This document shows, piece by piece, positions 1 through 64,000 of a DNA stretch of 64,000 nt. Every line of letters starts with the position of its first letter. The first letter of the stretch is position 1. A program made the translations under genes and the position numbers. Source of the DNA: Inonotus obliquus (taxonomy: Eukaryota > Basidiomycota > Agaricomycetes > Hymenochaetales > Hymenochaetaceae); the NCBI GenBank assembly GCA_032164295.1, contig JAJHTX010000001.1, positions 2,728,001 to 2,792,000 on the forward strand, in the 5' to 3' direction. Below the pieces are notes generated by a model, which was given only the letters and a program-made list of their open reading frames with translations, did no database searches and was not told the origin of the DNA.

Positions 1-3000
1 CGCCGGGGTGAATAGAGAGTCGACAAATGTATCGAGCAACTTTTGGTCGAAATCACTGTCAATACGACCACCATATACAGATTGCTTGACGAGAGTCCGT
101 ACAGCGTCCCAAGGAATTGAGACGGGATCCACGTTAGTCCTTCCGTTCGCAACGGAATTCAGCCAAACGTCTATCGTTCCGAACGCGGCATTCATGTCCG
201 AATCATTGAAGTCGTACTTCTTACTCCAACCAAGTGGGGCATATCGCAGCCGTTCCTGGACGATCGCGTGGAACCAAGCCAACAGGAAGTATAGGCGCGA
301 CTTCTCAGCAGGGCCCTGATTAAGACGAGTCTGTGGGATGCTACGCAATGAATCTAGCAGGTTAGCCTTAATTCCCGGTGGCGGCTCGTTCATAATGATG
401 CGTGACTGCCGCAAAATGTTGACAGGAATGACCGGATTCGCCTCCATAGTGAGGAATAAGCGGAAGTTGCGATTGGGGTTCAACGTCTGCAGCTTCTTTT
501 CCAATTGTCCCAGCCATGACGGTGCGAGGTGAACGTTCTTCAAAAGCACCCATGTGCCTTGCCTTGCTGCTATTGCAATCGCTTGGTCCGCTAAGGAGAA
601 ACCCTCCTGAGAACCCATGGCGACCGATGAGCACTTCACGCCGGACGTTTGCACAAGGCCTTCAACGCGATAGCTTGCATCATAACCAGGTACCGATACC
701 AAAGCAAGAGGCGTGGCAGGAGGCACCTCCTGAAGGACCACATCGGCCAGATTGTAGTCTGATTCCGTCGTTAGATCTTTATCAAAAGCGGTTCGGAGGA
801 ATGTATCCATGGACTGCACAAGTCGATCCGGTCGGAAGCATTTGATTAGCAACACATAACGGAGGGCATTAATGACGGCTATTACATTCGTTAGTCTAAT
901 AGGCATAGAATGTGAATGTGAAAATACTAACCAGGAGCAGACTCCCATGGTGTTGGTGTATACTTCTCGGGTTCCGACGACTGAAGGAATGGCACCCACG
1001 AGTCCTGGTTGTTACGTACATGGTCCAGAACAGGCTTAAAGAGAGTATGCTTGGCATAGCTATTGAGGCGCTCTTGCTGTTCCGATGAGAGAATGGAAAG
1101 CTCAGCAGATTCTCCAACGGTTCCTGACGGAAGCACGCCTTCACCACTCTCCAGAAGGAACTCGTATTCGTCAGTGATATCATCAGCACTGCGAAGTTTG
1201 GCTTGCGCGAGGAGCGTTGCAAGCATAACGTGGTCTTGGTGCAGAAGCGCTCTTGAGGTACGCTTGAAGACGACAAGGAACAAGTCATCGAATAGAATTC
1301 GCCGTCGGGCGGCATGATCAGTAACGTTCTGAAGATGAGGGTTGTGATGAAGGATGTAGTCGAATATATCAAGGAAGAAGGAAAGAGAGAATTGATAGAA
1401 GTGATTGACGAGGTTAAGCTGCTCGAGAATGAAGAAAACGGAGCTGCACGCCTGAGCGATGGGCAAATATTCAGCGGTCACTTGTTCAACCTCGCGCATC
1501 ACATTGTCCGTTTCCTCGACCTTGCGCGTAATGTCAGCAGCCTCCTTCTTTAGCGTCTCCAGAGTATTGATGACTTTGTCATCGTCTAATATATTGCCGG
1601 TGGACTCGTTCAATGCCTGCAAAAGGAGTTTCTCCAGGGTTCTCAAGCGCAGCCGGAATTCGCCCTGAATCTTCATAAGATCCGTCCTCTTGCGTTCGGT
1701 GTCTGGTCTTTCGACCTTGAGTACCTGGTCTAGTGTCTGGCTCTGCAAACTGCTACGAGTCATAGTGAAGTTTACAAACGTGACTCGACTGCAGATGTCA
1801 GGAGAGAACTCTACTGATGGATCCCTTGTTGAAAGGAACATAGTGAAGGATGGCGAGAAATCGATATCCTGGCTTCCAAGACGAATGAGAACACGACCAC
1901 CGGTTCGGCGGATCTCCTTGTTGAGAACGGCATTGAGAATGGGGTCTAAATGCTCCACATCCTGGATCAGCAGAGGATTTCCGAAACGAAGAGCGCTTTC
2001 TAAGACCTTGAGGAAGGCATCATCCAAGAAGCTGGTGACAGTAATCTTCCGATCCTTATATTCGTTGAGTAGGAAGGTCGTAGCCTGTCCAGTAGGGTCG
2101 ATGATCAGAGGGTACCGATTGAATCTCTTGAGCATGATGGCATTCTCGGTGCAGAGGCTGTCCGCAGGCAGAGACTTGGACTGCCAGCTCAGACGCTCGT
2201 CTGCTGTGGAAAGATATTCGGGGAAGGACAGCTCTGACTTGAACTTGACATGCGCGTCGGAGAGGTGACCCGACCATTCGTGCCACATTATTTCTCGATA
2301 GTGCTGGTCGAAGAATCCGCCGTACGCCAGGAAGGCTGCTGAGAGTAGCACATCACCCACGATAGTGCTCATTTCCTCGTCGAATGTTTGGCTTCCGGCC
2401 TCCCAACGAGCTCTCTCCGATGACAAGCTGTCAAGCATGCGCATACTCCGCTCCACTTTATTTTCGACCCTCTCCATTTCCGCTTTGATGGACTGAGTCT
2501 CACTAATAAGAAACGCATACTCCTCCTTGTAAGTGCGGATGCTGGCTTCGAGCTCTTCAATCATCTTGATAATCGTCGACGCCTGCTTCTTCGTATCCTC
2601 GGCTTGGTCTTCCAACGACTGCACCTCGTTGCGAAGAGGCTCTACTTTGTCCAGGATTTCAGAGAAGCGCACCTGCGCTATGACCCACTTCACAAGAGGA
2701 CCGCAGGCCTTACTGGCACGATTCACGGTCTCAAAGTTGAACGATGGCCGGGCGAGGAATTCTCGCATCATAAGCTCTCGCACATGCTTCGTCATTTGCG
2801 CGTTGGTGTCGAAATTGACGATCCTCTGAATGAAGTCGTCTCGTCGAATAATACCCTGAACTGTCCGCCAACTGTCAATCTTATGGCCGAGGACTGTACA
2901 GACAGATTCCATAGCAAGCTTCACGGCCTCCGGAGGGTTGGCCATGGCTCGCACTTCTTGAAGATGCTGCCTCTTAATGTTACCGACGGCAGCCTGCGCA

Positions 3001-6000
3001 TCGAGCACAGCCGGTTCCGCGTCTGCCAGATCAGCCATGACAACTTCTCGCCTTTGCTTGATGTGCTTGTCCTGCTCAACTAGAGCCGCTTGAATCTCAA
3101 TAGAGGCTGATTTCTTCTGTTCGGCCTCTTGCTGATCAGAGACCATGCGTTGAAGCTTCTCATTCGCCTCCGCATTCTTAGCTTCTAGCTGTCTCCGCTT
3201 GATTGCCAGACTCTTTCGCAGCTCTTCGACCTGCGTGACTGTATCCTTGAGCTTGTCGAGACCAACGTGGAGATGCCGTTGCTGCTCTTCAAGTTCGTCC
3301 CTCTTCTCGTTGTAGAGCCTAACATAGTGCGAGATACTGGATCGATGAACGTCAGCAATTCACATACCAATGGACGTAAAAATCCAACACTTACAAGTCA
3401 AGGTAATGTCTTGGCGTTACGTAGTTGTATCGTCCTTGACGCCTGCTCAGTTTCTTGTTGATCTGATATAGTGACTGATGGACATATACGAGGGCATTGA
3501 CAACAGCTTCACGGTGGCTAGGTGGCAAGACCAGTTGGCGGTACGCGATTGGGAAAAACTGTGGTGCTATATATGACGGAAGGTCCAGATCCAGCGTTCG
3601 AGTCAATTCAGAGCCGACTTGATAGAACGCCTGATCAGGCCAGTCTCCGAACCAGTCTAGGACGCAACGGTTGAATAAGGCGGGTGACGTGGCTGCACGC
3701 GAAGCCAGTCCATTCTCGGGAGGATTCATAGTGAAGACGACGTGCAAGTTCTTTGCGACTTGTTGAGTGAACCACTTGTACAGCTCTTCATGAGAGTCAA
3801 GCATAAGCCCATCACGTTGCGATCCTTCCTTGCAGGCCGTCATCAAAGCCGAATGCTCATCGCCTTCGAACAAACCGGGTACCTCGGCATTAGCAAGAAG
3901 AGTATTCATCCTCTCCAGGAATCCAGAATCCAGAACATTTGACTCATCCATGATGAAGCATATTTTCTCCCCTTTGCAGCCTGCTCTGCGGAGAACCGTA
4001 CGCAGGTCTTCATCGAAATCTTCTCCTGTGTACTTGTTAGATACTTTGATCTGGAAGATGCTGAGACCATTCATCCAGGCAACGAAACGAGACAACGTCG
4101 TCTACAACGGGGCACATCAGAATTATGAATTCATACAGAGTGTACACCTTCAACTTACCTTGCCACTTCCGCTAACACCAATCAGGAGCAAGTGACCTTG
4201 TATCTGCCTGAAGACCCGATCGATACGGAGAACATGGTCCAAGACATCGTTGAAGAGGACAAGCTGTACATCGAGTTCTTCCTCATGGAATACTCGGAGA
4301 CGTGCTTTGATGTAGTCCCGTAGAATTTCCCGGTCGACAGATACATAGTGCTTGGACGTCCAATTCGAGAACAATATAGGCCTTGATAATGCTTCTTCTT
4401 GAATTATTGTCGGGAAGTACGTCATAGCAGTTGAATCGATATTCTCGTCTGTCCAAACCTTTTCATCTTCAGAGACAAGCCTGTCCTGGAACAGACGAAG
4501 GGCTTCGTGCGCCCAGACGCGGACGAGTCCTTCGACAGAGAGCATTTCGAGCGGCTTAATAGCTTCATAAATGCCCCGCACCCAACGCGTCAACTCACGC
4601 GGACTGTAGATATAATGAGCCTGGATGTCCGACGTGAAGCGCTTCTGGGACGCCAGATAGAAGGTCACCATAGCGTCTGTAAGCGGCTCCGAGTATGCGC
4701 GCAAGTTCGGGACGACTTTGAGCATGGCTCTATTGTAAGTACCATAGATTTGTTTCAGTGAGATTTCTCCAGGATAGTCGACCATGACCAACGGAGCGTG
4801 TCGCAAGAATCTGTGCGAGAGTGGAACACGACCTGGATCTGTAGGAGGATTACAAGCACCGACGAACTGAATTCTCTCCAGCCTGACCCACGCCATATCC
4901 GACGTTCTGTAATAACCACCGCATTCGACGAGTTGACGCAAGAACGAGATGACACGCTGCGTCCCATACTTGTCCGTTGCTGGCAGATTGATCTCATCGC
5001 AGAACACGACGAGCCATCTCCCGATCTGCACAGGAGCCAGGATAACACCATTGGGCGTCTTCCTAAACTCACAATACTGCTCAAACGTCTTAAGAATGAG
5101 CTCGGGAGTCGTCGCACTGGAGAAGTTGAGTCCGACAACCTCCATGTCCGGCAACTTCCGTAGAGCGCTGAAGAGTGTCATGGTCTTTCCCGAACCTGGA
5201 GGACCGCAAAGCATCAACGGTTTATGCTCTGACAACCACGAGTATAGGACTTCTTCGTGACGTACGGTGTCGATGGTGGGGACCACGACATCTGATGCTG
5301 TGACAGCATGTGCCTCTATTTCGATGACGGGTACTCGTGACGACCATGATATCCATTCCCCTGTCGCAACTTGTACGTCGTAATCAATCAAAGAGCTACC
5401 AGGTGAAAGCAGAGGCAGATCAATTCCCGTTTGCTTCCTCAAGAACTCGCCAAGTTCGGCTCGCAGTTCAAGACGCGCATCACCCGAAAATGCCCAAATG
5501 ATGTTGACCAATAGCCGCTTCGTTACGTATTGCTCGATCTTGTCACGGCTGAGGGGGAAGTCCGAGTGTTGTATATTGTACTCGAGAACGTTACGCGCGG
5601 TCTTGTTGATCAGCGAAAACAACGTGTTCAAGGCTCTGGTGGCCGTGAAGTCCATGATATGTTCTATGGACTCCGAATACGACAGCGCCGATTCGACAAG
5701 GTCACCGTCCGTGAAATATTGTTCCAGGATACCTGCGATTTCCTTCTGGGTACGAATGTTGGGAGACTCAGACGAGTCAGAAGCGATAGCATCGGTTCGT
5801 CTCAAGGCAGAAGGCTCGAGGGACTCGTCTTCATCTGCGTCTAGCGGAACCGTTGAAAGGGTATCCAGATAGTGTCGGTAGACCATGCTCGGTTCCACAA
5901 CGTCCTCACTGAACCAGATCATACCACATCGACTAACAGTCGCAAGTGTCGCATACTTCAGATGCTCGACCTCGAACATGATACGAACATTCGGAGGAAG

Positions 6001-9000
6001 ATTAAGTCGTTCACCATTCGGCAAGGTCAGGAGCTTGTTATCATCAAGCACACTGTTCAAGTTCTCTACCCACTCCGGATCAACGTCGCCATCGAAAATA
6101 ATCCAGTGACGCTTGCCACTTTCACCACGGACATCATCGACGATCTTGCGCAGAATATGTGTGAAGAGACCATCGTTCCACTCTCGGGTAGTCGGATCCA
6201 ACGTCCCATAGAGCGCCTCCTTATGAATCGCCTTCGGATCAATGACATACGCAACACCTTCTACGCCATCGAGACGCTCGAGTGCAGCTAAGAGCACCCT
6301 CCATGCGTTCGTCTTCCCACTTCCTGAAGATCCAACCATCATCAAACCGTGCTGGATCTTCTGAATCTGGTAGAGCTGCAAGATTTTGGCGATCCAACGT
6401 TCGCCCGGTACCAAGCGTTTCTCAGCACATACTTTCAGGATCTGTTCGCGCAGAGCCTCTAGATCAACAGGTACGTAATCAACACCAGGGAAAACGTCCG
6501 CAAGGAGACTATCAGAGGGACTCAGTTTATCGTTCTTTGGTAAATATTTCCACAAGCACGCACCTCGTTAACAACGGAACGTCATCTGCCACCAATTTCG
6601 GGACGATCGTTTCAGTAACGCTCTGAATGAGAATGACTTGCTCTTGGATCGCATCGGAAAGGTCCGCCGTACCATCCGCCTCATTCGCTCGTGCATTCAT
6701 GAGACGTTCTCGCTTAAGGATACCAGCGCTAGCCAGGACAGCCTTCAGAGCACGGAGACCAAAATCATAATGAGGCTGAGGCGAAAGCTGTTCGGCGCAG
6801 AGATTGAAGAATGGCACAATCTTCGAGGCAAGGACTTCGGCTGTACGGAAACCTTGAGAGAACAACATCACCTGTGCGATAAGTTCTCGATCCGGTCTGG
6901 TCATCGCCATTGGTCGGAAGAGTTTCGTTAGATTAGGGGGTAACGCCGTACGCCCGGCATACCCGGGGTTCGTCGTGATGAAAATACCGATATTTGAGTT
7001 GATCTTGAGACTCTTTCCGACGAGCTCGATCTCGGTCTGCGGATTCTTCGCCAATGAAGCTAGACCTTGCTGAATGGTTTGTACCTGCTGCGACACGGCA
7101 CTAAGGATACGTTCTTCAAGACGATTGAATTCATCAAAGCATCCCCAAGCACCGACTTGACAGAGTCCGACGAAAATACGTCCCATCGCTTGGAAATCGA
7201 ACGTCTCGTCGCAACAGAAGACCAAAACGAAACGCCCGAGTTGCACACCCAGCGCCTTCACTGACTCTGTCTTCCCAGTACCGGCGGGTCCGAAGGGTGA
7301 TCCTCCAAGTTGGCTGTCTAGAGCCTGCGTCAACGTCAAGTAACACCTATCCGTCAACGGTGTCTGGACGAGTCTGTCGGGCACACCAAGGTATTCCCAT
7401 CCGTACGGGAATGTAGCATTCGCCACCCTAATCGAGAGTCGGTCTAGTGTGTTCTCCCCAGTGCGATCAAGGTAGAAGCGCATCTGATAGAGCCATGCGA
7501 AAGCCTTATTATCGGAGACGCTTTGCTGTATCAAGGAACGGATAACATCACGTTCGTGAACGAGTTCGGTGATCAAGTGCTCGCACTTCCGACGAGTGAT
7601 AGGATTAAGATCTGTGAGCACGACGTCTGCAAGAAGGTCCAATCCTCGGCGGACGGTTTTAAGGGGCGCGCTCGGAGTCTGCCCTGTTTCAAGATAGCTT
7701 TCGACAGAGGCTGTCCATGCCACCTGAATAGCAAGTGAAACAAGCTGAGCGGGATACTTCTCTATCCAAGCAATGAACGTCTGCGCGGTGAAAAGCGCTT
7801 CGTTTCCATAGAACGTTTGCAGCTCCTCGACGGCATCACATAATAGGTACGCAAGATTGTTTCGCATCTCCGCCTCCAGTTTTGCGAGCCAATCATTGAT
7901 CTTCGGATACTCCTTGAGCATGATAGGTGCCCGGAATCGAATCTCCTCTCCTTCGCGGGAGACAATGCCGCTAATCTGGGTTTCTTCCTCGTCCAGTATC
8001 ATTGTAGCGATACCCGCAAACATCTTCTTCAGATGCTTCATGATCCTGACGATGGTCTTGGAGTTGCCGATAATTTCCAGAAGGTCCTCGTCTCCGACGA
8101 AATAGAAACGAGGGAAGGACGCTCGTTCTCGCTCCAAATATTCACCCAAGGCTTTCTGAATCTTGCTCAGCAGATCTGCAAGGCGCTCCAATGACTTCTG
8201 GATACCCGGAATATTCAGGACCTCTACGACGTATGGAGTCTTGTTAACCTTCTTCATAACGGTCAAGAATTCTGAGTTGATGCTTTGGAAACGATTTGAT
8301 TCGACAGGAAGCAGGTGCTTGATGTCTGCGCTTCCAGAAAATATGCCTTCGAGATACACCCATTGGCGCTGTACGTCGATCCAAACATCTAGTAAATTAT
8401 TGATATCAATGCAATCCAGATCTCTAGCTATATTGTACGTACCAAAAAGGACATGAATTCTATTCAATCTATCCTCCCAAGCCGACGCATCTTCCTCAAA
8501 GACTACAATGCAATTAGCCATAAACCACATCTTCTAGTAATTCACGAGTCACCTTTATAGTACGGCGATAGCTTCATAGCCGTCAGTGAATTGAGATTCT
8601 CGCTGCATTTAGTAAACAAGTCGTCCCAGCCGCTACACAATCCCCTTCAGCAAGACGTACTCGAAATTTAGGAAAAGGAAGTACCGGATGAGCCTGGTCT
8701 TGTTTTGGTAATTGACAAGATCGAGTGCATAACCAGTCCACGTCTCTTTGACTTGTTTGATGTATTCTTCAAGCGCCATCTACAGCATAATCCGTAAGCA
8801 TCGGCCCATATCATGTTAAGATATGTGTACCTCTCCTTGCGCCTGAATTATGACCTCCTTTATGAGCGATTCATTCTTCTTGAGATCCATGTCGTATACG
8901 TTCCCCAAGGTCATACTTTATAGTATCAAGTCAATCGGATAGATGTACACAGTATGTTTTGACTTACGTTGTCAGCATAACGGGAGACATACGCAGAACC

Positions 9001-9903
9001 TTGAAAAGCTGCTTCCAATGCCTATCCTTAAGAGCCTCCGACTTCAGCTCTCCAACAATGATGTTACTCTTCAGGAGACCTCGTAGCGTCTCTTGAACAT
9101 ACTCGAACGCAGCATATTGGCGCATACGCGTTGGCATGTCCTTCGTCGAATTCAACAGACCATTAAGTTGTTCTCTCAACTTGCGCGGTTGTACACTAGC
9201 CCAAGTGATTTCTCTGAGTTCGTTTATCTGTGCCCAGATACCTGACAACGCAGTCCACACTGCCTTCAAGTCGCGTAACTCCTCGAACACGGGTTCCAAA
9301 CGCGTGTGACGCGTAAGTTCGAGGTCGAGAGCTTCTTTCGCGCGACAGACAAGATCGTATTCTTCTTGGACGCGATTTAGTTTGCCTTCAAACACGTTAA
9401 TGGTGTTCATGGCCGTATCTGCGCGCATGCTTCCTTGTACTGGTCGCGTTTGCTCCCATTCGGCAATAATATCGTTAATCTTGTTCTCGACAATCTTATC
9501 CTCCGCGACAATTTTCAATTGCAGACCAGCTACAGGCAAAGTTACAAAAGCGCGTCAGACACTTCAGACGAAGAATCACGCACCAAGCTGCTCCTGAATC
9601 GAATCACTCTTCCGCTTTAGAATCTCATTATACGCACTCCACTCTCCTCGTAACTGATCACTATACAACCAATCATCCGAAAACTGATATCTAAACCTTT
9701 CAAGCGTCTTCTCTCCATTAGCACAAAGTTCAATGAGCGGGCCCCAAGTCTTTGACTTTTTCTTGAGGTCTTGTACGAAAGTGATGAACGTGACGGCTGC
9801 TGCCGTCGACGAATTTGAAGGTGCGAACACCTGAGTAAGTGAGGTAAAAGGGTCAAGTTATGCTAATAACGCGTTCGTTTCGTTTGGAGAGGCTCACCTC
9901 CAT
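1..9903 (-). CDS. dhc2: Cytoplasmic dynein heavy chain, motor half (Dhc2-type), 3' end outside window
   Basis: Motor part of a dynein heavy chain split over two genes; with the tail half at 40,541 it should form the minus-end motor for nuclear migration and vesicle transport. Twelve exons (9903-9898, 9830-9584, 9529-8968, 8915-8831, 8779-8685, 8632-8553, 8502-8443, 8388-6564, 6508-4159, 4101-3395, 3336-932, 878-1) total 9,300 nt, exactly 3,100 codons. Order: linker (DHC_N2) to ~8.4 kb; AAA1 P-loop GPAGTGKT near 7.28 kb with CFDEFNRL near 7.15 kb; AAA2 GSSGSGKT near 6.33 kb; AAA3 GPPGSGKT near 5.2 kb; AAA4 GVSGSGK interrupted by the intron at 4,158-4,102; stalk coiled coils and microtubule-binding tip ([14 protein letters not shown] near 2.93 kb); AAA5; most of AAA6. 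Perhaps 400-500 residues lie beyond base 1. The ATG at 9,903 has an ideal context (CACAATGG) and gives M-E-V-F-A-P before the conserved [11 protein letters not shown]. Confidence 0.96.
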
Positions 9904-10091
9904 TGTGCCTTCCGGAGTGGAAGATTTTGGCAAAGGGGTGACGCGTTGTAGTTACTGGTTTGTCGTGTCGCGACTGGTGTCCAAAGAAGGAAGGAGGTCT
10001 GTGTGTTACGCGCCTGCCTAACTTTTGTCCTTCAACCTCGACTGTAATCATCTTTTCCGGCTACCTCTTTTCGACAAGATAAACTGCAAAG

Positions 10092-10720
10092 ATGCATTCA
10101 CGCCAACAAAAAGTGATGGTACAACCCATCGTACGTAACTTCTACACTTTCAATCATTCGTTCGATTATCAGGACTCAAAGTCGCATTTTGCAGAATGTC
10201 ATTTTCAGATTCTTCCAACAAGTGAGCTATAGCATTGTACAACCTTGACTCCGATACCGAATTTCTTACGTGGGTTTAATCAGAAAACAAGAGTATCAAT
10301 ATGGCTATACGATAACAACGAGATGCGATTGGAGGGTCGGATCGTTGTACGTAGGCCTCCTGTTTCTTTTTCTTCCTTGTCGATGGCCGTTCCGCAAGCA
10401 AGCCCCATGTATCGGGACATAAGCCTCAGACCGCGCCTTCGGCGTCCTCTCATACTTGACATACACTCCTGCAACTTTGTCCTCCCTACCGCTCACATGA
10501 TACTAATTAATATTTTCCTACGCAGGGCTTTGATGAATTCATGAATGTCGTATTGGACGACGCCGCGGAAGCGTACCTCAAGGAAGCTAAGCCTCGTAAA
10601 GAGTTGGGTACGCAAAGCAATGTTCCATTAGTCTGAACCACCCATTAAATCCTCTCTTCTTTGACAGGACGTGCACTCCTGAAAGGAGACAACATCACGC
10701 TGATCCAGGCACTTGTATGA
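10092..10720 (+). CDS. SME1: Small nuclear ribonucleoprotein E (SmE)
   Basis: One of the seven Sm proteins that ring the U1, U2, U4 and U5 snRNAs in the spliceosome. Five exons (10092-10130, 10195-10221, 10284-10346, 10526-10607, 10668-10720) sum to 264 nt, giving 87 residues against about 90 in the family. The protein starts MHSRQQKVMVQPI, then carries Sm motif 1 (VSIWLYDNNEMRLEGRIVGF, with DEFMNVVLDD following) and Sm motif 2 (GRALLKGDNITLIQAL). Its ATG lies 188 bp from the divergent ATG of the dynein motor half, so the two probably share a bidirectional promoter. The dynein gene is likely the newcomer at this promoter (see findings). Confidence 0.95.
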
Positions 10721-10854
10721 AACCACCTGCTTCAACCCATTCCCTTGTTTTGGTGCCATGTTTCATGCTAATCTGTACTTCCTGGCTCTCTCATGATTAC
10801 AACGCATTGACAGAGAATATGCAAGCGATACATGTGGTTAAAGCTTCTAACCGG

Positions 10855-12242
10855 CTACAAGTTATAAACAGGAATGAGGCGAGTCAAGTTAAGCGCTTGT
10901 CGGCACAATGGACATTCAGCCTACACAAAATTCATAGTAAGAACGCAAATCATTACCCATGTCATACAAACCGAAATTACGACAAACCTACCTTCTCCCT
11001 TCCCCATCCCACAATACACGACCAACAAAACAAGTGTCCACACTCAGTTGCACAGCTCGAAGTCCTCTCTTCTAAACAAAGCGTGCAATTTCGTCTTGCT
11101 CGAACGTGTTCTGGGATTTGCGAGAAGTCTATTAATGTGTATCCATCTTCTTCTGCTGGTATGGGTTCAGCGGATTCGTCAGGCGTGTTTTCCAGGACTT
11201 CGGTTATTGGTACGCCATCGATGGATGCTTCAGTTGAGTCGTGAGGTTGTAAGACTTGTTTCCCCTTCGATGACGTTTGTGTCGATTGAGTCGAGTCTTT
11301 CATAGAGTTCTTCCGGAACTCGCGGACTGCAGCGAACAAACGGTGTGAAAGTCGGAGTATGATGAGGATACCTAGTAGTGAGTACGAAGGTGGACGAGAA
11401 TTCGGGTTCTCCGGTGTTGACGAAATCTACAACAACAAAAAAGAGTGAATACGTCTTTATTTTTGTTGAGCAAAAGTAACGCGGGGGCACGTACGTTCTT
11501 CACACCAAGTACCCGGTCAACCAAACCATAATACACTCCCCTGAAATAAAACGCAGCAAGGTTGATCTCGGAAATGACATCCAGAATACTCGGTAAACGT
11601 CTTAAGAGGCGTGCTATCCTCTCATTCCCACCACTTAGCTGGTTCTCGAAACGTGAGATAGCATATGCTGGAAATGCGGGAAGGAAAACAAGTGCAGCAC
11701 GTCTCTATGCTCATGGTGTCAGTCATTAGCCACTTCTGAGCTTCGAAGTAGTGGGTTTACTCACCTTAGCAGAAGGTGTACCCCGATCATGGTTGGAATA
11801 TTGCCAGATATTCGTGTACTCCTCACCCAGAGTCTGTCGTGCTAAATGAATGACCGTTTAGTGCACACCAAAGCTTGACCGATTTGACGCCTACATGCCT
11901 CTGCCGGTAGTAAGTCCATAATACAACAATTTAGACAACAGCTCTAGTTCCTTATCCCAACGCGAGAGCCAACGGTTACCTATGTTTTATTTTAGACGTG
12001 TACCTCAAGCATCGCATCAGGGGGCGCATGCATATGCAATATGCATACCTAACCAAGACCTCAAAACATTCTCCGCTTGTTCTCGAAGAGAGTAAACATA
12101 GAATAAATCTCGCTGATTCGCACGAACTACTCAGTCAATCAGTTGACACCCACATAGCAAAGGTTATTATTCCTCACACACCTATTTGAGCCTGTTGGGC
12201 GGGTGGAAAACCAGGTATTTTTGTCCTCCTCGAGCTTGACAT
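10855..12242 (-). CDS. PEX10: Peroxisome biogenesis factor 10, RING E3 ligase
   Basis: Peroxisomal membrane E3 ubiquitin ligase that acts with Pex2 and Pex12 in ubiquitination and recycling of the import receptor Pex5. Seven exons (12242-12182, 12126-12049, 11979-11899, 11841-11765, 11704-11495, 11426-10992, 10920-10855) total 1,008 nt, 335 residues, a normal length. The N-terminal PEX2/10/12 domain shows [29 protein letters not shown] and [13 protein letters not shown]; a hydrophobic stretch ([15 protein letters not shown]) follows. A C-terminal C3HC4 RING reads [22 protein letters not shown], with the last two cysteines on the final exon. The ATG has a CACCATG context. Intron 3 (11,898-11,842) needs a GC donor (AG/GCATGT) to keep the frame [13 protein letters not shown]. 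It overlaps no neighbour; the Mgr2 homologue starts divergently 78 bp away. Confidence 0.93.
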
Positions 12243-12319
12243 GGTGGAGGAAGAGGACAAGATTCACGTGCTCCCCCCGCAAGCCTCAACTTTGAATCTA
12301 CCTTTCTCGAGTCACGATC

Positions 12320-13074
12320 ATGGCGCAACGACCACCTCAACGCGTAGAAGGTCCAACAGTATGGCAAAAAGGTGAGTCTTCCATACCAAGGTGATATATC
12401 CACTCTGCCCGATTGAACTGACGTGAATTATTTCCTTTCGACTTCAACATGACTTTCTAGCAAAGTAAGGGTTCCCTCCGTTCTTTTGTTCAACCCTTCT
12501 TGTATCATTGTACTCACACGTTTCTGCTGTCTGCTGTCTACTGTCTGCTGTCTGCTGGTGATGAAGAATGGGTGCTATGATGGGTGCGGGTGTTGGTTTG
12601 ACAATTGGTTTTCTTTTTGGATCGTATAGTATCCTCCGGTGAGTCCACACACGCCTATTTCACTCTATCAGAAGAACAAGGACACTCATAATCCATAACT
12701 CATAACTCGACCTATCACTAGAAACGGAGCAGGTCCACGAGGAGTAATGGCAACACTCTCCCAATACATGCTCGGTAGCGCCGCGAGTTTCACCTTCTTC
12801 CTCTCCATCGGTTCAGTGCGTACATTCCTGTTTCTTAACTCCAATTTCACAAGCTGACGATTTCTCTGCCCTTATTCTTTTTATACCGTGGCATGGGTAC
12901 TGCTTCAATGGCTATGATTTACGATAGGTCATTCGGAACGACGGTCATTTGCATTTGGATACCCCGGGCCTACAGCGCCAATTCGTTCAGCCTATAGTCC
13001 ACTCTAGAGTTTCCGCTGCATCTTTGATTAGAGCGCGCTGGGAAGCAGAGAAACAAAGACGTAGTGACATGTAA
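12320..13074 (+). CDS. MGR2: Mgr2/Romo1 family mitochondrial inner-membrane protein
   Basis: Homologue of yeast Mgr2, a small two-helix inner-membrane subunit of the TIM23 translocase that gates lateral release of preproteins; the animal relative is Romo1. Five exons (12320-12371, 12461-12464, 12567-12638, 12722-12815, 12928-13074) total 369 nt, 122 residues. Glycine-rich helix 1 (MGAMMGAGVGLTIGFLFGSY), the conserved GPRGVMATLSQYMLGS link and helix 2 (FTFFLSIGSVIR) are diagnostic. The hydrophilic C-terminal tail of about 45 residues is longer than in Romo1. Exon 2 is only four bases (CAAA); without it the N-terminal exon is out of frame with the Mgr2 core. An alternative is initiation at the first ATG of exon 3, leaving the upstream ATG unused. 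Intron 2 holds a heptamer repeat. Confidence 0.85.
12523..12557 (+). repeat. Heptamer tandem repeat inside an intron
   Basis: Five copies of a 7-base unit (TCTGCTG, third copy TCTACTG) lie within intron 2 of the Mgr2 homologue, just before the 3' splice site. The unit is pyrimidine-rich and may serve as the polypyrimidine tract. Confidence 0.9.
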
Positions 13075-14148
13075 ATGGATAGCTTTCCATACATACTTGC
13101 CGGACATGGTGGAGACAGACAGACATGATGGAGACGATATTTCATACTACTAGTACTCTTTTCAACTTTTCAAAGCGGAAAGCGGAAAGCGGAAAGCGGA
13201 ATATTAGTGATTTCATACACACACTTCTTATTACCGCTAAGCAGAGATCTAACGCACCAGCTCTGCTTGCGCTTGTTTAGAGAGAAGTCACTACTCTAGC
13301 TCCCTACTCTCTGTTCTCCACTTTGAATTTATGAACATTAATATTCAAATTTTCATAGAGTAGGAGGTAACGTCACTGTCATTGCGAAGCGTCCACTATT
13401 GAACATGCATACACTGGCTAAAGAACTACAAAGCCAGAGAAGGGGGATTACTAGTACGAGTAAATGAAGTTGGTCGTTTGTGCGTTATATGTGCGTATGG
13501 CGATCGTACATAACATTACAGCGACTCGCACCAATGAACCGATGGGACATGTCATAATGATCATTGACGGTACTGGACGGTATGGATGAGATGAATTGCT
13601 CAAGTCCAAGTCCAAATCCCGAGTGATGAATGATGAGTGAGAGAACACATAGATGTGTACGCGGAGCAAGATCTAGCCTTGCCCTATCCAAAATCCAGCG
13701 AGTCGAGCCGGCTCGAATATCCGTAGATGTAAATTGTAAACGCCAAAGCCGTAATATCGTACACCTTCCGCGAAGTGACGATGTATGAGTAAACAAAAAT
13801 GAAGTGGGGATGAGATTGGAATGTAGGATGTAGGACGTAAGATGTCGGATGGGATGCATAAGACGATCATTCGATTCATGGGTCGTAAATGATTTTTGGT
13901 AAGCGGGATAAGATGGATGGAGGGGGGCGGAAGAATGGAAAAAAGGAAGAATGGAAGGGAAGGGTGCCGCATAATCGGAGTCGGAGTCGAAATGTGCGTT
14001 AGAAGTACAGTGATGTGAGTAGTGACCACGGCGGCGGTCGGGCATGATTAGGATGAACAACGAGCCCGAACAACGCATAACTAAGAAACAATAGTTAATG
14101 ATCGAAGAACTTGCAAACTCCAATGGAAAGCATTAAACACACCTTATA
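13075..14148. other. Convergent intergenic region
   Basis: About 1.07 kb between the stops of the Mgr2 homologue (+) and the CPNC protein (-). Besides the AAAGCGG repeat it has GATGTAG-like degenerate repeats near 13,820-13,860. An open reading frame on the minus strand (13,485-14,123) has low-complexity composition and matches no family I know, so I treat it as untranslated. Confidence 0.6.
13172..13199 (+). repeat. AAAGCGG x4 tandem repeat
   Basis: Four exact copies of a 7-base unit, about 100 bp past the stop codon of the Mgr2 homologue, in its 3' flank. Confidence 0.92.
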
Positions 14149-15283
14149 CTATCGACAACAAGGCGTAAGCCGACCCGTTCGCCTCTTCTTCAATCTACAT
14201 TGGTTCTTCTTTTCCCTAACAACTTCAACACGACACGGCCGACGAGGCGTAAGAGGCTGAGGTCTCGAAATAACAGGTCTCCTCTTCTCTTCATCAATAG
14301 TATACCTCCTCCTTCCAGCAACTTTTCTAAACCAAGCAACAAACCTACTAACAACCCCCCATCGTCTCTCAGAAGGTATCTCCTCAGGTAGCTCAAAAGA
14401 GAACATATCGTCTTCGTATCCACTAAACCGTAAATCCTCAAAGCCGTAGTCGTATAAACACTCGCCGTTGCAGTCGTAAGGGAGTTTGCAAGATGGCGCG
14501 TGGTATCCCTCAGCCTGAGGGCGACGATGAGGCGGGTGCGGACAAGTACAGAAATACGACTCTCGATACGAATAGTCGTAATATATAGGTTCGTCTGAGA
14601 ACTTGACAGAGCGTTTCGCAGTAAGCGTGCTTTTCCCGCTCTTTCCACTAGAGACTGAGGGAGAGTGTTGAAGGATGGAACGAGGTGGTGGGGGAGGTTC
14701 GACTTTAGTTTGACTCGAAGAATCGGAAGCTGCTTCTGACGAGACTGAAGCGCGTCTGAGGTGTTTAGCCGATGGTCCGTCAATGTCAAGACCACGAAAC
14801 GTGCTCCCAGGTAACGTCGAGCTATCCGACTCCTTACGCTTGATCGGCCTCGAAATGAAGTTTGTTCTCTTTGACCAACGGAGTTTCGACTTTGATGAGG
14901 ACGACAACGACTCGGCGGCGGTGGCGGGTAGACCGTGATTCTCTTCCTCTACTTCGAGGATCTCTTCGGGGATATTGAGAAGAGATGCCCTGCAGTTTGG
15001 GCAAGATAAGGATAACTGGTAAACAAGAACAACGAAGGGATGATGGAGGATAACAAATACGTGAGCCACCTGTAGCCGAACAAGAGCTGGGGACAAAGAC
15101 ATGACAATGACATACACGTCGTGATGGTAAGGCCGCCCCATCCGAGCTATAGCTCGATTCGCCAGTTACAAAGCGCATATAGTCGTTCTGTAGCTTTATT
15201 CGATAATTCAGACATTTCCTCCCAAGTAGACTATAATAGATGAAACTGACCTGGATAGCGTGCTGTAGGGTGTCGCAGGACAT
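14149..15283 (-). CDS. Hypothetical protein with CPNC knuckle and Cys-rich C-terminal half
   Basis: Not recognised. The large 3' exon (from about 15,040 to 14,149) encodes LSLSCPNCRASLLNIPEEI, an acidic stretch, a Ser/Lys-rich low-complexity region with PPPPPRSILQ, then a Cys/His-rich segment (FCTCPHPPHRR, CKLPYDCNGECLYDYG) and a basic tail ending LTPCCR. The 5' end is likely a small exon MSCDTLQHAIQ (15,283-15,251), then LQNDYMRF from 15,193. The junction to the CPNC exon is unresolved: GT at 15,169 to the AG before the CPNC exon keeps the frame, while a route through a 17-nt exon would need a 31-nt intron. The single CPNC knuckle resembles the last zinc ligand pair of a RING, but I cannot find the other ligands. 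No function is proposed. Confidence 0.55.
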
Positions 15284-15697
15284 TGTTAACGTGTCTTGGG
15301 ACGAGCAGCAGTAAGGGGAGAAAACGGCGACACAGAGAGCCCAAGTTCTTGTGGGGAGGGAGGTACTAATACCCGCTGGCAAAGCAGACAACACGTGTAA
15401 AAGGCATGTAAAGAAGACATGCGGCAACAGTGAGTCCGAGTCATTACGTGACTTGAAGACGTGTAAAATGTTAGTCCTGCGCTTCTATATCCATCACATA
15501 CTTATTCCACTGATATTATCCGCCCGTGGCCTTGAGGGTGAAAGTGGCGCTGGCTAGAGGCTACATGGGTCAGGTCGTTGATGCAGCTTGTCGATCACAA
15601 TGTATCGTTGATCGGCGGTTTGCCATAACGGGAGATGAAATTCAAAATTACAGTCGGATCGGAGTCGTCCAGGTCAGCATACATTCGATAGATAGCA
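15284..15697. other. Intergenic, upstream of CPNC protein
   Basis: About 410 bp between the homoserine kinase stop and the upstream end of the CPNC gene; it holds a CACGTG palindrome near 15,395. No gene seen. Confidence 0.5.
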
Positions 15698-16838
15698 TCA
15701 ACTGGCCGTCCACACTACTCTACCGTTCTCTTCAACGACACTTCCTGCGCAAACCTCAAGCAGCTTCCAATCTACTTCAACGCCCTTTTCACCGAATATA
15801 TGAGCTGCGTCCCTCGCAATTCCCTCGTATCCTCCTGTAGCAAGGGCCAGTATCGTCGGACCAGCACCGCTCAGGCAAATACCGAGAAGGCCGGGATGTG
15901 TCGTATACGTTAGCCGGGATGTGACTTCTGGAAGACCGGGAATGAGTGCCCTTCTGTATGGCTGATGCACTCGATCCTGCATTGCGTCGTAAATAAGCCC
16001 GGGGTCTGGTGGTTCTTGCGCAAGTGCCGTGGTTAACACGGCGAGGCGCTGCATATTAAATACCTAGTGCATATATATGCGGTCAATGCACGGGTTAGAA
16101 GACTCGGAAAGCGGAGCTTACCAGATCCTTTCTGGAATAACTTTGGGGTAGTACATCACGCGCTGTTGCCGTGCTCAGCTCAAACCGCGGCACGATAGCT
16201 ACTGCCTTTATCGACTTTGACCATCCAAAGCGTATGTAGTGTCCGATGCCTTCGGGTGGATGCGGCGGATTCCTGCCCCAATCTTCTCCTGCGTCGGGCG
16301 GATATTCAGGCAAGACTTCACTGAGTGGAATTTGAGCGCGTGCCTGGGCGTCATCATCCAAGTCCCGGAGGTAGGAACCGACGAACCCGCCAATAAGGGC
16401 GGCAGTGACATTATCGGGGTGACGTTCGACCATCAAGGCGAAATCAAGCATGCGAGACGTGGAAAGATTGAGTTCGGCAAGGGCATTTGCAAGGAGGACT
16501 CCGGCGATAACTGCTGCACCGGACGACCCCAGTCCACGACCGAATGGGATTTCATTATGAGAGTGCACAGAGAGGTGCTCGGGGAAAGAGATAATGTCAT
16601 GACATCGCAAGACATATAAGCAGACTCGCATAGTCAAGTTCTTGTAAGGATCAAGTGGGACTTCGTCTTCTCCTTCTCCAGAATGAGTAATGGTTGGTGG
16701 ATATTTAGGATTTGATTCATCTATGGATGCTTTTAAAGACAAGTGCAAGGAGAGAGATAGGCCAACGACATCAAAGCCTGGCCCGATATTTGCTGATGTT
16801 GCGGGGACTCGAATGGTGATTGACCGAGCCATATGCAT
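15698..16838 (-). CDS. THR1: Homoserine kinase
   Basis: Phosphorylates homoserine to O-phosphohomoserine, the committed step to threonine, in the cytosol. Two exons (16838-16122, 16063-15698) sum to 1,083 nt, 360 residues, close to yeast Thr1. The GHMP kinase signature is clear: N-terminal VPATSANIGPGFDVVG, the ATP-binding loop PFGRGLGSSGAA near residue 95, and the C-terminal GICLSGAGPTILAL. ERHPDNVTAALIGGFVGS is also typical. The family starts just before the VPATSAN strand, so I chose the ATG at 16,838 (M-H-M-A-R-S); the ATG at 16,832 is equally possible. The methionine-branch competitor for the same substrate, homoserine O-acetyltransferase, lies at 45,057-46,645. Confidence 0.95.
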
Positions 16839-17504
16839 CGTCGTCCAAATTTTCAAGCGCGTCGAATTTAGCCGTGTCATTCCGCCGATCTACCATACGC
16901 GTACGTAATCAGCTCTGATAAGTTTTTCTCTACTTACTCTAGAACCAACTCCATGATTTATCAGAGACAAGCTCGTGTATGTCTTGATTGCTGCAATAAT
17001 CTCTTAAGGAAGACATCCCCCCATGCTAACACTACCTGACGGACCGTCAAGGAGATATACAGCCTTTGCCATACAAGCTCCCTGGCTTAGATGACTTGCT
17101 GCGAAGCACGGAGAGTACGGCGTATGCCGTGTACCAACCGCTCGCAACGGCAGAATGGGCGTCGAAAACGAAGGAATCTGCCAAATCCGGATGACATCAG
17201 TTGACGGTGACACTGCCAAAACGTCGCTCCGTTATTCTCGACGCCGAATGCCCTGAAACGGTCATCGGCATTCGTTCTTTCGGGTAGTGACGATCTTTTT
17301 AGGTCACAAAAGGAAGTTCGCCACTGCCAAAATAGCACATATAAAACTTTAACGGCGCCATTTACCAACCCAACGCCATATGCATATATCCATATGCCAT
17401 GCACGCTCAGTAATATTTATTATCCCTCGCTGTATATGCGGCCTCACTCTTTGCGCCAGTTTTTCCCCTCATTCTCTTCCTACTAGTACTTTGCGCTCTG
17501 CGCA
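16839..17504. other. Divergent intergenic region
   Basis: About 670 bp between the starts of homoserine kinase (-) and the Ser-rich gene (+); it should contain both promoters. A CT-rich tract at ~17,440-17,490 just before the Ser-rich ATG is typical of fungal transcription starts. Confidence 0.5.
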
Positions 17505-20500
17505 ATGCCCGCGCCTCTTGTACTCCCCAACGACAGAGGACACGGGCGTGATCATTCGTTCACCATCGAACAGTTTGAACATCTTGTCTCCACCGCTCTC
17601 GACGCACAGGCTTTACCTGACAGCGCTCTCTCGTTTTCTTTCGGTGGGAACACTTACCCACCCTCATGCAACTCACCACGCTCGACACATTCTAAAGACA
17701 GGTCCCGAAGAAAGACGGGAACGTTTGCAAGATTGAAGGACGCGTTCGTCAGAAAGCAAGGCGCAAGTGACATATCGTTCACTATGCCACCCGAGACGCG
17801 TCGTTTCGCGTCCTCCTCTGCTCCCGCCCTCTCTTCTTCTCCTCAGGCGAACGCAGCCTCGACATCGACCTCATGTGTCAGTCTTGAACTTGGAAGAAAT
17901 CAATTTCACATTCATTCCAAATCCTCCACGTCAACTGGGCCTGTACCATTCACGCCACCCCCTCTTCCATCGCCTAGATTTTCCAATGGTACTGTTCATG
18001 CATATTCTTGAAAACTATGTTATATCTAACTGTCTTTCAGCTGCTGTTAATCATGCCATAGATAAAGACCCCTCATCACCCGGTATCTTCCCTCAGCGTG
18101 ACAGGAGCCACTCAAGCACCAGATCCTTCCTCAATCTCAAGCCGCTTACCATACCCAAGCTCACCAAGCAATCTTCCGGACGACCTTTGCCTTCTGATTC
18201 TCTGCCAACGCCTCCGGAAGCGTTCGACGCCATTCGTTCTACTCCAGTGGTCAGCGAGGATTTTACCCATGCCGAGAACGAAGGTTTGCGCTCTTTCTTT
18301 GACGACAGTGGATTCGAAGAAGAGCTCCGTGTGCCAAATGTGCTAAGGAAGAAATCAAAGTCGAGCTTCCGTTCTTTCTTCTCCTCGGCCACCTCCGACG
18401 GCCTGGCTTCTTCCCGTTCGGGCTACAAGCACGATAAAGCCCAGCCCTCTGTTCCTGATGCTATCAGCAAACCTGTCAGAACTCGACGTCGCAAATCCTC
18501 TAGAGCAGAAGAATTATCACTCATACAGAGTCCCGTGACAGATGACGGATCATCTTTATTCTACTCCCCTCCGGCAACAGCACAGAGCCTCACCGAGGGC
18601 CACTCTGCCTTTGAATGGGGTGACTCCAGGATGGCCTCTGATACGGCCTCGACTCGGAGAAGTAAGCGGTTGACTAACTGGATTACTCGTTCCACCCCAC
18701 ACAAGGTTGAGCAGCTCATCCGCAATTATCCCCCAGCCTATCCGAGTCCGACATCACCATTGCCTCCTACTCCCGACCTTCCAAATAGTAAACTGCCCGA
18801 CAAGGCGTTGCATAAGCCAGGTCATGTCCATGGAACAGTTGGCGTTGGACGTTCCGTTGAGAACTCCATTGATCCAACGGAACTATTGAGCTGGCGTATG
18901 CCGAATTTGAAGCAGCAAGTTAGCAGAACGTCGACGACGTCGAGCGCTCAGGCAGTGAGTATTCGTTTGTGGCTTTACCTGTAGCAACGCCTTTAACTAT
19001 CTTTCCTAGCATGCACTTGGACGACCTTCACGCGGTTCAATTCGTGAACGGTTAGGCCTTGGCCCCCGACTTCAGCTACATGTTCCCCTTCCGTCACAGT
19101 TCATCGCCGAATCGACAAAGAAAAAACTAGATAACGGAGATTATTTTCTGCGGGGATCTACCAGTTCTCGGAGTAGGAATGCAGCCCCATATGGCGCCCA
19201 TCCATTGAGCGGACGACCCTCTACCTCTGCGAGTATGCCTATAACAAAACTCGCGTCTGCATCACTAGTTTCTTTACGAAGCATTGCAACCGTGACGGCT
19301 AAGAGTAGAGGCTCGTGCGGAGACAACGAGTTCGGCTATCACAAAGAGGACGTGCTCGATGTGGACCGAGCATTCACTACCGAGGATGACCCCTTTGCGG
19401 CAGATCCTCTCACCCCAATAACCCCGCTGACGCCCCTATCCCCAGCAATTCAAGAACCGGTAACAAAGTGTCGTTCCTTCATGCAGCTAGAAAACGACAC
19501 CCTTGCGCTGGCCGGGAGCCCTGCGACTCCTATCTCTGCTCCAGCGTCTTTACCAAGCTGGCACTATCGTTTGGGCTCGAGCTCAAACGTCTCTTCGCCA
19601 GCATTGGCTTCCTCTTCTACTATACGTAGGGCTATCCCCAGCTTGAACGAGACCAAACGAAGTGAGAGCCCAGCAAGTATTCGAAGCGGAATGCCAGCCT
19701 CACTCGTTGATCCTTTAAACTCTCACCCGAGATCACCATCAGTTCCCCTGTACCCGCTCGCCAGCCGTCGTAAGTTACGTCGGGTCATTTCCAGGGTACG
19801 GAAAAGTCAAAACAACAGTGGGGAACACAGGACGAGTGATTCGAGCGGACAAGAACGAAATGCATCCAGTATCGCTGGCCATACGGAGAGCCGCCCGCAT
19901 TCGCCTTTCCCGATGCTTGCTCTCAGACCAAGCATAGCGAAGTCTGTGCCTGATATTACGCGGGAGAGTAGAAGGTCGAGTACTGCCTCGTTTGTGTGGG
20001 ATGGGACGGACGAGCAAAATCAGGATTGTCCCGGTGTAAATGCCGCTCACCCGATCAGTCATGAACAACACAGCTCGGAACATGCGGTATCATTTTGTGC
20101 TGAGGCCGCTGATGCTTTCCATGAGGTGGCCAACAACGTCCCTTCTGAGCTTCCCAGGCGAGATTTACTTTCTCCTACAGCCTGGCTCCTAGACTCAGAT
20201 GAGTATGACGACTTTGAAAAGCAAGCAGTCGAAGTCGAGATGCTGGCAAACAGGTCCAATAAGCTTGGCCTCGATATCGCTTCCTGTGATAGAGAAAGAA
20301 GCCGATGCGATGTCGGGAACGTTGACGACAAAGAATCGCAAGCGAGATCAAGGACCACAGTGATGGTGGACATGCAGTTCACCTCTCCGTCACGATTCTC
20401 CCGACCTGGTTTTGAAATCGAAAGTGAAACAGAGGCGGAGGGAGATATTACAGTTTTACACTCGTCACAAAGCTGGCCACTTCCTCCTCATTGTACTGTG

Positions 20501-21178
20501 GTGGTTGATGAGGAAACCGGGGAAGGATACCATGTTGTCGAACCTGTCGTCGAGGTAAGCAAATAGCCCATATCCCCAGGCCAGGGAAGGTTGCTAATTT
20601 ACAGTATTTGGATCCTACAGTTCGTTCAAGCCGGTTCTGTTGCACATTCTCCGAGGCATTCGATTCGATTTCCCAAGAGACGTTCTGATCCTACATCTAT
20701 AGGAAGCCATTCCGGTCGACGTTCAAACGGTAGCCCATCCCTTGCGCGGAAGTTGAACAGTTCCCAGACCCGGCTCATCACAGAGCAGTTCGGCCATGCT
20801 TCCGGTGGCGACACGTATGCTAATGCGGCATCCTCACCTAGTATGGGCATTTCCAGAGTATTGCAAGCTCATCAGCTGAAGGAGAGAACCCGCTCCGCTA
20901 CGTCGCTTGCATCAGCTAGCGCCCAATCACACGAGACTTCTAAGACCGCTTTCTACTCTGCGCGTTCGACTGATTCGCGGAGCTCGAATAGATCGACCTT
21001 CTCATTTACTCATCCTCATCAAGTAAGAAAGCATTCTCGGGAAGGATCGTCGTATTCTTCATGCTCGCGCAGTCCGCCGGGTTCGGCAGATCATCATTCA
21101 AAGCTTGCCCTGAAGTCGATCGGCAACGCTGTTGCTACGAAGTCATCTGTGTTGGACGCTCGCGGAAGTGCCTATTAA
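17505..21178 (+). CDS. Large Ser-rich low-complexity protein, function unknown
   Basis: Four exons (17505-17988, 18041-18954, 19010-20554, 20621-21178) sum to 3,501 nt, 1,166 residues. All three introns are canonical and keep one frame. The protein is dominated by Ser, Pro, Arg and Thr with scattered basic patches (RRSKRLTNWITRSTPHKV, RRKLRRVISRVRKSQ), suggesting a largely disordered, phosphorylated protein. The N-terminal 35 residues (DHSFTIEQFEHLVSTALDAQ) look like a short amphipathic helix and are the best candidate for a conserved element. Repeated TPITPLTPLSP-type motifs near residue 540 could be proline-directed kinase sites. No enzymatic domain, membrane segment or zinc finger is visible. 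The length, splice regularity and absence of internal stops argue that it is real. Confidence 0.8.
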
Positions 21179-21758
21179 TGCGACAACGTCGTCGTGCCTG
21201 CGTTCATCATTTTCCATCCGGTGAAGCCCGTATCATTGTTTTGTCCGTCGGAACGGATGTTAGCATTCTGACATCGCTATGGGAACAAGTGGAAGGACGA
21301 ATCCGTGCCGGTTTCGATCCTTCTATGCTCAATGAATGCCCGAAGCAATTGTATCATCTCAGAAGGGGGCCATCAACAGCACGTTTCTGACCAAGCTCTT
21401 TCTTGATCCGGTCTCACGACTAGTCGGTAGTCGAAATGGTGTTCCGTCATTCATCAATGGATATTCTCAGACAGTCTTGTCATTTTCCAAACGCTCGTTT
21501 ACATAATATGCTCAGCAATCCTTGAAGTCCTTGATAGCTGCTTTCGTCCAGTCCTTACTCTCCCACTTGACGTGTACTCAAGAAGGGTTCACTCTGTTGT
21601 ACTACACTCGTTTTTTTTTGCTTTGACTGCAGTGGGTCTTGTTGGTTTTATCCTAATTAAGTGTAATGGCAATATTAATTTGTACAAAAGTACTTCTACC
21701 AGCGAATGAAGAGCAGAGAGCAAAATAGAATTCGTCCCGTAGCAGGAACAAAAGCATC
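21179..21758. other. Convergent intergenic region
   Basis: 3' flanks of the Ser-rich gene and the Kre9-like membrane gene; includes a run of T near 21,610. Short reading frames only. Confidence 0.5.
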
Positions 21759-23631
21759 TTAATAATAGGAACGATGGTTCCTTGTATACGGAGAAACTGG
21801 GGCATCATCACATCGCCAGCGATGGTAGCTCATCTCCCGAACTGAAGGTCTAGGATGTGGTCGTAGCGGGGATCGAGGTTGTACCGGATACGAGTCATAG
21901 CGTGCTATCCTAGGAGAGTCTATCAACGGCGAGACATAATTTGATAGAACGGTATCCGTTGACGAAGCATTATCATCTTCGTCGTGAAATCTACCAATGG
22001 TATGATGATCATGATCATAACCAATTTGATGCCTTCGCGCATTGCTAGTCTCCCCGTGATAGGAATGCAATGCTCGTGGGGATCTTTCGCTAGAAGCAAC
22101 TGATGAACGAGAATGAGGTCGGTAGCCTGGTCTTAATGAGAGTGGGTGCTGGTGATGACGGTGGGAATAATGCGAAGGAGTTCGAGTTACCGGCGAGGTG
22201 TAATTGTGGCCAAGATCAGATGGCCATTCGTAAGTCCGCTCAAACGTCTCCGCGCGTTCTCGGCGGACATCTCGGCGCGGGATAGGATACCGAGGTACGT
22301 CACGAGGGTGATAACACATTGAATCTTCTCTTCGTAAATCGCCAGGCCGCGAAAATGGCATAGCCCGGGTCCGAGTTTGCATCGCATCATCACCAGCGCA
22401 AAGTTCATCCATGGCCTTCTCGATATCACGGTCATCAATCACAGAACGTTTGGAATTATGCTTTGAGATGGATGGTGGTGTCTTACGACTTCCCGCGGAG
22501 CGAATAGAGTCGTTCCGTTGGAGATTAATGAGATGTGCATTTCGAGCGCGTTGGGCGGCCAATGAACGCCTATGAACGACACAGAGCCCGATACATGCAA
22601 GAATTGTTGCTCCAACGAGAGAGATCGGAACGGCAATAGCAGCAGTAGGCACTCCCGCTCGAGAAAGTACTGCGCTTTGACCAGGAACGAAGTCGCCGTC
22701 GTTATTGACAGTGGTATATGGATTCGACTTCTCGACTGGCGGAGTTCGCAAAACGGCTGTTGTGATTGAATTTCCGTGTGTCTGCATAGTGGAGTGTGGC
22801 GCGTTGGCCAAGGAATCAACTTTTGCGTGAGAGCCACTGGATGCCGTCGGTACATTATGCTCTGGAGAAGCACTGGGCCTTTCTGATTCAACAACAACAG
22901 GCGTTGTATGACTTGCCGGCCCTGACGCCGAGGCTGATCCCAACTGTTCGTCACTATGTCTAGGTGCACCATGTAGTGGTGCCTGAGCAGAGGAGTCTCC
23001 GTTGGGCGTTCTGATACCCCTCGAACCATCTGGCTCGTCATACTCTGGAGTTACTGGCTCAGACTCGCCACTTCCTGCGACACCTGATTTTGAGCTCTTC
23101 TCGCTTTTCCCGCCAGCTGATAGATTATGCATCCTCAGCAACGACATCGAAAACATCAGAAGTTCTACACTTACGATGCAACACGAATGACGGAGACTTT
23201 GCGACGTTTCCAAAGTCATCTTTCATTCTCAAGTAGAACTCGGAGCCTGATGCAACTTCAGGAACGGCCCTAAATGAGGTCAGCCATAAAGACAAGGAAA
23301 TTTCAGAAGTAGAATGACATTACAATGAAAATAATGATTGTTTCCCTTCCTGTGTAACCCTAGGCCAGACCAGTTCCCCGCAATCGCTATCATTATCCGC
23401 GTCACCCTCGTCAGAGGTACATAGAGCGACGGACGGCGAGATCAGCGTCTTCTTAGAAGTCCATTCCGCTTTAATTGTATCTCCTGGCACGAACACATCT
23501 CCGTTAGATGGCTTTGTCCACACGACCCTGAGGCCCTTGTTGTCAGATTTCCTGCTATGAGCTTCAACGGTACACAGAGAGCACATTAGACCGACAGTAA
23601 GAGAAAGCACCAGGCTTCTTGAAGAGAGCAT
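21759..23631 (-). CDS. Single-pass membrane protein with Kre9/Knh1-like extracellular domain
   Basis: Three exons (23631-23324, 23269-23175, 23116-21759) sum to 1,761 nt, 586 residues. A signal peptide (MLSSRSLVLSLTVGLMCSLC) is followed by an Ig-like domain with the Kre9/Knh1 pattern: VVWTKPSNGDVFVPGDTIKAEW, paired cysteines, and a second-exon strand VPEVASGSEFYLRMKDDFGN. Next is a Ser/Pro/Thr-rich, probably O-glycosylated stalk, a transmembrane helix (AAIAVPISLVGATILACIGL) and a ~270-residue cytoplasmic tail rich in Arg, His, Tyr and Ser (HYSHRHHQHPLSL). This is the layout of a cell-wall-linked surface receptor or adhesin. Which ligand it binds cannot be told. The ATG at 23,631 precedes the signal peptide directly; codons upstream have no ATG. 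Confidence 0.75.
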
Positions 23632-23832
23632 TTCAATAGAACAGTTCAAGGCACAAGCCTGCTTGCTTGGAACGTTATAGCCAGCCTAAAAACCTAGAAA
23701 CACGGAAGAAGGATAAGTTTCATCGTAATCATGAGAGATGTAATGTCAGCCCAGCCCTGCATCGAATATTAGTGGACCTGCTTCTCAAAGCACAGCCAGT
23801 GTCTCAGACCTGAAACGTCGTGGTTAGGTTAG

Positions 23833-24547
23833 TCACCAACCACACGTTATAAAATTGTGAGAAAAAAGGGTGACGAACGAGATAAAGCGGAGAAACGTTG
23901 CCTGGATGTAAACTGACATTGTAGTAGGAGATAATACGAGGTTGGAGTACCGCGACGACTGCAAGAATCCACCCTAAGAAAGTGATGGATCGGAAGTTCC
24001 ATGTGTTACCAAACATTCTGCAATTTCTATCACCTTCTTGGTCAAATCATCATTCAGACACATGTCGATCTGAGCAAGGAGGTGATAAAAATTGCAGGCA
24101 TCTTTAACATATGGGAACAGAACTTCTGATCCGTCACCTTCTTCAGATGGGTTCTTGCACGCGTTGCGATCCCCAGGCCTGCATTGACTCCAAAGGTAGG
24201 AGATAACATGAGGTTCAAGTTGAGTTGTGGAAAAATGATCGATCACTATCTAAATAAATTATAAATATGACATGGTCATCGGCCACAATAGACCAAACAA
24301 ACCATAATACCTTGGTAATGTACAGTGACTGAATTATCAATCTCCAAAGATATCCGTGCACTTCTAGTTCTATTAGACTGGCTCGACCTATGGCGTGCTA
24401 TTGCTTGAGACTTCGATAGGAATCCTGTGATCAGTCTCAAATCTTAACGGCGACCACATGAGCAAGGATCCATGGATAGTAAGGCCCGGGCTCCAGCCTG
24501 AAGTTCTCCAAGTTCTTCACCTCTTGACTCTCATCCTCGCTCAGCAT
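23833..24547 (-). CDS. Orphan protein, unknown function
   Basis: Not recognised. A consistent model has four exons (24547-24449, 24397-24311, 24249-24010, 23958-23833) totalling 552 nt, 183 residues: MLSEDESQEVKNLENF, then FRLEPGPYYPWILAHVVA, GYLWRLIIQSLYITKIVIDHF and a Cys-containing middle (SQCRPGDRNACKNPSEEG). Exon phases agree at each junction, although the first donor (GTTAAG) is weak and the intron 3 region can be read in two frames; the other frame encodes a hydrophobic segment (SITFLGWILAVVAVL). The start codon overlaps that of the divergent aldolase gene on the opposite strand, so at least one of the two starts may be wrong. Confidence 0.45.
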
Positions 24548-25656
24548 GCCTACTGCTGTGACACAGACAACTAATGAGAAAATCAACAAAGATGAAGCAA
24601 TCAAGCCAACTGTTTCGGCTGCGTCGAGATCGGCATTTCCTCGCCCGTCTGTCTTTGAGGATAAAATGAAAGAAAGAGAGTATTTGAAGTTTAGGCTTGC
24701 CCAGGCTTTTCGTATCTTTGGACATTTGGGCTATGATGAAGGCGTTGCAGGACATATCACTGTCAGAGTATGGAATAACATTCTGCTTGGTCGTTACGTT
24801 GCAATTACTGATGCAGTGTTTAGGATCCCATCAATCCAGACTGTTTCTGGGTCAACCCATTTGTATGTCTTAAAATATGTAATGTTTTTTGTCGAGCCCA
24901 TTTGAATATGTGATCAATAGGGTGTTCACTTCTCTCTCATCCAACCCGCGGATCTACTCCTCGTAGACCACGAATGCAACATTCTCGACGAGTCCGGACC
25001 GACACGGCTCCTAAATACCGCAGCCTTCGCAATCCATTCAGCTATTCACACCGCTCGTCCCGACGTCTTATGTGCAGCACATTCTCACTCCATATACGGA
25101 CGCGCATTTTCCACGCTAGGACGTGAACTTGATATTATCACTCAAGATTCCTGTGCTTTCTATCAAGATCACGCGGTTTATAAACAGTTCAACGGAGCTG
25201 TGCTGGCGGAGGAAGAAGGAATGCGGATTGCTGAAACTCTTGGTGATAAAAAGGTAGGCATAACAGATTTCTGTTATTCGTTAGATGTTCTGATTGTTGA
25301 AAGTTGAAAATGATGTGTCTAGGCAATTATTCTTCAGGTGAACTTCTCGTATCCATATTCTCGGCGATCAATCAAATTCATTTACAAAACAAACCAATAA
25401 TCAAAAGAATCACGGATTGTTGGTTGCTACAAGGTCTATTGAAGCAACCGTCCACTATTTCGTTTCCCTTGAGAAATGTTGCAAAGCGCAGTTGATGGCG
25501 GACGCAACGACAGCACATACAGGAATAAAAACCGTTCCTATCGGAGAAAAAGAAGCTGCTGAAACGTATCAGACTGTTGGTGTTGGAGGATGGTTCGCAG
25601 GAAGATCGCAGTTTCAGTCATTGGAAGCGCGCGAGGGTCAGAGGTTTGTCTTTTGA
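24546..25656 (+). CDS. Class II aldolase/adducin domain protein (Mug14-like)
   Basis: Member of the fungal class II aldolase/adducin family related to fission yeast Mug14; family members are zinc-dependent aldolases or have lost catalysis. Five exons (24546-24767, 24824-24862, 24921-25253, 25323-25337, 25408-25656) sum to 858 nt, 285 residues. Motifs: LAQAFRIFGHLGYDEGVAGH, the zinc ligand pair AAHSHSIYGRAFS, QDSCAFYQDHAVY, and the third histidine in ILQNHGLLVATRSI, whose coding sequence is split by an intron just after a 15-nt exon. The His-X-His pair and the later His suggest that metal binding is retained. The start at 24,546 leaves a ~35-residue unconserved leader. Confidence 0.88.
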
Positions 25657-25814
25657 TTATGTCGAGTCGGATACTACACATGATGGAGAAATCGATGCAT
25701 ATGATAGCCCGTTCCGCAAATAAATAAACAGTCCACATTCCCAATAAACGAAGAAAACGAGAGAATCCTGAAACATCGCGACAAGAAATCCAGAATACCA
25801 ATGTTTTTCTGTTG

Positions 25815-27663
25815 TCAGGCCTGCGTATACGAAACTAGCTTTCCACATTCGCTTCCATAATCGGAACTTCCGGCATCAGACTTGCCGTCCAGCTCTGGGT
25901 CCCACACCCTCGGAACCACGCCCTTGTCCAGCTCGCTATCTTTCTCAAAGTGGTCATGAGCAAAGTCCGAATTAGCGAGTCTACTTTGAACCATCACTGA
26001 GGTATATCGTGCAAAACAAATATCGTAAGTGTAATGTACGGGTAACGATACGATAGACTTACGGTAATGGTCGAGGTTTTTATCGAAGTTGTTCCGGCAC
26101 AGCGCAGCAAGTATTATAGTGGCGATGATTAGGATTACCGTCAGAATATAGAACGTCATGAAAAGTCTCCACGTCGTCACCGTCCAAATAAACATTGCTG
26201 ATCCCAATGCAACCAATACACAGCACAGCAAGACGACACCCGACCCGAGGAAAACGGCCGTTAATCGTTTCCATTCGCGACGCAGAGAAAACCAGCCCTG
26301 ATGAGAATGGTAAATAATTACTCGTAAATAGGTAAAGGGTAAAAGGTATCGTTGCTCACTAGCGCAGCCCACAAAGGAAGAGCCTTGATCGGAGAAGTCA
26401 GCAATCCTTCAAGTATCCCCCTTCCACAAGCACTTACACAGGTTAGAAATATAAACACCGATCCGTATATGTATACATGATTTCCAACAATTTTGCTAAA
26501 GTAGGTGTTGATCAGCCGGTCGACCCAAAGGCCCAGCGTAGCTGGAAGCATGAGTCCTGTTATCTGCATAACGACTGAAAACCCGAGGAGAAGCTGTGCA
26601 ATGATCAGAACAAAAGTATCCTCACCGTCGGCTAGGTAAAATACTGACCCTGTACATGCTACGTATTTCGCTGGAAACCTGGACGACGCGCCATGGTCGC
26701 TCACCATAAATCTGAGGGGTGGCAAAATAATTAGTGATGGTCGGAGGATAGATCATCAGTTGGCATACTCACGCGGCCCAGCTTATGTGCCACATAGGCT
26801 TCCGCCGTCACCGACAACACCGACACACCAAGCAATGCTCCCTAATCAACGGATTAAAAGATAAGCGTAGGCTGATGCGAAGGGTGTACCTCGAATATGT
26901 GGCGATACATAAAAAATGTATCTCCGAAAAAGTCAGCTTCGACAGGTCCAACAGTACATTTTGCTATTTCAACCAAGCGAATGAGTATCCTCTTTGAGTG
27001 AAACGTCATCACAAGGCGAGCCAAAGCCCATATTGCTGATAAACAACTCGTTACGAAGATGAATATCCTAAGGCGCGCAAACAGTCAGATGATTTATACT
27101 GGTGATCTGAGGAAATACTCACACATGAGGAATAGATTCGTGTGCCAACGCGTAGATGGTAACAAGAATGAGGTACGCATGAATTGTGATGAAGACAATG
27201 TCTTCCAGTCGATTGCTACGGAAGCTTCGCGTGCATGTGGAATGAGCAGCAAATTTTGCATGCAATAAATTGGACTTACCGATCATAGGCATAATATGAT
27301 GCAAGAATAGGACACACTTCGGTAGTGTTACTGATGCTGGGTCCGTCTAGACTGTATTCAATACATTCTGTGGAAGGAACGTCGGGGCAGACTTCAAATC
27401 CGCCATTTGGCAACAGCCTGACCAACTGCAACTTCACGCCCGAGAGTGTAGATGCCGAATAGGCACGTAATTCCTCGCGTCGTGATCCAGCGTCATCGGT
27501 CAAGAAGAGGCATGCTCGGAGAATAATTTGGAGACAAGCGGAAAGAAAGAACACGAGAAAGTAAGCAGTCGAGCAGCGAAAGAGAAGTCGGCGGCTCTGC
27601 AGGTTATATCAGCTCAAAAGAATCTGGATAGAGGTAAACTGTTCATACGAAGTCCCTTAGCAT
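25815..27663 (-). CDS. Polytopic membrane protein, fungal-specific, unknown function
   Basis: Nine exons (27663-27649, 27596-27280, 27215-27123, 27067-26890, 26841-26773, 26711-26649, 26593-26360, 26297-26063, 25996-25815) sum to 1,386 nt, 461 residues. Hydrophobic helices: AYFLVFFLSACLQIIL, FITIHAYLILVTIYAL, IFVTSCLSAIWALARL, GALLGVSVLSVTAEAYV, LLLGFSVVMQITGLMLP, YGSVFIFLTCVSAC, FLGSGVVLLCCVLVALGS and FMTFYILTVILIIATIIL, so seven to eight spans. A loop between the first two has four cysteines. The tail is acidic and hydrophilic. The start is uncertain: reading stays open upstream of 27,663 for about 80 bases without an ATG. The layout resembles a sensor or small-molecule transporter, but I recognise no family. 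Confidence 0.65.
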
Positions 27664-28453
27664 CCGGGCTAAAGTGAGACTGCACAAGTTGTGTGGGATT
27701 GGAAGTATAGTCTGATTACTTGTCAGACTTGGAGGGTCCAAGGCTAAGGTCGCAGAGGAAAGGAACGGGGTGGTAGGGAGTCAAGATGCCCACGCATGGG
27801 AGAGGTACTTAGAGGACACGACAGCGAGATGTTCGTTCGAACGCTCAGGTAATGATTGAGTTCGCATCGTAGTACCCAAGAAATCATGAGAGAAAGCTGC
27901 GTGGGTTGTGAGGCTGTCCATGTTAGGAATACGAATAGCAGCAGCGCAAGTGTAGTGCGGTGTAAGTTGATACTGATACTGATACTATCAGAATTTCAAG
28001 TCAAGAAGTCGACGTGATAAGTTGCTAAGTACGGACTACTTATGAAATCCTCAATTATGTAATAGTAGCAGTAGATCTCCGCTTTCCCCCGAATCTTGGC
28101 GTTCTAAAGACAACAACATGCGGCGATGGTCGGCCGAAGTGATTTTCATCCATGTCACTCCTTTGTGGTCACTTTCTGAACTACCGCACAGGTGGCAAGG
28201 ATGCTACATTTCCCGCAAAATCTGGAAGATATGGGTCAGCCAGTTACGTAGGCGAAGTGGACTGCATCTCTCAGGAAAGAGTACGGAGTGGACCTGATAC
28301 TGAGAGTGCGCCGGATGCGGGAAAAAGTGACATGTCTGGGAGCTTATCGGCCCAATTGAAGTCCGCCCATGATAAAACATCATTGTGGTCCATCCTAGAG
28401 GGCGCATCCGAAAGTATCCACCTTCCCCCGTCTCCCTCTTTTAATCCTCGACA
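27664..28453. other. Divergent intergenic region with TGATAC x3 repeat
   Basis: About 790 bp between the polytopic membrane protein (-) and the ammonium transporter (+). It holds three copies of TGATAC (27,968-27,985) and GATA cores, the binding site class of nitrogen-responsive GATA factors. That would suit ammonium transporter control but is only suggestive. Confidence 0.45.
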
Positions 28454-30287
28454 ATGTCAAGCAGCACCTCTGGTACGTCCCTGCAGTGATTTGCATCCGG
28501 GAGGACAAGCCATAAGGCTGATCTTGTCTTGTCTTAGGTGCCAATAGCCAGTTAGCTCGCACCTTTGCCTTCTTGGCTTAATCTCACTTTCCCCCCCGTA
28601 GGTTCAATGGCGGAGACGTTGCGTTCATCATTCTCTCAGGCGCGCTGGTTTCGATCATGATTCCTGGGCTTGGTACTTCTCTTCTGCATTGTTTTGCACT
28701 GTTCCTGACTTCTTTGATATGCAGCATTCCTCTATTCTGGTCTCGCAAGGCGGAAATCAGCATTGTCATTGATCTGGGCGGTGTCCGCCAGCAATGCCGT
28801 TGTCATCTTCCATTGGTTCTTTTGGGGATACTCTCTCGCGTTTTCCCCGAGTGCAACAAATGGCTTCATAGGAAACCTAAATAGATTTGGTCTTCGGAAC
28901 ACGCTCGGCGCTCCGAGTCCGGGGTCGCCACTCATTCCAGACCTTCTCTATGCGTTCTATCAGATGGAATTCGCATGCGTCACCGTGGCTATCCTTATGG
29001 GAGGTGTCGCAGAACGCGGTCGTGTCTTCCCGACGATGATTTTTGTTTTCTTGTGGATGACACTCGTATATTGTCCGTTGGCCTGTTGGCCTTGGAATGT
29101 CAACGGCTGGGCGATGAAATGGGGCGTTCTCGACTACGCCGGCGGTGGACCGGTCGAAATCGGTTCTGGTATCGGTGGTCTTGCGTTTTCCTGGGTCCTA
29201 GGTCGTAGGAAGGAGAAGGAACTCTTGAACTTCCGCCCCCATAATGTTTCAATGGTGGCCCTCGGGACATTCCTTCTTTGGTTCGGCTGGCTAGGATTTA
29301 ATGCGGGTAGTGCGTTCGGCGCGAACTTGCGCGCAGTTCTGGCGGCATGGAATTCGATGCTTGCCGCGGCACTCGCTGGAATTGTATGGTGTCTTCTGGA
29401 CTGGAGAATAGAACGGAAGTTCACAATGGTCGGCTTTTGTTCCGGTACTATTGCTGGATTGGTTGCAGCCACACCTTCAAGCGGGTTTATTGAACCTTGG
29501 GCTTCGTTCGTGTTGGGTATCGTTTCGGGCGCGGCATGTAACTTTGCAACGAAAAGCAAGTTCCGGCACCCCAAATCGATCTGTTCTTCGATCTAATTTC
29601 ACTGTCTAGTAAAGTTCATTCTGCGCATTGACGATGCTCTTGACTTGTTTGCTGAGCACGCAGTCGGTAAGCCCTACGAAATAGTTGTTTCTTTACATTT
29701 AGCTTAGCTGAACAACTTGACTCTAGGTGGTATCATTGGCCTATTGTTCAATGCCCTTTTCGCAAAGAGTTCTCTCATCGCACTTGACGGCGTGAACACT
29801 TCAACACCTGGTGGCTGGCTTGATCACAATTGGAAACAGTTATATATCCAGGTCGCGTACATCTGTGCAGCCTCCGCTTATACATTTGTCGTCACGGCAC
29901 TCCTCGCAAAATCGGTTGATACAATTCCCGGATTACATCTTCGTGCATCTGAGGAGGCGGAGCACAGAGGCATGGATGACGATCAGGTTTGATTCTTTCC
30001 CGTGAATGATCTTCAAAGTCTAAACTAAGAATACTTCGTAGATCGGCGAGTTTGCGAGCGACTATATCGAAGTGCGGAGAGATTTCGACGATTGGACACC
30101 TCCAGCTGCAGTAGAAAGAAAATGGGCTCTTTACGGAAATGGTTCTTCAGAGGTAACAACACAACACGTTGCTGCCGGAGACCGGCATGGCTTTAAGGAA
30201 GTTGGAGAACCTCAGATACGAAGGACGACTCAGAATGGTACAGGACATGACGGAACGACTCTTGATCCAGTTGCTGAGAAGCAATAA
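28454..30287 (+). CDS. AMT: Ammonium transporter (Amt/Mep family)
   Basis: Plasma-membrane ammonium permease. Seven exons (28454-28472, 28538-28550, 28602-28672, 28725-29555, 29610-29666, 29727-29986, 30042-30287) sum to 1,497 nt, 498 residues. Family landmarks in order: FNGGDVAFI, GLAFLYSGLARRKSALSLIW, FHWFFWGYSLAFS (periplasmic Phe gate and Trp), AFYQMEFACVTVAI, WMTLVYCPLACWPWNVNGW, the signature DYAGGGPVEIGSGIGGLAFS (which usually has H after V, here E), HNVSMVALGTFLLWFGWLGFNAGS, and GFCSGTIAGLVAATPSSGFI. About eleven membrane spans and a cytosolic tail of ~95 residues. The first two exons are only 19 and 13 nt. Intron 4 (29,556-29,609) has a GC donor (GCAAGT). Expression is likely nitrogen-repressed as for other Mep genes; the sequence alone does not prove it. 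Confidence 0.93.
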
Positions 30288-30684
30288 GCAATTCGCAAAA
30301 CAATTGAAGGACAGCAGAAAAAAGGGGAACCTCAGAGTAATAGAACGCACATCTCAAACGTTTGGTGAGCTTTGTAGTTTCAACTAGAACCTGTAACTAC
30401 CAGGCAGAAACGGTATGTTGCATTAATTGTCACTCACTTGTATATTTCGTGCTTGCTGTCGAACTAGACTACTAATTGTATAATCGAATGTTTTCCTATT
30501 CTCTATTTACGGTCAGACGCATCACGTGATTATTTCCCGATCCTCACCAGAGTACAGTAAGTGTTACAATCTCAGTTGCGTCTCTTTGCCTGCAGGATAG
30601 AAGTACCACGCTTGTACGCACCATCCTCTGTATTCCGTTCGCTTCGTGGCTCCATTTTGACGCTGCGCCAATACCTCGCTCAGA
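30288..30684. other. Tandem intergenic region (Amt to uS8m)
   Basis: About 400 bp containing the 3' flank of the ammonium transporter and the promoter of the mitoribosomal gene. A CACGTG motif-like TCACGTGA palindrome lies near 30,523-30,530. No gene seen. Confidence 0.55.
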
Positions 30685-31152
30685 ATGCCACTGCCACACG
30701 ACCTCTGCGCACGTATCCAAAATGCTTTCCGAGGTCGACACCTCCAAGTCTGCGTCGACCATACAAAACAAAACCTCGGCATCCTCTCCATCCTCCTCCG
30801 AGCAGGTTTCATCTCCAACGTCACCCGAGGAACCCTCTCCAGCCCTTCCCCAACCGCCTTCCTCTCCACTCCCAGCGAATCTCAAAAACGAATTTGGGCA
30901 GATCTAAAATACCGAGACGATAAACCCGTTTTAACTTGTATGGAACTTATAAGTAAACCTAGTAAAAGGATTTTTTTGGATATTGGAGAGATTAGGAGGA
31001 TTTGTAGTGGGAGGAGGGCGCAACAGGTTAAACCGTTGGGGATGGGTGAGATTGCTGTTATACGGACTGAGGATAGGGAACATGAGTGGTTGGAGGCTAG
31101 GGAGGCGCTTAGACTGGGTTTGGATGGAGAGGTTGTGTGCCGTGCGCGATAG
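30685..31152 (+). CDS. MRPS8: Mitochondrial small ribosomal subunit protein uS8m
   Basis: Component of the mitochondrial 37S small subunit; binds the central domain of the small rRNA. A single exon of 468 nt, 155 residues, matching the fungal uS8m length. Conserved blocks: LPHDLCARIQNAFRGRH, HTKQNLGILSILLRAGFISN, KRIWADLKYRDDKPVL, SKPSKRIFLDIGEI and the C-terminal KPLGMGEIAVIRTED followed by HEWLEAREALRLGLDGE. An intronless gene is unusual here, where almost all neighbours have introns. A poly-T run (31,161-31,175) starts 8 bp after the stop codon. Confidence 0.94.
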   Translation: MPLPHDLCARIQNAFRGRHLQVCVDHTKQNLGILSILLRAGFISNVTRGTLSSPSPTAFLSTPSESQKRIWADLKYRDDKPVLTCMELISKPSKRIFLDIGEIRRICSGRRAQQVKPLGMGEIAVIRTEDREHEWLEAREALRLGLDGEVVCRAR

Positions 31153-31467
31153 AGTGCTTCTTCTTTTTTTTTTTCAGGTCACGTCGGTGGTGAGTAACGA
31201 GCGGTTCCTACTGTGCCACTTGTAACTGATGTACGTACTTCACTGTGAAAGTTCGTTCCTGGTCCCTCGTCAATCCTCGGCCTCGGTCCACGCTTTTCGC
31301 AAAGCTCTCGTAAACCCATTCTATTCTTCTCCCCCCCAAGACGCAACATTATCACTAGAAAATGCATACTATCCAATAACTATATGTTCAAACTCCAAAT
31401 CCTTGTGAGATAACAAAAGCATGTGCCCAATACTTTTCTCCTCCAATGAACGAAAACATTCCAAAGT
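31153..31467. other. Convergent intergenic region
   Basis: 3' flanks of uS8m and the prenylcysteine-oxidase-like gene; includes a T14 run. Nothing else seen. Confidence 0.5.
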
Positions 31468-33497
31468 TCAAAGGCAATCCCAACCAAGTACAAAGTTTTC
31501 TGGCACTTTCTCAAGCCTTGGCTCTGCCTTGGCAGATTCTGTAACAACGTCCGAGAGTACCAGCTGCTCTACTTCACCCTCAAGAACAACAGGAGGCTCT
31601 GGTTGTTCCGTCTGCGCCGGAATGGGCTTTCCGCAAATGTCCGTACCGAATCGCGTCCGGAACAGCTGGTCTACGATATTTCGAGAAGCTATTGTCTCTG
31701 TTTCCATTGTGGAAATGAACCTTCGGAAGACGATGATGAAGACAAAAGACTTTCTTTAATGGTAAAGGAACACTCACGGTTCAAAAGCGTTCACATAGTA
31801 AAGACCCGGCGCTAGAACCACAGGCGGGAAAGACGTTGTTGGGGGTAGGCGGGGGTACGCATCCCACTATATCGTTTCGTTCATGGTTAATTAGATTTCG
31901 CTGTGATCGAAGATATAAACTCACTTCCTTGCGAAGTACCCATCCGATCTTCCCAGCGAACACGGTATTCAGCCACTCATCTGAGAGAGTCTCGTTCGAG
32001 AAGATCTTCACAACATACTCTTCCTTATCACCAGAAGATATCTTGCCATGATATGTCAGTGAATTAAATTCCGGTGCTTTCCCACCATGTCGAGCTCCTT
32101 CATAAGTGGTCAAGACAGTAAGCGGCACTTTTGAGCCAGGTTTTAATCCGAAATATACAGGGTCCGGATGCAGCGCGGTCGTGGTAAGGAGGGTGACGTG
32201 GAGGCGAACATATGGTTGAAGGGGTACTTCGGGGGCCGAAGTAGGCGCAAGCAGGCCTTTTGATAGAGCGACACTAATTCCAGAAGTATGGTATGGGGCA
32301 GCGATGATCACGTCATTGTAAATTTTAGTCTCTCCGTTGGAAGTCTTGATAGCCCAATGATGCTGCTTCTCGGTAACGGAAATTACCTGCAAGTGGGAAT
32401 CTCCTTTAATTCGGTGACCAGGCGGAGAAAGCTGACTGGAGAAGACCTACGGAAGTATTCAAGAATACGTTTGCTCCCGATTGTCCTAAGAAATGCTTGA
32501 AGATCTGGAAGTTGCCGCCCTTCACGCTTGAGGCTCCAGAAGCAGCCATTGAGACGGTCCCTTCCAAAGCATGTATCTCATCAAGGTTCTGACCGTAGTT
32601 GACACGCGTCGCCGCCTCTATGATTTCTCTCGAGAATTTCGGATAGATGCCCTGAGCATCGAGGTACCGTGCCGAAGTCTGCGTTACATGATCTCCCCAA
32701 CCGAGGACGGTAGCCAACTCGGTGATATTTGACCACGAGGGACTCGCGGGCGTGTACAAGGACACGAATTTGTCCACCATTGCTTGTACTCTTAAGGGAC
32801 AGAAGATTAACATCAATGAATGGCTCGGAAGACATGTCCAACGGGACCTCTTACATGGATTGCGTCTTAGCCGGCGACCTATACCCGTAACGCAATAACG
32901 CCTTAATGGTATCTACCCAGCCCAAGATGCCTTTACTCTCATTCATCTGAGCGACGGATCAGAAAAAACTTTGCAGCGATGATCAAACAATATGAAACGC
33001 ACTGTAAACACGAATTTCTCGCCGTCCCAGAAGCCAGTTACGCCGTCATCGTCGTCAAAATCTATTTTTGTAAGATTAAACTCTTGGGTTGCTCGCCAGA
33101 GATTTTTGTTCGCGGAAACGAATATAGATCCGCCAAGCTACGGGGGAAGGCATCATATGAGAGTGATCAATGCGGGCGGTTTGTAGTGTATATTTACCTC
33201 TACTGGATCGAGCGTTCTGTCGTCATAGGGAAACACGGTTGTACTGCGTCCGCCCACATACCCTTCCCGTTCATACACGTCGATCTCTACTGCGACACCA
33301 GCACGAGACTTGGCTTTCGAGGCCCAAAACGCGGCCGAGGATCCTCCTGCACCGGCACCTATGATTGCTATTTTGTGGGAGACGACCTGATTTGAAACGC
33401 CAACAGAGTCTGAGGACTTGGAGAACCAGTCCAAGACGCTGAGTGCTGAGGCAGAGAGCGGCAAGCAAACGCCGAGGAGAGCCAACGACGCGCGCAT
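31468..33497 (-). CDS. Prenylcysteine oxidase-like FAD protein, apparent frameshift
   Basis: Resembles prenylcysteine lyases/oxidases (FAD thioether oxidases of the lysosome or vacuole that release cysteine from farnesyl- or geranylgeranylcysteine). A signal peptide (MRASLALLGVCLPLSASALS) precedes an FAD-binding fold with AIIGAGAGGSSAAFW and a downstream acidic residue in VYEREGYVGGRST. Later blocks: LGGSIFVSANKNLWRATQEF, LGWVDTIKALLRYGY, VEGT-type EGTVSMAASG, HLQVISVTEKQHHWAIKTS, a long prenylcysteine lyase domain (LKPGSKVPLTVLTTYEG, YHGKISSGDKEEYVVKIF), and a C-terminal APGLYYVNAFEPFISTMETE. Exons include 33497-33198, 33137-33003, 32946-32855 and 32790 onward. Between NTS and LSPPGHRIKG (about 32,446-32,450) the frame changes by one base without a normal intron (see findings). 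Confidence 0.85.
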
Positions 33498-33854
33498 GCT
33501 GCGTTGCTATGTAAAAAAAGACAATATACTGTCGCTGCGCTCGCAGTTGTTGTGGGGGAGGAGGAGTGCGTGGTCGGCACTCGGAGAGGAGTCGGCGGTG
33601 TTGGATGAGCGTTGTCTGGAAAGGGTTATAGAGCCTAAACGTAATAGATCGGCAATGTCCGAAAATGAATTGTGACATGTGTTTTCGTGACTGTTTCAAG
33701 ATGCATTACCTAATATAGTCACACTATTCCTGGTCGGACCGTTTGAAGAAGCAGTTGAATACAAAAACTATGGCCGATCTCTCTATATGCGCTCTCACAA
33801 TCCTTTCCTCCCGTTCCCGCACCCTTCCTCTTCCCCCTTCCTTCTATCCTCTCA
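33498..33854. other. Divergent promoter region
   Basis: About 360 bp between the starts of the prenylcysteine-oxidase-like gene (-) and the F-box gene (+). A pyrimidine-rich tract directly precedes the F-box ATG. Confidence 0.5.
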
Positions 33855-35911
33855 ATGCCACCTCCGATGACATCCATATTCGATATCCCCCAGGAGATCA
33901 CAGAGCATGCCCTCGTACATGCAGAGCCTCGCGATGTAGCTAGTTTTGCTCAGACCTGCCGCACAGCTAGAGCCTTAGTCTACGAACAGCGCGATCAACA
34001 TCTTTGGCGCCGCTTGTTCCTTGAGCAGCCTTACGATGACCCACGGAGGTCCCAAGGAGTAGCAGCAAAGTCCGCTGCAGATTCCGAATCTAGCTCTATC
34101 GATTGGAAGAGGGCCCTTCAGCAACGCGTCTATGCTATGCGCATCGCCCAGAAGATGGCTACACATCCACCGGACCTGGCTGCTGCGCTGTCCGCCCTTA
34201 TCTCGGTGGCTCGGAACGCACCACCTATGTCAGAGGACCCTGACGAGTCGAAAGACCTAATTTGGCTAAACAGCCTCACTCGGGACAACAACATATTCGG
34301 TCTGTCTGCGTCTGCCGATCACAAATGGTCTTTTGAAGAGGAGCAGCGAATCGCTGAGCTGTGGACTTATATCGGTTGGCGTGATAGCGTACTGAATAGA
34401 GGAGGGGCGGATTTACTCGAGGCACGGAACATAGCTCGCACCTTTGTTTACGACATGCGCAAATACGCCCGCGAGAACTTCTGGGGACCGTTCATTCCCG
34501 ATAGGAGTGGTTGCGTTAACTGGAAGCACGTCGAAGCGACTATTATTGTCATTTACTCCAATTTAATGGACCTGAATGGTCTTTGGCCTGATACCCGTCC
34601 ACCGGCGGGCTTGGACGCAATCCGGGCATATTCAGCGCCGAGGTCTTACAGACGCGATCCAAGAGATTGGGCAGGGGTGGAAGGAACATGGCGACGTTAT
34701 GTTTGCTTCATGGACTATCGGTAAGAACGACTAGACCAGCAATTGGTTGGTTGCCACTGACAAGGATTCTGCTTCCAGAGATTTATTCAGTGAGTACCGA
34801 TTTACACATCTGAGCCACCGAGCCATTTGTGAGGTTCTAACTCGCCTCCGATGATTGCATTCATATTTCTCCAGCCTTCAATGTAAGTACCTTATCCCGT
34901 TTTCGCGTGTCACATGGCACTATCGGAGCTGAGAACTAATTTTCCGAACATATTATCAGTACTCAGCAAGTGCATATGATCCCGCGTTCTTTGAAGATGA
35001 CGAATTCCAAGAAGCGACGCGGCTTATCGAGCTGAATCTCACTATTACGAGCGTTGGTGAGAAAAAGTCTGCGGCCGGCTCGGCGTCGCTATCGTCTGCT
35101 TCGTCCGCCGCTTCTTCGCCATCGACAACATCCTCTCTTTCAAGCTCTCCCTCAAGCGAGTCATCGCATGCCTCCTCCGATCCAGCGAATATTCCACAGC
35201 TGTTCCCAACCATATATTTCGTCGGAAGGTCGCGGGGAGGCAACGGCAACGAATCGAAGGTCCGTGGGCATGTACGGATGACGCCTGATGGATACATTCG
35301 ATGGCGTTTCGTAAGTGTATGTTCGGGTTTGTCTTCGCATTCGATTTATTATCCTTCGGTCTTTTTTAATCAAATCGAGCTTCTTTTCTCCCACTTTAAT
35401 ACTCTCTCTCTTCCCGCGCTCCTTTCTTTCTGTGTTTTAATCAACCATCCATAAACCTTCTTCTCCTTTAAACCTTTGAATACAACTGCCACCGAATTGA
35501 CGAGCTGACATTAAGATTCGTAAGGCGTCTATTTACGACGGGCACTCGCAGTGGAGGTTAGCCTGGAATTTCTCGTCTCGTTAAATATTCTTGTTCCCTC
35601 TGACGTCTTACTTTCCAACAGTTCCGAAGGTATCCAAATCGGAGGTATTTGCAGCGCCGCTGGAGTAGTGGGCACTTGGACTGGCGCACATCATGAAGAA
35701 GGTCAGTATCAGTACGAAATTCCTATCCGCTATTGGCGACCATGTGTTCAAAACAAAGTATTCATTCATTTCTTATCTATATATTTCAGGAGATCCTGCT
35801 GGTATGTCTCACGCTTCTAAACATTCAGTTGTTTTATTGATAGAAGATCCAGGTCCGTTCTGGCTATGGAAAGTTGAAGACGATCACCCGAGCCATCTAC
35901 ATAACCACTGA
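33855..35911 (+). CDS. F-box protein
   Basis: Probable substrate adaptor of an SCF ubiquitin ligase. Eight exons (33855-34720, 34779-34789, 34875-34882, 34960-35310, 35516-35556, 35622-35701, 35790-35801, 35853-35911) sum to 1,428 nt, 475 residues. The F-box is at residues ~8-55: IFDIPQEITEHALVHAEPRD, then FAQTCRTARALVYEQRDQHL and WRRLFL. After it come an all-alpha region (HKWSFEEEQRIAELWTYIGW), a Ser-rich acidic linker, and a C-terminal beta-rich domain with IYFVGRSRGG, RGHVRMTPDGYIRWRF, GGICSAAGVVGTWTGAHH and GPFWLWKV, of the kind used for substrate recognition. Exons of 11, 8 and 12 nt are needed to keep the frame. The target is unknown. Confidence 0.88.
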
Positions 35912-36423
35912 AAGTCCGACGACAGACTCAATTATCGATTCTGTTTTCTTTCCAGCGGGTCAATGAAGGCTCCTCAGAAGCCCCGCTTTTATCGGCCCCA
36001 CAGATGATCGATGAGATTTCTTGGATACGATGCTAACTATGCAATTTGTTATTTTCATTGGGACAAAGATCTATGTTCTTTCCCCCCCTCCCGACTTTAT
36101 TGGTACGCTCACGACGCTATCATCTCTCAACTGTCAGACTGCAGAAGTGAATTTGGATGAGAATACAGTTACCTCTTCGGATACAATGTCTTCTTTCTCT
36201 CTCTCTTTTCTCAGGGACGGATACCATTTAACTCGGATGTATTACACATAATTTTTATCACCAGGAATGCTATTGCGTGGAAGACCATCTCATTACTTAT
36301 TCTCCATACACCCGTTGCTTGATAGTTTTAAGACAGCACATTGATACACTCTGTCAATCTCGCCTTTCTCTGACCATGTTATTACATCAATAGCTGGGTT
36401 TTTCGACCCGACATGTTACCGCT
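35912..36423. other. Convergent intergenic region
   Basis: About 510 bp between the F-box gene and dienelactone hydrolase stops. Short AT-rich reading frames only; nothing supported. Confidence 0.5.
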
Positions 36424-37430
36424 TCAATTACTCTCAAACGCATTCTTGAAGAAGGCTGTGAGTTGATTATATGCGTCCTCAAACTCTTTCTTATTCTCTT
36501 CGTTCTTTAGGTCCGCACGAGCCGCTGCCCAACCGTGATGCCTGGATTTCGAAAATCAGAATCGATAGTCTTGGTTTAATCAGGAGAAATGGCATATACA
36601 CACATATTGGAATAATTCTTGTAAGCAATCTTGTCAGCAAAAGGTTTGGTCTTGAGCTTCTGAATCATTTGTTCATATTCAGCAGTCGGTTCGTCTTTGG
36701 AGATGAAAAGGCCGAGTGGTACACGCAAGTCGTCTGCGTCTCCAGCGGAAAGCATCCTTATGCACAAAGAAACAATTAATTCAATGTCAGAAAACACTAG
36801 TGGTCTGATGCCAAAAGAGTGGGGCAAGAGGAAAACCTACGCGGGATGTAAGGAAGCTACGGCATCAAAAAGAGGATTTTCCTTTGACCCAGCAAGGATA
36901 GTGACCTTCCCACCCCAACAAAGTCCATACGCTCCAACTTTCTGGGCACCTTGTTTTCTCAACTCCTGACCTACACGAATCAATCCATCCACAGCCTTTT
37001 CAGGTTTAGCAGGTCCAGCAAAGAAAGCTTGCAAAGCGTCTTTATCTTCTTGACCTTTAGGCGGGAAACGTGAAGTAGGGAATGGATCGGAAGGCTCGAA
37101 GAAATCTGGTATGATGACTTTTGCGTTTAGAGTATGAGCGAGGGCGTCTGCGCCTTGTTGTGTTTGGGGGAAGAAACCGAATATGTCGTAGACTGTTATG
37201 ATTGCGAGAGAGGATTGTGGTGGGCCTGTGATATAGGCGCGGTTGAAACCTGCGAAGGAGGTGAAAGAGCCCTTTGGAGTGTAGTCATGTTGAACGGGTG
37301 GGATTGAGCAGCAGGCTGTGTTTGAGTTGACTACGGGTTGGGATGTTGTACTGGACATTGTTGCTCTTGGATGAGCGAAAGAATGGTTTCTGTTGAGGAT
37401 ATGAACGAGAGCACGAAGACGGACGAGCAT
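36424..37430 (-). CDS. Dienelactone hydrolase family protein
   Basis: Alpha/beta hydrolase of the dienelactone hydrolase (carboxymethylenebutenolidase) family. Three exons (37430-36841, 36756-36604, 36541-36424) sum to 861 nt, 286 residues. The nucleophile elbow carries the family's cysteine (VGAYGLCWGGKVTILAG), and the catalytic histidine is in NYSNMHHGWAAARADL. Upstream are ITVYDIFGFFPQTQQGADAL and VIIPDFFEPSDPFPTSRFPP. An N-terminal extension of ~24 residues (MLVRLRALVHILNRNHSFAH) rich in Arg and Leu could be a mitochondrial presequence. If the ATG at 37,358 is used (MSSTTSQP) the protein would be cytosolic. Fungal members act on lactones and esters, some in aromatic catabolism; the substrate here is unknown. 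Confidence 0.9.
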
Positions 37431-37920
37431 GGATTGATAATATAGAGACCCTACAAGTGAGTAGAGAAGAGAGGATCGACGTGCATTACATCATACACTT
37501 GTCATACAAACGTCGATCCACTGGAATTTGTCCGGCCCTGAACAACTGGAACCTTTTCTTCCTGAAATTGTTTTCCTTCGAATACATCCTCAACCAGCGT
37601 CCGACAACAAGTCGACGTAACTCTCAGTATCGCATATGTCAGAGGGTATTCGGCTCAGAGGAGAAATCAAAGACTCTGTTGTAGGGCCCAATTGAGCCGG
37701 AGCGTCTCTTAGGTCGGACTTCTGGAATTAGGAGACGACGATGAGAGAGGTTTGACTAGGTGGCTCGTACATTTTGTAGTCTGAATATGCAAATTGTATT
37801 GTGGGAGTGTATGGATCAATGACGCTCCGAAGAGGTGCATCATACCCGACGTCATCACCTCACTCAACTCATTCAAAACTCTTCCATGTTTTCGTGCATC
37901 AAAAGACAACCAGTACAATC
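37431..37920. other. Divergent intergenic region
   Basis: About 490 bp with promoters for the dienelactone hydrolase (-) and the LEA-like gene (+). No gene seen. Confidence 0.5.
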
Positions 37921-38385
37921 ATGACAACCATCCTACGCTCAACTTTGTCGGCTACCCTTCCTCGCCGTTCAATTCTGGTTACACGGTCATTGCATACGTC
38001 ACCCGCAGCATACAAGACAGTAACAGAAAAGGTCAAGGAGGCGGCACAAACGGTCAGTTCATCTCACGTCCATACTTTACCAAACTCTGATGGTCCTTCC
38101 AGGTCAATCTTAAAGTGGGACAAGGCCTGGCGAAAGGCATTGAGAAAGGTTCCGAAGTGACGGAGAAAACTCAACAAGCAGCTGGCACAGCCAAATTCAA
38201 GGCCCAGGAAACAGCTGATACGGCAGCATCCAAGGCGAATGAGTCTAGTGAGGTGGCCAAACAGAAGGCCAATCAGGTCAGTTCCTCTCCCGATTCGCCG
38301 TTTCTATCTTCTAACTTCTTGAATGAAGACAGCGGCAGGTGCGAGGGAGGCAAAAGGAGATTTCCAGAAGCAAATGGATAAGTGA
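37921..38385 (+). CDS. Small mitochondrial LEA-like protein
   Basis: Three exons (37921-38052, 38103-38276, 38329-38385) sum to 363 nt, 120 residues. The N-terminus is an Arg/Ser/Leu-rich mitochondrial presequence (MTTILRSTLSATLPRRSILV). The rest is an Ala/Lys/Glu/Thr-rich repetitive amphipathic stretch (EKTQQAAGTAKFKAQETADT, SSEVAKQKANQ) with the loose 11-residue periodicity of group 3 LEA proteins, which protect membranes and proteins during drying or heat. The gene model is supported by in-frame splicing; the role in stress is inference from composition. Confidence 0.75.
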
Positions 38386-38508
38386 TTGATGTAGTCCCGG
38401 CTGAGTCCGCTCGTTTCACGCATGTTGTGCATTACAATATCTGCATTATGGTGATATTAGATACGTACATCCAATGGTTCAAGTAACAAAAACGGGTCTT
38501 GTACAACA

Positions 38509-39752
38509 TTAATACGAATAGTGATACTTCTTTTTGGCGAATCTCTCGATAAGTCCCGGGAACAGCGTATAGTAGAGCATTGGCACGACGCGATAGAATC
38601 CTTGCATGAAAACGTCCCGCTCTCGCCTATCAACAGCGCGTATGCACCTTTCCGCAACGATTGTGCGTTTCAGACCTGTACGGTTAGGGTCTGCTTCACG
38701 CACAGACCCGGAATCTACAGCAGAAGCGCGGAAGTTGCCTTCAATTGTGGAAGGCAAGATGAAAGTGAAATGAACGGATGGATTTTCAATCGCGAGGGAT
38801 TGGTAGAGGAGAAGAGATGCGGATTTTGTTGCTGCGTATAACGCGCGTGTGGGTGCAGGCGCGACGGCTGCTAGGGAGGATAGAAGAAGGACAGAAGGTG
38901 AAGGTGACGTGCGAGCGAGTAAGGGTACCTAGACGCAGGAGTTAGCAGCCAGAGTTGGTAAAGACAAAAAGAACACGTACGAAAGTGAGCCCGGCGATGA
39001 GTGGGCCATAGAAGTTCCCTTGGAGAGCAGCTCCCGCAATGCGTACACCCGCCTGGATACCGTCGAGGTTGGCATCTGGAAGTCTTTTGTTCCCGTCCTT
39101 TCGTTCTATACCAGCGGTTTCGAGAAGTGGCTTGAGGGACGAGACACCTGCTATGACGGCGACCGTGTCAAGGCGTCCCCATTCTAGTGAATTCAGCTCA
39201 AGTTAGTCGTTCATGGGTATACTCATGTACAACGGGGTACCCACCAGAAACAATCCTTTCCCGAACCTTCACCATATCCTCCGCCTTCGAGAAATCCGCA
39301 ACTTCAGCAATAATTCTCACCGCTCCTTCCTTCCCCTGGGCCTTGTGTAATGAACTATACTGAACGCATTCCATTCTGGCACTTTCCACGTCCTCACTTC
39401 TCGCAACAAGGCATACATAAGCTCCGCGTTGTGCATACTGCATTGCAAGCTCCTTTCCGACTCCAGAACTCGCACCTAGAATAAGTACATGCTCTTCCGT
39501 TGGGGGTACCTTCTTCTGCCTTCTTTTCCTCATTCTCAATAGACGTCGATGGATTAAGAAAAGCAGCGAGAGTAGCGGTAATGAAAGAAAGATGCGCTGC
39601 GCCCCAGAAAGGCTACGGAGGTAAGACGTGATATTGTGTACGGACATCATAAATAGCACCTGGAGAAGAACGAAAGATGCAAGCTGAGGTGATAGACGGA
39701 GGAACACTTGATTTGGTCGACGCGGATCAGCACAAGTTGATGATCGGCGCAT
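38509..39752 (-). CDS. Membrane-anchored short-chain dehydrogenase/reductase
   Basis: SDR-family NAD(P)-dependent oxidoreductase. Three exons (39752-39245, 39183-38981, 38928-38509) sum to 1,131 nt, 376 residues. A hydrophobic N-terminal helix (IFLSLPLLSLLFLIHRRLL) with basic flank suggests ER anchoring with the catalytic domain in the cytosol. Cofactor loop VLILGASSGVGKELAMQYA, ARSED after the second strand, an NAG-like motif VIAGVSSL, Ser in LLLSSLAA and the catalytic YAATK. The overall plan is like DHRS7B or 3-ketodihydrosphingosine reductase, but I cannot assign the substrate. A second in-frame ATG (MSVHNITSYL) about 35 residues in may be the true start. It lies head-to-head with the dynein tail gene. 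Confidence 0.88.
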
Positions 39753-40540
39753 TGGAGTCTAAATTTAGATATTTCAATACAATATGAATATTTTACAATT
39801 TTTACAGCTTTTCGCAATGAATGGAGCAACAGGTATATCCTAGTGCCAGTCAAAATAGTCTTAGCGCACAAATGCCAGCAGGAGCTTTTGAATAAGCACG
39901 GATTGTATAGCAGCTCGTTTCTATCTATACCATCTCAATCCAATGACGCCGAGGGCTGAATAAAGACCGAGTCTGCTAGGAACATCCTTCGAGAGCCCGT
40001 TAGTATCTATAGACTACTTCAAGTTCCCCGCAGGTCTAGAACTACAGCATGGGAACATAGTTTTTAAAATAATCCACTCTTCGAAACCTGAGGCACCCTC
40101 AGCGTAGGAAAAGATCATAAAAGAAACTCATAGTATTGATATTCCTTCACAGCTGCGTACAGAAGCGACTTCGGCAAGTTCTGGCACGGTGTGGTGAATT
40201 CTACGCTTTTTCTCCAAATTTAAAGTTTAAAAATAGGAGTTTATTGACGCGCTTAAGTAAGTGTTGCCCTTTATGGGCACGTACCGACGCGTAGTCTGGC
40301 ACGAACAGGTCGCTCGACGTTCACCCATCGCTGTAGACGGCGACAGTGGCTATACCCAGGTACAGACATATGCACACTTCAGCACTCGATCTTGATTACT
40401 CATATATGTGTAGGAAAGGCCGACTAAGCGTCTCATCACAACCGGGAGGCTCCTCCGCAAATCACTCTAACGCCAAATACGCGCCAGATTTCTCTTGAAA
40501 CGCGCCTTTCGAAGTCTTCCTATCACGATCTACACACGAC
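39753..40540. other. Divergent intergenic region upstream of dynein tail gene
   Basis: About 790 bp, AT-rich near 39,760-40,250, between the SDR and the dynein tail starts. If the inversion model is right, this is the ancestral promoter of the once intact dynein heavy chain. No gene or repeat seen. Confidence 0.5.
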
Positions 40541-43500
40541 ATGGCTTCACTAGAACTACCAAGTGTGCCGCTGACACCTCCAACGAATGGGACACTCGCG
40601 TCATCAGACGCGTTGGTGGACGGCGCATCCCCAACAAGTACATCTGCGCCGACGACGTTTGACCCCTCTCTCATGCGTGCATATCTCCTTGCTCTTCTAC
40701 CACCGGTGTTTGGCGCTACGAAGGGCGAGATTGAGGATCAAGTACTTGATGCGGAGTTTGATGATCGTGTCGCGCGTTTTGCAGGTGAGGGAGGTGGACC
40801 TTTGTATATCGTGAAGAGGAAAGAGGAGGTTGAAGGTGCGCGTGCATACTTACTGCTATAACGCTAGTGCTGACAGGTCGCTGCAACTCACGCCTAATGT
40901 ATCTTCAGACGAAGCGCCTCCGTCATATTCATACCAGATCACCTCGTCTTTAACTTACTCACCTGCGCACGTCATGACCATGGCACTCATCAAACGAAGC
41001 GCGACTCTCGATCCGCTCTTATCACTTGCACAGCAACTCCATGTAATCAACTTGTTTGGCGGTGACGAGACGCCCTACGAGAGCTTACACTCTTTAGTGA
41101 GCGGCGCGGTGAAGCCATGGTTTGAAGCCTTTGTTGGGGCGCGAGGAGGTGGAAAGGATGGTGATAGCAAAATGGGTGCGTAGTAGTTAGTGTCCATGAA
41201 GGGGAAGTTTTTGATCAACACTCTCGCTACAGGCATACCAATCACAAAGAAGAAGTTTGCCGAGCTTGAGCTCTCCCTCCTACATCTCCAGCAAAACGTT
41301 GAGATCCCGGAAACACACCTGATCATCCACCCTGTCATCCAACGTGCAGTGGAGCAGGCTCATGCACAAAATACCCGTCCGAACATCTCTCTCATCCCCT
41401 CCAGGACTCTCAACGACTCAACCTTCCTTAATACACTGCAAGCCCATGTGAACACGTGGATCAAGTCCATCCAGGCTGTAACGAAGCTGTCTCGAGATGT
41501 ATCATCTGGAACAGCGTCACAGGAGATTAACTTCTGGTTGAGCATGGAGCGTGCATTGGAGGGCATCGAAGCACAGTTGAGGAGCGATGATGTGAACATG
41601 GTTATGGATTGTTTACGAAATGCGAAGCGATTTCATGCAACTGTTGGTTTTATTGCGGATACTGGGCTGAAGGATGCTACAGACATTGGTGTGTTTAACA
41701 GTGTTTTCTATCTTTCAGAGCCATCTCTAACATAGCATCCACAGTGCACAAATATAATCAGCTCATGAAGGATTTCCCGCTGAATGAGCTACTCTCGGCA
41801 CCTGACCTGGACAAAATCCAGGAATCTGTATCGCTCATCTTTGGCCACATGAATCGCAAGCTGAAGCTCTCTCCCTATCCTGTTCGACGCGCCCTCCCTC
41901 TCGTTGAAGCCATCTCTCGTGATTTTAACGATCAACTCCTTCGAGTACTCACTTCACATCGACTTGCCTATCAGCCTTACGACACGTTCGAACGCCTACT
42001 ATCGCAGACTATGGCGATTTTCCGCACATGGGATGATGAAATCAAAGATTTCACGAACGTAGCGCGTGAGGTCACGCGTAAACGCTCTGAACGCTTCATC
42101 CCCATTAAGATTCAGCCCGCACACGGGAAGTTACAGGAACGCATTCGTTATCTCCGAGAATGGCGAAAGCAGCACGAGCAGCTTGCTGTGATGACAGGAC
42201 CCACAAAGGGCCTTGGCTCTATCGGGAATGATGTTGGTGGAATGGATATGGAGGAGGAAGTGCGGGAGGCATATGAAATTATCAAGAATATCGACATTCT
42301 TGATGTCTCTACGGGTATGTTCACTTAGATTCATGAAGCTGCATGATACTGATCTTCCATTCAGACGGAACGGAAATATGGGTGACGGCTGAGAATGCAT
42401 ACAATGAGCGAGTTGCGCGAGTAGAGAACCAAATTATCTCTAGATTACGTGACCGATTGGGCACGGCGAGGAATGCCAACGAGATGTTCAGGGTGTTCTC
42501 GAAGTTCAATGCGCTCTTTGTCCGCCCCAAGGTAGAGGATCAACCAGCTAGTCCTATCCATATGTCGATGACTCACGAAACCAATAGATTCGTGGAGCAA
42601 TCCAAGAGTACCAGACGCAGCTCATTGATTCGGTGAAGGAAGATATAAAAAGACTTCACGACAAAGTGAGGATTCCGTATTTTGCCTCTTTTGACCCATG
42701 CTCACGACGATCATCCCAGTTCAAAACTCAATACCGATTCTCTGAAGCTTATCATATGTCTCAAATGCGCGACCTTCCCCCTATAGCAGGGGCGATTATC
42801 TGGGCACGGCAAATCGAGCGCCAACTGCTTACCTACATGAAGCGCGTCGAAGATGTATTTGGGAAAGGCTGGGAACTGTACGCCGAGGGTCAGAAGTTAC
42901 AGTCGGAAAGCTCTGCTTTCCGAAAGAAGCTGGATACTCGACCAGTATATGACGCGTGGCTACATGATATCAACCGACGAGATATGGGCGTCACTGGTCG
43001 GCTTTTTGAGATTGTCCGGTTACGAGGCGGTGGCTACCAACTCGCAGTAAACTTCGATCCGCAGATCATCACACTTTTCAAAGAAGTCCGGAATTTGCTA
43101 TGGTTGAATTTCCAGGTCCCACATGCTATCACTAATATGGCGAAGGATGCGAAACGTGTTTATCCACATGCAGTTAGTCTGATGGAGACTGTGCGGACAT
43201 ACGGTCAAACACTCGACCTCGTGGAGAAGAACAAGGGCATTGAGTGGCTGGTTGCTGAATATCGTAATGAAGCGCAACGTATGATTACTCGAGGGATGAA
43301 TATTCGTTGGGATTACTTCGTGAATCAGTATGATACCGCACGATATGTACCATCGGCGGATGGTCGGGACAACAGACATGTTCAGTTCGTGCGAGAATTC
43401 GCCAGCGTTGTTTCCGTGCTTCAAGTTTGTTCTGCTTTCCTCTATGTCGATGGCTGGTCACTGACTAATCTTGACTGTAGGACAAGACGAACGGTTTGAT

Positions 43501-44575
43501 AGACCTGTATAAAGACATTCTTCGAGCGGTGGATGACTTATCGACGTGTCCATACACTCATGAAGCATTCGCAGAACTCCTTGGCCGTATTCAAGCCGCT
43601 GTAAGGTCTTCCGTCATCGGACAAGTATCTTTCTAACAACCTTTTAAGATCGACCGACTAAACTTGGAGGGGTATGCTAATCTCGAGCATTGGGTGGCTG
43701 AACTCGACAAACGAATTGAGGAGATACTTTTAGCCCGGTTAACGTCGACTATTCAGTTATGGTGCACGGAGTTTGACCGAACAGATGATGACACTCGAAC
43801 TACAGTGCTCCGCGACGTCACGAATAAACGACGAGGGGACAAGAGGTATAAGGATGACAAACACCTAGACGGACATCTTGTCATCAAGCCAATCATCCAT
43901 GAGATTCGCATACAAAACCAAGTCATCTTTCTCGATCCACCCATTGAGTACGCACGCCAAACATGGATCAAGCAGTTGCACGAGTGGTTGGCAGTTGTCT
44001 GTCGGCAGCAGCGGATACAAAGCTCAAGATACGAAATCGGGTTACAGATGCAAGTGGGAGTTGTCGCGGAGACGACATATACTTCATTGGTGAGTTGATC
44101 GTGTTGGATGCATGTTTCCACGACTAGAACGTTTCTTTAGTTAACACGTTTCGTCGATAACACGCTGGAGCGACCGTTTGCCCTCATAGAGAACAAGGTG
44201 CAACAACTAAAGGACTACGTTGGAAAATGGCTTCAATTCCAATCACTATGGGACCTCGAATCGGAATATGTCTTCAATCGTCTGGGAGACTCCCTTGCGC
44301 ACTGGCAACAACTCCTTACAGAAATCAAGAAAACACGCTCAACCTTCGACACGTCCGAGACTCAAAAATCATTCGGTGCATGTGTGATTGACTACGAGCA
44401 GGTGCAAGCGCGTGTGAATGCAAAGTATGACACTTGGCAACGAGACATCCTTAGCCGCTTCGGTGTTAAACTTGGTAATGCGATGAAAGAGATGCACGCG
44501 CAGATTCTTAAAGCGCGCAACGAACTTGAGCAGCATTCGATAGATGGTCTTACAGGGCCACCTCGAAGATTCTGA
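40541..44575 (+). CDS. dhc1: Cytoplasmic dynein heavy chain, tail half (Dhc1-type)
   Basis: N-terminal stem of the dynein heavy chain, responsible for dimerisation and for binding intermediate and light-intermediate chains. Ten exons (40541-40835, 40909-41175, 41233-41688, 41745-42314, 42365-42531, 42588-42665, 42720-43424, 43481-43600, 43649-44089, 44141-44575) sum to 3,534 nt, 1,177 residues. The DHC_N1 region covers most of it: [93 protein letters not shown], and [18 protein letters not shown]. It ends with [11 protein letters not shown], followed by nine novel residues (GLTGPPRRF) and TGA. The next conserved segment of dynein ([11 protein letters not shown]) is the start of the motor gene at 9.8 kb. 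No P-loop is present. The protein cannot be a motor alone. Confidence 0.96.
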
Positions 44576-45056
44576 TTGTGGGTTGGGTATTAGTGGTATG
44601 AGGATTTGGGATTCGTTGTCTGGCTTTGTTATTATCGTACGTTCTCTGTTTAACCACGTACTTTACTCTCCGCTTCCCATTGCTTTTGCTATCATTTCAC
44701 TTACTTTCGTTTTTCCTACCTGGTCGCTATTATGTCACTCCTTCCATCCTTCCTCTCCAAGCAGTTTATACGCTATACGCACTCTCCTTTCCCTCGTTGT
44801 CCACGCATCTTGTTTCATACGCACATATATATGTATTTGTTTCGACTCTGGATACCACATCCCACCGCGGTAATGCTGTCTTTCGGATAGAATTTTTTTC
44901 CGGTTCTCGGTACTATATGTTTAATGCTATGCGTACATGTTCAATGTCTGTCTACAAGTAAGGCACAAGAAACCCAAGAAATTAACATTTAAATTAATCA
45001 AGATCATCTGAGTTGAACAGACGAGGACACCAACAGAGGGAGGTAGAAACAAGAAA
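44576..45056. other. Convergent intergenic region, candidate inversion junction
   Basis: About 480 bp, pyrimidine-rich, between the dynein tail stop and the homoserine O-acetyltransferase stop. In the inversion model the right-hand junction lies just after the last conserved dynein codon (~44,548) and this DNA once abutted the SmE upstream region. No inverted or mobile-element repeat is visible here. Confidence 0.5.
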
Positions 45057-46645
<1,589 letters not shown>

Positions 46646-47184
46646 CGTAGGACGTAGGAGACGCGAGACAAAGCAAACAAGACGGAAAGGAAGGAGTCTA
46701 TGGATGGCCTAGCTGCTTTTAATACGAATTCATGAGTATCTATATCTATATCTATGTTAGTCGGAGTAAGCAAGACGCGCACGGACAAGAAATTTTGATC
46801 GGCGACGGATCTGCAGCTTTCGCGGATCCTTTTTCCCACATTCCTACAAGATGACTACCCATAAAAAGACATTTATGTCACGTCGTTGTTGGCCACATCA
46901 TGTTCTGGATCAATCTCTGAAGATGGTCAACAAACTACAACCTCAGAAATGTGTTATCTGTTCGTTAGAGATCCAGATCTGTTATTCCGAATGGCGTGCT
47001 GCTTACTCGGGATCGCCTCATTCAATTCATTCTTCCAGTCTACCAAGTACTCTACAACTACATAAATCCGCGAGGTTAGGTAGCCCAGATGATTATAAAG
47101 ATAAAATTCCAACGATTAACACAAAGCAGCAAGCACTGAAGGCGAGGCAGAAGATATGAAAAACTCCATCATGATGATCCACCT
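46646..47184. other. Tandem intergenic region with a doubtful small ORF
   Basis: About 540 bp between MET2 and VPS4. A plus-strand ATG-initiated frame (46,851-47,159, 102 codons) contains KCVICSLEIQICYSEW, but has no recognisable domain, and it lies where the MET2 promoter should be. I regard it as unproven. Confidence 0.35.
46737..46754 (+). repeat. TATCTA x3 microsatellite
   Basis: Three copies of a 6-base unit about 90 bp upstream of the homoserine O-acetyltransferase start. Confidence 0.85.
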
Positions 47185-48970
<1,786 letters not shown>

Positions 48971-49450
48971 GACAAAATACTCGGAGGAAAAGTAGAGGAG
49001 TGGCTGGCGTGACAACCTATGTGCTTTGCCGGTCGGAGACTGGTTATCCGCTGCGGTGTTTTCCCACACCTTACAAACGTCATTACAATTCTTATGTAAT
49101 CGCAGTCAAAGTAGCTCGATCCTCAGCAATATTTTGATGAAATAATGAATGTAAAAAGTACATTGGTCTCTCAAGAATTATTTGACACTGATATAACGAC
49201 TCTGAACAAAAGGCAAACCACCACATGAGAAGCTGTACAGTAAGTACTACGAATAACACGAACACCGCTACCGAGCACTGAAGCGCCGTAAGATGCGAAG
49301 AACCAGAGCGATAGGATGCACGACGGTCTTCAACGGCAATGTCAAGGTATGGACGAGAAAAATGGGATGGGCAATCACGGTAGCGAAGAGAAACTCGTAA
49401 TGTCGAGAGAAAGTCCCGAACTTCGAAACTGTTAGCAGAGCACCGACCCA
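48971..49450. other. Tandem intergenic region (kinase 3' flank and VPS4 promoter)
   Basis: About 480 bp. A minus-strand frame runs through much of it after the kinase stop but has no supported start and no recognised domain, so it is probably 3' UTR. Confidence 0.5.
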
Positions 49451-51343
49451 CTAGGCTTCACGCGCCTGTGCCTCGGCAAGAGCGCGAGCATATACGTGAA
49501 CATGAGATGGCTTCTCAACAAGGTGGCAAACTTCGATGCCTTGCACCCACGGAAATGCAACTATATCCTCGATAGTCCAGCGGTGCTTGGGATCAGGATC
49601 GAGCATTTTCCGAATAACTGGCCGACACGCGCGTGGTGACAGATTGTTAATTGTCGGCGGGCATGCGGCCGTAGCCGGATTTGAGGAAGAGCATGCTTGC
49701 GCGTATGATGAATACAACGGGTCCGAGAGTTGTGCCACTCTCCAAGGCAGCTCCTGGAAGTGGAGACAGTAGTATACGATACCACATGCCCAGATGTCAA
49801 CCAGTCGAGCATCGTATGCTGCAGGACACAAGTCAAATCGTGTTAATACTTGCCAAGCGATAGTTGTACTCACGTTTGCCGAGAAATTGCTCTGGAGCAA
49901 TATATGGCTCGCTACCACAAAGCCCAGTGGACATGTGAACCGTTTTCTCCCAAGGAAGACGGTATACGGTCGATGCACCGTAGTCGCCAATCTAAGGCGG
50001 TTCATCATAAGAAACATCACTTGAAGAAAGCAACTAATAAGACCTTGAGCTGTCCTCTGGAGTTGAAAAACAGATTTTCCGGCTTTATGTCTCGATGCGC
50101 AACGCCTTGGCTATGCAAAAAGGAGACACCAGTCAACATCTGCTTGAAGCAGCATTCGACTTCGCTTGGGGACATGCCACCCTTCTTAATAGCGGCATAC
50201 AGATCGCCGCCCGGACAAAACTCCATCACCTCACACCAACGCTTATTCTCGTCCTGGATTAAGTCAACGGTCTCAACAATGTTAACGTGATGCAACGTTG
50301 ACGAAATGCAAAACTCTGCGGTGAGTTTCTTAACGTATTCCTTTTCCGTCTCGTTTTTCCGTCTTTTTCGGAATTCCTGACGACGGAAACGTTAAAAATG
50401 TCTCAATAGAGAAAAAATGATGACATGCCTTGACAGCATAAAGTTTCTCGTCCGTACGGTCCCACTTATGAGCTAATCTAACCACGGAAGTAGCTCCTTT
50501 CCCTATTGCAAGACGCTCACAGACGCCGTACTTTTTCGACAGACTAGTGGTGCTATCACCGGCGGTAGAGCGTCGATCGCCATCAGAATCCGCCTTGCTG
50601 CTCGCCGAGGACCTTGCGGACGACTTGCGATTCAGCTTTGGCGTGGCGAACAATTCCTTCAGTTCTTTGAGCTGGAACTTATGGCCTCCCTCTGAATGAA
50701 CAGATGGTGGGCGGGACGCCGACTGAGGGCGCGCAAAAGAAGGAGTAAGAGTCGACTCTGATGGGAGACCTCTCGAGGCTAAAGCGGAAGCGCTATCGTC
50801 TGCCTTCAATTTCTCCAAGGACTTCGAGGATGACGCTGACGGACGTCTAGAGCGAGAATCCGGCGCTACGTCTGGGCGCTTGTAGCTTACACTCGGCGCC
50901 CTGCTGGCGATGCGGCTGTTGGGACGAGTCGATGCAACACTGGGCGGCCAGCTTTCGTCCTCAGACGACGACGCCCCTGGCGACTCGGCGGGAGGCGTAT
51001 CTAAACCAGTCACTTGTTGCCCAGCAGTCTGTTGCATAACAAGATGTCCCAGTTCACCCTTGGTGTAACCCGGTTCTTTGGGAAATGCTCCAGATTCGGG
51101 GGGAGGAAGTGGAATCGAGCTGGGTGACGTAGTTCCTGTGGATTGCGATATTGATCTCCCGTCACCACGAGCCTGAGTTCCTTGGGGCTGTTCCGTCGGA
51201 GGTGCTTTTGAAAATCCGAGCCTGTCCAGGAAAGAGTTCTGACGAGACTTGGGCTTTCTTTGGCGACTAACATCATGTGGAGGTTTGTCGGACCCATCGG
51301 GGGCCTCAGCCTCGGCCTGGGAAGTCTCCTGGGTGTCTTGCAT
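49451..51343 (-). CDS. Ser/Thr protein kinase, Hal4/Sat4-Npr1 type
   Basis: Fungal-specific kinase group (Hal4/Sat4, Hal5, Npr1, Ptk2) that stabilises or activates plasma-membrane transporters. Four exons (51343-50429, 50376-50044, 49991-49874, 49818-49451) sum to 1,734 nt, 577 residues. The first ~260 residues are Ser/Pro-rich and disordered. The kinase domain shows KYGVCERLAIGKGATSVVRL, YAVKEFRKRRKNETEKEY, MEFCPGGDLYAAIKKGG, HRDIKPENLFF, then GDYGAS instead of the canonical DFG, CGSEPYIAPEQF and DARLVDIWACGIVYYCL. The insert KRRKNETEKEYVKKLTAEF is characteristic of the group. Intron 1 has a GC donor (AAG/GCATGT); the nearby GT would create a stop. Asp of the DFG triplet is present (DYG), so activity is expected. 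Confidence 0.92.
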
Positions 51344-52728
51344 AGTTGAGAGTATGTAGTATGGAGGGGAAGCAATGTCGTGGGGTGCCAGAGTAAGTAC
51401 TTGAGAGAACCGAGAAAAGGCGAACGGTGGAAAGAAGTAGAGTAAGGCAACTAAAAGAGCTGACGCGCCGAGTACCTTGAAGGGTTGTTTACTGACACGA
51501 CATGATGTACGGGAGAATCAAAAGGGGTGCAAGCAGGCAAACTATAGGCGGCGAGAGAGAGGCTCAGGCGTGCAGGGGAGGAAGAAAAGCGGGCGAGAGA
51601 AGGCTAACCCCCTCGTGCACAGAGTGACCAAGTGCTCGAGGACGCTGTGGTGACAGTGCTCGTGGTCAAAAGCAAAAGAGAGATGTCTGTGCCCACTTGT
51701 TCAGGTCAGGTCCATCGTTGTACCCACTCGGCTCCAACCGGTAACGGTCACGTACTTCTCACGTGAGTCACACCTTTGCTCTGGTGACCATGAAACATCT
51801 ATTTACCCCCCTATCTCCATTCTACTGCTAGAGAAATCCTCCGACCCTAATTGCTGGATTAGACGTTCACCGTCAGCTGTGGGTAGTGACTGACGCCTCA
51901 CGCGGAGACACGTAAGAACGAGACATCGTTGCACCGTACAATGCGCGAACTCTGCCAACGCAGCGTCAAGAGCTTGTTTGTCTATTTTCACGGATATGAA
52001 ATCTCCGAAGCACGTTTATCGGCAACGAAATTATGTAGGCGAGCCACGAGGTGGGGAACAGATTTTGATGCCGTTGGGTTACGATACGCGAAGCTCGAGT
52101 TTGCCCACTCCGTGGTCGCCGCGAGCTTGTTCAGGAGGCTCGCCGATCGGCATCTCTGAGTGAGTATCGGGCAGGAGGTAGGGAAGATCAGCCATGCAGC
52201 AGCGGAAGAAGACCTTTTTTGATAATTAGCCTGTTGGCGTGAGGCAAGCGGGCTTTCTGCCATTCGCACTCCCTGGTCGTCTCCTTGTATTTCAAGACAA
52301 CTCCTGCTGGCCTTCAGAAACTTAAGGTCCAAAGACAGGCCTTTACAAAGGTGTCGGTCCGGTTTCTGGATGGAATTGTATTGTTTCTTCAGACCTAGCC
52401 AAACAAGTAAGAACACCCTTGTGCACACGATTTTGTAAAAAATGGCGCCAGACCTGGTGGAGATACGTGTCGGTCAAAGCGATCAGGTCACAACAAGAAC
52501 GTACAGTACTGTACTTATTGCCAGTAGTGTAATCACTGAATAACGGAGCCTAGTAATAATACGCCGACCCTAAACAATTATGAGTGATTATGTAATACTG
52601 TATAGCACCCACAGCCATCTGTGCTCCCTGCCCGTAGCGCAGCGCAGATATCCTCGAGAACAAGTGAGCTTTCCTGCTCTGCTTCACATCCTAATCATAT
52701 TCGCTGACAATAAACTTAGACAGTCGTC
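51344..52728. other. Long divergent intergenic region with possible orphan exons
   Basis: About 1.38 kb between the kinase (-) and eL19 (+) starts. The first ~350 bp will be kinase 5' UTR and promoter. On the minus strand, an ATG at 52,195 opens MADLPYLLPDTHSEMPIGEP and continues to about 52,088; further frames at ~52,080-51,990 and 51,991-51,803 (KQALDAALAEFAHCTVQRCL) look protein-like. I cannot link them by convincing introns, so a small unknown gene or a decayed one remains possible. An ACCCTAA motif at 52,567-52,573 lies 160 bp upstream of eL19. Confidence 0.35.
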
Positions 52729-53434
52729 ATGGTCAACCTCCGCTCTCAAAAGCGACTTGCTGCCTCCGTCGCTGGTGTTGGCAAGCGCAAGATCTGGCTC
52801 GATCCCGCAGAGCAGTCGGAGATTGGCAATGCCAACTCTCGAACTCACGTCAAAAAGCTCATCAAAGATGGGCGCATTATCATCAAGCCCACTACTGTCC
52901 ACTCCCGCGCGCGCACCCGTGACTTGCACGCAGCGAAGCGCAAGGGTCGTCACACTGGCCCCGGTAAACGAAAGGGTACTGCAGAGGCGCGTATGCCCAC
53001 GAAGGTGCAATGGATGCGCAGGCAGCGTGTACTCAGGCGGCTGTTGAGGAAGTATCGTGAGGCAGGCAAAATTGACAAGCATCTGTGAGTATCTCGTGAA
53101 CATCAACGTTATCTAGAACAGCATTTCATATGAACACCCGATTGCTCCAACCTAAAGCTACCATTCCCTTTACCTCAAGTCGAAGGGTAACGTTTTTAAG
53201 AACAAACGCGTTTTGATGGAATACATTCATAAAGCTAAGGCTGAGAAGACACGCACAAAGATTTTGAGCGACCAGATGGAAGCTCGCCGAGTCAAGAACA
53301 AGGTACGTCTGGCTAGGAATACAGAAGACGAGTACTCATATCAATTACAGGCAGCTCGTGAACGTCGCCAGGCTCGACTGTTGGAAAAGAGGCAGGCGAT
53401 CATTGCCATTGAGCATGAGGACGTCAAAGAATAA
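52729..53434 (+). CDS. RPL19: 60S ribosomal protein eL19
   Basis: Large-subunit cytosolic ribosomal protein. Three exons (52729-53084, 53158-53302, 53351-53434) sum to 585 nt, 194 residues, the normal length. Near-invariant segments: [98 protein letters not shown], and the helical basic tail [14 protein letters not shown]. The ATG directly starts the conserved MVNL sequence. The AG 11 bases before the ATG could end a 5' UTR intron, common in ribosomal protein genes. Codon use is strongly C-ended (GTC, CTC, AAG), fitting very high expression. Confidence 0.97.
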
Positions 53435-53726
53435 TTGCTTTGCATATAAAACATCATTTTGCGCTGTATTCATGTTTTATGTGCGATCATCATATGCCAT
53501 ACCGCGTCTTTATGCCCTCATTAATCTACTATTGTGATTGTGTGATACTAAAGTCGGAGAGTGATGACGGTTGTTTGGAATGTTAGTTGAATGCGATACT
53601 TGTCGCGTACTCGCGCTTCCTTGTCTTGCCATCGTGTCTTTAGTCAGTCACGACCAAACTTTCTTCGCTCGTGCTCCTACGACTGGAGAATTTTACGACG
53701 TCAGACACGCCCTGTGACTATGCAAT

Positions 53727-56326
<2,600 letters not shown>

Positions 56327-56585
56327 TCCCACTGTTGTCGTGTTCTATTTTCGGATTGTTTATTTTATGTACATTTATTTGGCTCTATTTGGTATGAGCA
56401 ACACTTGGGCACAGCAGGCAGTGCGCTTGACTCCTCGCCTTCGCCACTGTCAACCAATTCACAGAATCCGTCTCTCGTTTCTTCTTGGATAGACTATAAC
56501 CGCTTCTTGTGACTTTCCAACCCGAGCTCGCTTGATAACATTCACTACTGCCCTAAACGTGTCTTATGCCACCCAACGACTCGCA

Positions 56586-59291
56586 ATGAACTCATGCCAG
56601 AGTAGCGGCTTCTCACCGGTGAAGGGATTCAAGGTTAGTATGCACGCTCTCAATGGCTAACTCATCAAGTGACAGAGTCCAACGGTCGTTCAATCCCCGG
56701 TTTTACCTACTTGTAACATTGCTTCCTTGCCCGTAACTCCAACACCGCATAAGGAGACGGATCCCATCCCAGTATATGTAAATTTCGAGCTTCCCGTACG
56801 GGATTCTCATCGCTAACTCAAAGAGTTTCCAGGGAATGGACTCTGGAAGGCTGAATATACCAACAGTGACCCTATGCGAGTCTGGCTATGTAGGGAAGGC
56901 ACAGATCTCCGGACTGGACCATAGCGATAGCTTTCACATTGAAGTGAGTGGATTCATTGATACAGAGCTATCTAATAATGAGCTCATGAGTATAACCACG
57001 CCTCAGCACATTCCGAACGTTAAGGAGATAGATCCAGAGTGGGAGCATGACGAAATTGATGTGGGTGTCGAAAGAACACATTTCGAGCGCAAGGCTCACC
57101 TTACGTAGGAGATCATGGTCATTTCGCCGAAACTGAAAGCCCGCAATTCTTTTCTTGATCTTGGAGAAACCGAGGTAAGATTCTAGTGCTTTCATCGATC
57201 AGCGCATGGTAGTTAATAGTTTCAGCAACATGGAATCAACGATTTTGAGGTGCTGAAAGTTGTCGGAAAGGAACCATCCTTGCAAACTATATTGGCTCGC
57301 AGCTGCTCGGACTTTGGTTTGTACGCAATCAAGACGCTAGGGAAGCGTGCGGCTTCCACTCCAAATCTCTTGAAGCATGTTCGCTCTGAGCAGACCTGCC
57401 TGAGAATTGTCACAGAAGGTGGCTGCCCATTTCTCCCAAAACTTCACAGAAGTTTCCATGATGATACTCGATTATATATGGTTCTTGTGAGGGTTATCAA
57501 GACCCCTATTCTGGCGGAGAGTTCTCATTTGACTTCGTCAGGATACTTATCCTGGTGGGAACATCGCAATGCATCTGGATAGAGAGGGACCATTCGCACC
57601 CGACAGAGCAAGGTTTTACGCGTGTGAGATCGTAAGTGTTATCACTGCTATCGCGTAAGGAATGAATTGGTTAATCTGCAACAGATCTCGGCATTGTCGT
57701 TCCTACATTCACTGCGCATCGTCCATCGCGATGTCAAGCCAGAGAATGTTATGATCGGATCCGATGGCCACATTGTTTTGACGAACTTCAGTTGCGCTAA
57801 GATCCTTGATCAGTGCGAAAGCACTGACTCGGATTGCGGAACGAGGGAATTCGAGGCGCCAGAGAGAATTTTAGGCTGGGCTTACGACTTTGCAGTCGAC
57901 GTCTGGAGCTTCGGTGTTCTCTTATGCATCATGCATTTTGGCCAGGTAGACAAAAACATGGCTTTTTGAGCTCCAACTGAAGATGGTTATTATCTTCCTA
58001 GCACCCATTTCTTGAAGGAGACGAACTGGATCCGCTTCTGATCATGCAAAAACGCATCCTTCGGGGCCAAGAACCGAGTCACCCTAGTCGATTAGTCCCA
58101 ATTGCCGAATGGAATTTGATCAAGAAGGTAAGAATTGGTTCACTACTTGAACCATGATTGATAATCCGCCCCTCAGTGTCTGGAGAGGAATGCTCTATTG
58201 CGTCCTGAGATACGGCAAGTGAAGTCTCATGAATATTTCTTGGGAATGTAAGAATCAGAAAATTACCATGAACATATAACTCACAGATCCCAATTAGTGA
58301 CTGGGATCGGGTAGAGAACAAAAAGTATCCTGGTCGGTGAAAAATCTACCCACGGACCAACTGAAACTCACGTCTTGCCTCTACAGCGCCTTACGTTCCG
58401 TATGGGGATGAGGTTGATCTACTAGGAGTCGACGAAGAAATTTTTCACTTTTATGATAGGTCGGATCTCCTTGCGCTAGACGATAGTTCTATCACAGACA
58501 CGGATTTTGACGGCTTCACCTTCACGTGGGATCCTTCTCAAGCATCAAGCGATAAGACTGCTGTACATATAGTCCCTGATCCTGCAGATCTTGCATCCTC
58601 GGTCTCGGAGAGCACTTCAGGAAGGAAGAACACTATCCGAAGCATCTTGAAGCATCCCTCAATATACTTTGCCGGAGACCCGAAGTCAAATGACATTGAC
58701 CCTAGCGACTTCCTCGATCTTCATAGATCAGCATCTAGAATACGCCTCGGCACGCATTCCCAGCGACCCAGGAGGTTGCAGAAAAAACATCTGTCTGGAG
58801 CTGGAGCGAGAGCATCAGTTCTGTCGAGTCGGAAGTCTATGATGTCGATCCTCACCGATATCAGTGTGGGAAGGGTAGGAAGAAGAAAATGTGCTTACCG
58901 TGTTAACTGCTCTGGGGGAAGTGAAAGCCCGGACCCAGGGGAGTCCGTCACCTTGCCCAATGGTATTATTCGGACCGGCCAAGGGATAGGTTTTACATAT
59001 GCCCCGCAAGCGTCTCGTTCGCGACTGTCTCTGTCCTCAACGAAGAACCGATCATGTTTCAAGGGCATCTCGACGCTATTCAGTAAACTCAGGAATTCAC
59101 CAGAGGATCTACCCAGGTCGAAGGGTGAAGTCATGCAGCAAATCTACGGTAGCACCTGGAGCTTGCGCACGAACGAGGCGCAAATGTCAACAGTCTCTTT
59201 CGCTTTGCCTGAAGGTCTAGGGCGCCGGATAGATTCTCCGGATATGCAGGTGCAGCACTCGACGCAGTCTTGCTCAATTAAGCAGTCATGA
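56586..59291 (+). CDS. AGC-type kinase-like protein, probable pseudokinase
   Basis: Twelve to thirteen exons between 56586-56633 and 58387-59291; with the 56,833-57,060 segment unspliced the coding length is 2,193 nt, 730 residues. A short unique N-terminus precedes a kinase fold: NDFEVLKVVGKEPSLQ (the glycine-rich loop is lost), YAIKTLGKRA (VAIK lysine kept), LPKLHRSFHDDTRLYMVL, YPGGNIAMHLDREGPFAPDR, HRDVKPENVMIGSDGHIVLT then NFS in place of DFG, FEAPERILGWAYDFAVDVWS, and HPFLEGDELDPLLIMQKRIL typical of AGC C-lobes. The tail of ~300 residues is Ser-rich. Loss of the DFG aspartate and loop glycines implies loss of normal phosphotransfer, while the catalytic-loop Asp is retained. Alternative splicing at 56,944-57,006 (63 nt, in frame) is possible. 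Confidence 0.8.
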
Positions 59292-59498
59292 ACCTTCGGG
59301 ACTGTCCGGTGGATGTTGTTTGCAGTTACATGCTATAAGCGTCTTTTCCGTCAATCGGTCATGTCGATTACCAGCATCGCTTTGTAGCCCATGTTTGATT
59401 AGAACTGTGTGCCAAACGAGCTCTATTCAGAGACTTCGATAGTAAACTCCAATTTGTCGTTTGTCCACTTGACTGATACCCTGTACGGCAACTATCAG

Positions 59499-60453
59499 CT
59501 ATCCGCCGTATTGACTCGATTCAAATACTTGCTTTGTAAGATCCTCGACAATATAATCCGGGCTGGATTTGGCGATTATGGATTGCTTGGAATGCGAAGT
59601 ACACACGGCCAGGGTCCTACATCCGGCACTGCGTCCGGAATTCAAGCCTGATGGAGCGTCTTCGACTACCAAACAGTTCTGGGGGGCAACACCGCAGCAT
59701 TCTGCAGCTTTCAAGTACGGATCAGGGTAAGGCTTGCCACGCTGAACGTCATTTGAGGTTACGAGTTGGGCTGAAGAAGGTGCGGGAATGCCGCATGCTG
59801 CCAGTGCGCGGGGCGTGTATACCATCGTTGCTGACGTCGCAATAACCCATGAGTGCTTCTGAGACTCTTGAGATGGATTTCCAGCCTGAATCTGTGCACA
59901 ATAGCGTGAGACTAATTCATTGCTCCAAGTTTCAGATAGAGAACAAACCGCTTTGATCAAATCGATCGCGCCTGGAAGGGCGACTGGCCCACCCTTGAGA
60001 ACCTCTTCCTCGAATCTTTCCACTTCTGCCTAGAATCATTGATATATTTTGGAGTGTCCGGTATACTTCACTCTATTTTACGTCGAGAAGCATGTGAAGA
60101 GTGATACTGACTAGAAGCTTCGTTTCGTTGGTGATGTTACAGTGCTCCCTGAGCGTGTCGTAGACCCTACGTCCGTGTGATGCGTGTGCGACTACGTCAG
60201 CGTCGAAGCCGTAATCCTTTGCGAAGGTGTCCCAAGCATTCAGTACGCCTGGTGTAGAGTCTATAAGGGTTCTGCGTTCGAGCGAAATGAAGGGTTCTCC
60301 AGGTCAGTATTGAAGAAAAATGTAATGAGTAAAAGTTGTATTCACCCGTCCATATCAAACAGAACCTAGCATGCAGGATAAGGTCAGTTGCTGCTAAAAA
60401 TAAATAGGGGACGCCGCACTAACAGCATCCACGACGATCGTATGTATGGCCAT
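59499..60453 (-). CDS. HAD-superfamily sugar/polyol phosphatase
   Basis: Haloacid-dehalogenase-type phosphatase of the glycerol-phosphatase / 2-deoxyglucose-6-phosphatase group. Four exons (60453-60424, 60365-60346, 60271-60112, 60029-59499) sum to 741 nt, 246 residues, matching the family. Motif I is VLFDMDGTLIDSTPGV (its first exon pair splits it, with a 20-nt exon coding VLFDMDG), motif II is SWVIATSATMVYTPRAL, motif III the Lys in RGKPYPDPYLKAA, motif IV VVEDAPSGL. The alpha-helical cap with HGRRVYDTLREHC sets substrate specificity; I cannot say which sugar or polyol phosphate is used. Confidence 0.92.
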
Positions 60454-61146
60454 TCCAGCTAGGTCCAAGTCAAGGATGATCTGGCTGATCACTAGCCATC
60501 CCTACCAGTGTCGGAAATCGCCGAGTAACCTTATCAGTGGGATCAGCGTATCCGCCCTCAACGAAACAATACGGAACGGAAGTCGTGACTCACTTCCACT
60601 CACTCTGTCGACTTGGGACTAATGCTAGCACGTTCTGTTGCATAGCGACACGTGTTCCGAATGACGTCTTTTTCACGAAGCACTTGGCTTGGTGGTTGAT
60701 TAGGCCACTGAAGCCACGCTGACTACACGGCAGGCAGAGACGATACCCACCGTATCAGCAAATAAGGTATTCCCCACTCGATACGAGTCAATACGCTGGA
60801 TCCGGCTTCATTGTTCTGGGTAACATATTTTTTCCCGGAAGGAGCAAGGTCCAAGCTTGAACGAATCAGAAAACAAAGGCGGGAAATGCCGCAGCGGACT
60901 GGGCTATTGTTCAAAGTTGAAAGGTTGCCATAAACATCATGTGGATTAGAAATGATTTGCTGCTGCAGGCCACAAAGCCCTGTGGACGCGTCCTTTAAAA
61001 GGGGTGAGGCCAAGGCTTGCGGTCGGTTTTCTCTCTCCCCGAATACACACCATCAGACTCTAGCTGGCTGGGTTCTCGCTCCTTCGACCTTCGTCGACGA
61101 CCTGGTGTCCTTCCTCCCCTTTCTATTATTCTGATCGTTCTCGTCG
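60454..61146. other. Divergent intergenic region
   Basis: About 690 bp between the HAD phosphatase (-) and the secreted CBM19-like gene (+). Short frames only; a pyrimidine-rich stretch (61,025-61,135) precedes the secreted-protein ATG. Confidence 0.5.
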
Positions 61147-62579
61147 ATGAGGACCATGATGATGTCTATCGCTGCATTCTACGTTCTTTCCTTGACTTCA
61201 AGTATTCTTGCTAGGCCGGCCCCTCAAGATTCTTCCTTCCAACTTCAGAACGGATTTGATGCTATTGGACAAAAGTATGTGGCTTGTATTGGAAATCGGA
61301 CCAATCGTTCTAATCCTCACTCCCTTTCTTCTGAATAGCAATGAGTTTGCGACTCTGACGCCTGATTCACCGTGCGATGAAGGCACGAACGCATGTGTAA
61401 ACCAGGAGTTTGCGCAATGCGTTGGAGGGAGATTTCAGTTGACGTCGTGCGGCTCCGGACTTGTGTATGCCATTTCTCGTTCTTTCATCGAGTATTCAGC
61501 CGGTAACTGACATTCATCGCACTGTAGATGCGCTTCTCTACCTCTTGTTAACGCCCCTGGAACAAGCGTTACTTGTACAACAGCGGAGGATAGAGACGGG
61601 CGCATTTCTGCTACTGGTGCAAGCGGTGGTGGTGGGAACGGAAACTCGAATGAGGGTTCGGACGCACCACCCCCGCCGGACAACAACAACGGCAATAACA
61701 ACAACGGCAATAACAATGGCGGCAATGGCAATAACAACAACAACGGTGACCTTCAGACCTCGCTGTGCTTGGATCCTTCACTTGTGCAGACGGGATTCCA
61801 GAGTGACGGTCAGCAAGAGCCAGCGGATAATCAAGTTCCTTCGGCGACGTCGTCGAATAACTTCATCAACTTCTGCGCGACAGTTGATCGCCCTCTGTCG
61901 AATGGTCAGCAGATCATAGAAGGCTCGTGTAATGCGTGAGTGTTTCCCCAAGAGAAGTGGCTTGAAATGTGTGGCTGACTCTTTGTGTGAATTATACATT
62001 CATTTGCTTTCTCCCCAATCTGGAATCACGAATACTACTAGTGCACCTATGGGTGTGATTGCGTCCGTGTTCAACATGCCCTCGGCAAAATTTCAGTCCC
62101 CCAGGAATCTGGACACCATCCCACCGGGGACTTTCACGATAAGACTTGCCGTTAACAACCTCGTCACAGGCAACTTCGTCAATCCCAACTCGAATTACTT
62201 CTCCGCTCCTCAAACTGTTGATGGAAATGGTAACATCATCGGACATTCACATGTTGCTATTGAAAGGATCAATAGTTTGACGGATACGGCCGTACTCGAC
62301 CCTTCGCAGTTCGTGTTTTTCAAGGGGTTGAATGCTAGAGCGCAAGATGGTGTGTTGTCCGTAGAGGTGACGGATGGTTTGCCTCCAGGCACCTATCGTC
62401 TAGCAAGCATCAACAGTGCCGCGAATCATCAACCTGTCCTCGTGGCAGTCGCACAACACGGTTCATTAGACGACATGATATATGTGCGTGTTTATCGCGT
62501 TTTTTTTCCTAATGGGCGCCTCATGCTAAGCTGATGTTATTATCCTTTGTAGTTCACTGTATCAGAGGGCGGGAACTAA
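61147..62579 (+). CDS. Secreted protein with CBM19-like chitin-binding domain
   Basis: Five exons (61147-61274, 61339-61464, 61528-61935, 62042-62483, 62553-62579) sum to 1,131 nt, 376 residues. A signal peptide (MMMSIAAFYVLSLTSSILAR) leads to a Cys-rich module CDEGTNACVNQEFAQCVGGR, FQLTSCGSGLVCASLPLVN, TSVTCTTAEDRDGRI, the pattern of fungal carbohydrate-binding module 19 (chitin). A Gly/Asn linker (NNNGNNNNGNNNGG) follows, then a ~230-residue domain conserved in basidiomycete secretomes: CLDPSLVQTGFQ, FNMPSAKFQSPRNLDTIPPG, HSHVAIERINSL, GVLSVEVTDGLPPGTYRLAS and VAVAQHGSLDDMIYFTVS. Its function is not known to me. It is probably targeted to the cell wall or to chitin outside the cell. Confidence 0.85.
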
Positions 62580-62929
62580 AGAAACGAAGCGTACTCTCGT
62601 CATTACTTTCATACTCATTATTTGTATCGTTATATCAAGTCTCGTATACGGTACTATAGACCTGTAAATTTTTATCGTTCACTCTCCATTTCCTGTCCTT
62701 CCTTTATGTTTGTATCTATGACATTCATTTGCATCTTATTTCATTTCCCATACGTCTGAGTTGCCATCTATCTGCACGAAAGGTTGTCACTCCTCGCTAC
62801 ACGCGAGAGAAATAGTCTGAATTCTAATGTTCTCATTGCTACACATGATCAAGAAACATAAAAAAAGGAACACGACAATACTCTAATCCGGCTTGGTCCA
62901 AAACAGAAAGGACGATAATTAATTTAAAG
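62580..62929. other. Convergent intergenic region
   Basis: About 350 bp, AT-rich, between the secreted protein and ERG5 stops. Nothing seen. Confidence 0.5.
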
Positions 62930-64000
62930 TTAAGTTCGTACCCGAGGGCGAAACTTGAGCCTGCATCCATCTTTGGGGAATACTGTTGCAATTAGTCTAA
63001 TCACATTAATGAGTAACTGTTCCGGCACGTTCACTCGAGGAAAGATACACTTACTCTACTTCTTTGCTCAAGGGAGTCACCTCATGCTCCCACTCCATGA
63101 AAGCAAGGGCATCAGACATGCAAATCGCGATGTTCATGTACACGTATTCAATGCCAATACAACGATGAGGGCCGGAGCCGAAGACGAGATAGTTGCGTGG
63201 ATTCGTGTTCGCGCTGCTCTCTGGGTCCAACCAGCGTTCTGGGACAAGTGTGCTGGGCTCAGGATAAACCTTGGGGTCGTGGAGGGAAGGGTAAATAGAA
63301 GGTATGATCATGCTATTCACAGGTACGGTGTAGTCGGGCGAGATTTGGAATGGCTTTGTGCATTTGTACGGGACCATGCTGACAGGAGGCATGAGACGCA
63401 GACTCTCCTTCACGAATGCGCGAAGGTAAGGCATATCGTCAAGCATTTCAAGCGTCAATGGTTTTTCAGGGTCGTCTCCTCGGACTCGGTCGGACTCGGC
63501 TCTGACTTTTGCGAGGAGGTCGTGACGTTCGGACAAGTGTTGGAAGGCATAGATGAGACCGCTAGACATAGCGTCCTGGCTGGCAAAAAGGAAGGAGAAG
63601 AGGACCATGGCCATCTCACGGTCACTGAATTCGCGCCGGCCTTTGTATGATGGATTTGCTAACTCGCGCACCCACGCATCCAACATGCATTCAGGATCGT
63701 TACCTGCCGCCATTGAAATCTTGCTATTCTTTGCGGCAAGTTCGAGCCATTTTATCGCAACTTTACGGGCTTGAATGGCCTTGTAAACCTTCGTTCCTGG
63801 AACGGCCAGTGGGAAGTTGACGAGCTCGAGCGCTCGGGTAATGAGCCAGTATTTGTCGTTGATTTCTTGTGTTGCAGCCTCGGGGATATGATTGCCACAA
63901 AATACACGGAGCGACGTATCCATGTTCATGGTACGAACCAAGAACATGATCGGTTGTGCCGACGGATTCTTCCTGGCAGATTCCAGCCACTGCGAGAAAT
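62930..64000 (-). CDS. ERG5: Sterol C-22 desaturase, cytochrome P450 CYP61 (5' part outside window)
   Basis: ER-bound P450 that introduces the C-22 double bond of ergosterol. Only the C-terminal ~340 residues are inside the window; the frame is open to base 64,000. The I-helix is AMVLFSFLFASQDAMSSGLI, the K-helix ExxR is in AFVKESLRLMPPVSMVPYK, PERW follows (PSTLVPERWLDPES), and the haem loop is VFGSGPHRCIGIEYVYMNIA. FLFASQDA is diagnostic of CYP61. The C-terminal FPKDGCRLKFRPRV is conserved; to reach it in frame I infer a 44-nt intron with a GTAGAG donor after PLSKE (about 63,051-63,008), which places the stop at 62,930. A GTAAGT donor a few bases later would give the wrong frame. Confidence 0.92.

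Follow-up and report, generated by a model that had tools for sequence, protein, structure and literature searches.

The 64,000-nucleotide stretch of the Inonotus obliquus genome analysed here (C1:2,728,001-2,792,000, hereafter the window) carries a dynein heavy chain in two separate genes, a tail gene (dhc1) and a gene encoding linker and motor (dhc2), the latter running out of the window (Table 1). The initial annotation had placed the tail gene at 40,541-44,575 on the plus strand and the motor gene from 9,903 outwards on the minus strand, and both placements were confirmed. Among the neighbouring genes, the name SmE was given on the basis of a motif that we take to be characteristic of this protein, and the RING protein next to it is presumably PEX10-like. 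The region 17,487-23,685 contains long open frames on both strands, measuring up to 518 aa from stop to stop, and a Pfam scan of four open frames within it gave no match.

Table 1. Genes and other features of the dynein locus (window coordinates; negative positions precede the window)
Feature	Position	Strand	Basis and remarks
dhc2, dynein linker and motor gene	start 9,903; stop at -1,239 (C1:2,726,761)	-	frames of the tblastn with an intact dynein
dhc2 first coding exon, ATGGAG, two codons	9,898-9,903	-	automatic model, predicted
Gap between the dhc2 and SmE start codons, 188 bp, head-to-head	9,904-10,091	.	candidate shared promoter
SmE-like gene (small nuclear ribonucleoprotein E)	10,092-10,720	+	start and first exons computed; last exon and stop by eye
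Pex2/Pex12-like RING protein	10,855-11,704	-	Pfam PF00097 above cut-off, PF04757 just below; limit at 5' end approximate
SDR gene, divergent from dhc1	38,512-39,758, limits approximate	-	Pfam PF00106 in the 39,201-39,758 frame only
dhc1, dynein heavy chain tail gene	40,541-44,575	+	1,177 aa, 9 introns, corrected model
dhc1 C-terminal extension GLTGPPRRF and stop	44,546-44,575	+	past the ancestral junction; relatives compared
MET2 (homoserine O-acetyltransferase), convergent with dhc1	45,057-46,645	-	sequence searches
VPS4, directly upstream of MET2	47,255-48,923	-	tblastn; best Vps4_C match of the genome, weak second on C3

The automatic model of dhc1 (1,195 aa, 8 introns) contained three wrong introns and was corrected against relatives to the model listed in Table 1. 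The automatic 1,195-aa model served as query in the PDB, tail-relative and join searches, and the regions near the split are unaffected by the correction. The corrected protein is 94.2% identical over its full length to its counterpart in Sanghuangporus weigelae (P0001), while the searched part shows 92% identity with Sanghuangporus weigelae and 90% with Fomitiporia mediterranea (P0002), a species which we take to belong to the same order as the window fungus. These identities place the fungus in the Hymenochaetales. In human DYNC1H1, residues 24-1160 are matched by dhc1 (PDB match) and the start of dhc2 matches from residue 1158 onward.

The junction and its new ends

With the intact dynein of Rhodosporidiobolus (P0122, 4,634 aa) as tblastn query, residues 86-1202 map to 40,884-44,545 on the plus strand in dhc1 and residues 1203-4631 to 9,815 down to -1,230 on the minus strand in dhc2, with no residue lost or doubled across the join. 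This exact abutment bears out the earlier statement that nothing conserved is lost or duplicated between the halves. Both the mapping of the intact dynein and the comparison with relatives put the split at the SIEG/SST junction and, taken together, the two predicted proteins amount to one complete heavy chain.

The genome that was searched comprises 36.07 Mb in 30 contigs, and in it the DHC_N1 domain matched only at the dhc1 tail and the DHC_N2 domain only at the dhc2 motor. Since each domain occurs at one locus, no intact dynein copy was found alongside the two halves. A partial duplication or transposition, followed by complementary loss of the redundant parts, would likewise end in two complementary single-copy halves, but neither domain search of the genome revealed a remnant copy and abutment to the residue without overlap would be an unlikely end of independent decay, which makes this origin very improbable in our view.

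A query spanning the split was searched against proteins of about 1,576-5,014 aa and the best 120 of 1,441 matches were examined. The join is contiguous in 118 of these 120 proteins, P0231 and P0240 failing the pattern. No Agaricomycete name was recognised among the 104 proteins that carry an organism name within these best 120 of 1,441 matches (the other 16 carry none), and identity in the join region is at most 70% in all 120, compared to 78-92% in the listed tails over the tail region, which is a different stretch. With no Agaricomycete name and no identity above 70%, a re-fused Agaricomycete gene was thus not seen among the matches listed.

The initial annotation had the tail end right after HSID, where in fact the stop follows nine codons later, behind GLTGPPRRF. 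It had the motor resume at SSTAAAV, a motif that is indeed present but is preceded by an eight-residue leader, MEVFAPSN. The tail extension is of the type GLVGxxRRF belonging to the Agaricomycete split dyneins. Written as GLxGxxRRF, it is strongly conserved among the listed tails and has no counterpart in intact dyneins. Within the best 120 of 336 tail relatives, the C-terminus reads RRF or RRY in 100, RRFG or RRFS in 5, RKY in 4 and otherwise in 8; two more are without the SIEG motif, their models ending there, and one is fused to MET2. An alignment of 45 of these 120 relatives has the G, L, G, R and R in and around the extension conserved to at least 90%. Organism names are available for 117 of these best 120 of 336 tails, 3 being unnamed, and all 117 belong to genera that we take to be Agaricomycetes. 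An AlphaFold2 model of the Sanghuangporus tail P0001, built on these 45 aligned sequences, was too poor for use (pLDDT 50, pTM 0.26) and gives no more than a hint that the cut comes after a long helix. For the human dynein tail, nine helical bundles are described, of which bundles 6-7 carry the light intermediate chain (PMC5473941).

At the other side of the split, the two-codon first exon predicted for dhc2 by the automatic model is directly followed by a predicted 67-nt intron (9,897-9,831). The dhc2 model starts with ME and then continues into NSST, as is the case for Agaricomycete split dyneins, some species in Table 3 of PMC4540427 being different. The published starts of C. cinerea and F. 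mediterranea (MEVR...) look like annotations reading into the same intron as the first one of dhc2. The gap separating the start codons of dhc2 and SmE is a candidate bidirectional promoter.

The nine-residue extension and the eight-residue leader, short new sequence on both sides as if the ends were improvised, speak for a fission in place, in which a stop and a terminator arose at the junction with an internal promoter and start behind it, leaving the halves in tandem until they were separated later. The absence of any lost residue at the split points in the same direction. However, PMC4540427 reports halves up to 500 kb apart and names no tandem pair in the parts considered here, and we regard this course of events as unlikely.

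Linkage and orientation of the two halves

Brunsch et al. (2015) described the split at the same codon in Agaricomycetes and Dacrymycetes, with the same extension and leader in their Table 3, and reported that the two halves share a scaffold at distances of up to 500 kb and are linked to matA, with orientation and intervening genes not conserved (PMC4540427). The initial annotation had cited dhc1/dhc2 of Schizophyllum commune as a published split and Ustilago maydis as one at another position, in agreement with this paper. The heavy chain of U. maydis (dyn1/dyn2) is also encoded by two genes, but is split in the fourth AAA module, and that of Wallemia is split after 1,979 aa, both being independent events (PMC4540427); Wallemia P0177, among the join matches listed, has a length of 1,979 aa. 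Compared to S. commune, the window shares the split codon, the extension, the type of motor start, the opposite directions, the location on one chromosome, the matA linkage and the number of dhc1 introns (9 in both), whereas the halves are 413 kb apart in S. commune versus ~31 kb here and dhc2 lies 586.5 kb from matA versus ~1.58 Mb here (PMC4540427). Fomitiporia mediterranea, with its 90% identical tail, has dhc1/dhc2 divided at the same junction (PMC4540427, Table 3). The matA linkage of dhc2 in the window fungus is physical only, with Homeobox_KN matches next to the MIP gene (C1:1.134-1.143 Mb), on the same contig and 1.58 Mb off. Separate from this MIP gene beside the mating-type genes, C3:525-544 kb of the same genome carries two peptidase M3 copies, inverted and ~15 kb apart.

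The main text of PMC4540427 does not contain the word 'inversion'. In the open-licence literature, judged by titles and listings, PMC4540427 was the one paper found to deal with the split dynein, no report on the mechanism of the split was found, and no paper was found there that treats dynein and homoserine O-acetyltransferase together.

As had been noted initially, the halves are divergent and about 31 kb apart, their start codons being separated by 30,637 bp. Both lie on one 4.36-Mb contig, at a spacing that falls within the 500 kb reported for the split-dynein class. The closeness counts in favour of the initial interpretation, a random locus falling within 31 kb with a probability of about 0.0017, but common ancestry on a single chromosome is enough to account for the linkage as such. 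The arithmetic of the proposed inversion is right, in that turning back ~34.7 kb restores one gene. What stands of the initial interpretation is hence a true split with linked halves on opposite strands, which one inversion formally restores. The weight given to this fit does not stand: any two opposite-strand halves of one chromosome, divergent or convergent, fit one inversion, so that the fit is weak evidence, raising the odds twofold at best, and opposite strands are expected by chance in half of the cases. The present geometry was rejected as proof of an original inversion for the same reason, opposite-strand halves always fitting one.

To look for repeats at the breakpoints, 9.5-10.3 kb was compared with 44.3-45.06 kb, and 8.8-13 kb with 43-49 kb, by blastn. 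Both comparisons yielded chance-level matches only (best E 0.07); none would be expected at such an age, and their absence is uninformative. Inversion as a process is made plausible by the matA inversions of two 70-kb fragments published for Flammulina (PMC3140503). A link between the SDR gene and dynein, or between SmE and MET2, in outgroups with an unsplit dynein would, if present, strongly support inversion. Its absence would say little, since a 2011 survey describes Agaricomycete synteny as degraded within the class and reports none with other fungal classes (PMC3219968).

The MET2 flank of the tail gene in other species

As a stand-in for synteny, we made use of mispredicted fusions of neighbouring genes, i.e. 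annotated models, by searching with the MET2 part of P0119 for proteins of 855-2,721 aa, which resulted in 24 proteins. Six of these 24 are, as we assume from their genus names, Agaricomycetes. MET2 is joined to the dynein tail in P0119 of Pleurotus djamor (the query, first met among the tail relatives) and in P0243 of Arthromyces matolae, and to VPS4 in P0241 of Phellinidium pouzarii (EW145_g3046) and P0242 of Clathrus columnatus; the remaining Agaricomycete fusions combine it with a GH47 gene (P0244, Tricholoma) or with another stretch (P0245). The GH47 gene was discarded as a candidate neighbour, since none of the GH47 matches listed for the window genome is near the dynein locus. Among the precomputed Pfam domains of the 18 fusions from outside the Agaricomycetes there is no dynein or Sm domain, and these proteins are uninformative on a SmE-MET2 link. 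In Phellinidium, the tail is EW145_g3047 (P0005), the next locus tag after the VPS4-MET2 model, an adjacency that is read from the tags and not from the strand. Judging from these gene models, the VPS4-MET2-tail neighbourhood is old, and on the tail side the flank may go back to the break itself.

This agreement of the VPS4-MET2-tail order with the Phellinidium models and locus tags also argues against an assembly artefact of the window genome, as do the length of the contig (4.36 Mb) and the conservation of extension and leader, both among relatives and in Table 3 of PMC4540427; we consider such an artefact hardly credible.

The relative orientation of MET2 and tail, by contrast, varies: in the window, VPS4 (-), MET2 (-) and tail (+) follow each other and MET2 and the tail meet end to end, the fused model of Pleurotus djamor reads tail then MET2 on one strand, and that of Arthromyces matolae reads MET2 then tail on one strand. 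Each of the latter two arrangements equals that of the window with one gene flipped. Three relative orientations of MET2 and tail are thereby found in three species of two orders (Hymenochaetales and Agaricales), two of them taken from fused gene models, and the layout has not been stable among relatives since the split, in line with the unconserved orientation reported in PMC4540427. Since the MET2/tail orientation varies, the direction of the tail gene is no relic of the break as it first happened.

These observations bear on the idea that the split was made by exactly the ~34.7-kb inversion, with the motor/SmE and tail/MET2 junctions both still original. It would account for the opposite strands, the exact abutment and the close spacing, and the MET2-tail adjacency is common to Agaricales as well. 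Nevertheless, orientation and intervening genes are reported not to be conserved, and in S. commune 413 kb separate the two halves (PMC4540427). The Pleurotus and Arthromyces models also disagree in how MET2 and the tail are oriented, and we regard this exact inversion as decidedly unlikely. Little credence is likewise given to a reading in which SmE-dhc2 and dhc1-MET2-VPS4 would be the two original junctions, the motor half having survived on the bidirectional promoter of SmE, an essential housekeeping gene, and the tail half by means of a short extension supplied by the new sequence and kept by selection as docking or stability element. The initial claim that the locus itself preserves the likely mechanism could not be maintained in view of the class-wide split, the unconserved orientation and intervening genes (PMC4540427) and the MET2-tail flips; as far as the compared gene models go, orientation is too readily flipped for the original event to be still readable from it.

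Origin of the split and its meaning

The explanation that we favour, with somewhat better than even confidence, is one ancient intrachromosomal break in the common ancestor of the Agaricomycetes, the 31-kb divergent layout being derived by later reshuffling and the tail-MET2-VPS4 flank being old. The heavy chain gene of cytoplasmic dynein-1 would have been broken once between the SIEG and SST codons, most likely by an intrachromosomal rearrangement, of which inversion would be the simplest kind. The tail half would have run into new sequence and thereby gained GLxGxxRRF and a stop, and the motor half would have gained a new start, the two-codon exon head-to-head with SmE, possibly with a shared promoter. 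Later on, the chromosome would have been reshuffled with the tail-side flank kept.

Dhc1 and Dhc2 would presumably assemble into one motor. The authors of the S. commune study report a potential co-localisation of Dhc1 and Dhc2 and assume that the two interact, but they also consider that Dhc2 might have a further partner (PMC4540427). In that species, deletion of dhc2 results in no nuclear acceptance in matings, whereas deletion of dhc1 leaves mating normal (PMC4540427), so that Dhc1 and Dhc2 may not always act together.

The split, the linkage and the opposite directions in Schizophyllum were already published in 2015 (PMC4540427), and the split as such is not new. What the present analysis adds is the old VPS4-MET2-tail flank, the orientation of which changes, and the head-to-head start of dhc2 with SmE. 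It is rare for a very large gene that is usually intact elsewhere to be divided without loss and to persist in both parts across a whole fungal class, as is the case here. Should the flanks turn out to be ancient, the break would be reconstructable and it would become testable how the orphaned half of a gene acquires a promoter.
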